From the NCBI GenBank assembly GCA_918797485.1, contig CAKKNE010000001.1, positions 558,001 to 622,000 of the forward strand: 64,000 nucleotides of DNA. Reading direction: 5' to 3'. Below the pieces are notes generated by a model. The model made no database searches. It was not told the DNA's origin and was given only the letters and a program-made list of their open reading frames with translations. Numbering within the stretch: the first letter of the stretch is position 1; every line of letters starts with the position of its first letter. The position numbers and the translations under genes were made by a program. Source of the DNA: Pelagomonas calceolata (lineage: Eukaryota; Sar; Pelagophyceae; Pelagomonadales; Pelagomonadaceae). Positions 1-64,000 of the stretch are shown here, piece by piece.

Positions 1-438
1 TGCTCGCGAGGCGCAATTGTTGCTTAATTCAGCCGGGGGCGCCCCTTTTTCGGCTGGAAAAGCCGCCAGCGCACGCCCCCAGGGACCCTCCAAGCCGCCA
101 GCGCGCGTCCCCAGGGCCAGCGACGCCGTAACGGGCCGATTCGTGGCTCTTGCTTGTGGAGCTCTCCCAGTGAAGCTAGCCGGCCGCGCGGCCAAAGCGA
201 GCTACACCGCGCGTCGAGCAGCAGCTCGAGGCTTCAGGAAGCCCCCCAGCGGCCCAGCTCGGGCGCAGGGTGCCTCCCTAAAGCCCAGAAACCCGGCTTC
301 CGCGAGCGCTAGAATCGGCGGCACCCTCCCAGAGGGAAGCCCCGCCGGAGCGCCGCAGCGCCCATCGAAGCGAGCGAATCCGGCGGCACCCTCGAAGAGG
401 GCAGCTCCGCCGGCGCTCCGCCGTTAACCACGGCGACC
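1..438. other. Upstream region with short duplications, no gene seen
   Basis: No convincing coding sequence. Two imperfect local duplications are visible: an AGCCGCCAGCGC-type unit near 60-85 and again near 91-115, and a GGCGGCACCCTC-type unit near 312 and again near 382. Long reading frames here are explained by high GC. The stretch presumably holds the promoter and 5' leader of the acetyltransferase that starts at 439. Confidence 0.4.
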
Positions 439-1788
439 ATGAAGACATTACGGTCGAGCTCCCCGGTCGCCACCCGGGCCCGGGAGGGCAAGCCCCCGGC
501 CATCTTGAAAACAACCACCAAAAGCGTGACGCGGCGCACGGTGACGCCGTCCGCGCCTCTAGCGCAGAAGTCGAGCATCGAAGTCGGCTGGACGGGAGTC
601 GTCCAACGGAAGGATTCATCATTGCAGATCGCCGAGGTCGTGGAGTTGGACGCGTCGAAGCGGCGAGTGTATGTCCACTACGTCGCCCACGACCGAAGGA
701 ACGACGAGTGGGTGTCATTGGATAGTCTGCGGCAGCCGTGCGCGACGCCGCCTGGTGCGGCCCATAAGGTGAGGACGCCGACGTCGCCGCGGCAGCAGCC
801 TCGGTCGAGGAAGCGCCAGCGCAAGGCGGACCCGAGGCGAACACCGAGAGGCGGCGGGTTGCACTCGTCGCGAGTGGACCCGTCCGTAGCACATCTACTC
901 GAAGAGGCGCGCCACAAAAAGACGGCCGTGAAGAACATCGAGGCCGTCATCTTCAGCCAGTGGCGCTTAGAACCGTGGTACTGGGCGCCCTTCCCGGAGC
1001 AGTACCACCACCAGGCCCTCTACTTTTGCGACTGGACGCTGCGGTATACTACTTCGCAGATTCTGGCGGTGGAACATCGGACGCAGTACAAGGCGTCCAG
1101 GGCGCCTCGTAGACCTCCAGGCGTACGTTGTTATGGCCCGGACGACGACGACATCTGTCTCTGGGAGGTCGACGGCGAATCGGAGCCTAGGTACTGCCAG
1201 AACCTCTGTTTGCTCGCCAAGCTGTTCTTAGATCACAAGACGCTGTCGTTTGATGCGGAACCGTTTAGATTCTACTGCCTCACCAAAAAGAGTGTGGGTG
1301 ACGACGGCGTCGAGGAGCACGCGCTCATGGGCTACTTTTCCAAGGAGAAGGTCTCGGCCTTGAATTATAATTTGGCCTGTATTCTGACGCTGCCGCAGTT
1401 CCAGAGGCAGGGCGTCGGGACGCTGATGATTAGCTTGTCGTATGCTCTATCGGTACGGGAGCAGAAGGTTGGTTCTCCAGAAAAGCCTCTGTCTGATTTA
1501 GGGAAGTTGAGTTACAGAGCCTACTGGTCCTATATCAGTCTGAAGCTCCTGGAGGACTATGATGGCGACCTGACGCTAAAAGAGTTGGCTCGGACCAAAG
1601 GTCTTTGTTCGGAAGACGTCATCTCGACGCTGGAACATTTAGGGCTGCTGCGCGAGTGGCGCGGCCAGCTCGTGGTCCGCGCGGACCGGAAGGACATCGC
1701 TGCTAAATTAGCCGCGATCAAGCGGCCGCCGCGGCTCTGCGACGAGCGGTTCATGTGCTGGACGCCGCCCGCCGACGACTCGGACTAG
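439..1788 (+). CDS. MYST-family histone acetyltransferase (Esa1/Tip60-like)
   Basis: A 449-residue nuclear lysine acetyltransferase that should transfer acetyl from acetyl-CoA to histone tails. Residues about 50-100 form a Tudor-knot/chromo-barrel (motifs GWTGVVQRKD, YVHYVAHDRRNDEWV). The MYST catalytic domain runs from about 165 to 435. Visible hallmarks are the acceptor lysine of autoacetylation in LDHKTL (K267), the catalytic cysteine in NLACILTLP (C314), the acetyl-CoA loop QRQGVGTLM, and the glutamate of SPEKPLSDLG (about 347). The region matching the MYST zinc finger (about 188-220) keeps only isolated Cys/His residues, as in yeast Esa1, so it probably binds no zinc. Chromo-barrel plus MYST is the Tip60/Esa1/MOF arrangement. 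The first ATG of the frame is used; the N-terminal 40 residues are basic and poorly conserved. Confidence 0.92.
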   Translation: MKTLRSSSPVATRAREGKPPAILKTTTKSVTRRTVTPSAPLAQKSSIEVGWTGVVQRKDSSLQIAEVVELDASKRRVYVHYVAHDRRNDEWVSLDSLRQPCATPPGAAHKVRTPTSPRQQPRSRKRQRKADPRRTPRGGGLHSSRVDPSVAHLLEEARHKKTAVKNIEAVIFSQWRLEPWYWAPFPEQYHHQALYFCDWTLRYTTSQILAVEHRTQYKASRAPRRPPGVRCYGPDDDDICLWEVDGESEPRYCQNLCLLAKLFLDHKTLSFDAEPFRFYCLTKKSVGDDGVEEHALMGYFSKEKVSALNYNLACILTLPQFQRQGVGTLMISLSYALSVREQKVGSPEKPLSDLGKLSYRAYWSYISLKLLEDYDGDLTLKELARTKGLCSEDVISTLEHLGLLREWRGQLVVRADRKDIAAKLAAIKRPPRLCDERFMCWTPPADDSD

Positions 1789-2029
1789 GGTCTTTGGTGG
1801 ATGCCCGAGGCGTTCGCACGACACTTTAATTACTTACTTGACAATGGCTTGTTTTTGGGGGTCTCCGCGTTTCGGCTTGCTCGCGTCGATGGCGTCTCGG
1901 GGCGTGCCTAGGAGTGGGTCTGGATATCTGTCACGAGCCCTGGCCGTGCTGATTCGCGTGCTGGCGCCGCGGGGTCGCCGCAGATCTCCGCAGAGCCGAA
2001 AGTTTTAGAGGCTCCCGCTGATTGGGACA

Positions 2030-3241
2030 TTGTACGCTCATTGCTTGCTGCCCATTCATGAAATCGGCCCGAGCATGGCGCGAGCTCGCCACGGCACGCC
2101 GCGGGGCCGGCCGCCCTTGCTGTCGCCCGAACTTCGGCAACAAGGCTGGTCCATGCAGTCAGAAGAAGGTGAATGGTACTACGTGGGCCGCGTGATAACG
2201 CGGGACCGGCCCAGCCGCGGCTGGCCCGCCGCGCAGCTGCTAGGGCGTGACCAAGCTGACGAATTGTACAAGGAGGCCGTCGCGGTCGCGGTCGCGAAAT
2301 GCGCGAAGGACACGGCGGGCCAGACATGCTACATCTGTTATGGCGAGGGCGATGAAGATGGTCTCGTGCGTGGGTGCGCGTGCCGCGGGGAGTCTGGCAT
2401 CGCGCACATTTCGTGCCTGGCGGAGCAGGCGAGACGTTTAGTCGTGCATGCCGAGGCCGAGGCAAGGGATTTGGATGACGATGCGTTAGATGCGGCGTGG
2501 AAGAGGTGGTGCATTTGTGGCCTGTGCGAGCAAGACTACCACGGGGTCGTATCGTGTGCACTCGGGTGGGCGTGCTGGAAGACGTACCTGGGGCGGCGGG
2601 AGGAGGACGAGGCTCGGAATTTCGCGATGACGGTGCTCGGGAATGGTTTATACGCTGCAAATTACTACGAGGACGCGTTGTCCGTGCAAAAGGCCGAGTT
2701 GTCTATGCGGCAGCGCCTCGGCGATGCAGAAGACAACATTCTCGCCGTGCAGACCAATCTTGCGAACACGTATCGATCACTCGGACGGCTCGAGGAAGCT
2801 CTACGGCTGCGACAAGAGGTATACTCCCGATATTTGAAGCTCAATGGGAAAGAACATGGATCAACCCTCTTGGCAACCAACAACTACGCGGTGTCCCTTA
2901 ATCTTCTAGAGCGCTTCGAAGAAGCCAGGTCACTGCTGCGCCGAACGATTTCCGTGGCGCGGCGCGTTCTCGGAGAGAGTCATGACCTCACGCTCAATAT
3001 GAGGAAGACTTACGCGATAGCGCTCTACTGCGACAAAGGCGCCACGCTCGACGATCTCCGCGAGAGTGTGACGACGCTCGAGGATGCGAAACGGATCGCG
3101 CGGCGCGTACTCGGGGGCGAGCACCCGACTACAACGGAAATTGAGTGGCACCTGCAAGAAGCGCTCCGCGCCCACGAGACGTCAGACGACGAAACCCTGG
3201 ACGTCTCGGCGCAGGAGGACGACGCGGACGACATCGAGTAA
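2030..3241 (+). CDS. RING-CH (RINGv) plus kinesin-light-chain-type TPR protein
   Basis: 403 residues. A RINGv finger lies at about residues 96-170: CYICYGE, then GCACRGESGIAHISCL, then CICGLC, giving the C4HC3 ligand order of membrane-associated E3 ubiquitin ligases. It is followed by about 180 residues of 42-residue TPR units of the kinesin-light-chain type (repeated ARRVLGE..H..TL and EALRLRQEVY patterns). No membrane segment is obvious, so this is probably a soluble putative ubiquitin ligase with a TPR scaffold. ATGs at 2030, 2074 and 2153 are all possible starts; the one at 2074 (MARARHG) also precedes all domains. A truncated relative of its C-terminal TPR unit lies at about 42090-42369. 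Confidence 0.75.
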   Translation: MYAHCLLPIHEIGPSMARARHGTPRGRPPLLSPELRQQGWSMQSEEGEWYYVGRVITRDRPSRGWPAAQLLGRDQADELYKEAVAVAVAKCAKDTAGQTCYICYGEGDEDGLVRGCACRGESGIAHISCLAEQARRLVVHAEAEARDLDDDALDAAWKRWCICGLCEQDYHGVVSCALGWACWKTYLGRREEDEARNFAMTVLGNGLYAANYYEDALSVQKAELSMRQRLGDAEDNILAVQTNLANTYRSLGRLEEALRLRQEVYSRYLKLNGKEHGSTLLATNNYAVSLNLLERFEEARSLLRRTISVARRVLGESHDLTLNMRKTYAIALYCDKGATLDDLRESVTTLEDAKRIARRVLGGEHPTTTEIEWHLQEALRAHETSDDETLDVSAQEDDADDIE

Positions 3242-3278
3242 GCTAGATATCATATAAAACCTTACGCCAAAAAACGCC

Positions 3279-4973
3279 TCACTCGTCAAACGCCACCTTG
3301 TCCGCCACGTCGACCGTCGCGCCGTCGGGCACGCCAAAATACGACAGCTGCGCGTCGTCATCATCTAAATATGTGGGAGCGCAGCCCTCCTCGGGCACGA
3401 AATATAAAGTGATTTCCGCCGCGTCCACCCCAAACACTCTGGTGGAGATGCGCTTGAGCATCGAGATCTTGGTCGAGCCGGGGAACTTTTTGCGAACCGG
3501 TTCCTTCGTGCACTGCTCGGCGCACATGCATCTCAAGGTGAGCGTGACGAGGTTCGCTCCCAAAGGACCGCCCTGATTCGACGAGGCGAGCTTGGACATG
3601 GGCTCGCCGTGCTCCTCGATGAGTGCCTTCAGTCGCGGGTGGTCCTGCTCCGAGCCACCTTGTTCAATCTTGGCCTTGGCGATGCGGATATATCTCTTTT
3701 CCGCTTCCGTGCGCTCTCTCCGTGAGACTTCCGCACCATTGAGCAAGCGCACCGTCGCCAAGCGCGCCACGAGCAACGCTCGAGCTTCCGACGCGCCCAA
3801 GGCAGAAGTCACGGCGTTGTCGCGGCCGAAGCGTAATCGAGTCAATTGAGGGCAGGACAATGCTAGCGCGTCCACGTCGGACCAGGCCGCGAACCCACAA
3901 CCCGCGCAGCCTAAGGCCGTCAACTTCGAGAACACACATCCGGTGATGTTCGCCAGTAGAGGGTTCTCCGCGGCATGGAGCTCGTCCAGCTTCGGGAGTG
4001 CGGCGAAGGGCGTCGCATCTCTGAGATCCGTACACGCGACGTCCAACAACCGCAACGAGGGGAACGCGTCTTTCACTTCACACTTTCCTGAGCAACAACC
4101 GGCGTTCTTGCCGACATGTAGCACTTCGAGTGAAGGCGCCGCTCTCCCAATAGACAAAATCTCCTCCCAGGATTTGAGACCAACACCGTTCGCCGCGAGG
4201 GACTTGAGATTTCTCAGGGGAGCGAGGTCTTCGCTGCTGGTCAGCTGGAGTCGGTTCCCCGAGACATCTAGGGAAGTCAAATTGGGACACGCCTTGACGA
4301 TGTCTCCCACATCGGTCCAGGCCGCCAGCAGGTTGCACTGCAGGTCCAAAATCGTGAGCGACGCCAGGTGCTCCGTCGACGCTTGGTCCAATGAACCCAG
4401 TCGCGACACGCCGGCACACCTGAGAACAACGCGATCGACGACGCCGTCGTCCAATTGTTGTTCTTTCCGTACATTCAACTCGCCGCAGAACTGGATCGCC
4501 TTCGTGTTACCTCTTTTTGTGTACGCCTTGTGCTCGAAGGTGCCCCGCGTAATTTCCTCCCCGTTCCGCTTCGTCTGTTCCGTAGAACCCTTCAGGAAAT
4601 CTCTGGAATCGGCCTCATTTTTATCGACACCCAGCGGCGCTTCGACGGGCGCGTCCAATCCAACGTACTTCTGTCGCAACGCTTCGACTAAACTGGAACC
4701 TCTGTCGACCTTCTTGGGCTTGACGAAGGAGCCGGCGCCCGCGGGGCACGTGAAGTATCGAATTTCCTGGGAATCCTTCTCGACGGCGCCGTCGTGCTTG
4801 CCGCGCGTCGCGTCGTCCCATTCGACGCCGTACCACGTCGCGTTCGGGTCTTTTGTGGATGTGGCGACGGGTCCCACATATCTAATCGTGCCGCGGAAGT
4901 CGTTGTCGTCCCTGATTCTTGTTCCTACTAACGCTTGTGGGGTCGCATTGGTGGCGTCGAGGAGGGCGCTCAT
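3279..4973 (-). CDS. TBCE: Tubulin-folding cofactor E (TBCE)
   Basis: 564 residues in the canonical TBCE order: N-terminal CAP-Gly domain (about 12-85; RGTIRYVGP, WYGVEWDD, GSFVKPKK), central leucine-rich repeats (about 150-410; LTILDLQCNLL, LTSLDVSGNRL), and a C-terminal ubiquitin-like domain (about 470-560). TBCE works in the cytosol in dimerising alpha/beta tubulin, binding alpha-tubulin through CAP-Gly. The length fits the family (about 520-560). It starts 340 bp from the divergent WD40 gene at 5313, and a CTAG-bounded motif lies in the shared promoter at 5141-5162. Confidence 0.92.
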   Translation of the reverse strand: MSALLDATNATPQALVGTRIRDDNDFRGTIRYVGPVATSTKDPNATWYGVEWDDATRGKHDGAVEKDSQEIRYFTCPAGAGSFVKPKKVDRGSSLVEALRQKYVGLDAPVEAPLGVDKNEADSRDFLKGSTEQTKRNGEEITRGTFEHKAYTKRGNTKAIQFCGELNVRKEQQLDDGVVDRVVLRCAGVSRLGSLDQASTEHLASLTILDLQCNLLAAWTDVGDIVKACPNLTSLDVSGNRLQLTSSEDLAPLRNLKSLAANGVGLKSWEEILSIGRAAPSLEVLHVGKNAGCCSGKCEVKDAFPSLRLLDVACTDLRDATPFAALPKLDELHAAENPLLANITGCVFSKLTALGCAGCGFAAWSDVDALALSCPQLTRLRFGRDNAVTSALGASEARALLVARLATVRLLNGAEVSRRERTEAEKRYIRIAKAKIEQGGSEQDHPRLKALIEEHGEPMSKLASSNQGGPLGANLVTLTLRCMCAEQCTKEPVRKKFPGSTKISMLKRISTRVFGVDAAEITLYFVPEEGCAPTYLDDDDAQLSYFGVPDGATVDVADKVAFDE

Positions 4974-5140
4974 CTTCGTTTGCTGGACGCTGTGCTTGCG
5001 GCACGGAAGCAGCAGGAAGCGCGTGAGCTGACAACAAATTCAAAAGTACGCCTTTTCGACAGCTCTTGCCGTCTCCTGCCGAACGCAGGGCTGCTAACAG
5101 CAAAAAAGACGACGATTTGCTGCCAAAAAAATATAAAGAG

Positions 5141-5162
5141 CTAGCGGCATGTAAGACACTAG
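5141..5162 (-). promoter_or_regulatory. CTAG-bounded promoter motif, copy 1
   Basis: Twenty-two bases with CTAG at both ends. Read on the minus strand it begins CTAGTGTCTTACA and ends GCCGCTAG. It sits in the 340-bp divergent promoter of TBCE and the U5-40K-like gene, directly beside an ATATAAAG string. It nearly matches the two copies at 17888 and 17925. Confidence 0.6.
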
Positions 5163-5312
5163 AGCAAAGCGGCAAGCCGGCCTTTTGCCTCGCCGAGAGG
5201 CGGCAGCAGCTCAACGCGGCCGAATAGATCATCTAAAGCCTACCCACACGCCATCGCTGCGATCCATCGCAGCGCCGTCGCCCACCGTCCCTCTGCAGAC
5301 CTCAAACCAGGC

Positions 5313-6365
5313 ATGAGCATCGTCCAAGCCCAAAAGAAGCGCCGCGGCAACAATGAAGTGGCGGTAAGACTGCCGAGTTCGAGCATCGCGACGAGCGGCC
5401 CCGGGAGTGGGTTAAGAGCGCTACAAGAAGAGGACGACGAGGAGCCCCGCACAAGTAACTTGCAAGCCCCGATCATGTTACTGAGCGGCCAGGACGCTCC
5501 CGTCTACGGCGTCAAGTTCTCGCCGACCGGCGACGTCCTCGCGTCGGCGGGCGCCGAGAAGGCGATTTATCTGTGGGAGGTCTACGGGGATTGTGCAAAT
5601 TACAACGTCCTCCGAGGTCATCAAAATGCCATCCTAGACTTATCCTTCTTTCGGGACGGGCGAACTTTGGCGACGGCTTCTGCCGATAAGAGTGGCGCCT
5701 TGTGGGACGCCCATAAAGGTAAAAGGAAGCGGAAATTACCTTGTGCTTCGATAGCGAACGGCTGTTGCGCCGGGTCGATGGACGACCACGTCGCGGTAGC
5801 CTGCGACGATGGTTCGGTATTGTTGTGGGACGCTAGACAACGGAAGCCCGCCAAACAACTACAAACGCAGTACGCGCTATGTGCGGTCGCGTTGGAAGGT
5901 TCGGAGAATCGGGTCTTCGCCGGCGGCCTCGATAATGTGATTAGAGGATGGGACCTGCGGAGCGACGAGGTCGTGCTGGAGTTAAAAGGCCACGGGGACA
6001 CGGTCACGGGTCTAAGCCTGTCGCCGGACGGCTCTCGGTTGCTCTCGAACAGCATGGATAGTACATTAAAAGCGTGGGACGTCGCGCCCTTCAGCCCGTC
6101 CGAGCGGTGCGTCGCGACCTTCGAGGGCCACTCGCACGACTTCCACAAGAATTTATTGCGGTGTTCTTGGTCCCACGACGGCGAAAAGGTCGCCTGCGGC
6201 TCGGCGGACCAGATCGTCCACGTCTGGGACGTCGCCTCGACGGAGGAGTTGTACTACCTTCCGGGACACAAGGGAGCAGTGACCGAGGTCGACTTCCACC
6301 CGAAGGAGCCGATCCTCGCGTCGGCGTCGTCGGACACGACGGTATACCTGGGGGAGATCGCGTAA
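5313..6365 (+). CDS. SNRNP40: WD40 U5 snRNP 40-kDa protein (Prp8-binding)
   Basis: 350 residues; a seven-bladed WD40 propeller begins at about residue 50 (first blade GQDAPVYGVKFSPTGDVLAS). Repeats end in WEVYGD, WDAHKGK, WDARQRK, WDLRSDE, WDVAPF, WDVAS and the terminal YLGEIA. The acidic N-terminal stretch, the LLSGQDAPVYGVKFSP blade and the blade order match SNRNP40, a U5 snRNP component that contacts Prp8 in the spliceosome. The ATG at 5313 is 150 bp from the shared CTAG motif. Other WD40 proteins are possible, but the length and N-terminus favour this one. Confidence 0.85.
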   Translation: MSIVQAQKKRRGNNEVAVRLPSSSIATSGPGSGLRALQEEDDEEPRTSNLQAPIMLLSGQDAPVYGVKFSPTGDVLASAGAEKAIYLWEVYGDCANYNVLRGHQNAILDLSFFRDGRTLATASADKSGALWDAHKGKRKRKLPCASIANGCCAGSMDDHVAVACDDGSVLLWDARQRKPAKQLQTQYALCAVALEGSENRVFAGGLDNVIRGWDLRSDEVVLELKGHGDTVTGLSLSPDGSRLLSNSMDSTLKAWDVAPFSPSERCVATFEGHSHDFHKNLLRCSWSHDGEKVACGSADQIVHVWDVASTEELYYLPGHKGAVTEVDFHPKEPILASASSDTTVYLGEIA

Positions 6366-6450
6366 GTAGTCTTTGCCTTTAGAGCTAGCAGTCCACCTAG
6401 GCGCAGGCCTGCGTGACCAGCTGCGCGATCGTACGCCCGGCCCCCAGTAC

Positions 6451-6819
6451 TCATGCGCCGTCGCCCCGAGTGTTCGCTCGGAGGCGGTGGCCTCCACGGC
6501 ACGCCGTCGCCGAGACGACCAGCCGCGGCTTCTTGGGCGCCGGTCCCGGCGAGACGACGCCAGGCGGCGGCGTGATCGTCACCCGCCGCAGGCGCTCCTC
6601 CTTTTGTTGTTTCAGGACCGCGTCGTCGTCCGCTTGCGCGACAGCGCGGCGCAGCGCGAAGTCGTGGAAGATGGCCGGGAAGTCGCCGCCCAGCTGCTCG
6701 GCGCGGTCGGCGAGCGCCGAGCAGACGCTCTTCGGCGACGACGCGTCGGCTTCGAAGAGGCTGACGCCCTCGACGAAGTTCGTCGGCAGCGTCGGCAGCA
6801 GGGGCCGGTCGGAGGCCAT
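6451..6819 (-). CDS. Small hypothetical protein
   Basis: 122 codons, convergent with the WD40 gene. The first about 85 residues look protein-like (SLFEADASSPKSV, FPAIFHDFALRRAVAQA, then a charged helix). The last 25 are Arg/Gly-rich and look like read-through, so the true 3' end may involve an intron and an exon in another frame just downstream. No family recognised. The composition suggests a small helical adaptor, but no function can be given. Confidence 0.4.
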   Translation of the reverse strand: MASDRPLLPTLPTNFVEGVSLFEADASSPKSVCSALADRAEQLGGDFPAIFHDFALRRAVAQADDDAVLKQQKEERLRRVTITPPPGVVSPGPAPKKPRLVVSATACRGGHRLRANTRGDGA

Positions 6820-7517
6820 TGCGGAGGAGTGGAATTACCTGTTAATCTCCTCGCAGGGTAGGCTTGGAACCTTCCTGATCACCTTCCTGGTGCGCCTGGC
6901 CCTCGTCGAGCGCCGGGAGCCTCTGGTTCCTCAGAGGCCCGCTTTCCGCGTTTGCGGCCGGAACGAGATTATACTCAGACCACGGGGTTTCTTGGGCGCA
7001 GGACGCTTGGAAGGCTCAGAATATTATAGCTTTGGCCTCTGAAGGCGCCGGGACCGCGAGGCGCACTGCAGCGCGCGTTAACTTTGTGTTCTCGGCGCCA
7101 GCCACAAAAAATCGCGTTTCTCGCGGATCCGCGCGCGGTTTCGCGCCAGCTCCCGCCTTAATGTCACTGCGGGAACCTTCCTGAGAGCCACGGGGGCTCG
7201 AGACTGCAAGGGGGCCGAGCGCAGAGCCGACAAAAATGGATATCTCTCTCGCGAATGAAAACCCGGCCCAGGTTTTGAATAACCGAGCCCGTGCCGAGTG
7301 CCGAGCCCGTGGACGCACGCAAACGCCGTCCACCATGAGTCTTCGGATTGATCCTCGCGTAATTGATAGCCAAAGCATCACCGCGCGGTTGCGACTCGGC
7401 GCCGTCGCGCGAGCGAGCAGAGGTCCTGTGACAGAGAAAAGCACCGGCCCCCAAGGCGTCGACGCGACGTCTGTTAATAATAAACCATATTAAACAAACT
7501 CTCAGCGGGAGAAAGAA
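6820..7517. other. Intergenic region, no gene seen
   Basis: About 700 bases between the 5' end of the small minus-strand gene and the 3' end of the DUF4239-like gene. The reading frames present are interrupted or low in complexity. No repeat, RNA gene or promoter motif was recognised. Confidence 0.4.
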
Positions 7518-8812
7518 CTAGATGTGTTCAGAACCAGGCGGCCACTCGGGGTCGTCGAGGGCCGTCCGCTTGCACGCGACGTCGCAGATCAGCGCCTCCC
7601 GCAGCGGAAAGAACTGGGCGACGGTCGACGTGATCCGGTACGCCCCGCGGAACGGGTCCGCGATGTCCGTGACCACGGACCCGACGCCCGAGAACACGCC
7701 GATGAGGATCGTGAATAACAGCCGCAGTTGGAGTGACGATAAAAACTGCAAGACCTCCTGGTCCGTCTCGACGAGATACGCGAGCACGATCGACGCGGCG
7801 ATGGCCGTCAGGACCGCGTAGTGGACGGCGGGATACGTCGTCGCGAGGTGGGCCAGGCGCGCTGATCGCCTTTCAGATAACGTGGCGACGAGCGCGTGCA
7901 GGTTGTTCTGGTAGGTCGACGACGCGTCGGCGGCGGTCTCCGACAAGAGGGAGGAGAGCGCGCCGAGCTCGTTGTTCGGGACGGAGACGCTCTCCTCGGA
8001 CCTGCGACGCGACATGGTAACTGCATCTGCTCGATAGCGTGGAGGTTCACGAAGGCCTCCGCAAATATTCTCAGGATAACCGCCGCGGCTCTCTCGCAGC
8101 CCGCGTCGACGGCGCGGCGGTGGTGTAGATGTCAGGGGCGAGACGGCGCAAACAAAGACGCGAGACGGACACAGGCAGCGCACGACCGCCCGCTCGACTC
8201 CTGGATCACCCGCGCCACATATCCTTCCAGCAACAACGCCGCGCGCGCGTCGGCCTCGCGCGCGTTCATCGTCGTGGCTCCCCGAAAATTCGCGTCGAGC
8301 CCGACCCTTAACAGCTGCACCGCCGAGAGCTCCTGGTTCAGCAACACGCGCAGATCCAGCTGCCGCTGCCTCAACGTATTCACGGTCGTGGCCACGAGCG
8401 TACCGAACGATATCGAGAGGGAGGGCATCACAATACCAATGAGAGTAGGGGTAAGTATATTGATCTCGTACTGGCCGCCGTCGACCTCGACATACGGGGC
8501 GTTCTTCACGAGTTCGAAGACCGCTCTAAATGCTGCAGCGACGTAGGGGTAGGCGATGAACGCAAAGCCCGGCGCGACGATCGGTGCCGCTCGTAACGCG
8601 AGGTCAAAGCCGCGCGTCTCCGTGAGCAAGTCGTCGAGCGTCGCACTGATGTCGGCGTCGTCGGGCGGCAGCACGCAAAAGTCGTCGGCGATGGGCGTGG
8701 CTCTTTGTCGCGTTGTGCTGCGCGGTGGCAGTGATGGCAGCAGGGCTGCTGTTTGTGTCAAAGCGATTGCTAACAGCAGCGCTCGCCGTCGTCGTCGCAG
8801 CGTTCGAGGCAT
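7518..8812 (-). CDS. DUF4239/bestrophin-like membrane protein, two exons
   Basis: Exons 8812-8187 and 8001-7518 join in phase 2 across a GT-AG intron (8002-8186), giving 369 residues; the junction reads SSGR-SEESV and keeps frame. The N-terminus has a basic stretch then a hydrophobic signal-like segment (ALLLAIALTQTAALLP). Hydrophobic helices include APIVAPGFAFIAYPYVAAAF, LTPTLIGIVMPSLSISFG, YAVLTAIAASIVLAYLV and LLFTILIGVFSGVGSVV. The closing TDIADPFRGAYRI resembles the DUF4239 signature, a family related to bestrophin channels. Organelle location is possible given the N-terminus. The family call is tentative; the two-exon membrane protein is well supported. Confidence 0.65.
8002..8186 (-). 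other. Spliceosomal intron in the DUF4239-like gene
   Basis: 185 bases, donor GTCGTGCGC, acceptor GTCGCGTCGCAG. Near its 5' end it has CTGCCTGTGTCCG, which resembles CTGTCTGTGTCCG at the 5' end of the leucine-rich-gene intron at 12590-12661. Removal restores frame (phase 2). Confidence 0.75.
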
Positions 8813-9231
8813 CGCTGCGCCGGCGTAACGCCACGATTATTGCTATCTGCGTACGCGTACAGCAGCTCGGAGCGCCGCGGTGCTGCAGCACCCATCACAA
8901 GTGCTGCCCTTCGGACCTCCCGCGCCGCGAGCGCCTCGAGGGCTCCCCAGGCGCTCCGAGCAGCCGTATTACGACACAAAAAGGGGCATCGGGCCGCTCG
9001 CTGGTGGGCAACCCACTAGCGGCAACTTTGCCCAGCGCCCTCGGTCGACCGCATTTGCCGGGCTGAGGACGCGAGGCTGAGGCTCCGGGCCTACAGAGCT
9101 CGACATAGTTGCTCCGGATCTCGCGGAAGCCAGGGAACCGCTGGCCGCAGCGCAGCCGCGCGCTCACGAACCCAGAGGGCGGGCAGCCTGGGCAGCCCTC
9201 CGCGCGCGCGTCCGCGGCGGGGTAGGAGACC
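8813..9231. other. Divergent promoter region
   Basis: About 420 bases between the divergent DUF4239-like and EF-hand genes. A partial CTAG element (CCACTAGCGGCAAC, near 9011) is present without a second CTAG end. Nothing coding recognised. Confidence 0.35.
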
Positions 9232-9978
9232 ATGGCCGCCACCATGGCCGGCGGCAGCCGCAAGCTGAAGTACGAGAAGATGCTCGAGAAGAAGCGGCAC
9301 CAGCGGGAACTGGAAGAAAAACAGGTCGACGACTGGATGAACAAGTACGATACCGATGGGAATGGCATGATCGAGAAGGGCGAGTTCGAGAAGCTCATCC
9401 AGGGCGTCTACGGGGGCCAGGGCGTCGCCATCGAGCCCGAGGTGATCGCGTCGCTGTTCAAGAAGTGCACCGAGGGCACGGAAAATCCCGACTCCGTACC
9501 GCGAGACAAGCTCCGGGAAACGGTCGTCAAATATAAAGAGTCGTTAGTTCATCACGAGTACCTCAATGCGTTGATGGACCAGTTCGACACGAACAAGGAC
9601 GGGAATCTCGATAGAGATGAAATAAAACGCATGCTCCAGATCATCCTCAGGGACGGCGCTAAACTACAATTGAACTCCAAGGGGCGGGAGTACAAACTCA
9701 GTTCACTCGAAAACCTCTACAACAAGGGTATACTGGATAAGAACAGCTACATGCAGAAGCTTCACAAGGCGCAGGGCGGCGGCGACGACGTCGTCAAGTA
9801 CTCCGAGGTGTCGGACGAAGACGTGGACTTCATCCTCAAGGAGGCCGACGCCGACGGCAACGGCGTGCTGGATCGGGACGAAGTCTTGGCGTCATTGGCG
9901 CTCTGGACGCGGCTGATGAAGATGGCCGAGCCCGAGGAGCCCGCGTCGGGCTTCTCGCAGCTCTGCGCGGTCATGTAG
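9232..9978 (+). CDS. EF-hand calcium-binding protein
   Basis: 248 residues. The start ATG is embedded in GACCATGGCC, a strong initiation context. A basic helix (residues 10-35, KLKYEKMLEKKRHQRELEE) precedes three well-formed EF-hand loops: DTDGNGMIEKGE (about 41-52), DTNKDGNLDRDE (about 122-133) and DADGNGVLDRDE (about 206-217). All three keep the 1,3,5,12 ligands, so calcium binding is likely. No transmembrane segment. Probably a cytosolic calcium sensor; the partner is unknown. Confidence 0.85.
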   Translation: MAATMAGGSRKLKYEKMLEKKRHQRELEEKQVDDWMNKYDTDGNGMIEKGEFEKLIQGVYGGQGVAIEPEVIASLFKKCTEGTENPDSVPRDKLRETVVKYKESLVHHEYLNALMDQFDTNKDGNLDRDEIKRMLQIILRDGAKLQLNSKGREYKLSSLENLYNKGILDKNSYMQKLHKAQGGGDDVVKYSEVSDEDVDFILKEADADGNGVLDRDEVLASLALWTRLMKMAEPEEPASGFSQLCAVM

Positions 9979-10004
9979 GGTTTGACGGGTAACTTCTTTA
10001 CTCA

Positions 10005-11285
10005 CTAGCGCTTGAACCAGCTGCTCGACGCTCTTGTAGAACCGGGCGCGGGCAGGTCCCACGAGTCCGACGGCGCCCGCCGCGTCTGCGCGGAGAGCGC
10101 CTTGACGGCCTTTCGTTTCGACTTCGGGACGCGCTTTAGGGCTGACGGCACGTCCTGTACGAGGCGCGCTATTTGATAATGCATCGCGTCGTATCCACCT
10201 AATCGTCGGCAGCACTGGTGGGCCACGGCGTCCCAGTGCTCTCTACTCAAATAGATCTTGTGGTCGCCGACGACGCCCTTGCGCAGCGCGTCGTCGCCGC
10301 GCGCCGCCGTTTCATCAAAGCTCGCGAAGCGCACGGCCCCGTCGATCTTATCGGAGGTAGCCGGTTTACTGAAGAGGAAGGTATGTATACGTTCCGCCGC
10401 TGAATGAGGATCAGTAGAGAGGTCCTCGTAGTGGAGCCACAACACCCTCTGACCTAACTGTGACGCTAGTGACGCGTACTGCGCGTGCCACTCGTAGTAG
10501 TCGCCGTAGTCGAGCTCGGAGACGTCTTCCGTCGCCGAGCGCTTCCGCGTCTCGTAATGCGCCTCGTCGTCCATGCCGAGCGCGAGCGAGGTCTTTTGAG
10601 AATCAAAATCGTCGTAGCACCGCTCGAGCGTCAGGGCCTCGCAGGCGTCGGCGAGCTCTTTCAGTCGGGCGTCGTGGCACTCCAAGGCCCGGAACTTCTG
10701 GCCCAGTCTCTTGAGCCGGAAGAACGTCGACACCATAGCATCGCGCGGGTCCCGGTCGATGACGATCAGGCGAGCTTTTGATTGTAGGAAGCTCGGCGGT
10801 AAACGTTGTACAGAACAGTGGCCCGACAGCAGCCGCGGGTGCGCCTGGGCCGACACGTCCTGGTGCGTCCATTTTGTGGGGGGCTGATCAGGATAGACCG
10901 GTCCTTTACCGCCTACAATTGTAGTAGGGTCCCGGAACGGCAGCTGGCCACTTTCATTTGAACGTAACAAGTGCCATGACAACGCATGCGCCCAGGACAG
11001 GCCACATCGCGGATAAGAGCAAACAAATACATCATCATCTCTACACCGGAGCATCCGGAACGCCGCCTCGGTCTTTGGGTCCGCGACTAAGGGCGCGCGC
11101 ATGGCTTTAGGGTTCGATGAGATGAACCACTGCCAGGTCTCGCTGCCGTGGGGCGGTAAATCTTCCAAGCTCACATCATTTGAACCCCACAGTAGCAAGT
11201 CGAGGCCACAGGCTAATCTCCCCATCATGGTGGTGGGTGAGCCAGGTGAAGCCCTGCCGGAGGCGGAGGACAGGCAAGAGTCCAT
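10005..11285 (-). CDS. Sulfotransferase (PAPS-dependent)
   Basis: About 426 residues from the ATG at 11285 (MDSCLSS). The frame opens at 11444, and another ATG pair is at 11231/11228 (MMGRLACG). PAPS-binding hallmarks are present: the 5'-phosphosulfate loop SYPRCGLSW, the 3'-phosphate-binding RLIVIDRDPRDAMVSTFF with its invariant Arg and Ser, and a C-terminal GVVGDHKIYLSREHWDAV equivalent to the KxxxGDWKNxFT loop of cytosolic sulfotransferases. It should move sulfate from PAPS to a hydroxyl or amine of an unknown small molecule. The terminal 50 residues are basic and probably disordered. Confidence 0.85.
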   Translation of the reverse strand: MDSCLSSASGRASPGSPTTMMGRLACGLDLLLWGSNDVSLEDLPPHGSETWQWFISSNPKAMRAPLVADPKTEAAFRMLRCRDDDVFVCSYPRCGLSWAHALSWHLLRSNESGQLPFRDPTTIVGGKGPVYPDQPPTKWTHQDVSAQAHPRLLSGHCSVQRLPPSFLQSKARLIVIDRDPRDAMVSTFFRLKRLGQKFRALECHDARLKELADACEALTLERCYDDFDSQKTSLALGMDDEAHYETRKRSATEDVSELDYGDYYEWHAQYASLASQLGQRVLWLHYEDLSTDPHSAAERIHTFLFSKPATSDKIDGAVRFASFDETAARGDDALRKGVVGDHKIYLSREHWDAVAHQCCRRLGGYDAMHYQIARLVQDVPSALKRVPKSKRKAVKALSAQTRRAPSDSWDLPAPGSTRASSSWFKR

Positions 11286-11465
11286 CTGGCTGCTGTGCTG
11301 CCCAAATGCGTCGAGAGCGTGGTGCTGCTGCCCGTAAAGCCCCTTGCGTCGAGGATTGCTTCGCGCGCGCGCGATGTCACGCCGATGAAATGAGATCGGG
11401 TTCGGGTTTTGGGCCCGTCTCAAAGACGGGATACATCTGCTCACCCAGGTTGAAAAAGAGCTTAC

Positions 11466-13136
11466 TCAGTAATAACGCTCCGTCGCGCGGTCGTAGCGGC
11501 AGCTGAAGAGCACCTCGGGCTCCCGTTCGTCTCCCGGCACGAGCACTCGAGTCGCCGCCCCGTCGTCCCGCAGGATCTTCGCGACAGCCGAGACCTCCAT
11601 AGAATCCGTGGCGCCGTTCGACCACGCGATCTCGCAGAGTCCGTCCTCTACGGACTCCACGACGCCTTCACACCAGTGGAATTTCGTGCCACCGGTAGGG
11701 AATTTCATGCGGACCCGGCGGCCGACCGCGACGGGCAAGGCTCGAGTGGGCTGCACGGCGACGCGCCCCCCGCGGCGTTCGAGGAGTCGTACGATCTGAT
11801 TGCACACCCCCCGCAGCAGAAGCGTGCCCTCCTGGAACTCCTCGTCGCAGAACCAGCTCAGGCGGTTCAGGCGCGGGCAGCCTTGCACGAGCCTCAAAAC
11901 GTCGCAGGCGCGCAACGCCGTCGGTCGCGGGGCGTACGCGCAGTAGCGGATGCTCACCGTTGTCAACGTCGCCGCCGCGGCGCCTCCCAAAATCGCATCG
12001 ACTATGCCTCGCGTGGCGTCGATGCCGTCGAGCGTGAGGAGCTCGAGGCCTTCGATGCGACACGCCTGGGCGACGCATTCGTCAGTGGCGTCCAGCTCGC
12101 GGATGGCGAGGTTTCTGAGACCAGTGCCGGCGGGGCGCGCGTTCGATAGCCTCGCGAGGTCCCTGTAGAAACCGCGTCCATAAACCATGTAGCCGGGAAT
12201 AGCTAGCGCCCGCAAGCGCGGGAAGCCGCGCATCGCGCAGATCAGGGCGGCGTATTCGAGCCGCGTCGGGCTGGTGCCCTGGGAGAAGCCGAGCCGCTCG
12301 AGGCGGTCGCCGAACGGCGTGCCGACCAGCGCTTCGATGACATCGAGAGTGATGTGGCAGCCGTCGACGTCCATCATTGTCGCGTTCGTGACGAGCGCCG
12401 TCGCGTGGATGGCGTCCAGTCGCGTCGGCCGGTACTCGAGCCAGCCGTTCCGGAAGGATAGGGCTTTGAGGCGCGGGAAGTGGCGCGCCCACGTCTCGGC
12501 GGGACTCAGCGGCTCGTCGCGCCCGTTATTCGTCACGGAGATCCCCTCGATGAGGGGGCACGCTTGCGCGATCGCCTCGACCACGCTGTCTGCGCGGGAA
12601 TGGGGTAGTGAGCAACGAGTCGCGTCGATGTAGAATTAGACAAAGGACGCCGGACACAGACAGGGTATCAGCGCATGCACCGGCGTCCGCAGCTCCTTGA
12701 GGCGCGGACACGCGCGACAGAGCTCCAGGAGCCGGTCCGGCGCGACGTTGGCGCGATACAGCTCCAGCGTTTCGAGGCCGCCGTTCGTCTGCTTGACGAA
12801 GAACTCGAGCGCCGCGACGGCTGGCGCCGCCCGGCCGCACGCCGATAAATGAATGACGCCCTTGCCGAACACCTTGCCGAGCGTCGCGATCGTTAATGAA
12901 GACGCCGCGCACTCCGTGGGCTGCTCGTCGGGCTCCCAGGCGAGCGTCTCCCCGTCTGCCCACCGTGGATAAAAACCAAAGCGGCGGACGGCGCCCGGCC
13001 GCCGCGCGATGGTCCGCTGGACGGCGTCGCGCTCGAACTTGGACGCGGCCCGGAGCGCCAGGAAGGGCGCGCGGTCGGGCACGTACTTGGCAACGTGCCC
13101 ACGGATGTCGTCGGGCACCGAGGGGCCGCTGCCCAT
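11466..13136 (-). CDS. Leucine-rich-repeat protein, two exons
   Basis: Exons 13136-12662 and 12589-11466 join in phase 1 over a 72-base intron, giving about 532 residues. Starts MGSGPSVPDDIRGHVAKY, an F-box-like opening (DDI..HVAKYVPDRAPFLALRAASK). Irregular 25-30-residue leucine-rich units follow (LETLELYRANV, PRLKALSFRNGWL, LRNLAIRELDA, LELLTLDGIDA). A C-terminal Tudor/SH3-like strand set (VGRRVRMKFPTGGTKFHWCEGVVESVEDG) ends the protein. An F-box/LRR substrate adaptor is possible, but the F-box is weak. An alternative donor 6 bases downstream cannot be excluded. Confidence 0.65.
12590..12661 (-). other. Short intron with introner core
   Basis: 72 bases with donor GTCTGTGTCC and acceptor CCCGCGCAG. 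It contains CATCGACGCGAC, part of the 16-base core shared with the introner family. Splicing joins the leucine-rich gene in phase 1 and removes an in-frame stop. Confidence 0.65.
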
Positions 13137-13187
13137 GGCTGTCTTCTCCTTTTTTTACACAGCAAAGGTTCCAGGTAGCTAGGCGGC

Positions 13188-13209
13188 CTAGCTCTAAGCA
13201 AAGCAAAGG
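13188..13209. repeat. 22-bp dispersed repeat, copy A
   Basis: Twenty-two bases starting CTAGCTCTAAGC, identical to 48924-48945. Here it lies between divergent genes, and its TCTAAGC can pair with GCTTAGA just downstream (about 13214-13220). Function unknown. Confidence 0.45.
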
Positions 13210-13506
13210 TTGTGCTTAGATGCTTTGTAGAGGGCTGCCGAACAGGGGGCTGCCGAAAATCGATGCCGTTCCAAGGTACAGTGTGCGCAACGTGCAGATG
13301 GCTGCCCTGGCTTGCTGGCGCTCACCGCTTTTGCATTCGCATCGCATTGATTGTGCTGGACTTCAACACAGTCCCAGAAGACGAAGAACCAGGCCCTCTG
13401 GAAACGGACTAGAGCCGCGCGGCGCAAGGCCAAGGCCGCGCAGTTCAATTCACAGAAAGTCGAGGACTCCAACGTCACACCGCCGCCGGCGCCGTCCCCA
13501 GCGAAG

Positions 13507-13830
13507 ATGGACCCGAAGACGGCGCGCGCCATTCTAGACGCGGCCTTCGCCCAGTTCAAGGCCAACAAGGACTCTTTAACAAAAACGATCCAAGATATTG
13601 AAAATGCGCCGGGCGACGCGTCCTCGAAGCAGATGCAGAAGATGATGCAACTGCTCCCGAAGGTCCAGCAGCTCATGGCGCCGGCGCTGACGGAGCACGG
13701 CTTCAAGGCCGACGAATTGATGAGCGTGGTCATGAAAATCCAGGCCTGCGCCGCCGACGACCCGACGATCGCGGCGGACACGATGAAGCTCATGAAGGCG
13801 GCGCAGGGGGACATCTCGGGGCTGGTCTAA
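13507..13830 (+). CDS. Protein C10 family (C12orf57-like)
   Basis: 107 residues from the internal ATG (MDPKTARAILDAAFAQFKA). The frame opens at 13351, but its first 52 residues are low in complexity and read as 5' leader. The helical pattern and the segments MQKMMQLLPKVQQLMAPAL, EHGFKADELMSVVMKIQ and DDPTIAADTMKLMKA align with the small eukaryotic C10 protein (about 120 residues), whose biochemical role is unclear. A short helical cytosolic protein in any case. Confidence 0.65.
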   Translation: MDPKTARAILDAAFAQFKANKDSLTKTIQDIENAPGDASSKQMQKMMQLLPKVQQLMAPALTEHGFKADELMSVVMKIQACAADDPTIAADTMKLMKAAQGDISGLV

Positions 13831-13938
13831 GTTTTTAGTTATCCTTCCCCGGCTTCCAGGGCTCCCGCGCTTCGGTAATCCCGTGTGAGAGGGAGAGTCG
13901 CTTATTGAACCCACCTCCAGTACGACCCCGAGCGCTTC

Positions 13939-13967
<29 letters not shown>
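13939..13967. repeat. (GA)n microsatellite
   Basis: About 29 bases of uninterrupted GA dinucleotide just before the Cys-rich gene fragment. Confidence 0.95.
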
Positions 13968-13970
<3 letters not shown>

Positions 13971-13976
13971 TTCATG

Positions 13977-14330
13977 ACAGGTAGTACACCCCGCGTCCAC
14001 TATCGTGTGTGTGTGACCTTTGATGAACTTGTGAATTTTAGGCGGCGGCGCTTGCAGTGTGTGAACGATGATTCGACCAGTGATGCATATGGCTATACGT
14101 GCTCGTCGGTTTACGACAGTTATCCTTATCTTTGTGGATTCTACGACGACGAGGATTTCACGGCGAGCGAGCAGTGTTGCGCGTGCGGCGGCGGTGAGGG
14201 CACGTTCGCGCCGACGGTGACGCCCAAGCCGACGGCCGATCCGACGCCTAGGCCTACCGCTGCACCAACGCTTAGACCTACGCCCGCGCCGACGGCGACG
14301 TTCGCGCCCACGTCGCCGACTGCCCGACGC
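13977..14330 (+). pseudogene. Fragment of a secreted Cys-rich, Pro-Thr-repeat protein
   Basis: The frame holds one complete Cys module (CVNDD..DAYGYTCSSVY, YLCGFYDDEDF, EQCCACGGG) of the kind repeated in stramenopile secreted proteins. A Pro-Thr linker with a 6-8-residue period follows (PTPRPTAAPTLRPTPAPT). No signal peptide precedes it, and after about 14330 the frame becomes antisense of an unrelated acidic coding stretch. Upstream it is preceded by a GA microsatellite. I read it as a truncated copy joined to foreign sequence at both ends; an internal exon is the alternative. Confidence 0.5.
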
Positions 14331-14339
14331 CCTAAGGGC

Positions 14340-14567
14340 CCACCTTGCGCCGTCGTCACCGTAGTCGGCGTCGCCCAACGCAGCTTTACTCTCCCTCAGC
14401 TTGTCCTCGTTGTCGTCGCGCACTTTCTCGAGTTCATGCAACGCGTCCTCCAGCGCCTCCAGCTTTTTCCGTTTTGATGAAGACAGGTAGCTTTCTTCAC
14501 TACTCTTCGCATCGAGAGGGAGGCATCGAGAAGCAGGCAGGCTAGAGTGCCCATTCGTCCCGAGCAT
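14340..14567 (-). pseudogene. Acidic coiled-coil gene fragment
   Basis: About 75 codons starting MLGTNGHSSL. They include a convincing charged helix (KRKKLEALEDALHELEKV, RDDNEDKLRESKAALGDAD). Beyond about 14340 the frame runs antisense through the Pro-Thr repeat and becomes Arg-rich nonsense. It looks like the 5' part of a gene cut off at the junction with the Cys-rich fragment, or a first exon whose partner was not found. Confidence 0.35.
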
Positions 14568-14626
14568 GGGTCCAACTGTCGCTACGCGGTGGTTTCGTGG
14601 TTTAAGAGAGTCGTCTTTTTAAAATC

Positions 14627-14646
14627 CTAGTATGTCAACCGGCTAG
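14627..14646 (+). promoter_or_regulatory. CTAG-bounded promoter motif, copy 4
   Basis: Twenty bases, CTAGTATGTCAAC then CGGCTAG. The CTAGT.TGTCAAC half matches the copy at 44555-44572 (read on the minus strand). It lies about 210 bases upstream of the TPR gene and beside the divergent acidic fragment. Confidence 0.55.
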
Positions 14647-14857
14647 ATAAATCGAGGGCGTCGTCGTCTTTGCGAGCCTATTGCGCAGATCTGGGCATCC
14701 CGCACGCCTGGACGGACACATTCGCGCATCACTGTCGCCGTTCGCCGCGCCAGCCGCCGCGAGAAGCCCGCTGCCGCGCAGACAAAGCTATCCCAAGCAG
14801 GGGTCGCCACTCGCCGCGCCAGCCGCCACGAGGACGCCCGCATCTCCGAGAGCAACC

Positions 14858-15805
14858 ATGGCCAGCGAGGCCGAGACCGCCAACACAACGGCGACGGAGG
14901 CCGACCTCGCGCGCGTGCTGACGCGACAAGACGAGCCCGAGGACCGAAGCGACGAGATCCGACAACTGCGCGAGGAGAATGCAAGGTTGAGAAAATGGGA
15001 CGAGCTGACAAGGGAGATCGATCGGGACGAACGCAATGAAAAGGACAGCAAACATTATGCGCAAGCTTTGGTACAACATGCGAGGCAACAACGCGCGGCG
15101 AGAGAAGCGCGGGAAGCGAGGGAAGCCGAGAAGGAGTTCAAGGCCGCCGAAGCAGCTTCGTCACTGTGTATCACGGAGCGCGGCGCGGGCCCGCACGATG
15201 CGTTCGTCCGGGCCGTGATCAAGGGCGATAATCCAAAAATCGCAAGGGCACCGAAGAAGAATCCTACGGTGGATATGAGTGAAGCGGAGAAGGCGCGGAA
15301 GGACGGGAACACGGCCATAGCCTTAGGGAACTACCGGAGGGCCTTCTGGCGCTATGCTGATGGGTTGAAGGCTATTCGATATGCAGATAACGACGACGAG
15401 GCCTCGTCCCTACGAGCGACTTTATATGCGAACCGAGCCCAAGCCGGGTTGCATCTGGGCTTCCACCAGGCGGCGTGTAGGGATGCCGCCGCTTCTCTCG
15501 TGGAAGATCCTTCCCGATTAAAGTGCTGGCACCGCCTGGGCACGGCGCTGTTCAACACCGGCGACCACGCCCTGGCCTTGGATGCGTGCCTGCGGGGTTT
15601 GGCGCTCAAGCCGGACCACGCGCCGCTGCGCGCTTTGGAGCTCAAGGCGTCCGCGGCGAAAGCGGCGGACGACGCGGCGACGGCGGCCGCGGCGCCTCCA
15701 GTACCTGCGCCGGCGCCGGCGCCCGTCGTGGAGCCGCCGCCGCCGCCGCCGCCGCCGAAGGCGTTCGAGCATAGTGCGCGCAAGCCGGTGGCCGTGAAGG
15801 CCTAG
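14858..15805 (+). CDS. TPR co-chaperone-like protein
   Basis: 315 residues from the ATG in ACCATGGCC (the frame opens at 14681 with an Arg/Pro-rich leader). A coiled-coil, charged N-terminal half (LREENARLRKWDELTREI, ARQQRAAREAREAREAEK) is followed by three TPR motifs from about residue 145 (AEKARKDGNTAIALGNYRRA, ATLYANRAQAGLHLGFHQAA, RLKCWHRLGTALFNTGDH). It closes with an Ala/Pro-rich tail. The A..KDGN..I..GNY opening is typical of TPRs in Hsp70/Hsp90 co-chaperones such as TTC4, HOP and SGT. No catalytic domain, so an adaptor role is likely. Confidence 0.75.
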   Translation: MASEAETANTTATEADLARVLTRQDEPEDRSDEIRQLREENARLRKWDELTREIDRDERNEKDSKHYAQALVQHARQQRAAREAREAREAEKEFKAAEAASSLCITERGAGPHDAFVRAVIKGDNPKIARAPKKNPTVDMSEAEKARKDGNTAIALGNYRRAFWRYADGLKAIRYADNDDEASSLRATLYANRAQAGLHLGFHQAACRDAAASLVEDPSRLKCWHRLGTALFNTGDHALALDACLRGLALKPDHAPLRALELKASAAKAADDAATAAAAPPVPAPAPAPVVEPPPPPPPPKAFEHSARKPVAVKA

Positions 15806-15947
15806 TATCTAATGTTGCCCGTTTTCCTAATAATCCACGACCGTGACCTACACACTGGCGCCAATGGCATTTATAATGGCACAACAAATACTTAAGGTTG
15901 TTGAAATTGTAATGATGATGAGGCCTAATCAAGGCAAGGGATATTCC

Positions 15948-17831
15948 CTAGTTTCCTTTCGACTCGGACACGCCCTCGTCCTCCTTGGACTCGGCGACGC
16001 CCGTGTCCTTCGCATCGGCGTCGCTCGCCATGAGGCACGAATATTTGGCATAAATGGGCATGTGATCGCTCCACTGGCGATAAAGCTCCTCCCTGACTAT
16101 CGTCCGTAGCCCCAAAGGGACTCCATTTAAGTCTACGATTGCCGCATCTCCGCCGTAAACAATTCGGTGCATAATCGCACAAAGGTCACCGGCCATCAGG
16201 TTTGGCGCTTTGTCCTTCATCTCGTTGTACGCCGCATCAACTTCGGGGACGTCGAGCACGCCGCCTTCGACTTGGCCACGATTGCTAGTGTAGACCCCGT
16301 CATACACATGGCCGTCTGCACCGTTTCCACAGAAGCGGTACATATTCGTAAATTTCGAATTGTCGAGAGCGCTAACAAAGTCGCCGAGTCCGGCTTCCTG
16401 GAACTCGGACACGACGAGGGTCGGAGAAGCATTGAAGTCGCCCACGATAATCACGGTGACCGTCCCGCGCTGCTGCCGCTGAAGCTCCACAACAGCGCGC
16501 CCAAGGACTCGCACGTCTTCCCTTGTCCTGGTGGTGTCGTTGTTTTGGACGGCCTTCAGATGCACGCTAACGATGAGGAGGCGTTCTCCGGTCGGCACAC
16601 CGGGACGGCGTACATCGAAGACGCACCAGCTCGGCGGCCGGTGGAAGCGTTCACTACTACTATCAACTACACAGAGCAGACTGGGGCCGTCAACAAGACT
16701 GAAGGCATCCTCACGCCATGCAAACACGTGACTCTCGCCCATATCCACTTTTCCTTCATATTTAGGCACCTCTCTACTCTCAGCACGCCATTGATCACCA
16801 TCCGAATTTTCCACCAAATTCCGCAGCAACTCATCGAGAAACGTTCCGTTTTTGACGCAGCGGCGCGCGTTGCCGTTAACTTTACCTTTGTTGCGGAGAG
16901 CCGCCCCTGGCGCCTCCTGTACGACAAACATGTCGGCCTCTTCTCTCACAACTAATCGGGCAAAGTTCTTCGCTTTATCGCGCAGAACGCCCTCGAAGAT
17001 ACTGTCACTGTAGTCCAAAGGGTTCATCAGCTTAATGTTACACGAGACGATTTTCTTTGACGTCGCCCGGAACGCGCGAAGTGTGCGCTCGAGCAATTTA
17101 CCACTTTGCGGGGGCGTTTCATCTACGAGTTTATATAAGTTTTCCACCGTCACAAGTTTTTTGCCCGGCTTCGGCCACAATTGCACTTGGCGCAGTGTAG
17201 CATCTAGCGAGTCGTTACCTTGGCTATCCAGTTTACGTAAGGTCTCGGGTCCGAATCCCTTGAGGTCCTTTGCACGGCTATGTCTGTGCACAACGTTACC
17301 CTTGTCTTTTGATAACTCCGCCCTTTGCTCCCAGTACCGCCGCCGGATAGAACCCGGCGGTAGTTGTGCAACAGCTATTATCCCTGGATTCAGTTGGCTC
17401 CGTGCGGAATTGGCATAATTTCCGCTGCCAAAGGCCAGTCCGCGGTACAATTCTACCGCGCGGCCGAGGCGCGTGTCAAGCTTATTGTTCGCTTCCGCCT
17501 CGCACCATTGCGCAATTTCGTTGTCGTTATCGAATGTCTGTGCCTCGCGACCCCACTCCCACGCTTCCTCAAGCCGATCAGCATTGAGGAACGCCAACGC
17601 GAATCTTGCGCACACCTCGGCTACTTTTTGTTTGTTATTGTCAGCATTAATGTCAACGTCCCGTAGCGCCTCGCTTAGCCTAGCAACGCTGTCCACGATG
17701 AACCACGCGTCCGCGCGCGCCGCGACCACACAAGCACCACCACCCTGGAGCCATGACGTCGGCTTTGGCAACGAATCCATCTCCACACCGCCGTTCTCCG
17801 CTGAGAGACCAGCACGCACGTCAATGCACAC
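15948..17831 (-). CDS. Endonuclease/exonuclease/phosphatase-fold protein
   Basis: 627 residues. The C-terminal half carries the DNase I/EEP fold: the opening strand ISCNIKLMNPLDYSDS (about 265), VVREEADMFVVQEAPG with the metal-binding Glu, the LLIVSVHLKAVQNND strand, the VGDFNASP motif with catalytic Asp/Asn, and SDHMPI with the catalytic His near 600. All key residues are present, so Mg-dependent phosphodiesterase activity on nucleic acid or a phospho-substrate is plausible. The N-terminal 250 residues are helical and include FGPETLRKLDSQG, which recalls a helix-hairpin-helix. The two CTAG motifs sit 57-115 bases upstream of the start, so a start at the second Met (residue 18, MDSLPKP) is also reasonable. 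Confidence 0.75.
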   Translation of the reverse strand: MCIDVRAGLSAENGGVEMDSLPKPTSWLQGGGACVVAARADAWFIVDSVARLSEALRDVDINADNNKQKVAEVCARFALAFLNADRLEEAWEWGREAQTFDNDNEIAQWCEAEANNKLDTRLGRAVELYRGLAFGSGNYANSARSQLNPGIIAVAQLPPGSIRRRYWEQRAELSKDKGNVVHRHSRAKDLKGFGPETLRKLDSQGNDSLDATLRQVQLWPKPGKKLVTVENLYKLVDETPPQSGKLLERTLRAFRATSKKIVSCNIKLMNPLDYSDSIFEGVLRDKAKNFARLVVREEADMFVVQEAPGAALRNKGKVNGNARRCVKNGTFLDELLRNLVENSDGDQWRAESREVPKYEGKVDMGESHVFAWREDAFSLVDGPSLLCVVDSSSERFHRPPSWCVFDVRRPGVPTGERLLIVSVHLKAVQNNDTTRTREDVRVLGRAVVELQRQQRGTVTVIIVGDFNASPTLVVSEFQEAGLGDFVSALDNSKFTNMYRFCGNGADGHVYDGVYTSNRGQVEGGVLDVPEVDAAYNEMKDKAPNLMAGDLCAIMHRIVYGGDAAIVDLNGVPLGLRTIVREELYRQWSDHMPIYAKYSCLMASDADAKDTGVAESKEDEGVSESKGN

Positions 17832-17887
17832 CGCAGCTGTGCAACCAGGCGCCTACACCACCCTTTTGGCCAGACTCGGCCTGCTTG

Positions 17888-17909
17888 CTAGTGTCTTACA
17901 GGCCGCTAG
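17888..17909 (+). promoter_or_regulatory. CTAG-bounded promoter motif, copy 2
   Basis: CTAGTGTCTTACAG then GCCGCTAG, 22 bases, nearly identical to the copy at 5141 read on the opposite strand. Located between the divergent EEP and SUMO-like genes. Confidence 0.6.
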
Positions 17910-17924
17910 CGCGCGGCCTGCTTG

Positions 17925-17946
17925 CTAGTGTCTTACAGCACGCTAG
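17925..17946 (+). promoter_or_regulatory. CTAG-bounded promoter motif, copy 3 (tandem)
   Basis: CTAGTGTCTTACAG then CACGCTAG, 22 bases, 37 bases after copy 2. The shared unit is a 25-base exact direct repeat (17877-17901 and 17914-17938). Confidence 0.6.
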
Positions 17947-18200
17947 GTCCGCAAAGCTGCGCCTTTGCAGTTTTGGGGCCGTGCTGGGTTAGGATCCGGC
18001 GCAAGCCATTTTCGGCATTCGTTTTGGGCTCCTTTTGACCTGCGCAGTGTAAGCGACACGTATCGGCGTTCGTGGAGCAACACCTCCCAGCAGCGCCGTC
18101 GAAGCAGCGCGGCGCGCCGACGTCAAGAAATAAGGCAAGGCAGCGCGCAGCATCGAAATTAAAACACAGCGCAGCGCGCAGCACCAGTACCTAGAAAAAT

Positions 18201-19445
18201 ATGATGGCGTTCGTCGACAAATACGCCACGGCCTTGCTGGCCGGCGCCGTGACGATTATCGCGATCCTATGCGGGAAGCTCTACGACTATAAGACGCGCC
18301 TCGACGCGGCCGAGGCCAAGGCCGGCGACTACGACGCCCTGAACCGGAGACTGACGGAGGCCAAGTCGCTCTACTACCAGCGGGAACGGACCGTAGCCAT
18401 GGCGCAGAAGGAGCTCGTCGAGTCGGCGAGGAAGCGCAAGGCCGCCGAGGCCAAGGCCGAGAAGCTGCTGCAGGAGCGCGACGCGGCGCGCGAGCTGAGC
18501 AAGGACTTCGCGGCCACCACCCGCGTCGTCGCGGCGATGGAGACCACGACGGCGCGAATGTCGCGCGAACTCGAGGAGGCGGCGCGCAACCAAAAGAAGG
18601 CGGAGGCGGCCGTGCACAAGCTGCGCCAGGAGCGCGACGGCAAGGCGACCGCCGAGCGCGAGCTCCAGAGCAAGCTCGACGAGGCGCAGTCGCGCGTCGA
18701 GTCGGAGGCGTCGCGCGCCGAGGCGACCATCGAGGAGTACAAGGAGGCTCTCAAACTGGCCGCGGCCGGCGAGGTCGAGAAGATGAGGGATGAGCTCGAA
18801 TGTATGCGCGAAGAGCTCGAGGAGGCCAAGAGGGATAGGGAGTTAGCGATCAACTTCGCCGGCGGTGCTGCTGATGATGTCGCGAAGGCGGCCGCCGAGG
18901 AGGCCGAAGCGCTGCGCGAGAAGGCCGCCGCGGCGCGCGAGCGCGCGGCCCAGACGCGCGTCGCGACGCAACTCCGCGCGGTTGTGTCCGATTCCCTCAA
19001 CATCCGCGTCCGCGACGCGACGGGCGAGGAGACGTTCTTCAAGATCAAGAAGACGACGAAGATGTTCAAAGTGTTCAACGCGTGGTGTACACGCAAAGGC
19101 CAGCCTGTGACGGCGTACCGCTTCCTCTTCGACGGCCAGCGCGTTGACGGCGAGCAGACGGCCGAGGACATCGACATGGAGGACGGGGATCAGATCGACT
19201 GTGTCACCGACTTGCTGATGATCACAATCAAGTGGGCGCCGTCCGACGCGACGCGCCCGTTGACGATCCCGGCTACGTCTACGGTGGCTGATTTGCGCAC
19301 GGCGTTAGGCATCGGTGCCGGGCCGCGCTTCATCTTCATGGGGAGAGTGCTTGACGACGACGCCAAGACACTCGTGGAGTACGGCGTCGAGACGGGTCTC
19401 ACGATCATCGCTCAGGGGCGGCCGGAGCACTTGCCCGCGGCCTAG
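18201..19445 (+). CDS. Membrane-anchored coiled-coil protein with SUMO-like and ubiquitin-like domains
   Basis: 414 residues. One hydrophobic segment near the N-terminus (ALLAGAVTIIAILCGKLY, about 9-29), then about 225 residues of Ala/Glu/Arg/Lys-rich coiled coil. Two beta-grasp domains follow. The first (about 265-333; LNIRVRDATGEETFFKIKK, YRFLFDGQRVDGEQTAEDI, MEDGDQIDC) aligns clearly with SUMO. The second (about 335-408; ITIKWAPSDATRPLTIPA, RFIFMGRVLDDDAKTL) is a generic ubiquitin-like fold. There is no di-glycine after either domain, so conjugation is unlikely. Expected topology is a short N-terminal anchor with cytosolic beta-grasp domains, perhaps recruiting SUMO/ubiquitin readers to a membrane. 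The coiled coil is compositionally biased, so its length is uncertain. Confidence 0.75.
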   Translation: MMAFVDKYATALLAGAVTIIAILCGKLYDYKTRLDAAEAKAGDYDALNRRLTEAKSLYYQRERTVAMAQKELVESARKRKAAEAKAEKLLQERDAARELSKDFAATTRVVAAMETTTARMSRELEEAARNQKKAEAAVHKLRQERDGKATAERELQSKLDEAQSRVESEASRAEATIEEYKEALKLAAAGEVEKMRDELECMREELEEAKRDRELAINFAGGAADDVAKAAAEEAEALREKAAAARERAAQTRVATQLRAVVSDSLNIRVRDATGEETFFKIKKTTKMFKVFNAWCTRKGQPVTAYRFLFDGQRVDGEQTAEDIDMEDGDQIDCVTDLLMITIKWAPSDATRPLTIPATSTVADLRTALGIGAGPRFIFMGRVLDDDAKTLVEYGVETGLTIIAQGRPEHLPAA

Positions 19446-19534
19446 ACTCGCCGGCCGGCGCGCAGTCGGCGTATTAGGCCTAAGTGAAATTTGTGTTAGC
19501 CGAGGGCAGTGATAAAACATACTTGTTAGAACAA

Positions 19535-20788
19535 CTACTGAATCCCCGGGACGCGCCCCGGCGCCGGAGCGCTGCCGAAGCGCGCCTCGACGCCCGGCAG
19601 CACCCAGCGCACGTCGGGAACGAGCCAGCACAGCAAGAGCCGATACAGCACACTCACGAGGACGTCGTCGCGCGGCGGCACGAGTTGGGCCGACGTGACC
19701 GTCGTCCGCGGGTCGTGGTTCCGCGCGTGCGGGTTCGCCACGGCGAGCGCCGCCGCGGAGCCCGCCGTGATCACCGGAAAGTCGACGTCCGATGGCACGC
19801 GCGCGGCCTGCACGTTCTTCGGATCCACAACAAGTAACGCGGCGCCGCCGTCGCTCTTCGCCCGCGCGACGAGCTCGCGGATGCGCGCGTTCCTTCGGCG
19901 GCGACTGTCGTCTTCAGCGAAGGCAGCAACAAGTAACTTGTGGCGCACGGCCATGCGATCCGCGACCTCGTTCTCCTCCTCCGTGCGCCGCCTTCTTAAG
20001 GCCGCGAGCGTTTTGCGAGTCTTCATGCGTGGTTTTGAGGAAGCATCTCCATTACTATCGAAGGCCGTCCCTCCCCCAACAATGGCGCCCGAGAACAGTC
20101 TAGGCTCGAGGGGCCACCGCGCCTGTCTCGCTTGCTTCGACGCGCGCACGGCATACGCGCCGCCCAGCGCGTAGGTCCCGCCCGACAGCTCCAGGACTCG
20201 TGCGGACGCGTCGAAGTCGGGCACCCAGATGCCGTTGCCCGGTTGCGTGGAGTGGCAGGACTGGCGGTTGTCTATTAATACACCGCGCCGCAACGGCGAG
20301 AAGATGGTCAGAGCTTTCCCGGAAGAGGGCTGGTCCGCTTCGATCTTGTCGAAGAGGTTTGAACCGGCCGCTTCCTCGAGCAGCCTCACCACGTTCGCCG
20401 CGTAGCCCGCGGACGCGGCCGTCGACACGCTCTGGCGGCAGCCCGGTAACGCGTGCAGTACTTTAAGTACTTGCGCCGCGTTCGGCCTTATCGTTGAGAT
20501 GAAGTGCAGCGCGTCGTCGTCGACGTGCTCGCATTCACTGGAAGACAGGCGCAAGATTTGCATGGCCTGGTCCGCGCGCCACTTGTTGTCGATGCGCTCG
20601 GATGAGATTAACGTTTCATCTAAATCCCAGACGACGTGCAGCGGGTAGGCCGTGTTATGTAAAGCGACGCAGCCGACGTAGCCGACGGTGCCGCCCGCGA
20701 GGCGCGATGCTGCCTTACGAAACATCTTACGTCGCGTCGGCTGCGCTTTGCGACGCGTATGGTGCAGGTGGTGATCTCGGGTGGCCAA
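19535..20788 (-). CDS. HAD-superfamily (FCP1/NIF-like) phosphatase domain protein
   Basis: 417 residues. HAD motif I is VVWDLDETLISSERID (nucleophile Asp in DLDET, about residue 55). A later RRGVLIDNRQSC is consistent with the motif III/IV region, and STIRPNAAQVLKVLHAL with the cap-side segment of the NIF/CTD-phosphatase group. The N-terminal hydrophobic stretch ASRLAGGTVGYVGCVAL may be a membrane anchor or transit segment. The C-terminal 200 residues, Arg-rich then hydrophobic, match no domain I know. Substrate unknown. Confidence 0.65.
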   Translation of the reverse strand: MATRDHHLHHTRRKAQPTRRKMFRKAASRLAGGTVGYVGCVALHNTAYPLHVVWDLDETLISSERIDNKWRADQAMQILRLSSSECEHVDDDALHFISTIRPNAAQVLKVLHALPGCRQSVSTAASAGYAANVVRLLEEAAGSNLFDKIEADQPSSGKALTIFSPLRRGVLIDNRQSCHSTQPGNGIWVPDFDASARVLELSGGTYALGGAYAVRASKQARQARWPLEPRLFSGAIVGGGTAFDSNGDASSKPRMKTRKTLAALRRRRTEEENEVADRMAVRHKLLVAAFAEDDSRRRRNARIRELVARAKSDGGAALLVVDPKNVQAARVPSDVDFPVITAGSAAALAVANPHARNHDPRTTVTSAQLVPPRDDVLVSVLYRLLLCWLVPDVRWVLPGVEARFGSAPAPGRVPGIQ

Positions 20789-21251
20789 TGCGCCGCCACT
20801 CGCAATGCAAGCAGTGAAATCGATGCGCCCTCAGCTAAGGCTGCCAGAGGAGGGTGCGAATCAGTGAGGCCGGCCTCTGAGGTGCAGCTATACGGCCACT
20901 ACCGGCGCCGCGCCGTCGAGCTGGCATGCGCAATTCGGGTTTGCGCAGGCATCGTCGCGCGGCACCAGGCGTCTTCTTCAGAGCAGATATATGTGCGAGG
21001 AGTCCCGTAATTCAAAACAGGGCTCCTTCCTCTCGGACGGAAAAACCCGTGCCTGTCGATAATAGCTCGAGACTACACGCCATACGCGACGCAAAGCCAT
21101 CACTGGACAGCGCACGTAGCGGCATAGCACTGCCTGACAGCCATCATCGCGACAAACAAGCAATTTTGGTTCAAAACGGCTCTCCTGGCGTGAACTGAGA
21201 GCAGTGCAAGCATCTCAGTCCGCAGCACGCCATCGACGCGCATCAACACCA
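20789..21251. other. Divergent promoter and NMD3 leader
   Basis: About 460 bases between the HAD gene and NMD3. CACGCCATCGACGCGC near 21229, 20 bases before the NMD3 ATG, resembles the introner core, so a spliced 5' leader is possible. No CTAG-bounded motif was found here, unlike most divergent promoters in the window. Confidence 0.4.
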
Positions 21252-23123
21252 ATGGCCGACACCATGGACATCCCAAGGGAAGAGGTCCTGTTAGGACGCT
21301 GCTGCGAGTGCGGCATCGGCCTCGATCCGCGGACGCACCCGACGATGACGTGCGTCAATTGCCTGCAGGCGCGCGCGGACATCGCCGAGGGCGTCTGCCC
21401 GAATGGGCAATTATTCAAATGTAGACGGTGTCAACGGTACTGTGGGGGTGCTACTACCTATGTGGCCTGCGAGCCGGAATCCAGGGAACTCATGGCCATA
21501 TGCCTGAAGCGCGTGAGAGGCTTGAAAAGAGTTAGGGTGGCGGACGCGGCCTGGATCTGGACGGAACCCCACTCCATGAGACTGAAAGTTAGATTGACCA
21601 TCCAGAAGGAGGTAGCACCAGGAGCTATACTACAGAAGCCTTTAGATTGCGAGTTTGTGGTCCGGAATCAGCAGTGCACGGACTGCCGCCAGCAGTTCGA
21701 GAACTTCGCCTGGACGGCGGCGGTGCAGGTGCGGCAGCGCGTCAGCCACAAGCGGACCTTCTTCTACCTCGAGCAGGCGATTCTCAAGAAGAACGCGCAG
21801 GCGGCTGCGGTCAAGATCGAACAGTTCCGCGACGGGTTGGACTTCTTCTTCCGCCAGCGTAATGATGCGGTGCGCTTCGTGCAGTTCCTGAAGGATTGTG
21901 TCCCGTGCCGCGTCAAGGAGACGAAAAAACTGGTTTCCGCTGGTGCGATCTCGGCGTCCCGCGGTGCTGCGGCGCCTTCACGCCATCGACGCGACTCGTG
22001 TTCATCAGACGAGGTCGTGGGTGGTTTCTTTTTCGAGTTTGAGGCCATTCGGACCGCGTCGCGAGACCGCGATGCCCCGCGCAGATCCAAAGTCGAACCT
22101 GTTCAACCACCAGTACACGTCTCTGGTTACCTTGGCCGAGGCCTGCAAGGAGGACCTTGTGGTCGTTGACTCTAGAACAGCGTCTCGGCTCGGTTCGTTG
22201 CCGCGCTTGCTATTGGTGCGGTCCGTGAACGCGGTGGTCCGGTTAGTAGATCCGCAGACGGGTCGCATCGCGGAATTGCACACGGAGGGCTACTTCAAGG
22301 CGCCGCCGTCCGTTCGTTTCGGTGTCCTTTGTTCTTCTCATGCGGGGCACCGAGCACGCCGTCGGTGGTCGATGGCTTGCCGGTCGCCGCCTGCTCGACG
22401 CCGCGGTGCGACTACACTCCACCAGCACGCCATCGCCGCGACTCACCACAAATCACACAGGTCGCCCTCTCCGCGTCGCAGCTCGAGCCCTTCGTCGTGC
22501 TAGACGTCGAACGAGTAGAAACGCCGAAAGTAACACAACCGCCGGAGAAGAAGGCGTCTTCCAAAAAACGAAGAAGGCAGGAGGCGCCGACTGGTCCTCG
22601 AGTGATGAAGGGATTTCTGGCAGACGTGACGCTCGCGCGGGAGCGCGATTTAGGTGTCAACGACGACCAGATCACGTGTAGGACGCATCTCGGTGCGTTG
22701 CTGCGGTGCGGCGACCGCGTGCTGGGCTACGACGTGCGAGCCGCGAACTTAGCGTCGTCCGTCGACGGTCTCGGCGGAAATGAACCAGATGTGGTCTTAG
22801 TGAGGAAATGTAGAAAACAGGACCCCGACGGTCCCACACCGAAGCGCCACTGGAAATTAGATACGATGGAAGCGGATGAAGTTCACGATGAGGCGGACCA
22901 TACGGACGACCGGGAAATCTTCCTGTCGCAGCTCGAGACGGACCGCGAGATGCGGTCGCGCGTGAACCTGTATAAAGATGGAGATCACGTAGACGACGAC
23001 GACGAAGAAGGTGTTAGGTTGGAGGAGCTGCTGGACGAGATGAAGGTCGAGGACGAGGTCGAGGAGTGTGCCGAGGACTCGGTGCTGGAAGGAGTGGTGG
23101 TGCGGGGGTCGGGTAAGTCGTAG
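21252..23123 (+). CDS. NMD3: NMD3, 60S ribosomal subunit export adaptor, three exons
   Basis: Exons 21252-21942, 22085-22311 and 22461-23123 give 526 residues, the usual NMD3 length. The N-terminus carries the zinc-binding set CCECGIGLD, MTCVNCLQ, CPNGQLFKCRRCQRY, and the NMD3 core continues with FVVRNQQCTDCRQQF. Intron 1 joins KKLVSA-DPKSN (phase 1) and intron 2 joins PPS-VALSASQLEPF (phase 0), both restoring the conserved order. An acidic C-terminal region follows (DDDDEEGVRLEELLDEMK), where nuclear export signals for Crm1 lie in other NMD3 proteins. It acts in nuclear export of pre-60S subunits. The ATG at 21252 (MADTMDIP) is chosen because the zinc region begins 15 residues later. Confidence 0.9.
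21943..22084 (+). other. NMD3 intron 1 with introner core
   Basis: 142 bases, donor GTGCGATCTC, acceptor CCCCGCGCAG. Contains CACGCCATCGACGCGAC (about 21978-21994), identical to the core in the introner at 44991. Removal restores frame. Confidence 0.8.
22312..22460 (+). other. NMD3 intron 2, degenerate introner-like
   Basis: 149 bases, donor GTTCGTTTCG, acceptor AATCACACAG. Contains CACGCCATCGCCGCGAC, one mismatch from the core. The terminal ACACAG resembles the family A right end. No exact flanking duplication is left. Confidence 0.75.
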
Positions 23124-23467
23124 GGTTCGTGTATTTCTTGTTTCGGATCCGTGCTTGTCTGTTGCGAGCTGTCTTTGGGAGCTGTCTTGCCTGCCTCGCG
23201 CGTCGCGGCTAGTGATTTTTTGCTCTTTTCCCCTGCAGCTTCCTGTATGTGTGAACAGAGACTCCACGGAGAGCTGATACCTTGCTTCGAAGCCTCTTCT
23301 AGCGCGGCGAAATGTGGGCTGGCGGCGGCCTCGAGCTGACTCGAAGCCGGTCTATATCCAGCTGTCTGGGTGCGAAAGGCATTGATAGCAGGTGCAAAGT
23401 CGTCTGACACCATCAGCTACACCTCAACGCACTACGTACCAATTTGCGCCAGCAAAAACAAGCAAAA
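23124..23467. other. Intergenic region
   Basis: About 340 bases between the tandem NMD3 and hydroxylase genes. A T-rich tract near 23216-23235 may belong to the NMD3 3' end. Nothing else recognised. Confidence 0.35.
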
Positions 23468-24502
23468 ATGACGTCAATTAGGAGAACAGCCGTGGCGGCG
23501 CTGCTCCTTGCCACCACGACCGCATTCGTGAGCAAACCCGTTTCCAAACCCCAGTTGCGCCCCGCACGCCAGCCGACGCGCGTCGCACCAAGCGCAGCCC
23601 TGCCGCAAGTGGTCGCCACCGCGGTCGCCGCGATTCCGAAGGCGGTATGCGCGCTGAAGCTGCCGACCATCAGACAACTGGCCGCGGCGCCCGCCCTCTA
23701 CGCGCTGATGTCGATCAACGAGTATTTTACCCATAAATACTACCAGCACGCGGAGTTCAACACGAGCCCGTGGTTCCAATGGTTGGCCCGGACGTTTGTC
23801 TACGGCCCCCTCGGCAAGAAAGTCCCGAAGACGCGGGGCGGCGGCCACGTCGAGCACCACGCCGAGACCTTAGATGACATGACGCTCAAGACCGACGCGA
23901 AGTGGCGATCCACGAAGGTCGCGAAGTCGCTCGACGATGATTTGTACCGAGGCACGGCCTTCACGTGGACGGTGACGGGCATCATGACCTTCCAGATGCT
24001 CTGGACGACGATCCCGACTTTTTGGTTGATGGGTTATAAACTAAAGCACACGTTCATGTGCCTCGCGCCCGGGATGCTGTTGCACGCGGCGGTCTGGAAC
24101 GCCTTACATCCGAACATGCATTCGTTGCCGGACATCCCCATCTCCGACGGCGTGCCGTCGTCGTGGCTCGCCTGGGCGCGGTCGTCGCGGTTCTTCAAAT
24201 TCCTGTACGTGAATCATGAAGGGCACCACGTCATCGGCGGCAAGGGCAACTACAACGTGTGCTGCCCGCTCACCGATCATTTAGTGGGCACGTTCATCCC
24301 CGAGGCGCAGTGGCGGCCGCGCGCGCGCTCTACTTATGCTTCTTGGCACGGCGAGGAATTGAGTGTTGAACAGCAGATCAAAAATCACGTCGCGCGCGAA
24401 TCTTTTGGTTTGGGCGAGGTGAAGATTGCGCCAGGGGCCAAGAAGGGCGACGGAGGCGGCGCAGAGGGCTGGGTCGAGAAAGCCGAGGTCGTCCTCGCGT
24501 AG
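23468..24502 (+). CDS. Plastid-targeted fatty-acid-hydroxylase/sterol-desaturase-like enzyme
   Basis: 344 residues from ATG 23468 (MTSIRRTAVAALLLATTTAF). The hydrophobic signal ends in TTAF-VSKP, matching the Ala-Phe cleavage signature of bipartite plastid presequences in secondary-plastid algae. A Ser/Pro/Arg-rich transit region follows. The histidine clusters are those of the membrane di-iron hydroxylases: HKYYQH, HVEHH, HPNMH and NHEGHH. Hydrophobic helices lie near 50-65 and 165-215. It should oxygenate a lipid or carotenoid in a plastid membrane using O2; the substrate cannot be told from sequence. The frame opens at 23444, but the eight extra residues would mask the signal peptide. Confidence 0.8.
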   Translation: MTSIRRTAVAALLLATTTAFVSKPVSKPQLRPARQPTRVAPSAALPQVVATAVAAIPKAVCALKLPTIRQLAAAPALYALMSINEYFTHKYYQHAEFNTSPWFQWLARTFVYGPLGKKVPKTRGGGHVEHHAETLDDMTLKTDAKWRSTKVAKSLDDDLYRGTAFTWTVTGIMTFQMLWTTIPTFWLMGYKLKHTFMCLAPGMLLHAAVWNALHPNMHSLPDIPISDGVPSSWLAWARSSRFFKFLYVNHEGHHVIGGKGNYNVCCPLTDHLVGTFIPEAQWRPRARSTYASWHGEELSVEQQIKNHVARESFGLGEVKIAPGAKKGDGGGAEGWVEKAEVVLA

Positions 24503-25207
24503 CTGCCGATCGTTCGTTACTGTTTGTCTAAATATCTTTCGACTATAGTTGCTCGATGTCGAAGCTCTCCGCGGCCCCGGCCGCCTACTACTCTTTCTAC
24601 TCCCCGCGAAGGCGTCGGCCGGGACCCGAATTTGCCAGGCAAACAGGCAGGGCAAACGCTTTGATCTGCGGGACAGTGCGCATCGCGACTCGAACAAAGC
24701 TCGCTCCCGCGTCCGCCGTCGACTTTGCAAGGACTTCATCTACACACACTTGCAATCGCAACCTTCAAACGCGTTTTGCGGCGGAGTTCGAGTGGGCTGG
24801 CCTCGCTTTGGTGCAGCGCGCAAAGGCGCTCGTGGCTCGAGTGAGCTATCCTCGCGCGTCTCGGCCCCGCGGATATCGCTCGATCGCGAGGGAGAGCTGA
24901 GCGCGCCCACGATCGTCCCACAATTAAGAACGCTGCAACGACGCGTCACGCGTCGACGACTCGACGCCGCGTCAGGACCGCGACCCGTCGGACCCTCTGA
25001 TCGGCACCTACCCGCAGATTATCGTCTGCCGACCTTCTCGCCGCAACTTGCGCGGCGCCAAGGCCTAGACGAGCAGCCCGGCGGTGACACTTCCCACGCC
25101 GTCGATCTCTCTTCTTCTCTCTTCCCTTCCACGCGAAACTCCCGCCCTCCACGACCTCTTTTCTTTCCCCACGCGCCTTTTCATAACGAACAACACTTAC
25201 ACCACTA
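24503..25207. other. Convergent intergenic region, no gene seen
   Basis: About 700 bases between two converging genes. The reading frames in it are Arg/Ser/Pro-rich with no domain-like pattern. A pyrimidine-rich stretch runs over about 25085-25165. No RNA gene or repeat found. Confidence 0.4.
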
Positions 25208-27558
25208 CTAGTACGCAGCCGCCCACCGCGTCGTTGCCATGGGAGACGTCACAAGCGAAAGCCCGATCGAAGCATACGAGAACGCGTCCACCTTGACGGG
25301 TAGTACAATCTCAAAAAGCGACGCCGCGGGATCCGGGCCGACAACGAAGCGCGCCATTGATGCCGGGAGCGGCCTCGACGTCGCGGCGGCGGCGTCGGCG
25401 TTGAGCACGGACGCCACGACGGTGGCGCCCGGCGCGAGGCCCGCGTAGTACAGCGAAACGGTGATATTGTCCGCGATCCCTCGCGACGTCGGATTCACGA
25501 GCCCAACAATCGCTCGCAGCGGCTCCGACGGGTCCGCAGTCACGTGTGCCACGGCCTCCAAGAATCGCGCGGTCGGCCGCCGCAGGTGGAGCATTCTACC
25601 CATGCCGAGCAGCCGCGTCCGATGCGCTCGGAAGAAGCCCGTCCAGCGCGTCACCGAGGCCTCGAGCGCCGCCGCGTCTTTATGGAGGGGATCCCACAGC
25701 TGGACGGCGTGGAAGAACGGCTGCGTCCCGAAGAGGTAGAACCCGCCCAGCACGAAATCCACGCATCTCACGAGATCCGCCTGCAGCGGGTCGTCCGTGC
25801 ATCTTCCCACCAAATCATCCACCGTATATTGCCCAGAAGTCGGCACGCGGTCGAACGTCGAGTCGTAGGCGTACATGCGTCCCAGCGTCGACCACTCGAC
25901 GACGTTGTCTATGTGGAAAATGGCCTCGTCCGTGTCGGCCGCGTTCCAGCGGTTGGCCCCGGAAAAGACGTAGGCGTCCGCGCCCGTCTGGTAGAGCCCG
26001 CGCGCCTTCAGTTGATTGTTAAAACGCTGCGTCGCCTTGAGCTGCGCGTCGAAGCTGTTCGCGACGCCGTGGTGGGAATGCGTTGGATCACTACAACTCG
26101 CCCCTTCGAACTGGCCGTCCGTCTCGACGCCGTAGAAGCCCACCTTCGCCGCAAACGCCAAAACGCGCTGGCGATACGACGCGTGCCAGTCCGTCGCGAA
26201 GCAGGCCGTCGGGCCGCGCGAGCCGTCCCGGTTCAGAATTTTGGCATCTTCCGGAATGGGGTCCATGCCCCAGCCGTTGCCCTGCATCAAGGTATAGGCG
26301 GACAACTCTATGTTTTTGGAGCGAGCGTAGCGCACTTCATTCGCGAGCCACGCCGTGAAATTCGCGTCCTCCGTTTGTGCCGAGCAAAAAGCACACCAAC
26401 CCTCGGCACCAAAACCAATGATGCCGAGCTCGTGGCCCGTCTTTGCGGCTTGATCCACGATGCGTCGCAAAGCTGAGAGGTCGGACAACATAAAATTCAC
26501 GGGGGCCTCGGCGAGCTGCGGCGCGAGCGCCTGCGGGGAAACGAACCCGTGAGGAGGTCGCGTCGATGGCGTGGGGCGCCGGCGCTCGCCTTGAGGGTCT
26601 CGCGCACGCCGAGGCCCTGGCGTTCACTCTCGTCCGAATCGTGGAGCACGACCCGCAGCGACGACGAGCTCCTCGACGACCCGGGCGCGAGGACCCAGCC
26701 CGGGCCTGTGCCCCCCCCGAAGCGCACGTCCCGCGTGTACCCGGCCACAAGGTATGTATAAGCCGTGTGGGGCACATGTAATTGTGTATCGTCGCAGCAC
26801 TGGTCGTAGTGGGGGTCGGCGTACCAGTACCGCGGCGACTCCTGGAGGAGCGACTTCGGCACGGCGGGCACCTGCTGGTCATTTGGCACTGGTGCGTTGT
26901 TCCAGTGCTCGGCCAGCGCCGTGATTCTTTGGGGTGAGAAGTTTTGCGCTCTGAACAACTCCACGACGAGCGAATCGACAGTTATTGTATCAGAGCCGTC
27001 GTTTCGAATCGAGACTAGCTTCCGATACGCTGGCACGCCGTCGTACATCTCGTAGTGGACGAAGACGCGCACATTCTGTAAAGAAGCGTGCGCGAACTCG
27101 ACGGTTAAGCGGAGTCCTTTCGGCGGCCACGGTATCGATGGCGCGCCGGACCGCGCGCGCCATTCAAAACCTTTGGACGGTTTCGAGAGCGTGTAGTTGC
27201 GGTAGGCGAACGCATCCGGGTCCTTCGCGAGCGGCCAGCGCTCGGCGTACCAGAACTCGTAGTGGTTCTCCGGCTGGCCGAGGCAGCCACCGATATTAAA
27301 CCGCTGGCCGTTTATCGTAAGATTCGCTTCCGGTGACAGCGCCCGGAAGAAGGACCGGTCGCCCCGTCTCAGGTCGGTCGTGCAGAAGTAGCCTCCCGGC
27401 TGCGCCGCGAAGGCGCGCTCGATCAGCCCGTTCGTGAGCCTGAGACCGCTCGCAGTTTTGAGCAGTCGCGTTTTCGAGTCCTGTCTGTGCACGAGCCAGT
27501 CCTTTTGCTGCGAGACCGCGGCGGCGGTCGCGAGGAGTGCTGCGATGCGGAGCATCAT
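25208..27558 (-). CDS. Secreted alpha-galactosidase-like glycoside hydrolase, two exons
   Basis: Exons 27558-26590 and 26530-25208 give 763 residues when a 59-base GC-AG intron is removed; the junction reads RETLK-ALAPQLAEAPVNFML in phase 0. The start at 27558 (MMLRIAALLATAAAVSQQ) gives a clean signal peptide; the 65 upstream codons look non-coding. The N-terminal half is beta-rich (GLRLTNGLIERAF, HYEMYDGVPAYRKLVSIRNDGS, like the super-sandwich domain of clan-D glycosidases). The C-terminal half looks like a (beta/alpha)8 barrel (ELGIIGFGAEGWC, VGFYGVETDGQFEGASCSD with a possible catalytic Asp). Likely a secreted or lysosomal hydrolase of alpha-linked sugars; exact family uncertain. Confidence 0.6.
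26531..26589 (-). other. 59-base GC-AG intron with introner core
   Basis: Reads GCGAGCGCCGG at the donor and TTTCCCCGCAG at the acceptor on the minus strand, with CACGCCATCGACGCGAC in the middle. Its removal joins two frames into one glycosidase in phase 0. The GC donor is inferred from frame and protein continuity; another donor a few bases away is possible. Confidence 0.65.
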
Positions 27559-28202
27559 CCTGTCTGTGCAGCACTGCGTACGCGCGCGGCACTGCTCAAG
27601 CCAGTGCTTGTAGTTATTGGAAATGCGCGACGACGGCGTGGCACAAACGAACACAGTGCTGTGGCTATTGTGTTGTAGCGCGGCGACGGCGCGTGAGCGC
27701 AAACTGACACCAGCACGAGGTAAAGCGATTAAAAATAGAATATATCCGAGCACGCGAGCACAGATAGCGGCTTATACGGCTCAATTTGCGCCGATTCCGG
27801 TTTGCTGGTAAAACCCGTTTTCCGAGCCCAAAAAAGGAAGCTGCGCCCCGAGGACTTCTATCACGCGTAGAGAGGAGCTCGGGGACGCTACGGGGCCGTA
27901 GCATCGCGGCCAGGGCTAGGTGTTTTTTGTGTTTTGGGCTGCCCAACCGGCCGCGCCGCGCAGGGCCTAAACCGCCCGCAGAGCCACCGGGGCTGCCTCG
28001 CGGAAGCGCAGGCGGCTTGGTACAAACCAGCACTCGTCGACGTCGAGCGCCGCGCCTCGCGCCGCCCACCGTGCTGTGTGGAAGGCCGCTCCAGAGGAAC
28101 CGGTGAAAGCTGGACTCCTACCCGTCCTTCGGCCAGGAGGAGCACGCGGAAACCAAGGACTTCCTACGGAAGCAGATCGCCCAGTACGAAGCGAGTCTAA
28201 AA
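27559..28202. other. Divergent promoter region and IFT88 leader
   Basis: About 640 bases between the glycosidase and IFT88. The last 93 bases (28110-28202) form an in-frame, coding-like extension of IFT88 without an ATG. A T-rich string at about 27921-27937 is otherwise the only feature noted. Confidence 0.4.
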
Positions 28203-30530
28203 ATGGACGCGAACGAGGACCTCTACAGCGATTACGACTACGACATCGGCGGCTTCGGGAGCGCCCCGTCGAGCAACCCCTTCCAGCCGAAGACGCCGGG
28301 CTTCCCGGCGTCGCGCATGGGCACCGCCAGTCGTTTAAGGACGGCGGGAGGTACGGAAGTCCGGCCGATGACCTCAACAACAGGTTCAGGCTTCTCGAGC
28401 AAACCTGGTTCTTCACTGGGAAGGCCGGCGAACTTCGATCCCTTGAATCAGGGGAGAGGGCCCGCGCCTCCTCTCGCGAAGCGCGAAGATAACAGCGCGG
28501 AGGACAAGGCGCGCGAATACGAAAAACAAGTTCATGCGCTAGTGGAGGCCTCGGCCGATCTAGCTCTGAAGGGTGATGCGGACGGCGCCCTGGAGAAAGC
28601 TAAAGATGCGGGCAAGCGGGAACGAGCGCTCTGCAAGCACCGCGAAGCGAACGGACTCGTGGATCAGATCAACATTGATTTGACGTATGCCGTATGTTTT
28701 AACTTGGCGCACGCGTATCATGGGGCCCGGATGCATGATGAAGCACTACACACTTATTCGTTGTTGGTTAAAAATAAACAGTATCCCCAATCAGGAAGAC
28801 TACGCGTGAACATGGGCAACATCTACTTCGAGCAGCAGAAGTACCAGACGGCCATCAAGATGTACCGCATGGCGCTGGACCAGATCCCGAACACGGGGAA
28901 GCACATTCGGTTCAAGATTTTTCGGAATATTGGGAACGCGTTCGTGAAGTTGGGGCAGTTTTCGGACGCGGTGCAGTCGTACGAGACGATCATGGGCGGC
29001 GACCCGGACTTCCACACGGGCTTTAACTTGATACTATGCTACTATGCATTGGGTGATGCCGAAAAGATGCGCCGCGGCTTCCAAAAATTAATTTCGATAC
29101 CTCTGGAGGCGAACGACGACGATGCCGACGACTTGGACCGGGCGCTAGGGTCGGAAAGCAAGGAGGAGTTCAAGGAAGAAACGAAGCACGACAAGGAGAC
29201 GGCGGCCGCGAAGGATGGACTAAGGCATGAACTCCTCAAAAGGGAGAAGGAAGCGCGGACGTACATGCTGACTGCAGCTAGACTGATCGCGCCCGAACTG
29301 AGAATTGACGGCGACGACAGCAAGATGGCGGGCTACCAGTTCTGCATCGAGAGTCTCAAGCAGGACCACGAGTCCGTGTCGTCGGAAATGGAAATTGAAA
29401 GGGCTCTCAAATATATGAGGGTCAAGGAGTTCGGGAAGGCCATCGAAGCGTTAAAGGCCTTTGAGAAGCGGGACCAGCACTTGAAGGCCATGGCGGCGAC
29501 GAATTTGAGTTTTATCTACTTCCTGGAGGGCGACATCCGGAGCGCGGACAAGTACGCGGATTTGGCGTATGAACATGATAGGTACAACGCGCGAGCGCTC
29601 GTGAACAAGGGCAACTGTCTGGCCGTGCGCGGTGATTATGATACGGCGAAACAGTTCTACCTGGAAGCGATCGGGGTCGAGGCCGACTGCGTCGAGGCCA
29701 TCTACGACCTTGGGTTAGTGAATCTCAAAATGGAGCTCTGGGCCGAGGCGCTCCAGGCCTTCGAGAAGCTGCATCAGGTCGTGCCGAACAACGCGGAGGT
29801 CATTTACCAGATCGCGGCGCTCCATGAAGCCCAGGGCCAGGTCGACGTGGCTCTCAAATGGTACAACATCCTGATCACGCGCGTGCCGTCCGATCCAGGA
29901 GTACTGTTGAGGATGGGCCAGTTGTGTAATCGCAATGATGATGAAGCGCAGGCTTTTCATTTTCATCTTGAATCGTACAGACATTATCCCGTGTCCCTGG
30001 ACGTCATCAGTTGGCTGGGGGTCTGGTACGTCAAGTCCGAAATGTACGAAAAAGCTATTCATTTTTTTGAACGAGCCGCCCAGATCCAGCCGAAGGAGGT
30101 GAAGTGGAGGTTGATGGTCACGAGTTGTTATCGGAGGATGGGCAACTACCAGCGCGCCTTGGAGCTCTACGAAAAGGTCCACGCGGAACATCCCGAAAAT
30201 GCGGAGTGCTTGCGCTACCTGGTCGCCATCTGCAAGGACCTGGGCCAGCCCTGCGACCACTACCAGGCGAAGCTGTCGCGATTGGACCAACGGACGCAAC
30301 AGCAGTCGCAAGGGCAGCTCACAAGGGCCGCGCCGCAACGGGATCGAACGCCGCCGCGACCGTACTCGCCCGAAAGGCGCGCGTCGCCGCCCCAACAACA
30401 ACACCTAGCAGCACCTAAAGCAAGGGGTTTGGCCGACCAGAACCCGGAGCGGCCGCGGACGGCGGCTAAAAGACCGGACGAGGACGAGTTCGACGACGCG
30501 GACGTCGGCGAGATGCTGCCGGGCATGTAG
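28203..30530 (+). CDS. IFT88: Intraflagellar transport protein IFT88
   Basis: 775 residues. The N-terminus NEDLYSDYDYDIGGFGSAP and the low-complexity PMTSTTGSGF region are characteristic of IFT88. Tandem TPRs follow from about residue 100 to 700 (INIDLTYAVCFNLAHAYHGA, LRVNMGNIYFEQQKYQTAIK, FRNIGNAFVKLGQFSDAVQ, ALVNKGNCLAVRGDYDTAKQ, AIYDLGLVNLKMELWAEAL). The Pro/Arg-rich tail ends in an acidic segment (DEDEFDDADVGEMLPGM). IFT88 is a core IFT-B protein needed for building cilia, so the organism has or had flagellated cells. In-frame codons upstream (YPSFGQEEHAETKDFLRK) look coding but have a stop at 28104 and no ATG, so the annotated start may miss an upstream exon. Confidence 0.92.
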   Translation: MDANEDLYSDYDYDIGGFGSAPSSNPFQPKTPGFPASRMGTASRLRTAGGTEVRPMTSTTGSGFSSKPGSSLGRPANFDPLNQGRGPAPPLAKREDNSAEDKAREYEKQVHALVEASADLALKGDADGALEKAKDAGKRERALCKHREANGLVDQINIDLTYAVCFNLAHAYHGARMHDEALHTYSLLVKNKQYPQSGRLRVNMGNIYFEQQKYQTAIKMYRMALDQIPNTGKHIRFKIFRNIGNAFVKLGQFSDAVQSYETIMGGDPDFHTGFNLILCYYALGDAEKMRRGFQKLISIPLEANDDDADDLDRALGSESKEEFKEETKHDKETAAAKDGLRHELLKREKEARTYMLTAARLIAPELRIDGDDSKMAGYQFCIESLKQDHESVSSEMEIERALKYMRVKEFGKAIEALKAFEKRDQHLKAMAATNLSFIYFLEGDIRSADKYADLAYEHDRYNARALVNKGNCLAVRGDYDTAKQFYLEAIGVEADCVEAIYDLGLVNLKMELWAEALQAFEKLHQVVPNNAEVIYQIAALHEAQGQVDVALKWYNILITRVPSDPGVLLRMGQLCNRNDDEAQAFHFHLESYRHYPVSLDVISWLGVWYVKSEMYEKAIHFFERAAQIQPKEVKWRLMVTSCYRRMGNYQRALELYEKVHAEHPENAECLRYLVAICKDLGQPCDHYQAKLSRLDQRTQQQSQGQLTRAAPQRDRTPPRPYSPERRASPPQQQHLAAPKARGLADQNPERPRTAAKRPDEDEFDDADVGEMLPGM

Positions 30531-30695
30531 GTCTTCCCATCCCTGGACTAAATCACAACAGACTTACACTGCTATTTTTGCAGAGCTTCGCGTCGGCGGG
30601 GCGTTGGTCGGGGTACATTCTAGGGGTACATCCCGTCAGGGTGAGGCCGAGCTCGTGGCCGAGCACGTGGCAAACTCGTCCGTGCAGCCCTGGAG

Positions 30696-32819
30696 CTAAA
30701 TGCCCGTCGTCGCGCGCTCCGACGCCGTCGCGACGACGACGTCCCTCTTCAGCCCGAGCCGCGCGTCGAATTTCTCGTCCGTATACGGCGCCGAGGTCAG
30801 GACGTAGGCCGGGTCGACGCCGGCCGCGAGACACGCCTCGACGCGCGGGCGGTAGCGCCGCTCGAGGCTGTAGCTCGGGATGGCGGGAATTCTGATGATG
30901 TGGTCGCGAAGTTCTGATGAAGAGAGGCCCGTCGCCCGTAGCAAGTAGTCGAGCTTCGGCTTTAAATTATCATCGACGCTGAGGTACAATAAAGGCGGAC
31001 TCGCCACGACGACCCTCGCCAACTGCTTCTCATCCAAACCGAGGCGCCGCTCCAGCCAGGCGCAGTTCGACTCCATGCGCTCTATCCTTAACCCCAGCAG
31101 CGTCGGATACGCCACGACCATCTTCCTCAGTCCCGCGTCGCCCAAGTCGAGCCGCCTCTGGAGCCAGGCGAGGGTCGGCGCGACGTTGTCCACAACACTT
31201 AAACCCAGCAGGGGCGGGAGCGCCAGGACCATCCTCTTCAGCCCCGCGTCGCTGAGTTCGAGGCGCGTCCGTAACCACCCGAGCGTCGGCTTCATGTTGT
31301 CGTCGACGCTGTAGCCCAGCAGCGACTGGGACGTTAGAATCATCTTCTTGAGTTGCGCATCGTCCAGGTCGAGGCGCGTCTGGAGCCAGTCGAGCTTCGG
31401 CGCCAGGTTGTCCTCGACGCGGTAGCCCAGCAGAGCCGGAAACGGCACCACCACCTTCTTCAGCTGCGCCGCGTCCAGGTCGAGGCGTCGCTGGAGCCAG
31501 TCGAGCTTCGGCTCCATGGTGTCCTCGACGCTGTACCCCAGCAGTGGCGGAAGCCTCAGAACCATCTTCCTCAACTGCGCCGCGTCCAGACCGAGGCGGC
31601 GCTGGAGCCAGTCGAGCGTCGGCGCCAGGGTCTCCTCGACGCCTAGATTCAGCAACGACGGATGCGTCACAACCATCCTCTTCAGTTGCCCCGCGTCCAG
31701 CTCGAGGCGCGTCTGGAACCAATCCAGCTTCGGCGCGACGGCAGCTCTCGCTCCCACGAGCAGATGCCGCGCCACCCTTTCCAGCTCCGCCTTAGACAAG
31801 GCGAGCCGCGTCCGTAGCAGGTCGTCCACTTGTGCAGGCTTCGACAGAGTGCCGAACGCCCGGCGTGGTGCGGCGACCGCCGCGTTTTGTCGGGGCCTCG
31901 AAACATCGGTGCTAAACGTCCGTCGCGGCGGCGCCGCGACCGGCGGCCGCGCCGCGTCTCGCTCCGCCTCCGCGGCCTCCCGTCGGAGCCGCGCAGCCTC
32001 TGCAAACAGCGACGCAGCGTCATCGCCGCCGGGGGCCGCGCGATCGTCGCCGCCCCAGAACGCCTCCTCGTCGGCGCGTCTTCTCGACTCAAAGTCCGCG
32101 AGCGCCACGCGCTCCTCCCGCGAGAGCTCGGGATGAAACACGTCGAAGAAGAGCACGACGCGCTCGCGCTCCGAGTCGTTGAAGGCCGCGTGCTCGAAGG
32201 ACGTCTGCAGCGGCGGCGCGAGCGCGCCGCGGGCCCACTCTATTGGAGACGCTTCCCTGGAAGTCGTGAAGAAGAGGCGGCAGTCCTCGGGCACGGCGAC
32301 CCCCAGGTGGCACGTCAACAAGAAGTTCACCATGTCCGAGTGGGGCGGCACGTGCGACTGCGGTCCTTGCCGCGCGAAGAAGGCGAGGCGCGTCGCGCCG
32401 ACGGGGTCTTCACCTGAAACGTGCTCGAGCGCTTTGATCGTTTCCGGGAATTGTTTACGAGCGCCCGGCATAATTTCTCCTTGTTTCGCGATGTCCAAAC
32501 CGGCGTAGTCGTCTCCATAATCTCCGCCAAAATAAGGTGCAAGTTCCACAGTGTTTGACGCGGCGACGTACTCGGCGGCGATAATATCAGCGTGTGCTTC
32601 TAACTCATCGGCCCACGCCGGCCGCGGCCACGCCGGGCGCTCGCTCAGGCCCGGGTAGTCGCCGCGGGCCCGCAACGTCTGGCCCCGCGCGGCGTAGGGC
32701 TCGTCGTCGGATTCGGCCCATTTACGGACGAAGGCCTCGAAGCGCTCCGTCGGTGCTGCTGCGAGTAATGATGTTGCGGTCTTCTGCCGCGCGGCGCGCC
32801 AGGCGGCGGCCGCGGCCAT
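30696..32819 (-). CDS. Aspartyl/asparaginyl beta-hydroxylase-like domain fused to mTERF repeats
   Basis: 707 residues from the ATG at 32819 (MAAAAAWRAARQKTATSLL, a likely organelle presequence; the frame opens at 32924). The N-terminal part (about 60-270) has AspH-type jelly-roll signatures: RLAFFARQGPQSHVPPHSDMV with the HxxxH..D cluster, TCHLGVAVPEDCRLFF, and VVLFFDVFHPELS. After an Ala/Arg-rich linker, at least eight mTERF units (about 340-680) follow the pattern PKLDWLQTRLDLDDAQLKKM, then LLGYSVEDN. mTERF proteins bind organelle nucleic acids and affect transcription or translation. A hydroxylase-mTERF fusion is unusual. The frame is open throughout, so a two-gene explanation would need an undetected intron. 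Confidence 0.75.
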   Translation of the reverse strand: MAAAAAWRAARQKTATSLLAAAPTERFEAFVRKWAESDDEPYAARGQTLRARGDYPGLSERPAWPRPAWADELEAHADIIAAEYVAASNTVELAPYFGGDYGDDYAGLDIAKQGEIMPGARKQFPETIKALEHVSGEDPVGATRLAFFARQGPQSHVPPHSDMVNFLLTCHLGVAVPEDCRLFFTTSREASPIEWARGALAPPLQTSFEHAAFNDSERERVVLFFDVFHPELSREERVALADFESRRRADEEAFWGGDDRAAPGGDDAASLFAEAARLRREAAEAERDAARPPVAAPPRRTFSTDVSRPRQNAAVAAPRRAFGTLSKPAQVDDLLRTRLALSKAELERVARHLLVGARAAVAPKLDWFQTRLELDAGQLKRMVVTHPSLLNLGVEETLAPTLDWLQRRLGLDAAQLRKMVLRLPPLLGYSVEDTMEPKLDWLQRRLDLDAAQLKKVVVPFPALLGYRVEDNLAPKLDWLQTRLDLDDAQLKKMILTSQSLLGYSVDDNMKPTLGWLRTRLELSDAGLKRMVLALPPLLGLSVVDNVAPTLAWLQRRLDLGDAGLRKMVVAYPTLLGLRIERMESNCAWLERRLGLDEKQLARVVVASPPLLYLSVDDNLKPKLDYLLRATGLSSSELRDHIIRIPAIPSYSLERRYRPRVEACLAAGVDPAYVLTSAPYTDEKFDARLGLKRDVVVATASERATTGI

Positions 32820-33008
32820 CGCTTTTTTGCTGCGGTGAGTGCAGGCCAGCGGGCTGCCAGTGAGAGCAGTCTGCAGTGGTCCCCCAATGCTTCGATCCGC
32901 CCCCAGCGCTTCACACCACGTCAAATGCTATACGCACGTGTCGAATTATCAGCCCTAGGCTCGACTAGGCCGGTGCAGCGGACTCCGGCGCTTTGAGCCG
33001 CATACGCG

Positions 33009-33028
33009 CTAGCGTACATCGACACTAG
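33009..33028 (-). promoter_or_regulatory. CTAG-bounded promoter motif, copy 5
   Basis: Twenty bases, CTAGCGTACATCGACACTAG. Between the divergent hydroxylase-mTERF and EF-hand genes, about 190 and 250 bases from their starts. Confidence 0.55.
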
Positions 33029-33276
33029 GATCAACCCAGCTTTTCACAGGGCTTTGTAGGGCCTGCGTAGCGCGCCAGAGGACCGAGGACCGCACACAAA
33101 CTTCCTAGGCGTCGCCTACTACTGGCCAAACGCCCTGCGCCCGCCGCCGCGGCCCCTGCGACCGCCGCCCGAGAGCATCTCTGGCAGCACCCAGAGAGGA
33201 AATAATCGAAATAATCTCCGGCAGCACCTGAGAGGAGCAGAGGAGAGCCAGTTAAGCGGTCACACGGCACCTCATC

Positions 33277-33732
33277 ATGCCTGGAGCCACCCACAGCCCC
33301 ATCACCCCCGAACGGCAGGCGGAGCTCCACGAGGCCTGGAATTTAATTGCCGAGAAGAAGGGCGGCCTCCGCAAAAAGGAGGTCTATAAGGTACTTCGAG
33401 CGCTGGGCATGGCCCCCACGGACGCCGAGTGGCGCGACCTCTGGACGCGCATGGAGCCGGTCCACGGGAAAGTGGAATATCACCAGTTCTCGCATGTTTT
33501 GGAGGAGACCTTGGAGGCGTCATTCAACGTCGATCGCATCAACCAGGCTTTCGAACTGTTCGACACCGATAGGAAGCAGTACTTCGACGCGAACGATCTA
33601 GACAGGGTCATGCGGTCGCTCGGGGAACACTTAACGGAGGAGCAGATCAAGGACATGATCGGCGAGGTCGACTGCCAGGGCGACGCGCGGGTCAATCGCG
33701 ACGAGTTCCTCGAGATGATGTGCAACTTCTAA
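33277..33732 (+). CDS. Calmodulin/centrin-like EF-hand protein
   Basis: 151 residues with four EF-hand folds of calmodulin length. Hands 1 and 2 have lost their loops (AEKKGGLRKKEVY, EPVHGKVEYHQFS). Hand 3 is DTDRKQYFDAND and hand 4 is DCQGDARVNRDE, both incomplete. The helical spacing and closing LTEEQIKDMIGEVD are calmodulin-like. It may serve as a light-chain-type regulatory protein with weak or no calcium binding. Confidence 0.85.
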   Translation: MPGATHSPITPERQAELHEAWNLIAEKKGGLRKKEVYKVLRALGMAPTDAEWRDLWTRMEPVHGKVEYHQFSHVLEETLEASFNVDRINQAFELFDTDRKQYFDANDLDRVMRSLGEHLTEEQIKDMIGEVDCQGDARVNRDEFLEMMCNF

Positions 33733-33937
33733 GAGGGTTTTGTGTACTAGTCGTCGCGTCGACGGCGCAGTGCGACGGCACCGCTCGCGGGGCAGACGCC
33801 CGACACCCCAGGGCGTCCCCGGCCCCAAGCACGGATCCGGGGAGCCCGGGATCGGTCCAGAGGCCGCGCGTCACAACGACCCGACTGGTGCGTTCGTGGC
33901 GACGAGGCGCCTCATTTGAGCAGCGCGCTCGAATAGC

Positions 33938-34654
33938 ATGGTGCGCTTCGCGCGGCCGGCCCTCTGGGCGCTGCAGGCGCGCGCCGTCGCCGCGACCACC
34001 GCCGTCCAGAGACGAGGGGCAGCGCGCGCCGCCGCGGCGTATGACCTCCCGCCGCTCCCTGAGGTGACCTCGGCGTCGCTCGCGAAGCACATCTACTATT
34101 CCGGTACGGCGAACTGGCTCCTGCCGGGGCGCGTGTTGCTGGGCGCGAATCCTACGCGCGGGAGCGTGGACGCCGTCGCGCGGAGTTGCGACGCCGCCGT
34201 GAGTCTCCAGGAGCCCCACGAGACAAATGCGGTCTACGACCACGCATTCAGCTCATGGACGTCGTATCCGCTTCCTGATTTGGCGCCGGCGCCGAGCCTC
34301 GACGCGCTCGACGGGATCGTGCAGAAACTCGCCGCGCGAGTGAGAAATGGAGAGATTGTGTACGTGCACTGCGCCTACGGGAGAGGTAGGACGGGCCTCG
34401 TCGCGGCATCATTGTTAGGTGCGCTCTACCCCGACCTGGGCGCCGACGAGGCGCTGGCGCGCGTCGACGCGTACTACCAGACGAGGGGAGAAACCGACGG
34501 CGCGACGTCGCCGGAGACGGAGCCGCAGCGGGAGCAAAAACGCCATTTTTGTGGACAATTTGAACCGCGCGGTGCCACGCCACCATCATTTGCCCACCGC
34601 CCTTCCGTGAAGTCGCCCCAGATGTTCGGCTGGTTTTTGAGGGATTCCCAGTAG
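33938..34654 (+). CDS. Dual-specificity/tyrosine phosphatase-like protein
   Basis: 238 codons. The active-site loop VHCAYGRGRTG (Cys about 145) is the intact HCx5R phosphatase signature, preceded by AAVSLQEPHETN and YPLPDLAPAPSLDALDGI as in small dual-specificity phosphatases. The N-terminus RFARPALWALQARAVAATTAVQRR could be an organelle presequence. The C-terminal helix SPETEPQREQ is typical; the residues after it run into antisense of the next gene, so the last about 45 residues are doubtful and the two genes overlap tail to tail. Confidence 0.75.
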   Translation: MVRFARPALWALQARAVAATTAVQRRGAARAAAAYDLPPLPEVTSASLAKHIYYSGTANWLLPGRVLLGANPTRGSVDAVARSCDAAVSLQEPHETNAVYDHAFSSWTSYPLPDLAPAPSLDALDGIVQKLAARVRNGEIVYVHCAYGRGRTGLVAASLLGALYPDLGADEALARVDAYYQTRGETDGATSPETEPQREQKRHFCGQFEPRGATPPSFAHRPSVKSPQMFGWFLRDSQ

Positions 34655-35112
34655 TCGGCGTCCGGCTTCTCGGGGTGCGTCGACTCCTCGGGGTAGTCGT
34701 CGTAGGGAAACTCGACGTCGGGCGGGTGCTCGGGGCACGAGCCGTGGTAGCTACAGTGCGTCTCCTCGCACGCCTCGAAGACGCAGTCCCACCACTTGTA
34801 ATATCTATCGAGACACGCCTCGCGCTCCTCGTTCTCCGATGACGTCTCCTCCGGAAAGGTCGTCATGCAGTATTTTACGGTTTTTGGTAGGCGGCCGCAG
34901 CCCGAATACGTGTTCGGCTTCGGGACCAGATGAGCTTTCAAGCAGGCCTGGTAGGGCCCTCCCCTACTGTGCGGGTAGTACGTGTCCTCCTCCCATTGCT
35001 GGTAGGGCGTCTTGGCGTAGGGCGTCTCGGCTGCCGCGCGCAGAGGCAGGAGGAGGAGGGTGGCGTGCCGCCGGCGCGGCATGATGGCGTTGGCGTTCCG
35101 CCGGCGCGGCAT
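34474..35112 (-). CDS. Secreted Cys-rich protein
   Basis: 212 codons. The opening MPRRRNANAIMPRRRHATLLLLPLRAAAE is a signal peptide whose start is duplicated by a 30-base repeat, so either ATG (35112 or 35082) could be used. The mature part is rich in Cys, Tyr, Pro and acidic residues (YSGCGRLPKTVKYC, ACLDRYYKWWDCVFEACEETHC, HGSCPEHPPDVEFPYDDYPEE), suggesting a disulfide-bonded extracellular or lumenal protein of unknown role. The 3' part beyond WANDGG overlaps the phosphatase on the other strand. Confidence 0.6.
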   Translation of the reverse strand: MPRRRNANAIMPRRRHATLLLLPLRAAAETPYAKTPYQQWEEDTYYPHSRGGPYQACLKAHLVPKPNTYSGCGRLPKTVKYCMTTFPEETSSENEEREACLDRYYKWWDCVFEACEETHCSYHGSCPEHPPDVEFPYDDYPEESTHPEKPDADYWESLKNQPNIWGDFTEGRWANDGGVAPRGSNCPQKWRFCSRCGSVSGDVAPSVSPLVW

Positions 35113-35116
35113 GATG
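35062..35116. repeat. 25-base direct repeat duplicating a start codon
   Basis: A 25-base unit (core CCGCCGGCGCGGCATGATG) occurs at 35062-35086 and 35092-35116 with one mismatch. On the minus strand each copy contains an in-frame ATG followed by Pro-Arg-Arg-Arg. Confidence 0.85.
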
Positions 35117-35594
35117 CTGCCAAGGTCTCCTCTTTGTGCACGGTCAACGGCTGCCCGGCGTTTCGTAACGGCTGCCCGGCGTTTCGTATCGACTTGTGTG
35201 ATGCAAGATCACTGCCTTTTGCTGCACTCGCTGCCGCGCGTCGCAATGGGAGGCGAAACACACCCACTCAAGTTTTTGCTGCTGGCTGGACCCGCACGTA
35301 ACGCAAGCGGTTTCTTGCTCGCGCTGGTGCTTGTTCAAGGGGTCTTGACGCCTGCTATGGATCCATCGGATGATTCCGCGCGCTGGCTCTCCGGTCCAAC
35401 ACACTGGCACGAGCCCCTGTAGCAGTGGCGAGAAATACGTGCGTGCGTGTTGTCGAAGCCAGTAGGCGCGACTGAGAGTACCTCACAAGTGTCTCAAAGA
35501 GTCGCCGCTGCAGCCGCGCCGTTTTCGCTTCATTCCGAGGCGTTGCAAGCCCGCAGTGTCAGACTGTAGGGGCTCCCGCCGCGCGCCAAGCCGA
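35113..35594. other. Divergent promoter region
   Basis: About 480 bases between the Cys-rich secreted gene and the GTPase. Besides the two short duplications nothing was recognised; there is no CTAG-bounded motif. Confidence 0.4.
35147..35188. repeat. Exact 21-base tandem duplication
   Basis: Two adjacent identical 21-base units (containing GGCTGCCCGGCGTTTCGTA) in the intergenic region upstream of the Cys-rich secreted gene. Confidence 0.9.
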
Positions 35595-37538
35595 ATGAAA
35601 CTCGTCGGCATGGCCCTCCTGTTGGGCGCATGCCGGGCGCTGCGCCCCGCCGCCCGGCTGACGCGCACGCGCCTCCGCGCGTCGACGACCGTCGCCGAGG
35701 ACACCGTGCCGCCCGTCACCTTACTAAGTGGTTTTCTGGGAGCCGGCAAGACGTCGATGCTCACGTCCATTTTACAGAACCGAGAAGACCTGAAAGTAGC
35801 GGTGGTCGTGAATGATGTGGCCGCGGTGAATGTGGATGGATCTATTGTGAAAAGAGAGTTAGTAGAAACGGACGGCGAGCCCGTCGAACTGTTAGAACTA
35901 CAGAACGGGTGTGTCTGCTGCGGTCCCGAAGCGGGCGAACTCGCGCAGAGCATAAGAGGCATGGTGAAGGGGCGAGGCTTCGACCACGTCGTCGTCGAAC
36001 TGAGCGGCGTCGCGGACCCGTCGGTCGTCAAGGCTAATTTAAAACAAGGAGATGTGGATGTGGAACGAGTGGTCACGTTGGTCGACGCGCCGGCCTTCTG
36101 CGAGCAGTGGATGAGTTATGATGTGATGGAAGATAGGATTAAGGACGACAATGAAGATCCTTACCACCCTACAAGCATGAAGAAGGCTTTGGCATCCAAA
36201 GCTGATCTGGAGGCCGATCCCTGTGCGGCGGGGCAAAAGGTCGCCGCTTTATTAGCGGCGCAGGTCGAGTGCGCTGATGTGATTGCAGTTAACAAAATCG
36301 ACCAGGCTGCTCAAGATACGGAGCAGGCCGTCGTCACGTGCTCGGCGTTGATGCCCGACGCGAAAGTGCTGCGGACGGAATATGGGCGGGCGCCGTTATC
36401 TGAATTATTACCGGAGAAGTGCACTGTGAGCGGTGAAACGTTGTCGACGTGCAGTGAACCGTGCTGCGACGAGGTTTCAGGACACGAGTGGGCGGGCGTG
36501 TTCTCACTGGAAGAGGGTTCATACGAGTGGACGGCGCAGCAAGTAGGTGGTAAATATGCGGATCCGGCCATGCGGATGGTCGTGTTGCGGGCGTCTGGTG
36601 TGACGCGGGACGCTCTTGAGAGTGTAGAAGGGTTGGGCGAGGCGCTGATCAAGAGCGACAAGTGTGTCGACGTCGAAAGTGGCGGTGTTATTACCCCAGG
36701 CAAGTGCTACAACCTCGTCTTCGACCAATCATCTGAGGAGACCAAGTTTACCATAGAAAGTAGTGGTCCAACCGCGATCTTCACGGAGCACTTTCCCACG
36801 GAATTCGAGGCGGATACACATTATTTACGACGGAACGGCGAGGATATCGAACCCGCAGCAGAGTTAGGAGAAAGCGGCCACTCGCACGAGCACGGGCACT
36901 CGCACGACTTGCCGAGCCACGCGACGGACTTCGGCAACTTCGTCTACACGCAGAAGCGGCCCTTCAACTACGATAGATTACTGGGCATGATCTCGCGGTG
37001 GCCGATCCCGCAGAAGACGATGCTCGACGTGCGCGACTTGAAGCCGGGCGGCGCGGGCGTGAAGGGCGTCGAGTCCCCCTGGGAGAGTGTTTTGCGGTCC
37101 AAGGGCACGGTCTGGTTGGATACGCATCCCCGCCGCATGATTCAATGGGCTTATGCCGGAAGGCATTTCGGCCTCGACGACGTGGGGCCCTGGGCCGGCG
37201 ACGAGCAGAAATCGGAGATCGTGATCATCGGCCAGGGGCTGGACGAAGCGACGTTACGGAGCGACTTGGACGAGGCGCTGTGTACGGATGCTGAGTTGGA
37301 CGAGATGGAAAAAAGAGTCGAGGGCGGCGGGGGGTTGCGGTTCGCGGTGGGCACGTCGGTAGAGTGCAACGTCGGCGACGAGACCTGGATGCGCGGCACG
37401 GTAGTAGCTTTAGACTACGTGGAAGAAGGCTGGGACCAGCCCGCGCCGTACCAAGTCGAGCTCGAGGACGGGACGCTCATCTTCGCGCCCATCGACGAGG
37501 ACTGGGTCATCCGCAAACAGCTCGCGGCGAAGGCGTAA
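35595..37538 (+). CDS. COG0523 (CobW/ZNG1-type) metal-chaperone GTPase
   Basis: About 647 residues from ATG 35595 (MKLVGMALLLGACRALRPAA, a likely targeting sequence; the frame opens at 35556). Hallmarks: Walker A GFLGAGKT, the metal-binding CxCC (NGCVCC), VVELSGVADPS, the guanine-specificity motif NKIDQ, a His-rich linker (GHSHEHGHSHDLPSH), and a CobW C-terminal segment (RPFNYDRLLGMISRWP). These GTPases deliver Zn or Co to client enzymes. Beyond the usual C-terminal domain there is a SH3-like final part (GTSVECNVGDETWMRGTVVAL). Longer than bacterial homologues (about 350). Confidence 0.88.
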   Translation: MKLVGMALLLGACRALRPAARLTRTRLRASTTVAEDTVPPVTLLSGFLGAGKTSMLTSILQNREDLKVAVVVNDVAAVNVDGSIVKRELVETDGEPVELLELQNGCVCCGPEAGELAQSIRGMVKGRGFDHVVVELSGVADPSVVKANLKQGDVDVERVVTLVDAPAFCEQWMSYDVMEDRIKDDNEDPYHPTSMKKALASKADLEADPCAAGQKVAALLAAQVECADVIAVNKIDQAAQDTEQAVVTCSALMPDAKVLRTEYGRAPLSELLPEKCTVSGETLSTCSEPCCDEVSGHEWAGVFSLEEGSYEWTAQQVGGKYADPAMRMVVLRASGVTRDALESVEGLGEALIKSDKCVDVESGGVITPGKCYNLVFDQSSEETKFTIESSGPTAIFTEHFPTEFEADTHYLRRNGEDIEPAAELGESGHSHEHGHSHDLPSHATDFGNFVYTQKRPFNYDRLLGMISRWPIPQKTMLDVRDLKPGGAGVKGVESPWESVLRSKGTVWLDTHPRRMIQWAYAGRHFGLDDVGPWAGDEQKSEIVIIGQGLDEATLRSDLDEALCTDAELDEMEKRVEGGGGLRFAVGTSVECNVGDETWMRGTVVALDYVEEGWDQPAPYQVELEDGTLIFAPIDEDWVIRKQLAAKA

Positions 37539-37571
37539 AGACTACTTTGTACTTATAACACATCAAAAATT

Positions 37572-38303
37572 TCAGCGGGAGAGGGCGCGGTTCAGCGACG
37601 CCTGGCGCATGAGGCCCCGCGGCCGCACGACCACGCCGCTCTCCACGATAACGTCTTCGCTCGATCGCTCCATCGCCTCGACGACGGGGCCCTTCGCGTT
37701 GACGACGACGACGGCCGGCTTCTCCAGTAAACTCTTCGTCATGAACGCGCTGCCCCAGCCCTCGTGGCAGCAGCCGTAGGGCCGGCCGAAGCACACCGTC
37801 ACGAAGCAGCACTCGCAGCACTCGTCGCAGCCGTCCTGGTGGGGTTGCTCCTCGAAACCGAACCGCTGATACAGCCCCTGCGCCCGGTTGCCCCGTAGTA
37901 CCGCGAGCGACATGACGGTGTCGCCTCTCAATACCGCTTGCGCTTCGGCCCACTGAAGAAGCTTCGTGCCGACGCCCTTGCCCCGCGCGTCGGCGCTCAC
38001 GGCCAATTCCTCGACGTAGAGCTCGCCCGGCTTCGGTTTATGTAAATCACATTTCATGCCGTGGCCGCAGCAGTACACGAAGCCCAGGACCTTATCCGTG
38101 GCCTCGTCGACGGCGACGGCGTAGAGCGCTTTGTGCTCGGGCGCCTGCTTCTCGCGCTGCGCGCGCCACTCGCCGAAGCCGCCGCAGCACGACCACGGGA
38201 GCACGCAGCAGAACTTCTTCGAGGACAGGAAGGCGTGTTCTATCTCATAGTTTTCGCGGTACCTCGCTGGGGTCAGGACCTCTATGCGGATGCTGGACGC
38301 CAT
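37572..38303 (-). CDS. GNAT acetyltransferase with Cys-rich loops, paralogue 1
   Basis: 243 residues. GNAT motif A is VEELAVSADARGKGVGTKLLQ, the acetyl-CoA pyrophosphate loop, preceded by KVLGFVYCC and followed by VMSLAVLRGNRAQGLYQRFGF (motif B). Two unusual Cys clusters interrupt the fold: KFCCVLPWSCCGG (about 30-43) and CDECCECCFVTVCFGR (about 158-173). They occur in the same places in the next gene, so they are a conserved lineage feature, perhaps metal-binding or lipidated. Substrate unknown. Confidence 0.8.
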   Translation of the reverse strand: MASSIRIEVLTPARYRENYEIEHAFLSSKKFCCVLPWSCCGGFGEWRAQREKQAPEHKALYAVAVDEATDKVLGFVYCCGHGMKCDLHKPKPGELYVEELAVSADARGKGVGTKLLQWAEAQAVLRGDTVMSLAVLRGNRAQGLYQRFGFEEQPHQDGCDECCECCFVTVCFGRPYGCCHEGWGSAFMTKSLLEKPAVVVVNAKGPVVEAMERSSEDVIVESGVVVRPRGLMRQASLNRALSR

Positions 38304-38500
38304 ATCGCTGCGGCGGCGTGCGTGGGACTGTGTCTAGGTGACCCTGATGACCAGATGTGTGATGCAGCGCAGAAAATCTTCTTAGAATCGTAGGGATGGT
38401 TTCGCTGGACAACCAGCTGTACAGGCGCGTCCTGCCGTATTCAAATCCTTAATCAGCTGTGCCGATTCACCGTTCGAGCCTCTCTCGACCCGGCATGGAG

Positions 38501-38521
38501 CTAGCGGTAGTAAGACACTAG
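38501..38521 (-). promoter_or_regulatory. CTAG-bounded promoter motif, copy 6
   Basis: CTAGCGGTAGTAAGACACTAG; on the minus strand it begins CTAGTGTCTTAC like copies 1-3. It lies 200 bases upstream of the first GNAT gene and 7 bases past the end of the second. Confidence 0.55.
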
Positions 38522-38527
38522 CAAACA

Positions 38528-39124
38528 TTAGCTCCCCGACTCCTCCGGCGGCGCGAGCTGCTTGTACATCATATCATAGCCCTTGCTTCCGAAGAACAAG
38601 CTAAAACAGCAACAGTCGAGACACTCCTTGCACCAGGACTGTTTCTTCGCCACGTAGCCCAGCCGCTCGTAGAGGCCAAACGAGGGATTCCCGCGCAACA
38701 CGAGCAGAGAGAGCTTCGTCGCCCCTCGCTCGCGAGCCACGCCCTCGACCCAATTCATCAATTGGGTTCCGATACCGCGTCTCCGAAACGCCTTGTCGAC
38801 ACAGATCTCGTCCACGTAAATCTCGCCTTCCTTCGGCGTGTGCATGTCGCACGGATGGCCATAACCAGAGCAGTGGACGAAGCCCACGACTCGATCTGTC
38901 GACGCGTCGATGGCGACGGCACTTAGCGAAAGCTTGTCAACGGGCCATTTTTCGCGCTTCTTCGTCCAGCCCGCTTCGGTTTCTCCAGCGCTCGCGGGAA
39001 TGCAGCAACAACAGCGCTTGTAGGCGAGAAAGTCCAGGATGAGGGGGAACTCCTCGCTGTAGTGTTTGGGAGCCAGTAGTTCGATGCGAACGCTGGCTGG
39101 GCTCGGTTGTGGCGCGGTGCTCAT
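38528..39124 (-). CDS. GNAT acetyltransferase with Cys-rich loops, paralogue 2
   Basis: 198 residues from ATG 39124 (MSTAPQPSPASVRIELLAP); the frame opens at 39166. Same fold and motifs as its neighbour: DRVVGFVHCSGYGHPCDMHTP, VDEICVDKAFRRRGIGTQLM (acetyl-CoA loop) and LSLLVLRGNPSFGLYERLGY. Cys clusters YKRCCCCIPAS and CKECLDCCCFSLFFG match the positions in paralogue 1. The two genes are a tandem head-to-tail duplication diverged well beyond DNA-level identity. Confidence 0.82.
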   Translation of the reverse strand: MSTAPQPSPASVRIELLAPKHYSEEFPLILDFLAYKRCCCCIPASAGETEAGWTKKREKWPVDKLSLSAVAIDASTDRVVGFVHCSGYGHPCDMHTPKEGEIYVDEICVDKAFRRRGIGTQLMNWVEGVARERGATKLSLLVLRGNPSFGLYERLGYVAKKQSWCKECLDCCCFSLFFGSKGYDMMYKQLAPPEESGS

Positions 39125-39198
39125 CGTAGCTGTGGCTGCGAGTGATCGGGCAGCCTTGATCGGCAATTATGGGCTTTTACGACGCTGCCCATGTGGTG

Positions 39199-39218
39199 CT
39201 AGTGTAGTAACATACTAG
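39199..39218 (+). promoter_or_regulatory. CTAG-bounded promoter motif, copy 7
   Basis: CTAGTGTAGTAACATACTAG, 20 bases, between the divergent second GNAT gene and the zinc-ribbon gene. Confidence 0.55.
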
Positions 39219-39383
39219 CTTTTAGCCGAGGCTGCTGTTGCTTGGGCGAGGCTCAGCGTACACGGGCGTTGTGAGCACACACAGACGTGTAACGGGCTGC
39301 TCAAATCGGTGCGATAGCGATTGCAGCGCTACATCGATTTGTGCCGACTCCAGGTGAGACTGCACACTGCACTGTGACTGCAG

Positions 39384-39998
39384 ATGGCTGCTCAGACCGC
39401 ATCGCTCGACGGCGCCACGGAAGTCCGCGACGTGCACTTGAAAGTCGACACGCGCTTCGCGAACGTGAAAGTAGTCGGCGAGGAGGGCATGGAGGCGAGA
39501 GACAAAAATATGCCGCGCAACCTCCACAACGCCGCCGAGCTCTTCCTGCGCTGCGGTCTTGTCGGAAACGCCGAGAAGCTGCAGGAGACGACGAACGCCA
39601 TGTACGCCGCGGCGTCTCGCGAGGCGCCTTCATGGCTGGTCACGTCTGCTGACGTCGCATCGATGGCGTGAACGTCAACACACAGGTTCAAAATCCTCGC
39701 GTCAGACCCCGACGGCGCGGCGCACTCGCTGGGGCGGGGCGCGGTCTGCTGGTCTTGTGGGTATTGCGGCCTGGCGAAAGACCCGGAAGCGAAGGCACCG
39801 GTCTGCGGCGCCTGCGGCGCCGACGACGCGAATTGGCTCCGCGTCCTCGCCGACAAGAAGCAGGAGGTGCCCTGGATCCAGGCCAAGACGCTGACGCCCG
39901 AAGAAGCCGCGCAGCGCAAGCAGGCGGAAATCGCGGCGAAGCGCGCCGAGGTCGAGGCGAACGTTAAAAAAGCACTAGCAGAACGGAGTAAGTCATGA
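39384..39998 (+). CDS. Zinc-ribbon protein of unknown function, two exons
   Basis: Best model: exons 39384-39643 and 39686-39998 (190 residues), joined over a 42-base intron that holds an in-frame stop. The N-terminal half is mixed alpha/beta (LKVDTRFANVKVVGE, HNAAELFLRCGLVGNAEKL). The second exon gives CWSCGYCGLAKDPEAKAP then VCGACGADDANW, a clear four-Cys zinc ribbon, then a basic helix. The acceptor ACACAG at 39685 is fixed by frame; the donor at 39644 is the only GT in the right phase nearby but gives a very short intron, so the junction is uncertain. Confidence 0.6.
39644..39685 (+). other. Probable very short intron with introner core
   Basis: 42 bases, GTCTGCTGAC to AACACACAG, containing GCATCGATGGCGTG, the reverse complement of part of the introner core, and a TGA in frame with exon 1. 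Length is a multiple of three. The terminal ACACAG resembles the family A end. Confidence 0.45.
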
Positions 39999-40017
39999 TG
40001 TGTCAAAATTAGCAAAA

Positions 40018-40944
40018 CTAAAGGCTCGCAGCGAGGACGGCCTCCTCGATGTTCCCGATGCTCAGGGGCCCCGGCTGCGGGCCCTCGTCCGCCTCGGCAA
40101 AAGGCGTGCCGCCCCCTACGATGGTTTGAAAAGCCCGGTCGCCCGCGGCCTCGTCGTCCATGAACTCCACCTTCGCGTGCGTCGCCTCGTCCAATAAGGG
40201 GCGGATGCCGCGCCACGCCGCCGCGAAGAGCGGCGGCGCGCCGATCAGGATCGCCTTCTTGAGCGGGTACTGCCGCGCCACGTCCACCAGGCGCTTCGTG
40301 CACCTTAACGCCACGGGCCGCATGAGCTGCGGCCGGTTCGCGAGCTTGACGAGGATCGTCGGGCCCTCGTAGGCGTCGCCGCCGCCCCGCTCTTCCACAA
40401 GTTTCGCGCAGACCTCGTAGTGGAAGGCCACGTAGCGCTCAAAGGCGTCGACGCACTCGTCCGTCGACCACGCGTCGTAGGTCCAGGGGTGCCAGCGGCG
40501 GCCGTCAAAGAGCATGGCGACGTCGTGCGGTTCTTGCGCTTTCACTATACGTAAAGTGCCGCTCGCGCAGGCCGCGGGCGCCGCGGTCGGTAATGCCAAT
40601 GAAGTCGGCTTGACGCGCGCGAGCCAGGTCACGTGGGCCCTCAAATCATCCACGGGCGCGCCGACGTAGCGTTTCAGGGTCCGCGTCGATAATTGTAAAG
40701 CCGCGTCGTTGCGCGCCTTGCGCACGGCGGGGTCGAGGGCCGCGAGCGCCTCGTCGCGCCGCGCCGCCGGCGTCTTCGCGTCGTCGTCGTCGTCGTACAT
40801 TTCCTCGGCCTCGACGAGCGCGTCGGGCGTGCTCGCGAGGACCTGGAGGAGCTCCAGCGACATGGGGCCGTCGCTGCTGCCCGACGAGTCGCGCGAGACC
40901 TGGGGAACCGCTTCGGCCTCCTTAGATGTGTCCATGGCCGACAT
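40018..40944 (-). CDS. CRAL-TRIO (Sec14-like) lipid-binding protein
   Basis: 308 residues. Acidic, Ser-rich N-terminus, helical CRAL-TRIO-N segment (AVRKARNDAALQLSTRTLKRY), then the lipid-binding core: TILVKLANRPQLMRPV, VDVARQYPLKKAILIGAPPLF, WRGIRPLLDEATHAKVEFM. The NAPxxF gate motif of Sec14 appears as GAPPLF. Expected to move or present phosphoinositides or other lipids. Its promoter carries a CTAG-bounded motif 227 bases upstream. Confidence 0.75.
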   Translation of the reverse strand: MSAMDTSKEAEAVPQVSRDSSGSSDGPMSLELLQVLASTPDALVEAEEMYDDDDDAKTPAARRDEALAALDPAVRKARNDAALQLSTRTLKRYVGAPVDDLRAHVTWLARVKPTSLALPTAAPAACASGTLRIVKAQEPHDVAMLFDGRRWHPWTYDAWSTDECVDAFERYVAFHYEVCAKLVEERGGGDAYEGPTILVKLANRPQLMRPVALRCTKRLVDVARQYPLKKAILIGAPPLFAAAWRGIRPLLDEATHAKVEFMDDEAAGDRAFQTIVGGGTPFAEADEGPQPGPLSIGNIEEAVLAASL

Positions 40945-41170
40945 ATTTTGCTATGGATCACTGCGGCAGCGTCGGCGCGGCGCTATAGCGAGTGTGCGGC
41001 CGCGATAGCGTCAGATGTGATTTTTCAATTGAGAGGAGTTGTGGGCCGTCGGCTGCGCAAAAAGCGCCCGAACGTAGCCGAACGTTATCTAATACAGGTA
41101 CAACAGCGCTGGGCAGCAGCAGATGGTGGTGGTGGCTCACGATGGCTTGCGTTGGGTCCAGTCATCGAGG

Positions 41171-41188
41171 CTAGCGGTAACACACTAG
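41171..41188 (-). promoter_or_regulatory. CTAG-bounded promoter motif, copy 8
   Basis: CTAGCGGTAACACACTAG, 18 bases, upstream of the CRAL-TRIO gene and downstream of the membrane-protein gene. Confidence 0.5.
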
Positions 41189-41250
41189 CAATAGCGTACG
41201 AGACCAAGGATAGAAGGTCTTACCCGACGCGCCCTCACCCACAAACGCGC

Positions 41251-42066
41251 CTAGATCGTCCCCAAATTCTGCTGGAAGCGCCACGTCGTCGTCCAGTCGA
41301 TGTAGTCGCAATGGGCGTGCGACTCGTGCTCGACGCGGCCCGCGGCCACGTAAAAGGTATACGTCTCCATCGCGTCGCACGAGAACTCCTTGTCGAGATC
41401 CGCATCAAAATCCCACGTCCGCGTCTGGAACACGAGCCGCGCGGGCCGGCCTTCCATCAAGAGAGCTCTCGGCTGCGCGAACGCGATGAAGTGGCGGCAC
41501 GCGTGGGACCGCGGCTGGTCGGCACAGTTTCTAAAAGCGTCGAGCACGCGCTTCCTATTAAGGACAGGATTCAACTCGTGGTAGTGCCAGTTCCTCCCGC
41601 GCACGCCGTCCGTGTCTTCCGTGACCTGCCTAGAATATCCGGTTTCCGTCTCATAGGTGGTAAACATGCGGAACGCATTTAACGGATAAGCTTCATACCC
41701 AAAGATCCAGTTCCACGAGAAGGCGGCCATGAGCAGGATGCAGAACCGTGCACCTTTCTTCGATGAGGCCGTGCGTCTCTCTCGTAGGAAGCCTTGATCC
41801 TCCTTCTCTCTTAACTCTTTCGTGTTCTCCTCGTAGGCGAGCATGGCCGCCCTTCGCTTGGACGCACCCAGTAGTGGTGGAAAGAGCCCCCAGGGGCCGT
41901 CTCTATCTTGCGCATGGCAGACGGCATGAGCTAAAGCCCACAACGGGATGAACGTCAATAAGTCGGCAAATAAAATATGTTGTAGGATAAAAATGCCAAT
42001 GTGCATCTGCCACATGAGAAATGGAAAGATCATCTTCGACGGGCGCCAGAAGGGCACCAAACCCAT
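41251..42066 (-). CDS. Membrane protein of unknown function
   Basis: 271 residues from the ATG at 42066 (MGLVPFWRPSKMIFPFLMWQ). The frame opens at 42333, but that upstream part is antisense of a TPR fragment. Two or three hydrophobic segments (IFPFLMWQMHIGIFILQHILF, LLTFIPLWALAHAVC, ILLMAAFSWNWIFG) are followed by a soluble C-terminus with scattered Cys, His and aromatic residues (RGRNWHYHELNP, VFQTRTWDFDADLDKEFSC). No family recognised. Its start region is crowded by the truncated TPR sequence on the other strand. Confidence 0.6.
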   Translation of the reverse strand: MGLVPFWRPSKMIFPFLMWQMHIGIFILQHILFADLLTFIPLWALAHAVCHAQDRDGPWGLFPPLLGASKRRAAMLAYEENTKELREKEDQGFLRERRTASSKKGARFCILLMAAFSWNWIFGYEAYPLNAFRMFTTYETETGYSRQVTEDTDGVRGRNWHYHELNPVLNRKRVLDAFRNCADQPRSHACRHFIAFAQPRALLMEGRPARLVFQTRTWDFDADLDKEFSCDAMETYTFYVAAGRVEHESHAHCDYIDWTTTWRFQQNLGTI

Positions 42067-42089
42067 CGCCAGCTCGCCGAAGAGGCCAT

Positions 42090-42369
42090 CGAAGAAGCCA
42101 AGCCCCTGCTGCGCAGAACGATGCCCATGACGCGACGCGTTATTGGCGAGAATCATGAGGGTACGCTCAAGATACGGTGGACTTACGCGGAGACGCTCTA
42201 CAAAGACCCGGACGCCACGCTCGACGATCTCCGTGAAGCCATGACGACGCTCGAGGAGACGGCACCGATCTCGCGGCGCGTGCTCGGCAGCGCGCACCCG
42301 GTCACGGAAGGGATAGAGGACGAATTGCGACACGCGCTAGCAGCCCTCCGCGCCCGCGAGAGCTCGTAG
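42090..42369 (+). pseudogene. Truncated kinesin-light-chain-type TPR fragment
   Basis: About 90 codons, from EEAKPLLRRTMPMTRRVIGE to LAALRARESS, aligning over their whole length with the C-terminal TPR unit of the RING-CH/TPR gene at 2030-3241 (shared TRRVIGE..H/ARRVLGE..H, DATLDDLREAMTTLE/ATLDDLRESVTTLE). No RING domain or earlier repeats precede it; the upstream sequence is occupied by the antisense membrane-protein gene. A 3'-end gene copy, probably dead. Confidence 0.65.
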
Positions 42370-42384
42370 GAATCTAAAGACAAA

Positions 42385-44349
42385 TTACAACAACAAAGAA
42401 GACGACTGCGCCAGTAGCCGCGGCCGCATCGCCTCCACCGTTCCCGCGAACGCCAGCAGCCGCGCGGCGTAGAACTCCGCAGGCACCGTCGCCGCGAGGG
42501 CCTTGGTATCGGGATGAACGAATGCCGTGCGAACAAACGTAGGCTTCGCGCCCGGCGGCGGCGCCGCGACGACGTCGAGGCGCTGCGCGCGGATCTGCGC
42601 AAAGCTGAAATGCACCCGCTCGTCCGTCGGGTCCGCGGGGCAGACGACCGTTCGCCCGCCAGCGCCTGGCGCGATCAGGATCGGCCACGACGCGTCGACG
42701 GGGCGGAAGCCCAGGCTGGTCAGCGCCCGCGCGACGACGGGCTTCGTCTGCGGTCTAGCACGTACATCTGCATCAACTAAAACACCAAGCGCCGCCAGAG
42801 TCCCCAACGCGAGCTTGGCCAGCCCGCGCCCCCGCTGCTCCTCGGCGACCTCGACGCCGCGCACGTGGATTGCCAACTCGTCGACCTCGCAGAGAATGCG
42901 CGCCGCCTTCGCGCCCTTCTTCCTATCATTGCCAAGGATCAGCGAGAACCGCTCGTGGCCGTCGAGTTTATCCCGCAGCAGCGCCACGTCGTAACCCTCA
43001 ACGGTCCCGACGAGGCTCCGGCGCGGCGGTCGCGACGGCCCCGCGTCGGCCGCCAGCGACCGCGCGATGGCGGCGCCCTCCGTCAGCAGCGTGCTGTGCG
43101 CGGCGGCCAGCGCGAGAATGGTTAAGAATCGCGGCACGAGGGGCAGCGTCGCGGTCATCATTTGGTCGTGCTGCGAAAGCTGCGTTTCGAGTCGACCGCG
43201 CCGCGCGAGGTCGGCGTAGGCCGTTTCGAGGAGGTGGGGCTCGTGGTGCTTGTACGACAGCACAGCGGCCGCGCTGGCGGCGTCGTCGAGCACTTGTGGC
43301 GCGGCGAGGCGTGGTGCCGGTGAGAGAGCTACCATTTTGCACGGCGCGACGGCGACGGTGACGTCGGTTTCCTGGGCCGCGCGGAGGGCCGCGAGGGGGA
43401 CGCCGGCGCGCTTGCAGAATTGTTCGTCTGTTGTCGTCGCGCTATTGAGGACTATGGCAGGATCAGCCCCGGCGGCGCGGCAAACTTCGAGTCGGGGCCG
43501 GTATCGTGTTTTGAGGCTGTAGCCCAGACGAGCTGGCGAGGATACTATTGAAGCGCGCACTTCGGATGGAGAGAGACCAAGCTCTTCCTCGAAGAAGCCC
43601 AGCTTTGGCTGTATGTTGGCCTCGACGCTGTAGCTCAGCAGTGCCGGTAGCCGTAGCACCATCATCCTCAGCCCCGCGTCGTCCAGGTGGAAGCGCGTCT
43701 GCAACCACTGAAGCTTCGGCTCCATGTTGTCCTCGACACTTTGATACACCAGCGACGGATTCGTCATAACCATCTTCCTCAGCTGCTCGTCATCCAAGTC
43801 GAGGCGCGTCTGCAACCAATCGAGCTTCGGCTCCATGTTGTCCTCGACGCTGTAGCTCAGCAGTTGTTGTTTTTTCACAACCAGCTTCTTCAGCTGCGCC
43901 GCGTCCAGCTCGAGGCGCGTCTGTAGCCACTCGAGCTTTGGCGCCAGGTTGTCCTCGATACTGCAGCCCAGCAGTTGCGGAAACTTCATCACCATCTTCC
44001 TCAACTGCGCGTCGCCCAGGTCGAGGCGCGTCTGCAGCCAGTCGAGCTTTGGCGCCATGCTGTTGTAGCCCAGTAGTGCTGGGAAACGCATTACCACTTT
44101 CTTCAGCTCCGAGTCGCTCAGCCCAAGCTCGGACTGCAGCCAGCCAAGCCTTTCCTCGGCTTGCGCGCGAGTCAAGCTTTTCGCGCTGCTCGGAATCAGC
44201 TTTCCCTCGACCTTGCTGGCCTCTGCCGCCGTGCAGCCCAAGGCCTGGACGCAGTAATCGTAAGCAGCCCCTCTACACGCCACAGCACCTGATGGCCTGG
44301 AACCCGGCGCCACGAGCGCGGCGGCGCCCGCCACGAGCAATAACATCAT
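42385..44349 (-). CDS. mTERF-repeat protein joined to a GNAT-like acetyltransferase
   Basis: 654 residues from ATG 44349 (MMLLLVAGAAALVAPGSRPS, signal/transit-like; the frame opens at 44502). About seven mTERF units (about 55-300), several nearly identical (APKLDWLQTRLDLGDAQLRK, LLSYSVEDNMEPK), then the GYSLKTRYRPRLEVCRAAG cap shared with the paralogue at 30696. From about residue 396 a second, hydrophobic-started region (MMTATLPLVPRFLTILALAA) leads to a GNAT fold with acetyl-CoA loop VEVAEEQRGRGLAKLAL near 500. No stop separates them, so this is either a true fusion or two genes with an undetected boundary. A fusion would be organelle-directed. Confidence 0.7.
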   Translation of the reverse strand: MMLLLVAGAAALVAPGSRPSGAVACRGAAYDYCVQALGCTAAEASKVEGKLIPSSAKSLTRAQAEERLGWLQSELGLSDSELKKVVMRFPALLGYNSMAPKLDWLQTRLDLGDAQLRKMVMKFPQLLGCSIEDNLAPKLEWLQTRLELDAAQLKKLVVKKQQLLSYSVEDNMEPKLDWLQTRLDLDDEQLRKMVMTNPSLVYQSVEDNMEPKLQWLQTRFHLDDAGLRMMVLRLPALLSYSVEANIQPKLGFFEEELGLSPSEVRASIVSSPARLGYSLKTRYRPRLEVCRAAGADPAIVLNSATTTDEQFCKRAGVPLAALRAAQETDVTVAVAPCKMVALSPAPRLAAPQVLDDAASAAAVLSYKHHEPHLLETAYADLARRGRLETQLSQHDQMMTATLPLVPRFLTILALAAAHSTLLTEGAAIARSLAADAGPSRPPRRSLVGTVEGYDVALLRDKLDGHERFSLILGNDRKKGAKAARILCEVDELAIHVRGVEVAEEQRGRGLAKLALGTLAALGVLVDADVRARPQTKPVVARALTSLGFRPVDASWPILIAPGAGGRTVVCPADPTDERVHFSFAQIRAQRLDVVAAPPPGAKPTFVRTAFVHPDTKALAATVPAEFYAARLLAFAGTVEAMRPRLLAQSSSLLL

Positions 44350-44554
44350 CGCTGCGCGTTGGCGATGGCCTGCTCGGCCGCCTTCAATTCGCGCGGAGGC
44401 TCGGAGCAAGGTCTCCTCAGTGCATAAGTCTGCACCAGACCAAAGTCTGCATGCAGCAGGCAGCTGCACTGTAGTCTGTCTATGACCAATAAAATCAATC
44501 AATGAGCTTTCGCAGCTGCACTATGAAGACTTTGTGGCACGTTCGCAGGCTGGG

Positions 44555-44572
44555 CTAGCGTTGACACACTAG
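44555..44572 (-). promoter_or_regulatory. CTAG-bounded promoter motif, copy 9
   Basis: CTAGCGTTGACACACTAG, 18 bases, in the divergent promoter between the mTERF-GNAT gene and the membrane-protein gene at 44708. Confidence 0.55.
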
Positions 44573-44707
44573 GATTACACTAAGAGCGCTGAACTCTATA
44601 CGTAAAGACCCCCAGAAGCCATCGCTGCCGAGGTTTACGACACGTGGGGACCCCTTTATTAAGCGCCCGACGCAACCCCATCGTCGCCGCGTCGGCAGAG
44701 CTGTGAG

Positions 44708-46108
44708 ATGCCCTCCCCCCGCGCCAGAGGCAGCGCCTCGTCGTCGCCGCGTGCGTCGTCGGGGACGCCCCGCGGCAACGGCAGCCCCCGCGAGGACGAC
44801 GCCGCCTGGGCCGAGGCCTGCGCGCGGCCGCCGCTCTCGCCGCGCACGCAATTGATTCGGGCGGGCGCCGTCGCCGTGAGCCTGTGCGTCCTGGTGATGC
44901 TGCGGCCGGAGCTAGCTTTAGCCTACCGCAAACTCACGCGCTTGCCGGGCCAGAACGACAATCTGAAGCGGTTCCTGCCGCCGTCGCGGCCTGTGTGGAA
45001 ATCAAATTTTACGGCACGTTCGTGCTGAATCGTCGCGTCTCCCTGCACGCCATCGACGCGACGCCTGCTCGATGGCGTGGCGATGCCGGTTCGTCACCGC
45101 TCGACGGAGCCAGCACGGTCACGTCATCGCCGAGAAATGACTTATGCACCCGACACACTGGTTGATTTCCACACAGGTCGCGGCGCCGCGCCGCCGAGCG
45201 CCAGCTCCGCAACCGTTTGGAAAGGGCGGGCCACGCCGACGCGCGCGACGCGACGATAGACCCGGACTGGGCCTGGTTCGCGCCCGACTCCGCCTTAAGC
45301 TTAGATGCGGCGTCGGCGGCTGTGTGGAAATCAACCAGTGCGTCGGGTGCACCCGACAATTCTTCACGAAGTCATTTCGCGGCGATGATGCGGTCGTGCT
45401 GGACCCATCGAGCGGCGAGGAACCGGCATCGCCACGCCATCGAGCAGGCGTCGCGTCGATGGCGTGGAGGACGACGCGATGATTCAGCACGAACGCGCCG
45501 TAAAATTTTGATTTCCACACAGGTCGGCGGCCGCCGCCGCCGCCGTCGAGCACGGCGCGGCCCCCGGGCGGAGGGACTTGGACGTGGAGGCTTCTTATGT
45601 GGGTTGCTTCGGCTCCGAGACGTGGTTCGAAAATAGGACCTACGTCGGGGGGCAACGAGGCGCGAGGTACCGCCTGGCCGTCCGCGACGCCGCGAAGCAA
45701 AAGAAGCGCTATTTTGCGTGCGCGCGGCGCGACGCGGACGGCCACGGCTTCTTGTTTGATGATCTAGTCCCGGACGCGCGAAATGCGTTCCCGTCGGGCG
45801 ACCTCGTCGCCGGCGGCTGCGAGCGCGCGTGCGCCGACGAAGGCGCGAAGCTCTGCGGCTGCGCCGACGAGGCGTGCACGGGCGCCATGGGCGACGACCA
45901 GCCGCACCACCGGCGGTGGGCCGTCTACCGCATGCCCGATCCTCCCTCCACAAACCGTGGGCTGCCCGCGCCCGACGAGGAGGAGTGTGGGGACGCCTGG
46001 ACGCGCGTGGATGAGGCTCAAGCGGAGGCGGAGGTCTTTGAGGGGGCGGAGGCGACGGTGTTCACTCATTTAGGTTTCGCGGACGGCGGCGGGGGTTCGC
46101 CGGAGTAA
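44708..46108 (+). CDS. Type II membrane protein with WSC-like lumenal domain, three exons
   Basis: Exons 44708-44982, 45177-45311 and 45523-46108 give 331 residues after removal of two introner introns. Both junctions restore frame exactly (LPPSR-RRAAER region and LDAAS-AAAAAVEHG). The Ser/Arg-rich cytosolic N-terminus is followed by one transmembrane helix (AGAVAVSLCVLVMLRPELALA, about 50-70), a charged stem, and a Cys-containing lumenal domain starting ASYVGCFGSETWF with GGCERACADEGAKLCGCADEAC. That order resembles WSC-type carbohydrate-binding modules, but the match is loose. Probably Golgi or surface located. Confidence 0.8.
44991..45176 (-). mobile_element. Introner element, copy 1 (inverted orientation)
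   Basis: 186 bases with perfect 15-base terminal inverted repeats (CTGTGTGGAAATCAA and its complement). Flanked by the exact 8-base duplication GTCGCGGC (44983-44990 and 45177-45184). The intron runs 44983-45176: the GT of the left duplication is the donor and the right terminus CACACAG the acceptor. Internal sequence matches the copy at 45320 only when one is reverse-complemented, and it lacks 17 bases near its right end. Confidence 0.95.
45320..45522 (+). mobile_element. Introner element, copy 2
   Basis: 203 bases, same 15-base inverted termini, flanked by the exact duplication GTCGGCGG (45312-45319 and 45523-45530). Intron 45312-45522, GT-AG. The interior has a hairpin-prone core: CCACGCCATCGAGCAGG followed by CGCGTCGATGGCGTGG. 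Confidence 0.95.
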
Positions 46109-46122
46109 CTGGAACAACAGAA

Positions 46123-46623
46123 TTAAAACCCAACCGTGACCGCAGCGACGGCCACGACGGCTCGATCCGCGGCGTCGCCTAACGCTTCCACGACGCGACC
46201 GGACTGGAAGTCCAGGCCGCCCGCACGCACCTCCACGGGGAGCATCCGACCGTACGGAAACATGGCGCGGATGTCTTCGACGGACACGGAGTCCACGAGG
46301 TCTTCCGGCACTCCGATCTCGACCTTTAGCAACATATCTCCGCGACCGCGCTCGTATCCGCGGTCGCGCAGGAGCGTCTCCATATACGGCAACGCGTTAA
46401 ACTCGATGGCCTGGCGGCATGCACGCGTGGCGGCCTTGCTCGCACCAGCCGTGCCATGCTGGTCGCAGCCCATCCCCGCTTGCACGAACACGATCTCGTT
46501 AAGGGTTGTCTCTGGAGGCGCCCATTGTGCGCCCAAGCCTGCGGCTTTCCATTCCTGCGATGTAGCACCCGTCGTGCTTGCGCGTCGTGAGCGCGCGACA
46601 AGCCGTGCAGCGCGATTCAGCAT
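46123..46623 (-). CDS. Lin0512-family conserved protein
   Basis: 166 residues from ATG 46623 (MLNRAARLVARSRRAST, an Arg-rich, acid-free mitochondrial-type presequence); the frame opens 13 codons earlier. The signature EIVFVQAGMGCDQHGTAGASKAATRACRQAIEFNALP is the core of the small Lin0512 family found in bacteria and eukaryotes, which has no assigned activity. The following VEIGVPEDLVDSVSVEDIRAMFPYGR and LPVEVRAGGLDF also fit. Confidence 0.8.
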   Translation of the reverse strand: MLNRAARLVARSRRASTTGATSQEWKAAGLGAQWAPPETTLNEIVFVQAGMGCDQHGTAGASKAATRACRQAIEFNALPYMETLLRDRGYERGRGDMLLKVEIGVPEDLVDSVSVEDIRAMFPYGRMLPVEVRAGGLDFQSGRVVEALGDAADRAVVAVAAVTVGF

Positions 46624-46787
46624 GCTTTCAATCAGTGCACAGCCTGCCAGTGGCTTGCACACCCTGTAGCGATGCGCCGCAGCGATGAATTTTCGTACAG
46701 CGCGTATAATCGATGCAAAAGATACTCTTTGCTAGCTGGGCAGCGCTAGGGCTTGCTCTCGCGTCCGGAAAATCCGCAAACAGGGGG

Positions 46788-46810
46788 CTAGCGTACTATA
46801 AAGACACTAG
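46788..46810 (-). promoter_or_regulatory. CTAG-bounded promoter motif, copy 10
   Basis: Twenty-three bases, CTAGCGTACTATAAAG then ACACTAG, the longest spacing in the set. A TATAAAG lies inside it. Between the divergent Lin0512 and asparagine-synthetase-domain genes. Confidence 0.55.
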
Positions 46811-46949
46811 TCTCCAGCTTTTTTACGCAGCAGCCTCCTAATCAGCCACTATAGCTGCCAAGAATTCGGCCTGAGATTGTATTTGCATCGCTGCGCTGCC
46901 ACTTTCGATCGCTGTCCATTTCTCGCATCGCTGTGACAAACTGCAGCCA

Positions 46950-48824
46950 ATGTGCGGCATTGCAGCCATCCTTTGGGCGGAGGCAGAGGACGCGCCTACA
47001 GCCGAAGATGCCAAAGCCGCAAAAGCCGCAGTCCTCAAATTAGCCTCCCGCTGCGGCATAGCACGAAGAGGCCCCGACAGCCTCGACGCCTGCGTACCAG
47101 CACCGCACGTCGCTCTCGCCGCGAGCGTTTTAACCATGCGCTCAAAAGGCGACGCGAGGCAACCGGCGACCGACGCCAGCGGCAACGCCCTCTGCTGGAA
47201 CGGCGAGTGGTTCCAGGGCGGTCCGGCGCCGGACGCCGCCGACGCGCCGGCCGTGCTAGCGCTGCTCGCCGAGGCGACGGCGGGCGCGCCCGACGCCGAG
47301 ACGGCGGCGGCGCGCGCCGCGGACGCTCTGGCCGCAAGCGTGCGGGGCCCCTACGCGCTCGCGTTCTACTGCGCGGCGGCGCGGACGCTGCTCTACTGCC
47401 GCGACCCCTTCGGCCGGCGGAGCCTCGTGGTGCGCGGACGAGAGATCGCGTCGACGGCGCCCCGCGACGACGGCGCGGGCTGGACGGAAGTAACCACGGA
47501 GGGCGTGCACTACGTCGGAGGCTGCGCGGCCTGGCACCGGTCCTTCTTCGACGGCGTGGGCTGGCCGCCGGCGGGCCGGCCGTGGCGCGAGGCCGGGCCC
47601 GCGGACGCATCCAAAACGCTTGGAGTGGCCCTCGCGGCGTCCGTAAAGCGGCGTTGCGCCGGCCTCTCGGAGGTCGCGGTGCTATTCTCGGGCGGCCTCG
47701 ACTCGGTCGTGCTCGCGCGGCTCGCGCACGACGCGCTGCCGGCGGACGCGACCATCGACTTGATCAACGTGGCCTTCGGCGAGCGGCGCGGCGACGCGGA
47801 GAAGGCGCCGGACCGCCTCGCGGCGAGATCCGCGCTGCGGGAGCTGCGTACCGCATGTCCCTCCCGCAAGTTCCGCCTGATCGAGGCGACGGCGGCGCCC
47901 GGAGACCTCGCGCGCATCGCCGACGACGTCGCCGCGCTGGCCGCGCCGTGCTCGACGCACATGGATTTCAACATCGCGGCGGCGCTCTACGTGGCGGCGA
48001 AAGGCGAGGGCGTTTTGTACGACGGCTCCGACGCGGACCACGCCGACGGCGGCGATGGTGAGCACCGCCTGCTGCGCTACGCGACGGACGCGCCTCGGGA
48101 AGAACTCCCCGACCTGCGCGCGGACGGAAAATGCCGGACCTGCGGCAAGGCCGCGAAGGCGCGGTGCGTGTCGGGCCTCTGCGGCGGGTGCTGCCGCCGG
48201 AAGGGCCGGAGCGACGCCGCCTACGCGTGCGGCGCGCATCCCAAGCGGTTGACGTACGCCGAGAAGTGCGCGCGGGCGGACGCGCCGCCGGCGCCGCCGC
48301 CCGCCGTCGTAGAAAAGGCGATAGTGAAGACGCGCGCCCGGGCGCTGCTGCTGGGCATGGGCGCCGATGAATTATTAGCGGGCTACGCGCGGCACCGCAC
48401 GGCGTTCAAGCGGGGCGGCCTCGAGGAGTTGGAGCGCGAGGTCGGCGGCGACGTCGCGCGGATCGCCACGCGCAATTTGGGGCGGGACGACCGCGTCACG
48501 GCGGCGTGGGCGCGCGAGGCGCGCTACCCGTTCCTCGACGAGGACGTCGTGCGTTGTGTGAGGATGGACCTGGGTTCGAGCGTCGCGGACCTGGCGCTCC
48601 CTCCCGGTGACGGCTGCAAGCGCGCGCTGCGCTCGCTGGCGCTCAGCCTGGGCCTGCCCCTTACTTCTACGCTCGTCAAGCGGGCGATCCAGTTCGGCAC
48701 GCGCATCGCTCCGTTTTCCAATCGCTTGGCGTTCGGGGCGGCGCGGCGCGGCGACGGGGCGGCGAGCTTTGACGTGGCGAAGCTGGTGGCGGGGGCGCGG
48801 CGCGTCGCCGACGAGGCTTCTTGA
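46950..48824 (+). CDS. Asparagine synthetase domain-containing protein (ASNSD1-like)
   Basis: 624 residues. Starts MCGIAAILW, so Cys2 is the nucleophile of a class II glutaminase domain (about 1-220; LCWNGEWFQGG, YCRDPFGRRSLVVRG). The synthetase domain has the ATP PP-loop VAVLFSGGLDSVVLARL (about 248), DGSDADHADGG and LLLGMGADELLAGYARHR. Unlike asparagine synthetase B, the order and spacing fit eukaryotic ASNSD1, whose substrate is unknown. An insert at about 395-435 (CRTCGKAAKARCVSGLCGGCCRRKG, then ACGAH) is a Cys/His cluster likely to bind zinc and is not part of the usual fold. Confidence 0.82.
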   Translation: MCGIAAILWAEAEDAPTAEDAKAAKAAVLKLASRCGIARRGPDSLDACVPAPHVALAASVLTMRSKGDARQPATDASGNALCWNGEWFQGGPAPDAADAPAVLALLAEATAGAPDAETAAARAADALAASVRGPYALAFYCAAARTLLYCRDPFGRRSLVVRGREIASTAPRDDGAGWTEVTTEGVHYVGGCAAWHRSFFDGVGWPPAGRPWREAGPADASKTLGVALAASVKRRCAGLSEVAVLFSGGLDSVVLARLAHDALPADATIDLINVAFGERRGDAEKAPDRLAARSALRELRTACPSRKFRLIEATAAPGDLARIADDVAALAAPCSTHMDFNIAAALYVAAKGEGVLYDGSDADHADGGDGEHRLLRYATDAPREELPDLRADGKCRTCGKAAKARCVSGLCGGCCRRKGRSDAAYACGAHPKRLTYAEKCARADAPPAPPPAVVEKAIVKTRARALLLGMGADELLAGYARHRTAFKRGGLEELEREVGGDVARIATRNLGRDDRVTAAWAREARYPFLDEDVVRCVRMDLGSSVADLALPPGDGCKRALRSLALSLGLPLTSTLVKRAIQFGTRIAPFSNRLAFGAARRGDGAASFDVAKLVAGARRVADEAS

Positions 48825-48923
48825 TGTTGTGTGGATTGTATGTAATTAACAATTGATCTTAGTACTGAGGGGATCCTGAAGGGACATAAAAATGAAAGGC
48901 GTCGGTCGTGGTGGCTACGCAGT

Positions 48924-48945
48924 CTAGCTCTAAGCAAAGCAAAGG
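48924..48945. repeat. 22-bp dispersed repeat, copy B
   Basis: Identical to 13188-13209. Here it lies in convergent intergenic DNA, without the downstream pairing partner seen at copy A. Confidence 0.45.
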
Positions 48946-48958
48946 GAAAAAAACGGAA

Positions 48959-50440
48959 TCACGCCTGTGCCTGGTCCGAGCGCGCGTTCGTCTCGAAATC
49001 AACACGCGTCTCCTGGCGCTGCCGGAGCTTCCACGGTTGGCCGGGCGCCGAGCGGGCGAACGTGTTCACGTTGACCTCGCGGGCAATAGTAACCGGCGAC
49101 TGCGACGCTCGCCAGTCGTCGGACGACGCGCACCAGTCCGCCGTGTTGCGCTCCGTGACGACGACGCGCCCGACGTTCTCCGAGTCAAGGAACACTTCGA
49201 CGTCATCGATCTCGACGAGGTAGGGGTATTTCGGCGGCGTTTGATTCTCGCAATAGTTCCGAAAGTCCCTCGCGTTCTGTTCCTTGCCCCGCGTGTAATT
49301 ATGGGAGTTCCCCATGGTACAGTCGTCGTCGAGGAGTTGCTCCATCAAGTCCGCGTCCTTTCGTCGCACGGCCGAGTAGTAGGCGGCGTTCGCAGCTATG
49401 AGCGACGTTCGTTCGTCGAAGTCCGGGCGCTGCAGCGGCTCGCTACCAAGGGGTGATAGCTGTACCTCGTCGGCATCTGACGCGCCGTAGCGCGAAACAC
49501 GCCCCGCCGCCTCGTTGACGGCCTTGAGTACCTCAAACCCCTTGTCCAACTGCGCCCGCTCCGCCGTGAACGCGTCCAGCGCCTCGGCGAGGCCGTCGTT
49601 GGCAGACGAGGCCGCGTTCCCCCCCTCCGCGTAGTTCAGGCCCTCCAGCGCCTCCGGGTGGCGGAATGCGTGGCGGCAGAAGCTCGTCAGCGTCCACGCG
49701 GCCGGCTTTTCGTCGGCGACCGGCGCAGCGGCTTCGGCGCGCACCCACTTATGATACCGCATGGGGCCTCGGCCGTAGTGCGCGGCCACAACCAATAATT
49801 TGGTTCCCGGCTCCGGCGTCTCCTCGCGCACGAGGACCTTGCGCCGAACGTTCGATTGCGCCTCGTCGCCCGTCCAGCCGTAGGTGTCGCCGTCGTCAAA
49901 GTTCACGAAGACGCCGTCCGGCCCGGCTGGTGTAGCGGCGCCGTCGTAGAAGACGTTGTCGCCGTAGTCGGCGTGCTGCGCAACTACCGGAACGGAGGCT
50001 AACTTGGGCAGCAGTGCGTCCTTGGCCGCGGCGCTGTCGTCGCCGGTCGACTCTCGAATTTCGCCCGCCGGCTTCTGCCACGTCGTCTCGCGCGTCAGGA
50101 GGTCGTAGTAGTACGTGCGGCCCGTGCTTTTGTCGACCGTTGACATCCAGACCTTCTCGGGCGTCGCCGGCGTGGGCGTCACGGTCGCTGACGCGGCAGC
50201 GAAGTCCGCCGGCGCCACGTCGCGGTCATAGACGGCGTGCAGCCGTGGGATGCGGCCGCGCTGGCCGCGTATCTGGACGTTGATCGAGCGGCAGCTCCGG
50301 CCGAGGCCCGCGGAGGCGACCTGCAGCACGTCCACAGGCTGCTTGGAGATTTGGTGCCGCAGGATCACGTCGGCGTCGGCTCTTCGAGCTTGTCTGAGCA
50401 GGTTGCGGTAAAGTGTGCGCACCACGCGCGCTCTGGACAT
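48959..50440 (-). CDS. LYR-like, WW and NTF2/SnoaL-like domain protein
   Basis: 493 residues. The N-terminus RVVRTLYRNLLRQARRADAD resembles an LYR motif of mitochondrial assembly factors. A WW domain follows at about 97-127 (KVWMSTVDKSTGRTYYYDLL, TTWQKP; both Trp and the Tyr block present). The C-terminal about 130 residues look like an NTF2/SnoaL alpha+beta barrel (LIAANAAYYSAVRRKDADLM, DCTMGNSHNYTRGKEQNAR, GRVVVTERNTADW). The middle is unassigned. The WW call is firm, the NTF2-like call moderate, the LYR call weak. Confidence 0.7.
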   Translation of the reverse strand: MSRARVVRTLYRNLLRQARRADADVILRHQISKQPVDVLQVASAGLGRSCRSINVQIRGQRGRIPRLHAVYDRDVAPADFAAASATVTPTPATPEKVWMSTVDKSTGRTYYYDLLTRETTWQKPAGEIRESTGDDSAAAKDALLPKLASVPVVAQHADYGDNVFYDGAATPAGPDGVFVNFDDGDTYGWTGDEAQSNVRRKVLVREETPEPGTKLLVVAAHYGRGPMRYHKWVRAEAAAPVADEKPAAWTLTSFCRHAFRHPEALEGLNYAEGGNAASSANDGLAEALDAFTAERAQLDKGFEVLKAVNEAAGRVSRYGASDADEVQLSPLGSEPLQRPDFDERTSLIAANAAYYSAVRRKDADLMEQLLDDDCTMGNSHNYTRGKEQNARDFRNYCENQTPPKYPYLVEIDDVEVFLDSENVGRVVVTERNTADWCASSDDWRASQSPVTIAREVNVNTFARSAPGQPWKLRQRQETRVDFETNARSDQAQA

Positions 50441-50817
50441 GGTCGGCTGCGCACGCGCGCGTGGTACTTTTTTTTTGTGTAGTACGCGAGTCTCCGCTCG
50501 CGAGAATGCAAAAGGGCAGCGAAAACTGCCTTCGGCTTGCTGTATCGGCTCAACTCTCGAGGCAAAATCTCAGCGGTTCTGGGGCAGTTTCCCCAGAACG
50601 TGCGCCTCCCTTGGACTCATACAGCCGTACCCAGGGGCTTTCCCCACGGATAGAGGGATACCCGAGAGCACAACAGCTCACGATGGCCTTACCGCGGCCC
50701 ACGCCGTCGCCGCGAGGCCCGCGCCGCAGCCTCCCCCAACGACGCCGTCGCCGCGACGAATGAATAAACTTCTCTTTATTATCTATAGGGGGGAGGGATG
50801 TAACAACAACAGTCGGT
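50441..50817. other. Intergenic region
   Basis: About 380 bases between the start of the WW gene and the end of the GLTP gene. A T9 run near 50468 lies close to the WW gene start. No gene, repeat or motif recognised. Confidence 0.4.
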
Positions 50818-51615
50818 CTAGAACGTCGGCGCCGGCGCCTCGGCGAAGTGGCCGCGCATGCGCTTCACGAAGGGCCGCGACGCCTTCAGGAAGCTTTCGA
50901 AGTCGCGGCGCAGGTGCTTGCCCCACCTGTGTCTATCGGCGCCCGCGTCGCCCAACGCGCGGTAGAAGACCTCCCTAGGAGGCAGGAAATCGAAGACCTT
51001 TCTCGCAATAGCTCTGACAACTCGATTGTGGTGGTGTGCATAGGTCTTGTCGTAGGCGTCCCTGCCCGCTTGTCTGATGGCCGCGTTCGCCTCCTTCTCT
51101 TTGTTTGGTGAGGGGTCCAATGTGATGGAGCTCTTCTTTATAACGCCTTCGAGGATGTGCTCGAAGAAGTCCAGGAACAGCAAGGACCAATACGCAGAAG
51201 CGGCGACGGGCCGGTGGCCTCGATACGCCAGGTCCTCCTCGTGGCTCACGAGGTCGTCGAGGTCGACGTGGCTCTGCCTCGAGGTCTCGAGCGTCACTTC
51301 TGCTGCTCTTCTGAGGTTAACACTATCCCTTTGTAGGGGCGTCGTGATGAAGGAGGCCAGTACGGTAATGACGGGCATGAGCGTGTCGAGCGTTTCTGCG
51401 ACCTCTATGACGCTCAGCGAGCTGTTGGACACGTAGATGGCCTGCTCCAAATGCTGCGTGCCCTTCCGGAGGATCGAGGCGCTCGGGTCCACGATGATGG
51501 TGGGGAGTTGCGGCGCGGACCAGAGCGTCGTCCACGGGGCGGTCGAGACGAGGCTGAAGGCGAGCATGAGCTGCAGCTTCGTGAGCGATGGTTCTTTCGG
51601 GCGGTGGCGGCCCAT
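50818..51615 (-). CDS. Glycolipid-transfer-protein (GLTP) domain protein
   Basis: 265 residues. All-helical with the GLTP sugar-binding set: LMPVITVLASFITTPLQRDSV then NLRR (Asp, Asn and Arg equivalents of the D-N-K/R head-group site), AYWSLLFLDFFEHILEGVI, and YDKTYAHHHNRVVRAIARKVF with the conserved His. GLTP proteins carry glycosphingolipids or ceramide phosphates between membranes. The hydrophobic N-terminal segment LTKLQLMLAFSLVST may be a signal or membrane anchor. Confidence 0.72.
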   Translation of the reverse strand: MGRHRPKEPSLTKLQLMLAFSLVSTAPWTTLWSAPQLPTIIVDPSASILRKGTQHLEQAIYVSNSSLSVIEVAETLDTLMPVITVLASFITTPLQRDSVNLRRAAEVTLETSRQSHVDLDDLVSHEEDLAYRGHRPVAASAYWSLLFLDFFEHILEGVIKKSSITLDPSPNKEKEANAAIRQAGRDAYDKTYAHHHNRVVRAIARKVFDFLPPREVFYRALGDAGADRHRWGKHLRRDFESFLKASRPFVKRMRGHFAEAPAPTF

Positions 51616-51719
51616 GGTTCTTTTTGCGTTCTTCGTGGGCGGCGTGCCGTGCGGCGTTCTTTTGAGGGCGAGTGACTCCTCCGCGTGGTCCGCGAGGATG
51701 TGTTAGTCTCGCCGGGTCT

Positions 51720-51789
51720 TGACCGACTGCTACGAGGCGTCGGCGGCGTCCGGGGGGCTGACCGACTGCTACGAGGCGTCGGCGGCGTC
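51720..51789. repeat. 31-base tandem repeat, two units
   Basis: Identical 31-base units at 51720-51750 and 51759-51789 (starting TGACCGACTGCTACGAGG), 39-base period, about 105 bases upstream of the GLTP-domain gene start. Confidence 0.9.
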
Positions 51790-52099
51790 GGCGGGCCGCT
51801 GCGCTACGCGGTTGTGCGCCGGTGAACAAAAGAGCCTGCTCTGACGACTGGCGCACGAGGGCCGGCTTCGTGAAAAGTGGCGGCGCAGCTCAATTTATCA
51901 CGGCAGGGTGGCCTCGTTGGCGGGTGGAGGTGGCTGGGTGTGTAGCCTCGGCCAAGCCTCGCCCGCGCAATGCGCTGTTTTGGACAGGTGCCAGCGGCTG
52001 ATGATTTGACGAAACCCTCAATTGAAGCCTCCAGGGCTCCTGTGCTGCCCCCTCAGACTCCCCTTTGCAGCAGACGCGTCAAAATTTGAATTGAACCAG

Positions 52100-52119
52100 C
52101 TAGCGTACAGGGACTCTAG
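52100..52119 (-). promoter_or_regulatory. CTAG-bounded promoter motif, copy 11
   Basis: CTAGCGTACAGGGACTCTAG, 20 bases; the right half is ACTCTAG rather than ACACTAG. It lies 135 bases upstream of the ankyrin-cupin gene. Confidence 0.45.
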
Positions 52120-52234
52120 GAGCGAGACTTGACCTCAGCTTTAAGCAGGCTGAGCTCAGGTAAGCAAGCCTCTGCTGCCGTCAAAAGCGCGCAGAGTGCG
52201 GCGCAGCAGTGCTGTCACAGTGCTGCAGGCAAAA

Positions 52235-54877
52235 ATGGCCAAAAAGAATAAGAGCAAGCCGTCCAAAAACGGCACCAAAGCTGCTGCAAGAGATGCCACC
52301 GCACCAAAGCCGTCGCGGAGCAGCATCTACGTCGCAGCCGCCGTCGCAGCGATCGCAGCCGTCGCCGCAGTGTTTCTCAACCGCGACGCGGCCACGGCCC
52401 ACGCGCAGACGATCCTGAAATGCTACGCGAGCAACGACTGTGCCGTGCCACTGCCAAGTTGCGGCGTCGTCACCGCACCAGCGAGCATCGCACCAGCGCT
52501 GCGGGCCAACGACGCCGTCCTGGTCGCCGCCGTAAGAAGCTCCACGACGACGCTCGTGCGCGCCGCGGGCGAGACGCCGCTCGCGACGGGAACGAACGCG
52601 AGCGCGATCGACCGCGCCTTGCTGGCTCTGGACGTCGAGTGCGGCACGAAAATAGCTACGACGACGTCGCCGCGCCTCAAACAGGTGCTCGCGGTCTTCA
52701 AGGAGGTGTCGGGGACGCAGGCGCGCGAGCCGGTGGTCGAGGCTCGGATAGCGCAGCTCCGGAAGCTCCTCAAGGATTCTGATGTTGATGTCAGGGGCGC
52801 GCTCGGCGTGGGCGGCTTCTTCGCGTCGGCGGCTTCAATGGAGACGGCCGACACGCCTCTGCTGCGCGCCGCGCGGAACTGCGACCCGCGGGCCACGATG
52901 GCTCTGCTCCAGCTCGGCGCGAATCCGCGCTTACGAGATGCCCGCGACCTACGCGCATTAGATCTGGCGCTGAAGTGCCAGGACCGCAACGTGTTTGGGG
53001 TGGCCAAGGTGCTTATCGACCACTGCGGCAAACCTTGCATCGACTTTGAGGACGAGACGACGCCCCACGACGGTCTCAATCCGATACACCGCGTGTTACT
53101 CTTGTGGGCGTCGTCGTGGTTTCCCACGCGGCCGGTCCAGAACCCGTCTCGACGCGGCGTCAGTTTCGTGCCTTCATCGACGCGAGAACACATGAGAGCA
53201 CGCGTCGCGCACTCAAACGCAAGGGCAAGCAGGATTTCTACCCTCTACGCCATCGATCGAGCGGACGTCGCGTCGATGGCGTGGGGCCGACGCGTGACGC
53301 GTCGACGGCGTACCCGTTCGTTCGTGATCCACGCGATAACACACGCGTGTGCTGGTGCTCGTGCGCCGTCGCTGGACGAGAGCACGCCACTTAAACGCAA
53401 GGAAAACGACGCGATGCCTCACAGGTGGAACATGATGCTCGCCTGGATGCTCGAGGCCGGCGCCGACGCGACGCAGCCGACGCGCACTCCCTCCAAAGAG
53501 GCGCCCCTGCACATCGCCTGCGCCAAACGAAATGTCAGAGCCTTAGAACTGCTGCTGGATTCATTGGAACGATCCCAGACCTTGCAAGGAGCTTTGACAC
53601 AAAAAGACGCCCTCGGCGGCTTCGCCCCCTTACATGTGTGTGGAGGCTCGTGGAAGATCTGGTCCGTCACGCTCCCGCGATTACTGGCGGGCGCCGGCGA
53701 GCTGAACACGCAGGCCTTGGATTTGGATGAGGCTTGCATTCCCCTCGTGCGGTCCTTGGCGACGAGCGACGGGCAGCCGGCGCTCGCGACCGCCGATGTT
53801 TTAGCGCAGTGCGGATTTTATGGGAGAGCCGTGGCGTTACTTGTCCAGAACGGTGCTCCCGTCGATGCGCGGGATTCTCAAAATAGAACCTTCCTCCACT
53901 TTTTGCACCCGCATTTGGTACGGGACGCGGCGTCGGCACTACCATCTATTGACGTGCCGTACAAGGACGTCATTAGTGGAGCCGTTTCAAAGCATCCGGA
54001 CGCTTTACAACTTCTAGCGGAGTCGCGCTTAGAAAGAGAACGGTGGCACGCACCTAAACAAGAACCCGCGCCGCACACCTCTTTCGACGCTTCTGATCAG
54101 AACTGTGATGAAGTAGTGGCCGTCGCGCATACGGATGATGAGGTACTGGATGCGATCCGCAACCACAGACCGGTGATACGCAGAGACGCGTTGGATGCAT
54201 CATGGAATAAAGCGAGAGAGGACTGGGGCGACCGCGCGCGCTTAGAAGCGTTAGGTGGCGGCGCTTTGGTGAGGAGCGGCCCCATCCCCTACGCGTCGGC
54301 CTTCGCAACCACCGAACGCGTGCTGACACTGCGGGAGGCCATGGCGCGGTCCGCCGACGAGTCGGCAAATGCGGAAACGCAGCGCAGAAAAAAGAAAGAC
54401 GTCGAAGCTCCGTCCTACGTCTTCGAGCAGATCCGGTGGGACGGTGTGAGTACGGACCATCCGCTGTTCGACGTCATCAAGGCGCGCGTCGGGGATTCCC
54501 CTGTCAGTGATATGATTATCCACGACGCGCAGTTCTTCGTCGGCTCGCGCTACAGCGGCGCCCCGGCGCACTACCATAGTCATGCCATGAATTTCCTAGT
54601 AAAAGGCAAGAAGCGGTGGCTGCTCTGGCCGCCGGCGTCGGCGTTATATTCTAGAGTGCCCGCCGTGTCGTGGTTGGACAGGAAGGATGCGAGAGCCTAC
54701 CAGTGCGTGCAGCCGGAGAACGCGTCGCTCTACGTCCCCGCGGGCTGGGGCCACGCCGTGCTCAACCTCGAGGACCACACGGTCGGCGTCGCTTTGGAAT
54801 TTCACGTGGAGGGGGAATTGGCCTGGTCCTTCGAATCTCGAGCGACGGATTTGGTGAGTGCGAGTAGGCGACTGTAA
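52235..54877 (+). CDS. Membrane-anchored ankyrin-repeat, JmjC/cupin-8 protein, two exons
   Basis: Exons 52235-53103 and 53425-54877 give 773 residues; the junction LLW-NMMLAWMLEAGADA restores a continuous ankyrin repeat. A basic N-terminus and one transmembrane helix (IYVAAAVAAIAAVAAVFL) come first. Ankyrin units follow (TPLLRAARNCDPRATMALLQ, PLHIACAKRNVRALELLLD, YGRAVALLVQNGAPVDARD). The C-terminal cupin-8/JmjC domain has ADFFVGS-type strand FFVGSRYSGAPAHYHSHAMN and LYVPAGWGHAVLNLEDHTVG; two histidines of an iron site are visible. Probably a lumenal Fe(II)/2-oxoglutarate hydroxylase, though the substrate is unknown. ATG 52235 is preferred to 52196 for its position just before the basic region. 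Confidence 0.75.
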   Translation: MAKKNKSKPSKNGTKAAARDATAPKPSRSSIYVAAAVAAIAAVAAVFLNRDAATAHAQTILKCYASNDCAVPLPSCGVVTAPASIAPALRANDAVLVAAVRSSTTTLVRAAGETPLATGTNASAIDRALLALDVECGTKIATTTSPRLKQVLAVFKEVSGTQAREPVVEARIAQLRKLLKDSDVDVRGALGVGGFFASAASMETADTPLLRAARNCDPRATMALLQLGANPRLRDARDLRALDLALKCQDRNVFGVAKVLIDHCGKPCIDFEDETTPHDGLNPIHRVLLLWASSWFPTRPVQNPSRRGVSFVPSSTREHMRARVAHSNARASRISTLYAIDRADVASMAWGRRVTRRRRTRSFVIHAITHACAGARAPSLDESTPLKRKENDAMPHRWNMMLAWMLEAGADATQPTRTPSKEAPLHIACAKRNVRALELLLDSLERSQTLQGALTQKDALGGFAPLHVCGGSWKIWSVTLPRLLAGAGELNTQALDLDEACIPLVRSLATSDGQPALATADVLAQCGFYGRAVALLVQNGAPVDARDSQNRTFLHFLHPHLVRDAASALPSIDVPYKDVISGAVSKHPDALQLLAESRLERERWHAPKQEPAPHTSFDASDQNCDEVVAVAHTDDEVLDAIRNHRPVIRRDALDASWNKAREDWGDRARLEALGGGALVRSGPIPYASAFATTERVLTLREAMARSADESANAETQRRKKKDVEAPSYVFEQIRWDGVSTDHPLFDVIKARVGDSPVSDMIIHDAQFFVGSRYSGAPAHYHSHAMNFLVKGKKRWLLWPPASALYSRVPAVSWLDRKDARAYQCVQPENASLYVPAGWGHAVLNLEDHTVGVALEFHVEGELAWSFESRATDLVSASRRL
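53104..53424 (+). other. 321-base intron without in-frame stops
   Basis: Donor GTGGGCGTCG, acceptor GATGCCTCACAG. Length is 3 x 107 and the frame stays open across it, so retention would insert 107 residues. Its centre (TACGCCATCGATCGAGCGG then CGCGTCGATGGCGTGGG) matches the hairpin core of the introners, and a GAGCACGC...AAACGCAAGG unit occurs twice. Confidence 0.8.
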
Positions 54878-54903
54878 GTGTTTAGGCAATGGGTAGGGGA
54901 TTT

Positions 54904-55344
54904 CTAGACGTTCGTGCAGACGAAGACGTCGAACTTGTTGTCGATACTGATGAAGCCGTCGGGCTTCTCGGGCTCCACGGGCTCGGGGGCGGCCGGCGGC
55001 GGCGTCTGGGGGGTGAGGCAGTTGAGGCCCTCCGCGATGAGCGCGAAGGGCGCCGTCGCCGCGATGACGCAGTCGCGCTGGATGAACTCCACGAGCGGCG
55101 GCGCCTCGCGCATCGCGCGGAGCCGGTCTTCCGTCGCCTCCAACAAACTCTCGCAGCCCGTCGCCGCGGCGTCGAGGTGGGTGGAGACGCGGGCGCACGC
55201 GTCTTGGAGTAGAGGCGCGAGCGTCGGGCCGCAGAGGCCCTCGCAGATGCGGCGGCGCGCCGCGGCCTCTTCGGCTTGGAGCTTCTCGAGCTCGGCGTCG
55301 GGGAGCGGCTGCGTCGTGGCGAAGCAGAACTCGTCCCAGAGCAT
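54904..55344 (-). CDS. Helical protein of unknown function
   Basis: 146 residues from ATG 55344 (MLWDEFCFATTQPLPDAEL); the frame opens at 55413 with a basic leader. Mainly helical with five or six Cys (RRRICEGLCGPTLAPLLQDAC, ATGCESLLEATEDRL, FIQRDCVIAATAPFALIAEG, LNCLT), then a Pro-rich hinge and the tail GFISIDNKFDVFVCTNV. Cys spacing suggests disulfides or a twin-Cys helix, but no family was recognised. Confidence 0.55.
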   Translation of the reverse strand: MLWDEFCFATTQPLPDAELEKLQAEEAAARRRICEGLCGPTLAPLLQDACARVSTHLDAAATGCESLLEATEDRLRAMREAPPLVEFIQRDCVIAATAPFALIAEGLNCLTPQTPPPAAPEPVEPEKPDGFISIDNKFDVFVCTNV

Positions 55345-55677
55345 CCTGCGTGGCTTGCGTGGTATGATGCGGTGAAGGCGGCGGGGCAGCTTGCAATGGG
55401 CGGCTCTGACCACCAGAAAGTAGGCGATGCTGCGTCGCGCTACGAGGCGCGACGTCGTCCGGGGCAGCGCGGAAGCAGCCGTGGTAGCACGCGCGTCTTT
55501 GCGCGCCGTTGGGCAGCGCCGCTCGCGTGTTTCGCCTTCGGGTCAAGCTCGCAGCCAGCCACTCAAGTTTCGGCTCGGGTCGTGCCCGGAGATCACCTTC
55601 CCATGATACGAGAACTCTGGAGGTCGCGCTATGAGTGCTGATATACCGGCTCGCAAGGACGGCTCTCGAAACGTTTG

Positions 55678-55695
55678 CTAGTGTCTTGCAGCTAG
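55678..55695 (+). promoter_or_regulatory. CTAG-bounded promoter motif, copy 12
   Basis: CTAGTGTCTTGCAGCTAG, 18 bases, between the divergent helical-protein and D-glutamate cyclase genes. Confidence 0.55.
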
Positions 55696-55944
55696 CCCAT
55701 GCCTGCTTTTGCACGCTGCTTTTTGGCCAAAGCTCTGCAGGAGACGCATTCTGCACACTCAGGAATCGCGCACGCATCGCATCGATCGCTGCCGGCCGTC
55801 GCGCGCTGCCTGACGCGCTGCAAAGCCACAGCTCTCTGCCAGAGGCTGCAGCAGGCTGCCTCGTGCAGCGCACACGTCGCGTTTGCAAACTACTGCGCCA
55901 GCGCGATGCGCCTACTGCCGAAGCCGCAAAACACAAGTAGCTGG

Positions 55945-57078
55945 ATGCGCTCGGCCCTCGCACGCACCTCATTAATAGGCCTCGCGCGGAGCATGGCCAC
56001 AGCTCCAAAAAGGCGCGTGGCTGCGATGGAAGTCAACTTGGCCATGAATCTGGACGACGCGAAGTTGTATGGCCTCGAGGGCGGCTTCCGCCACGCCGGC
56101 AGCAGCTGCGGGCGCCACGTCGAGAAGCTTTACGTCGAGGGCCGATTGCAGGGCTCGCTGGAACGCGCGGCGACGGCCCTCTTTGACGGGACCGTCAAGC
56201 ACGCGCTCGTCGTGAGCGGCTTCTACGTGCTCCACGATCAATTGGAGGGCGCGACGGGCTCGTGCGAGACCGACGGTCCGCCGGGAGCTCTAGCGGTCGT
56301 GCGGGCCCTCTGCGCGCGCGGCGTGCAAACGTCCTTATACTGCGACGCGCACAACGGGCCCGTCCTGAAAGCGGGCTTCGACGCCATGATAGCGTACTAT
56401 GCAACCACGAGGCCCGCCGTCGCGGATCGATTAAGGAGCCACTGCCGCTGCGTCGACGTCCCCGACGGTGTCGATCATTTAGAGGCGCTCAAAGGCGCCC
56501 TGGAAAAGGCCTGGGAGGCAGCTGGCGAGGTCGACGCGCTCGTCGCCGTCGAGCGCCTGTCCGAGCCCTACCGCAACATCAGAGGACACGACCTCGCGGC
56601 GCACACGGAGCCCGTCGACGTGCTGTGGCCCCACGTCGACGGGTCGTCCTGTGGAGAGGCGCGGCGGAAAGCGGGCATTCGGGAGGACGCCGTCTCCGTC
56701 GGGATTGGGGATGGTGGCAACGAAGTCGGACTGGGGCGGGTCGCCCAGCTCGACGCCGTCGCTTCCTTATCGCCTGGCGAGGACTTCTGCGCGCTGGGCG
56801 TGAACGGCGCGCTGCGGGCCTGCGACCACCCGCTCGTCGCGACGGTGTCGAACTGGGGCGGGTCCGCGCTGGAAGCCGCGGCGCACGCGCTCTTCCCGAC
56901 CGCGTTGGACGATCTCGAGGCGGGCGTCGAGCGCGCGGTCCTCGAGGCCATCTGCGCGGCCGGCTCCGTCGACGGCAAGTACGTCGAGCGGCCGCTGTCG
57001 GTGGACGGCATGGCCTGGGAGCCGGTCCACCGGGAGTTCTACGAGATGCTGTGGGGGCTTGCTAAGGGTGAGTCATGA
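55945..57078 (+). CDS. D-glutamate cyclase-like protein (DUF4392)
   Basis: About 377 residues from ATG 55945 (MRSALARTSLIGLARSMATA, an Arg/Ser/Leu mitochondrial-type presequence). The frame opens at 55699, three bases past a CTAG motif, so a downstream start is likelier; 55906 and 55993 are alternatives. The DUF4392 core is visible: ALVVSGFYV, TDGPPGALAVVRAL, DALVAVERLSEPYRNIRGHD and the diagnostic VGIGDGGNEVGLGRV, followed by VATVSNWGGSALEAA. Mitochondrial DGLUCY homologues convert D-glutamate to 5-oxo-D-proline. Confidence 0.82.
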   Translation: MRSALARTSLIGLARSMATAPKRRVAAMEVNLAMNLDDAKLYGLEGGFRHAGSSCGRHVEKLYVEGRLQGSLERAATALFDGTVKHALVVSGFYVLHDQLEGATGSCETDGPPGALAVVRALCARGVQTSLYCDAHNGPVLKAGFDAMIAYYATTRPAVADRLRSHCRCVDVPDGVDHLEALKGALEKAWEAAGEVDALVAVERLSEPYRNIRGHDLAAHTEPVDVLWPHVDGSSCGEARRKAGIREDAVSVGIGDGGNEVGLGRVAQLDAVASLSPGEDFCALGVNGALRACDHPLVATVSNWGGSALEAAAHALFPTALDDLEAGVERAVLEAICAAGSVDGKYVERPLSVDGMAWEPVHREFYEMLWGLAKGES

Positions 57079-57141
57079 CTTAAAGGTTCTAGCGGAATGA
57101 AGCGTCTCAAAGAAATATCTGGTGTGCATGCCGTCGGCTGC

Positions 57142-57807
57142 TCACTTCTTCTTGCCCGCCTTCGCATCCGGTGCGGTGAGAAGAATCGCCGCGACCATGA
57201 GCGCGGCCAAAAACACGAAGTCCCCCAGCATTTCGGGAGACGCCAGTCCGTGCGCGACGAATGTGGCCCATAGGTTCTGAATGCTCATGAGCGAGGCCAC
57301 TGCCCTGAGCACTGCCTTCTTGGTCGCGACGCTGGTCTGCAGCAGGGAAGCCCAGGCGCAGAGCAGCACCAGCGTCAGCGCAAGGTTCTTTCTCATTTCG
57401 ATCAAGAACACGTGTTCATCGAAGACAGGCAGGGAAGCAGCCCATGTTTGACAGGCAGGGGCGTGCTCCATAACGCCGGGAATAAAGCAGGGGAGCCGGA
57501 TCGGGAGGAAGAGACCTCCCGCCACCAGAAGGGAGATGTCGAGGGCGCGTGGCGGCTCCTCATCCTCGTCCTCCACGGGCTGCTCCTCGTCCTCGCGTTC
57601 GTGCTCCGGCACGCGTGTGTAGCGCCCGCTAAGCTCTTCGTACCGCAGGAAGCCGCGCCCGCGCAGCCGCCCGAGAAATCTCCCGATGTCTCGTTTTGAG
57701 TACTGAAGGAACTCTTCGGCGAGGTCATCAAGGCTGTAGCTGCTCTCCGTGTCGAAGTGGTCGTAAATCTGCTGCTGGCCCGGTGGCAATTGGTTGGCCA
57801 CGGGCAT
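57142..57807 (-). CDS. Winged-helix-like N-terminus with membrane C-terminus, unknown function
   Basis: 221 residues. The first about 65 (QIYDHFDTESSYSLDDLAEE, FLGRLRGRGFLRYEELSGRY) look like a small winged helix. An acidic linker (EREDEEQPVEDEDEEPP) separates it from three or four hydrophobic helices (ALDISLLVAGGLFLPIRLPC, ALTLVLLCAWASLLQT, LGDFVFLAALMVAAILLTA) and a KKK end. C-terminal dilysine-like and hydrophobic content suggest ER membrane. Confidence 0.6.
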   Translation of the reverse strand: MPVANQLPPGQQQIYDHFDTESSYSLDDLAEEFLQYSKRDIGRFLGRLRGRGFLRYEELSGRYTRVPEHEREDEEQPVEDEDEEPPRALDISLLVAGGLFLPIRLPCFIPGVMEHAPACQTWAASLPVFDEHVFLIEMRKNLALTLVLLCAWASLLQTSVATKKAVLRAVASLMSIQNLWATFVAHGLASPEMLGDFVFLAALMVAAILLTAPDAKAGKKK

Positions 57808-57911
57808 GGTGCGCGTGTTTGGCTGCCCCGGGTGGGATGTTGCGGCTGCGAGTGCAGTGCTGGCACCTGCTGTGTTGCTGCGTGCGATTGCACGTCGGCA
57901 GAAGCAGTGAA

Positions 57912-57931
57912 CTAGTGTACATACATACTAG
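57912..57931 (+). promoter_or_regulatory. CTAG-bounded promoter motif, copy 13
   Basis: CTAGTGTACATACATACTAG, 20 bases, between the divergent membrane-protein gene at 57807 and the XRN gene at 58295. Confidence 0.55.
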
Positions 57932-58294
57932 CTTTCCCGAGGCAAAACCCGTCGGTTAAATTGAGGCTAGGCTAGGAGGCAGAGCCCTACGCTGTGCAGG
58001 CTGAGACGCTGTTTTGCAAAGCCTGTCACTGGCAGGCTGTGCACTGATTGCATAGCGCAGAGGTCGGCGCGCGCGGCGTCGCAAGGACACCAGCAGTAGC
58101 GCACAGCGTCCCAACCACAACAAAACAAAACGCGCCTCCTTCATCAGCATGTTCCACGACTCTACCGTTCGACGGCGCATGGGGTTTTGGCGCGAAGAGC
58201 CGCGCTGCAAAACGCAGCGCACGGCCGCGCGGTCGATCGCCTCTGATTAAAGACGGGGGCCGAGCGCCGCGACGGTCGGACAACACAGGTCGCC

Positions 58295-60838
58295 ATGGGC
58301 ATCAACAACTTCCACAAGTGGGTCGACGCGACGTTTGGGTGCACGCAGAAGGCGTCAAGGGTCGACTGCGAGGACCTGTTGGTGGATATGAATTCGCTCG
58401 TCCACGGCGCCGCCCGCAAAGCGAACACGCCGGCGCAAGCCCACAAGCTCATCCTCAAGCGACTCGAAGGGCTGCTCGACGAGCGGCGGCCGGGCCCCAC
58501 GGTGCGCGCGTCGCAAACGCTCGCTCTCTTCTCCGACGGACCCGCTCCTCTGGCCAAGCTCACGACGCAACGGGCGCGGCGGCTCCGCGGCCGGTCCGCA
58601 GCGCGAGCAGACGGCTACGACGAAGACGTCGTGGACGAGGCCAAGTTCACGACGCTGATGATCAGCCCCGGCACGGCGTTTTCGAGGGCGCTCGCCGAGC
58701 GCCTCGACGCCTGGGCGGCGAAGCGCCTCGCGAAGGGCCGCGGCTTCCGGAGGGTCGTCCTCAGCGACGCGTCCGTCGCCGGCGAGGGCGAATTGAAGGC
58801 CTTCGAGTACGCGGACACGTACGGAGACCGCGACGTCGTCGTGTACGGTGGTGATGCCGACTTAGTGGCCATGGCGCTTTCGCGGTGCCCTGTGTGGAAA
58901 TCAACCAGTGCGTCGGGTGCACCCGAGAATTCTTCACTAAGTCATTTCTCGGCGATGACGCGGCCGTCCTGGCTCGGTCGAGCGGAGAAGAGCCGGCATC
59001 GCCACGCCATCGAGCAGGCATCGCGTCGACGGCGTGGAGGACGACGCGATGATTCAGCACGAACGCGCCGTAAGATTTTGATTTCCACACAGGCGGTGCC
59101 AGCGACGAGGACGCTTGCGCATCCTGGACGAGAACGGGCGGCTCATAGACGTGAAGACTCTAGCGAAGCGCGTCGCGCCGGCGCACCCCTTAGACCTGGC
59201 CGTCTTGGCCATCGCCGGCGGCGGCAACGACTACCTGCCCGGGCTGCAACATTCCGCACCACACCTCTGGAGTGCGTTGAAAAAGAGTAAGGCGGGGCCG
59301 CTCTGGCGCGACGGCGCGCTGGACCGCGCGGCCTTCGCGGCTGTCCTAAAGGCGTTTGGCGAGTCGCGCGAAGGGAAGGGCGAGAGCGGCGATCTGCGGG
59401 AAGCGGCGCTCGGGCGGCGGCGCGCCGACGGCGCGCCGGCAGCTCCGCGGACCGTCATCACCACGTTAGAGCCAAGGCGGGCGGACCTCTGTAACGTCCG
59501 CGTGTTGCCGCCGCGGGACTTCGGTGACGTGGCGCGCGGCGCGGAGACTCTCACGTACCGCGTCCGCTGGCGGCGCGCCAACGGCGGGGCGTGGTGCGCG
59601 GCGCAAGCTTACGAGACCGGCGCGCCGCTCGACGCCGTTCCGCTCGAGACAATCAAACACGGCGTGCCCATCCGCGTGCCCGCCGGCGGCGGCGAGGTCG
59701 AGGTCTGCGCCTGTGTGGAAATCAACCAGTGCGTCGGGTGCACCCGACAATTCTTCACTAAGTCATTTCTCGGCGATGACGCGGCCGCTGAACGCGCCGT
59801 AAAATTTTGATTTCCACACAGGTCTGCGCGAGCGCGAAGAACAGTAAAGGTTGGGGCGCATCGCGTACTCAGAAGCAGCGGCGCGCGAAAAGCTTCTGTA
59901 TGGCGCTGGGCCCCGACGAACACGATGCGCACACGGCCGCGGAAATGAAGCGCCAGCCGGCCGCGGCCGAAACGCCGGCGAACGACGACGCTCCGGCGCC
60001 CGCGATCCCGGCTCCCATGAAGCGCGCCTGGGACGCGGCAGCTTGGTTGGACCAGCTCGAGTGGACCCTGGCCATGTACGTGCGCGGCCGTTGCGTGGAC
60101 TGGCGCCTGCTCTACGCGTACCCCGGCAGGCCGTCCGTCGGGGACCTCGTGCGGGCCTGCGGCGCGCCCGCCCCGAAGTGCGTACCGCGGCCGCCGATCT
60201 CGCCCGTCGCTGCGCTAGCTTGTTTGATTCCAGGGCGGTCCGCTGCGGCCTTATTACCGACGAAGGCGCGATTGCTCCTCGACGACGGCTCGCCCATCGC
60301 CAGTCTTTGGTGGGGGGCGAACGACGCCATCGACGTCGACGCTATTGAAGCCGCCGTCGACGAAGCGGTGCCTCCGGCTTGGGGTACGCCCGTGATCGTC
60401 GACGCCAAGGGCCGCACCGCTGTTAGGCTTCTTGCCGACGGCGCCGCAGCGTATCCGCCTCTGCCCCGAGCGCGTGGCGGCGGCGGCCGGGCGCCGCCGC
60501 CGCGCGGACGGGCACCACCGCCGCGCGGCCACCCTGTTCCGCCGCCGCGCGGTCCGCACGCCGCCGCGCCGTCGTATTCTGCGCCGCCCGTTCTCCATGC
60601 CATCGTTCCGCCACCGCCCGCTCACTTTACCGTCGTTCCACCGCCCGCCCCCTCGCTCGCAAAACGCCCGCCGCCTCGACATGGCCCTCCGCCGCCGCCG
60701 CCTCAACCCAAGCGCGGACGAGGCGGCAAGGGCCGCGGTCGAGGCCGTGGACGCGGCGACGCCGCGGCGGCGTATCGGCCGACGAGTAGCGGCGGCGGGG
60801 CGCGCGTGCCGCGGTCTCGCGGACGCGGCCGTTCGTAG
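58295..60838 (+). CDS. XRN-type 5'-3' exoribonuclease, three exons
   Basis: Exons 58295-58881, 59093-59702 and 59822-60838 give 737 residues. The N-terminus MGINNFHKWVDATFG, LLVDMNSLVHGAAR, LFSDGPAPLAKLTTQRARR, MISPGTAF, VLSDASVAGEGELKAFEY and VVYGGDADLVAMAL carry the acidic metal-binding residues of the XRN active site. Exon 2 continues with the XRN second conserved region (LAIAGGGNDYLPGL). Exon 3 has LDQLEWTLAMYVRGRCVDWRL, typical of the XRN core, then a Pro/Arg/Gly-rich RGG-type tail. Shorter than XRN1, nearer to compact XRN2/4-like forms. Expected to degrade 5'-monophosphate RNA. Both introns are introner insertions whose removal restores frame. Confidence 0.88.
58890..59092 (+). mobile_element. 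Introner element, copy 3 (GC-AG intron)
   Basis: 203 bases, same termini and interior as copy 2 with scattered substitutions. Flanked by the exact duplication GCGGTGCC (58882-58889 and 59093-59100). The duplication begins GC, and frame demands an intron 58882-59092 (211 bases), so a GC donor is used; the spliced product reads ALSRCQRRGRLRILDENG. Confidence 0.93.
59711..59821 (+). mobile_element. Introner element, copy 4 (internal deletion)
   Basis: 111 bases, with both 15-base termini intact and the first about 78 and last about 33 bases of copy 2/3. The middle, including the hairpin core, is deleted. Flanked by the exact duplication GTCTGCGC (59703-59710 and 59822-59829). Intron 59703-59821, phase 0. 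Confidence 0.95.
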
Positions 60839-61119
60839 TTTGTTTGCTGTTCGTAACGTTTGTGAACGCGACCTGTCCATCTCGTGTTCCCCGCGCGCGG
60901 GAAAATCCCGCGAGCGCGATAGGAACCAATCCCACCGCGTCTGAGTCGCTAGCGAGCCGTGCTTCAGCTTTGGTAGACGTTCGATCTCGTCCGGAATTTC
61001 CGGCATAGCGCATTTCCCAGAGTGGGGGGGTCCTCGATGTGCAGACCCAGCATTCAGCATTCGCATTGCAAACCGGGAGCTCCACACAACCGCACAAGTC
61101 TGTTCAGCCGCCGCTACCA

Positions 61120-61392
61120 ATGGCCCCAACTCTAAAAATACGTACCCGCCTTGGCCCTGAGAGCTTCGGCCGCGCGAGTCGCGCGCCAAAAATACCTGTC
61201 TGCCTGGCCTCACTGCAGTACAAGGACTGGTACAAGGAAGATTGCACGGCGTGCACCGGCCCGTGCCGCACAGACGAAGCGCTCACGACGGACGAGGTGT
61301 ACAACGTCGACGATGGCGAGCCCTGGTCCGACGTCGCCGACGTCGCGCTCGTCCGTGGCACATACGACGGAGAGACGTTCGTCGCGGCCTAG
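61120..61392 (+). CDS. Small protein of unknown function
   Basis: 90 residues from ATG 61120 (MAPTLKIRTRLGPESFGRA); the frame opens at 61039. Contains a compact Cys group (YKEDCTACTGPCRTDE) and an acidic end (DDGEPWSDVADVALVRGTYD). Codon use and acidic composition suggest it is real. No family recognised. Confidence 0.5.
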   Translation: MAPTLKIRTRLGPESFGRASRAPKIPVCLASLQYKDWYKEDCTACTGPCRTDEALTTDEVYNVDDGEPWSDVADVALVRGTYDGETFVAA

Positions 61393-61449
61393 CTGCTCAA
61401 ACCTTCACAAGAAATCGCTCCCCCCCCGTCGCATAAGTACCTGGTACGA

Positions 61450-62889
61450 TTAGTTCACATTACCCAGCGCCGCCACCAGCCTCTCGAACGACGGCCGCGC
61501 CGCCGCGTCGCCCTGGAGGCAGTCGTCGGCGACGGCCAAGAGCCGGTCCCGCGTCGCCGCCGCGCCGACGATTCGCGTCGCGACCTCCGCGCACAAGACC
61601 CCGAACGCGCGGACCTCGACGCGCTCGATCAGCCTTTGCGCCGACGGCGCGAGCTCGCCGTAGTAGAACGACGCGCCAAAGTCCCCGAGCTTCGCCGCGC
61701 CCGTCGAATCCAATACGAGCGTGTTGTGGCCGTAGACGTCGCCGTGCGCCACGCGCTTCGAATGCAGGTACCGCAGCGCCTCGGCCAAACCCTTTAGGAG
61801 CGTAATGGAGAAGGCGCTCGAGAAGCGCTCGCCGTCCTCGTAGCGGTCCCGCGTCACTTCTATTATGGTAGGGGGCCTCGCGAGGTCCCTCGCATTCTTC
61901 GTCAGGCGCTCCATGACGACGGCCGGCGGTTCTCGTATGATGGCCAGCGTCTTGATTAATGTGGAAGGCGTCTCCCCAGCAACGCGCTCGTGCACCGCGA
62001 GCTCGTCCCGCGCGGCGCCGTCCGACGACGTCTCGAGCAGCTCCTTGACGGCGCAGGGCGTGCCTTTGAAGGACGCGGACCGCACACTGCCGGAAGCGCC
62101 CTTGCCGAGGGCGACGGCGTCGCTGAAATCGATCCGGGCCATCGTCGTCTCGAGCGCGCTAGCCAGTTGGCCGAAGCCGACGAGCCGCGGGTTCCCGGCC
62201 AGCGCGACCCAAGCTAATCTAGGCGCCCTCAGCACTTCGTCCGGCAGGGACTGCAGGTCGTTGTTCGCGAGGCGCACTAATTCTAGGGATGCTAGGTTTT
62301 TTGAGGGGTTAGTGCCGCCAGTAAACGAAGTGAGCTTGTTGTTCGCCAACATGAGCTTTCTTATAGAAGAGAACTTGCGCCACGCTTCCTCATCGATTGT
62401 CGTAATTTGGTTGTCCGTGAAGATGGCGTGGATTAAGTGCGGGGGTAACGCGTCTCCATGTAACTTGGTGAGGCCGTTGCTCTTGAGTCCCAGGCGCGTC
62501 AGCGACGTCATTCGCGCGAGGACCTTCGGGACACTCTGCATGCGTCTGCTCCCCAGCACGAAGAGGATTTCGAGCCGCGTGCACTTTGCTAACGTCATCG
62601 GTAGGTCCGTGAGGTCGTTGCCTCCTAAATCAAGTTTCTTGAGCGATGCGCACTGGCCGATGGCCGCCGGCAGCTCCGTCAGGCCGCAGTTCCTCAACGA
62701 AAGCTCGACCAAAGAAGGGAGGCGCGGCGCCCAGCGGGGGTTTGTGAGGACGTCGCATGGTATTTCTTCATTATCCTTGGCCTCGTCTTGTCGTGAGAAC
62801 GCGTATAGGACGGCGAACGCTACCAAAGCTCCAGCGAGGGCGACGCGTCGTTGCGAGAGTAGTACGAGCCACGGCTGCGGCTTTGGCAT
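61450..62889 (-). CDS. Leucine-rich-repeat membrane protein kinase-like protein
   Basis: 479 residues from ATG 62889 (MPKPQPWLVLLSQRRVALAG); the frame opens at 63393, but the upstream part contains a CTAG motif and reads as promoter. A signal anchor (ALAGALVAFAVLYAF) precedes LRRs (VELSLRNCGLTELPAAIGQC, LKKLDLGGNDLTDLPMTL, LTRLGLKSNGLTKL). The kinase domain starts near 220: GKGASGSVRSASF, AVKELLE (ATP Lys present), HGDVYGHNTLVLD in place of HRDLKxxN, and KLGDFGASF (DFG present). The catalytic Asp is kept but RD is lost; activity is uncertain. No extracellular/cytosolic split by a second helix is seen. Confidence 0.75.
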   Translation of the reverse strand: MPKPQPWLVLLSQRRVALAGALVAFAVLYAFSRQDEAKDNEEIPCDVLTNPRWAPRLPSLVELSLRNCGLTELPAAIGQCASLKKLDLGGNDLTDLPMTLAKCTRLEILFVLGSRRMQSVPKVLARMTSLTRLGLKSNGLTKLHGDALPPHLIHAIFTDNQITTIDEEAWRKFSSIRKLMLANNKLTSFTGGTNPSKNLASLELVRLANNDLQSLPDEVLRAPRLAWVALAGNPRLVGFGQLASALETTMARIDFSDAVALGKGASGSVRSASFKGTPCAVKELLETSSDGAARDELAVHERVAGETPSTLIKTLAIIREPPAVVMERLTKNARDLARPPTIIEVTRDRYEDGERFSSAFSITLLKGLAEALRYLHSKRVAHGDVYGHNTLVLDSTGAAKLGDFGASFYYGELAPSAQRLIERVEVRAFGVLCAEVATRIVGAAATRDRLLAVADDCLQGDAAARPSFERLVAALGNVN

Positions 62890-63393
62890 CTTTTTTTTTG
62901 GCAGGCCTTGCTCGGCGGCTGCTAGCTTGTTGCTGCTGCTATTGTTACGGCGCATGCAAGGCTGCAGCTGTCGTGCAGCGCAAGCCCCGTTGCCTTTTCC
63001 TTGTGCGCAAACTGTGTCGTCGGCCACGCAAACTCCACCCGACGACTGTGCGTCAAGGACGGCGCGGCGAATGGTCGTGTGCTCGGGGCGGTTGCTGAGT
63101 AGCAACGCTTGCACACCTGCGCTTGAGCTGTGCAACAATGCGTGCCTGCTCAGCTCTTTTGTGTCGACGCCACGACTAACTAGCGTCGTGTAGACACTAG
63201 CATTTTTTTTGCACAGCCCCGATGAATCGGCGACGCGCGGTGTCTCCCCCCCAGGGACTACGCCCACTAGTCCTAGCACCGTAACATCGTCAAACCGCCA
63301 GGGGTCTGCTGCCCCTTCACGCCATCGAGGCAACGTGGTTCGTAGACGACCCAGTTCATCCAAAAACGAATTGATTACCCCCGCAAAAAACAC
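62890..63393. other. Intergenic region between tandem minus genes
   Basis: About 500 bases holding a CTAG-bounded motif (63180) and an introner-core-like CACGCCATCGAGGC near 63323. The open reading frame across it is not protein-like. Confidence 0.45.
63180..63200 (-). promoter_or_regulatory. CTAG-bounded promoter motif, copy 14
   Basis: CTAGCGTCGTGTAGACACTAG; on the minus strand it begins CTAGTGTCTACAC. About 290 bases upstream of the LRR kinase start. Confidence 0.55.
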
Positions 63394-64000
63394 TCAGTCG
63401 TCGCAGCCGCAGTCGGCGGGCGGGAACGGCGTCGGGTCCTCGTAGAAGAGCAACGGAAACATGCCGAAGACGCAGCCCACGATGATGCCCAGCGCGCCGC
63501 CCAATGCATGGACGCGCGTCGCGCTCGCCGTCGCGCGCTGCGCGGCCGACAGGTTCGCGCACGGCAGCACGGGTCTCAATAAACGCTCGACCGTCCCGCC
63601 GGAGACCTGGCCCGTCGTGTCGGCCACGATGTTGCCCATGGCCGCGCAGGCCATCGCGCTCAAGCCTAGACTCATGCCGAGATGCGCCTCGATCTGCTCG
63701 CCGGCCACCAACATGATGGCGTTGTCCAGAAATCCAAAGGTAAAGCACGGCACCGCCGCCACTAAACCAAGCTTCATCAACTGCGATCTAGATGGAGGCT
63801 CCGTCGCGCGGCTCGCCGACACGGCGAGCAGGGTTGGCGCCCGCCGCCGCCACCAGGCGCTGAGCTCGGCTTCCGTGACGACGCCGTCGTGGTTCAGGTC
63901 CGCCTCCGCAGCTATCGCTTGGCCCGACATATTCGTTTCTTTCTCTAAACGTCTTCCGACGGCCGCGGCGAGCTTCTTGAACTCGGCCTCTGGTAGTGTT
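63394..64000 (-). CDS. TMEM65: TMEM65-like membrane protein with EF-hand, 5' end outside window
   Basis: The visible 202 codons run off the window; codons beyond the ATG at 63930 (PEAEFKKLAAAVGRRLEKET) are in frame and continue an EF-hand helix, so the true start lies upstream. An EF-hand loop DLNHDGVVTEAE precedes the TMEM65 core: VPCFTFGFLDNAIMLVAGE, SLGLSAMACAAMGNIVADT and a final hydrophobic helix ALGGALGIIVGCVFGMFPLL. TMEM65 is an inner mitochondrial membrane protein linked to ion handling in animals. An EF-hand N-terminus would suit calcium-regulated transport. Confidence 0.82.
   Translation of the reverse strand, partial: TLPEAEFKKLAAAVGRRLEKETNMSGQAIAAEADLNHDGVVTEAELSAWWRRRAPTLLAVSASRATEPPSRSQLMKLGLVAAVPCFTFGFLDNAIMLVAGEQIEAHLGMSLGLSAMACAAMGNIVADTTGQVSGGTVERLLRPVLPCANLSAAQRATASATRVHALGGALGIIVGCVFGMFPLLFYEDPTPFPPADCGCDD

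Follow-up and report, generated by a model that had tools for sequence, protein, structure and literature searches.

A CTAG-bounded two-arm motif in gene-flanking spacers of Pelagomonas calceolata: a putative promoter-organising binding site

The window, i.e. the whole 64-kb stretch of Pelagomonas calceolata DNA analysed, carries repeated copies of a short sequence that begins and ends with CTAG and is found between genes. Genes that flank the copies are functionally unrelated and include tubulin-cofactor-like, WD40, mTERF, GNAT, XRN, GLTP and asparagine synthase genes. Fourteen copies had been listed in the original prediction, and all are present where it placed them (Table 1). At a threshold of 5 bits a gapped weight matrix recovers the same 14 copies in the window, with no further site. 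The looser pattern CTAG-N8-18-CTAG displays 18 matches, compared with a shuffle mean of 3.4 (maximum 8, 100 shuffles), and the four matches beyond the 14 copies are without the arm signatures. The assignment of 11 copies to spacers between divergent genes and of three to positions upstream of tandem genes is confirmed by our gene model and by Pfam orientation, and the model likewise places no copy of the window in coding sequence, as had been claimed.

Table 1. Motif copies in the window, and orthologous motif sites in sequences labelled with L numbers
Feature	Sequence	Position	Strand	Setting	Matrix score (bits)
Motif copy	window	5141..5162	-	divergent spacer, CAP-Gly/LRR gene (3282-4976, -) / WD40 gene (5337-6362, +)	31.9
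Motif copy, degenerate, CTAGTATGTCAACCGGCTAG	window	14627..14646	+	divergent spacer	17.4
Motif copy, consensus, first of direct pair	window	17888..17909	+	divergent spacer, SUMO-like gene on right	38.4
Motif copy, second of pair, 37 bp from 17888 copy	window	17925..17946	+	same divergent spacer	37.7
Motif copy	window	33009..33028	-	divergent spacer, mTERF gene (-) / EF-hand gene (+)	19.2
Motif copy	window	38501..38521	-	upstream of tandem GNAT acetyltransferase gene (37584-38306, -)	39.9
Motif copy, near-symmetric variant	window	39199..39218	- (best matrix orientation)	divergent spacer	21.0
Motif copy	window	41171..41188	-	tandem, upstream of CRAL-TRIO gene (40033-40944, -)	34.4
Motif copy	window	44555..44572	-	divergent spacer, mTERF gene (42403-44349, -) on left	26.1
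Motif copy	window	46788..46810	-	divergent spacer, asparagine-synthase-like gene (+) on right	24.6
Motif copy, weakest, CTAGAGT left arm	window	52100..52119	-	divergent spacer, GLTP gene (-) on left	11.6
Motif copy	window	55678..55695	+	divergent spacer, D-glutamate cyclase-like gene (+) on right	28.3
Motif copy, near-symmetric variant	window	57912..57931	-	divergent spacer, XRN_N gene (+) on right	12.8
Motif copy	window	63180..63200	-	tandem, upstream of LRR/kinase gene (61453-62892, -)	24.6
Orthologous motif sites	L048	462, 2199, 4291, 5353, 7636		kept in both genomes	
Orthologous motif sites	L055	586, 2686		kept in both genomes	
Orthologous motif sites	L061	2004, 5364, 8487		kept in both genomes	
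Orthologous motif site	L044	7907		kept in both genomes	

Gene models were built from sequence alone with a codon-periodic Markov model/HMM of our own, trained on long open frames. Coding blocks were decoded on both strands, and gene orientation was taken from Pfam matches of the flanking genes; such matches, mostly strong, were found for 17 of 20 tested coding blocks adjoining motifs. The gapped matrix consists of a left block (TTG plus 12 bases), a spacer of 0-7 bases and a right block (6 plus 3 bases). It was trained on 80 motif copies from the whole genome, and its left and right blocks hold 20.8 and 11.6 bits, ∼32 bits in all. An unbiased sample of 194 kb, 0.6% of the genome, consists of the 64-kb window plus 13 stretches, each of 10 kb, which were drawn from six contigs. 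Above 9 bits the matrix has 52 matches in this sample and one in the sample read backwards. Genome-wide placement of the motif is based on the 194 kb and on 3-kb stretches around 28 further copies, and genome-wide pattern counts, each compared with a backward control, refer to the P. calceolata assembly of 32,445,274 bases in eight contigs. The RCC100 assembly of this species comprises six nuclear contigs (32.4 Mb), one plastid and one mitochondrial contig, with 16,667 annotated genes and 0.45 introns per gene (PMC9481584).

The full unit is TTG-CTAGTGT-STTAC-N4-CGCTAG-CT, a directional sequence of ∼27 bp and ∼32 bits. The CTAG ends of the original prediction stand, but the unit does not stop at them: TTG precedes the left CTAG (conserved at 71, 75 and 78%) and C and T follow the right one (82 and 56%), with little or no conservation further out. 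Copies of 18 bp do exist, as predicted, but the upper limit of 23 bp is too low, as copies reach 25. Among 100 listed copies that start with CTAGTGT and finish with CGCTAG, the CTAG-to-CTAG length ranges from 19 to 25, with 22 in 61%, 21 in 18% and 23 in 11%. CTAGTGTCTTACAGGCCGCTAG is the form met most often; in a minority, e.g. CTAGTGTGTCGATACGCTAG, GTC follows CTAGTGT, which brings the sequence near to a true inverted repeat. Both among copies and between species the arms are conserved and the middle is variable.

CTAGTGT-N6-12-CGCTAG is found 3,430 times genome-wide, compared with seven in the backward control. The left arm alone, CTAGTGTSTTAC, occurs 2,723 times (control, 1) and CTAGTGTSTTAC-N0-8-CGCTAG occurs 2,386 times (control, 0). 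As the right arm is in place for 88% of left arms, the two form one unit. The arms share GCTAGYG in inverted order, but they are unequal: T is found in the left arm and C in the right, and STTAC is present on the left only. Symmetric T/T forms number ∼121 sites (control, 9), some of which represent an unrelated identical repeat, and symmetric C/C forms 41 sites (control, 52). With the arms coupled and the symmetric forms rare, the motif is a directional two-arm unit and more than a plain palindrome. Extrapolation from ∼50 copies per 194 kb suggests ∼8,000 copies in the genome.

Placement relative to genes is strongly biased. By the matrix, 19 of 37 divergent spacers in the 194-kb sample carry the motif, as do 22 of 59 tandem gaps (some of these gaps are introns) and only 2 of 39 convergent spacers. 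None of the 149 coding blocks of the sample, in which coding DNA amounts to 77%, contains a copy, and frequent occurrence inside exons, named at the outset as evidence against a promoter element, is not seen there. A stricter text pattern gives 39 copies, with none in coding DNA and 30 expected from base share. Divergent spacers are nearly all-or-none, the best matrix score being either below 5 or above 11 bits. Frequent presence in divergent promoters is borne out, but the wording 'most' is too strong, about half being the observed share. Because about half of divergent promoters are without the motif, it cannot be the sole promoter-defining signal.

The motif also has a preferred geometry. 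In tandem cases (n = 36) the median distance to the next ATG is ∼187 bp, and the motif is usually 40-150 bp beyond the preceding stop codon, often within ∼100 bp; the distance on the ATG side is more constant than that on the stop side. Fifteen of these motifs are oriented with the gene and 21 against it. In divergent cases (n = 33) there are ∼200 bp to each ATG and the motif is central (fraction 0.48, sd 0.15; Kolmogorov-Smirnov p = 0.01 versus uniform). The orientation balance and the central position suggest that one copy might serve both divergent genes.

Base composition changes with distance from the motif. A/T tracts are concentrated 6-26 bp outside both ends, where TTTT density is 0.024 per bp, compared with 0.003 at 40-100 bp, but only 46 of 98 arms have an A/T tract within 40 bp. 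The T content falls outward from 0.22 to 0.14 across ∼160 bp even for arms with an ATG distance of 230 bp or more, and in this distant-ATG subset the difference has a 99% interval of 0.05-0.12. A CpG dip is found 120-160 bp from the motif in all arms, with a borderline contrast in the distant-ATG subset. The T drop, which is robust, and the CpG dip hint at a transcription start ∼140-160 bp from the motif. A search at 120-175 bp gives no initiator consensus that exceeds those of control stretches, there is no TATA enrichment in the arms, and no nucleosome-length composition wave repeats around the motif beyond the first CpG shift.

The motif is also present in a related species. A scan of prokaryote genomes (257 billion bases) matched the motif pattern in 14 stretches, most of which are chance-like by flank and context; viral contigs of IMG/VR gave no match. 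Several contigs of the 'Spirochaeta sp. MED672' bin, however, are misbinned pelagophyte DNA, syntenic with P. calceolata at ∼79-90% nucleotide identity, and on a reading of their translations they appear to encode eukaryote-like proteins. The comparison covered 11 orthologous promoters over ∼35-40 kb, and each of them has the motif in the two genomes alike. Every pair keeps its CTAG ends, and the middles differ by substitutions and indels. Of the 10 bases just outside the motif, a mean of ∼3 are identical on one side and ∼6 on the other (10 pairs), and in most pairs identity over the adjacent 10 bp falls to about the chance level on one side or both. One strong pair, L048:5353 and L058 reverse complement 7294, has the motif in opposite orientations. 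Presence of the motif is kept between species; its strand need not be. This pattern of conservation is what would be predicted for a site selected for binding and not for its sequence as such. A weak pair, 462/414, may also be in opposite orientation. One further sequence of the same bin, L060, has a motif copy and no orthologous stretch in the reference.

The description as a promoter element, put forward in the original prediction, is supported by the exclusion from coding DNA, the enrichment 5′ of genes, the near-absence between 3′ ends, the fairly constant start-codon distance and the orthologous conservation. The motif is probably bound, as double-stranded DNA, by an abundant sequence-specific nuclear factor or complex, the role of which would be to organise RNA polymerase II promoters. 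The left arm, TTG-CTAGTGT-STTAC, would be contacted by one surface of the protein; about two helix turns away CGCTAG-CT would be contacted by another, which probably belongs to a like partner subunit. Spacing between the arms varies more than is usual for a rigid two-site factor; a flexible linker between the surfaces might tolerate 18-25 bp. The site of a 'dimeric factor' proposed earlier is plausible in that inverted GCTAGYG is present in both arms, but the unequal arms do not fit a plain symmetric homodimer. From the middle of a spacer of roughly 300-400 bp, and aided by flanking A/T tracts, the bound factor would hold the promoter in an open state, from which tandem genes would be transcribed on one side and divergent genes on both. 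Protein binding, chromatin opening and starts roughly 150 bp off on either side are all predictions from DNA sequence.

Several other readings have to be weighed. An ordinary transcription factor site that controls a large regulon (e.g. light, cell-cycle or nutrient response), and not a general organiser, would agree with the near all-or-none presence in spacers, but the thousands of copies and the lack of functional relation among flanking genes in the window make this unlikely. Decidedly unlikely is a core promoter element proper, an equivalent of TATA or initiator fixed to the start site and touched by the basal machinery. Such an element would be very abundant, 5′ of genes and at a preferred ATG distance, as the motif is, and the arms show no TATA enrichment; against it are the use of either orientation, the central position between two genes, the absence from about half of divergent spacers and the ∼190-200 bp to each ATG, which is too far and too symmetric for TFIID-type contact unless 5′ untranslated regions are very long. 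An element that insulates gene boundaries or is related to replication, without a part in transcription initiation, might equally lie between genes and, in tandem pairs, close to the upstream stop codon. This is improbable, as convergent boundaries are almost without the motif and as the ATG-side distance is the more constant one.

The paired CTAGs resemble a 4-bp target duplication. On this view the motif would be a small mobile element, or the footprint of an excision, with 10-17 bp inserted between the CTAGs, such as transposons or introners leave behind. For the P. calceolata genome introner-like elements have been reported (PMC9481584), and the opposite orientations in one strong orthologous pair would agree with insertion. 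Yet the bases conserved beyond the CTAGs, TTG on one side and CT on the other, do not repeat each other, and there is no target-site duplication; all compared sites are shared by the two species and no empty site is seen; coding DNA, the bulk of the sample, has no copy; and the arms are conserved around a variable middle. A transposon or introner footprint is rejected as highly improbable, in agreement with the earlier argument against a MITE, which the sites common to two species and the missing flanking duplication support. An RNA element is scarcely credible. Pairing of the CTAGTG and CGCTAG arms could give a hairpin with a single G-U wobble, on one strand only, but perfectly pairing versions are far rarer, and an RNA role is disfavoured because the motif is indifferent in its orientation to genes. 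The window also has no Rfam match, and a strand-specific RNA role is refuted.

The reading as a promoter-organising site may be of wider interest, as P. calceolata is among the most abundant ocean eukaryotes. In the open-access literature no account of promoter specification in this species was found, nor anything relevant on the motif sequence or on a pelagophyte promoter motif, which is in accord with the earlier remark that no equivalent is described. With 32 bits and a presence in about half of the divergent promoters sampled, the motif would predict the genes that belong to a common promoter class and the places where their starts may lie, and it provides a bait for isolating the putative factor. 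In genomes and metagenomes of pelagophytes it may help to annotate gene orientation and 5′ ends, and it can flag misbinned algal contigs, as with the 'Spirochaeta' bin. More tentatively, and with rather less than even confidence, pelagophytes might have their own general promoter-organising system, in which a factor confined to the lineage, which may be a multi-finger protein or a domesticated transposase-like one, reads the 27-bp site and defines about half of nuclear promoters, replacing TATA/initiator logic or the factors of yeast, plants and animals.

Among known systems, pelagophyte introners (Huff et al. 2016, cited in PMC9481584) are ∼200-bp introns within genes. They resemble the motif in their many copies in pelagophyte genomes and their bounded ends, but the motif is 18-25 bp, is outside coding blocks and is common to orthologous sites. 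The bidirectional promoters of Amphimedon carry an Sp1/GC-box-type element of a compact genome (PMC4773876). As a most frequent promoter element in a compact genome, commoner in bidirectional promoters and a pair of motifs that does not depend on orientation, the GC-box and the motif are alike; however, the GC-box, a short element, has its peak at the start site, and the Pelagomonas motif is long, CTAG-based and ∼190-200 bp from the ATG.

In working mode, though not in homology, the motif is probably closest to the sites of the general regulatory factors of budding yeast. Reb1, Abf1 and Rap1 sites are abundant and long, are found in intergenic promoters, often with poly(dA:dT), tolerate either orientation, serve divergent genes and are kept across species; the Abf1 site is in two parts. 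Reb1 and Abf1 sites are in nucleosome-depleted promoter regions (PMC12541377). The Pelagomonas motif shares with these sites its high information, its presence in many promoters, divergent and tandem, with none in coding DNA, its independence of orientation, its central position in divergent spacers, the adjoining A/T tracts and its retention in a second species. It differs in its sequence, in the two inverted GCTAGYG arms with variable spacing, in its ∼32 bits and in the copy number reached by extrapolation.

Divergent spacers, as classed by the codon-based gene model, show a strong enrichment of the sequence GGCAGCC (and GGCTGCCC). Its density there is 2.74 per kb, versus 0.21 in coding blocks and 0.13 in convergent spacers. 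It is found in 14 of 16 divergent spacers that lack the two-arm motif. GGCAGCC possibly represents a second promoter element, which would serve the promoter class devoid of that motif.

Two copies of the two-arm motif, 35-37 bp apart, are present within a single spacer both in the window and in L040, a stretch outside it. A 22-mer, CTAGTGGCGCAAAACTCACTAG, occurs identically at least nine times in contigs 1-2. Its likeness to the motif is confined to the ends, and it looks like a distinct repeat. Another recurring string, CTAGCTCTAAGCAAAGCAAAGG, displays no relation to the motif.

Coordinates of repeats, motif pairs and GGCAGCC-type spacers (L032, a further stretch outside the window; L048, a MED672 contig)
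Feature	Location	Remark
GGCAGCC-type divergent spacers, examples	window 8692-9225, 20703-21242, 27559-28108, 35117-35596	
Motif pair	window 17888-17946	both copies in same orientation
Motif pair	L040:8224-8279	copies in opposite orientation
22-mer CTAGTGGCGCAAAACTCACTAG	L032:4753-4774	many other places
CTAGCTCTAAGCAAAGCAAAGG	window 13188-13210 and 48924-48950	close to gene ends
~157 bp dispersed repeat	L048:299-455	~35-40 genome places

In the GTDB genome collection, the bin labelled 'Spirochaeta sp. isolate MED672' includes contigs L044, L046/L060, L048, L055 and L061, all of which are eukaryotic. When compared with the P. calceolata genome, L044, L048, L055 and L061 display synteny and ~79-90% identity, which indicates that the MED672 record is contaminated by DNA of a second Pelagomonas-like alga. 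The ~157 bp dispersed repeat is common to both species and might be an introner or a small transposon.

Follow-up and report, generated by a model that had tools for sequence, protein, structure and literature searches.

Short inverted-repeat elements that probably act as introns in Pelagomonas calceolata

Two interrupted genes in the window

When 64,000 nucleotides of P. calceolata contig CAKKNE010000001.1 (the window) were analysed, a single gene interrupted by two elements of 186 and 203 bp was observed at 44983-45530 (Table 1). Each element ends in perfect 15-bp terminal inverted repeats (TIRs), namely CTGTGTGGAAATCAA and its complement without a mismatch, and exact 8-bp target site duplications (TSDs) are present on both sides of both copies; this part of the original prediction was confirmed as it stood. 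The copies are related and are mutually inverted in orientation. Excision of 194 and 211 bp, which comprise the left TSD and the element, gives a single open reading frame of 331 aa (44708-46108). In the unspliced reading, translation would run into a stop codon within copy 1; the exon-2 frame is open through copy 2 but is shifted by it. The protein was judged by eye to be membrane-anchored, which is a prediction, and it has no Pfam match above the cut-off. No Rfam match was found within 44900-45600, and RNA folding of four pieces gave z-scores from -0.96 to -2.42. The 135-bp exon separating the two copies is about the size of a nucleosome (a single case).

A scan for exact 8-bp repeats around matching 15-bp ends, 40-400 bp apart, brought the number of elements in the window to four. 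The other two are found in an XRN-like gene, and when both were cut exactly, a protein of 737 aa with an XRN_N domain was obtained. The TSD of the first of them (58890-59092) opens with GC and would therefore provide a GC donor. A GT three bases further in could serve as an alternative donor adding one codon, and this extra residue is absent from the natural homologues P0006 and P0008 described below.

Table 1 Coordinates of the two interrupted genes and of their elements in the window
Feature	Position	Strand	Description
Host gene	44708..46108	+	Exons 44708-44982, 45177-45311, 45523-46108; 331 aa
Putative intron 1	44983..45176	+	194 bp, element with its left TSD; GT...AG; the frame is restored on exact excision, in agreement with P0001
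Left target duplication, copy 1	44983..44990	+	GTCGCGGC; carries the putative donor GT
Introner copy 1	44991..45176	-	186 bp; A-end on the right
Right target duplication, copy 1	45177..45184	+	GTCGCGGC; predicted exon 2 begins here
Putative intron 2	45312..45522	+	211 bp, left TSD plus element; matches P0001 and P0002
Left target duplication, copy 2	45312..45319	+	GTCGGCGG; carries the putative donor GT
Introner copy 2	45320..45522	+	203 bp, full length; A-end on the left
Right target duplication, copy 2	45523..45530	+	GTCGGCGG; predicted exon 3 begins here
XRN-like gene	58295..60838	+	Exons 58295-58881, 59093-59702, 59822-60838; 737 aa; two introners
Putative GC-AG intron	58882..59092	+	211 bp, TSD GCGGTGCC plus introner 58890-59092
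Putative GT-AG intron	59703..59821	+	119 bp, TSD GTCTGCGC plus shortened introner 59711-59821

The element family across the genome

The window contains nine matches to the 15-bp TIR at up to three mismatches, eight of them exact (mean of shuffled sequences, 0.72). When the whole genome (32,445,274 bp, 8 contigs) was searched, 790 forward and 772 reverse exact matches, 1,562 in total, were observed; the reversed pattern gave 0 and 0 exact matches. In the first set of elements described below, excluding the window, 63 exact TIRs are carried by the 45 elements having at least one. Scaling the genome total by this ratio suggests a family of roughly 1,100 elements, a rough figure.

TIRs were paired when they were flanked by 8-mers with no more than two mismatches. 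The first set consists of 53 pairs from loci around most of the listed places up to 2.15 Mb of contig 1, together with the window. The second set, in which each of the six large contigs is represented, consists of 23 pairs from 20 loci (for contigs 2-6, the first four listed on each) together with L050 and L051; its underlying list is confined to copies whose TIR is followed by G or T. One pair (L064) was dropped because it repeats the L015 insertion within a duplicated region, and the 76 pairs thus represent 75 distinct copies. Outside the 75 are 21 pairs with three to six TSD mismatches and some TIRs that were left unpaired. The shared insertion (L015:2068-2127 and L064:801-860) occurs on contig 1 and again on contig 5, its decayed duplication being identical in both places, which fits the large duplication between these contigs described in the genome paper (passages of PMC9481584).

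All 76 pairs have at most two TSD mismatches because the pairing rule demands it; identical flanks are found in 42 of them (31/53 in the first set and 11/23 in the second). Nearly all pairs lie within coding frames. Fifteen full-length copies share a median pairwise identity of 92 % (lowest pair, 56 %). Among 52 sampled introns, 12 measure 206-214 bp, and the 203 + 8 bp of the full-length copy fits the intron-length peak near 210 bp given in the published passages on this species. In addition, CAG terminates all 52, in agreement with the original prediction that the right TIR would supply the AG. The 3' border reads CAG/GT or CAG/GC in 52/52 copies (45174-45178 in the window), and it is itself donor-like because the duplication recurs after the TIR. 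Several introners may crowd into single genes (L053, L055, L065, L039 and L050), where neighbours are in places separated by exons of only about 40 to 60 bp.

A mobilising transposon was also searched for. One complete-looking hAT transposon of about 3.7 kb was found (L010:4542-8208; contig C4, about 4.4995-4.5032 Mb). It is flanked by the TSD TTGCTCGC, its inverted ends are perfect over 20 bp (CAGGGCAGCAGAAGGGCAAG), and a hAT dimerisation domain lies in its open frame of 721 aa. It was rejected as the autonomous partner, as its ends are CAGGGCAGCAGAAG and not the introner ends CTGTGTGGAAATCAA. It was the sole match for the hAT dimerisation domain; other hATs could exist. Searches for KDZ, MULE, P-element (two families), IS1595/Merlin and hAT RNase-H domains gave no match, and four of these six matched no control genome either. 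Two TIRs 4.7 kb apart, considered as the ends of an autonomous element, turned out to be parts of separate introners, and two extended introner ends had no exact match in viral contigs.

Splice borders and the restored proteins

The coding strand of each copy was called blind to the duplication, using a home-made codon-usage model on the pre-insertion frame, and a second, local version of the caller agreed in 74 of 76 cases. Read on the coding strand, the duplications of the 75 distinct copies open with GT (54), GC (20) or GA (1). GT or GC therefore occurs in 74/75, compared with 16.9 % of coding positions, a background rate taken from the coding frames within the fetched loci. The sole exception (L001), GA as called, lies in a weakly coding place. 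Of the 21 decayed duplications, 17 obey the same rule and four break it, and in two of these four (L050 and L063) a GT is seen by eye one base off. The GT of the left duplication, named as the donor in the original prediction, was thus found in most copies but is probably not obligatory, as GC takes its place in 20. Relative to abundance, and as rough values from small numbers, survival is 1 for GT, about 0.16 for GC and about 0.001 for all others, so that GC donors appear to survive roughly 0.16 as well as GT donors. Among 52 copies, neither positions +3 to +6 nor the exon on the upstream side showed a visible consensus.

The rule might reflect the target preference of a transposase and not selection for splicing. 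GT or GC does open the duplication on the opposite strand in 27/75 copies (16.9 % expected, p = 7e-5), and because this exceeds the background, a mild palindromic target preference is likely. A preference acting on DNA would be blind to which strand is coding, but GT or GC is confined to the coding strand in 48 copies and to the other strand in a single copy (sign test, 2e-13). Selection for splicing explains this one-sidedness and a preference at the DNA level does not. The codon phases of the GT donors (19/5/13) match those of GT in coding sequence (p = 0.78), as expected if insertion ignores the frame; the GC donors (2/8/5) fit less well (p = 0.06). We consider target preference improbable as the source of the rule.

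It was also considered whether the element holds both splice sites, with the donor GT at element position 5 (CTGT/GTGGAA, the slash marking the border). In this case 12 nt (8 of the TSD and 4 of the element) would be kept in the mRNA and four amino acids would be added to the protein. The reading frame is kept equally well, and one family of Aureococcus sp. adds 12 bp in this way, as 4 + 8 bp (PMC9860276). The original prediction that cutting 194 and 211 bases rebuilds one protein stood in regard to the 331-aa frame and its natural match (P0001). Frame alone also fits a 182-bp cut from the TIR-internal GT and cannot separate it from the 194-bp cut, so that other evidence was needed. Retention would leave unexplained why the TSD opens with GT or GC when read on the coding strand.

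Five Pfam pairs and eight proteins for structural comparison were picked by eye from the 76 as recognisable families. In the fifth Pfam pair (a reductase) no domain spans the junction. In the other four, the bit scores for exact excision and for 12 nt retained were 336.8/329.2, 31.6/29.9, 183.6/175.7 and 93.5/91.8, being lower with the 12 nt in 4/4; the evidence is modest because any insertion tends to lower the score. Each of the eight proteins was aligned with its best relative of solved structure. CysRS, TrpRS, dienoyl-CoA reductase and kinesin showed no gap at the junction. For SDR and XRN, gaps of one and two residues lie some six or more residues from it, and for the DnaJ-like and cyclophilin-like proteins, gaps of two and three residues lie no more than about five residues off. 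In none of the eight were four residues inserted at this point.

Natural homologues were collected for the window gene (five, P0001-P0005) and for the XRN gene (nine, of which seven were aligned). P0001 (332 aa, 97 % identical, cluster of 101) and P0002 (84 % identical, on a contig of 22,950 bp) are continuous over both window junctions. P0003 has altered residues and is one residue short at junction 1, with junction 2 intact, and junction 1 is crossed without interruption by P0004 (43 %) and P0005, which compare poorly at junction 2. Over the XRN junctions, including the GC-AG one, P0006 (93 %) and P0008 (67 %) are continuous; P0011, named from a pelagophyte, has one extra residue near junction 1, and P0009 and P0012 have three beside junction 2. 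Four added residues were seen at the junctions in none of P0001, P0002, P0006 and P0008. The GT/GC rule, the Pfam scores, the solved relatives and the natural homologues favour exact excision, as judged from sequence, and retention of the 12 nt is very improbable.

The remaining two homologues cross the 59711 junction and start downstream of the 58890 junction; they are P0007 and P0010, the latter 95 % identical and located on a contig of 71.9 kb. This pattern would fit relatives that carry the first copy and lack the second, with the reservation that all the homologues of both genes are known as predicted proteins, which may derive from cDNA or from intron-free DNA.

Ordinary MITEs that are not spliced, and that either damage their genes or are read through, were weighed as well. 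Read-through is feasible in 6/52 copies, which are multiples of three without a stop, and the case for splicing is itself drawn from sequence. The other 46 would break the frame, although the pre-insertion frames are open and coding-like in nearly all copies. Conserved genes such as those for CysRS and TrpRS are among those interrupted, and the GT/GC rule on the coding strand would have no other evident cause. Unspliced insertions are thus a highly improbable account. Spread through RNA, in which excised introns are reverse-spliced into other transcripts and copied back into DNA, would produce repeated introns with precise borders, but can be practically dismissed, as 8-bp duplications and TIRs are hallmarks of transposition at the DNA level, and reverse splicing would keep one orientation, whereas 31 of the 52 copies face one way relative to the gene and 21 the other.

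Interpretation and relation to known introners

The two features in the window are best explained as introners, that is, short non-autonomous TIR DNA transposons acting as introns, and we put the probability of this reading at about 94 %. The view of transposon copies serving as introns is supported, and we infer that they are removed from RNA without a change to the protein. According to the proposed mechanism, a short TIR element would insert into an exon and duplicate 8 bp of its target. The spliceosome would take the GT or GC of the left duplication as the 5' splice site and the CACACAG end of the downstream TIR, whichever that is, as the 3' splice site. Duplication and element would then be removed together and the pre-insertion coding sequence restored exactly. 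Either orientation would work because the same TIR is present at both ends. Insertions whose duplication has no GT or GC on the coding strand would presumably be lost by selection.

As a further and rather doubtful proposal, the donor may be set by position more than by sequence. A GT or GC 8 nt upstream of the TIR would suffice, with the two 15-nt TIRs possibly base-pairing in the pre-mRNA and thereby drawing donor and acceptor close to each other instead of a strong U1 site. If this were true, the family would be a natural screen of the donors tolerated by the spliceosome.

Among the explanations of bursts of intron gain, introners are a leading one. In Aureococcus anophagefferens, introner elements were reportedly described by Huff, Zilberman and Roy in 2016. 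The claim that such introners are known from Aureococcus was borne out by the literature, and they had already been noted in what is apparently this genome. The passages of PMC9481584 describe the P. calceolata RCC100 genome as 32.4 Mb in six nuclear contigs plus plastid and mitochondrial ones, and its authors linked an intron peak of about 210 bp to the Aureococcus introners. The introner-like introns of that paper (Guerin et al. 2022) appear to come from the same genome and the same size class of about 210 bp; its passages on P. calceolata introns give no TIR, TSD or donor rule, which are given here.

The A. anophagefferens introners, as far as they are described in the relevant passages, resemble the present ones in their pelagophyte host, TIRs, direct repeats of constant length and canonical splice motifs (PMC7789003), in a co-opted splice site and both orientations (PMC7789003, PMC10228655 and PMC9481584), and in a length near 210 bp (PMC9481584), a likeness of described features. 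Family 4 of Aureococcus sp., to judge by the name a close relative, also has an 8-bp TSD (Gozashti et al. 2022, PMC9860276); this family carries both splice sites and adds 12 bp, whereas here the TSD would provide the donor and nothing would be added. The introners of Symbiodinium microadriaticum are described in the same source as having TIRs, carrying the 3' splice site and taking the 5' site from the TSD, as here, but with a TSD of 4 bp instead of 8 bp. Those of Amoebophrya likewise have inverted repeats at the intron ends and direct repeats at the exon borders; they differ, in the passages of PMC7789003 that treat them, in non-canonical splice motifs, repeats of 3-5 nt and the lack of a family-specific inverted repeat. 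No fuller published account of this introner family was found by a search beyond whose reach lay most subscription papers, preprints and supplements.

Near-identical copies, TIRs, a TSD of constant length, an apparently co-opted splice site and both orientations were found here, and the family would accordingly belong to the TIR-type introners. The kind is already known and the genome already flagged, and the present case is a clear and well-preserved example. The present analysis adds the TIR itself, the observation that the two copies are mutually inverted, the count of GT and GC on the coding strand, the putative GC donors, the evidence against the retention of 12 nt and the natural uninterrupted homologues.

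The genome-wide check of TIRs with 8-bp flanks, proposed along with the original prediction, bore it out as far as the genome was sampled. Where the duplications are intact, the pre-insertion site can be read from each copy, and the surviving target sites can be counted without RNA: they are GT or GC on the coding strand, GC being about six times rarer relative to abundance. Through relatives in which single copies are possibly missing (P0007 and P0010), intron gain would become open to direct observation in wild populations.
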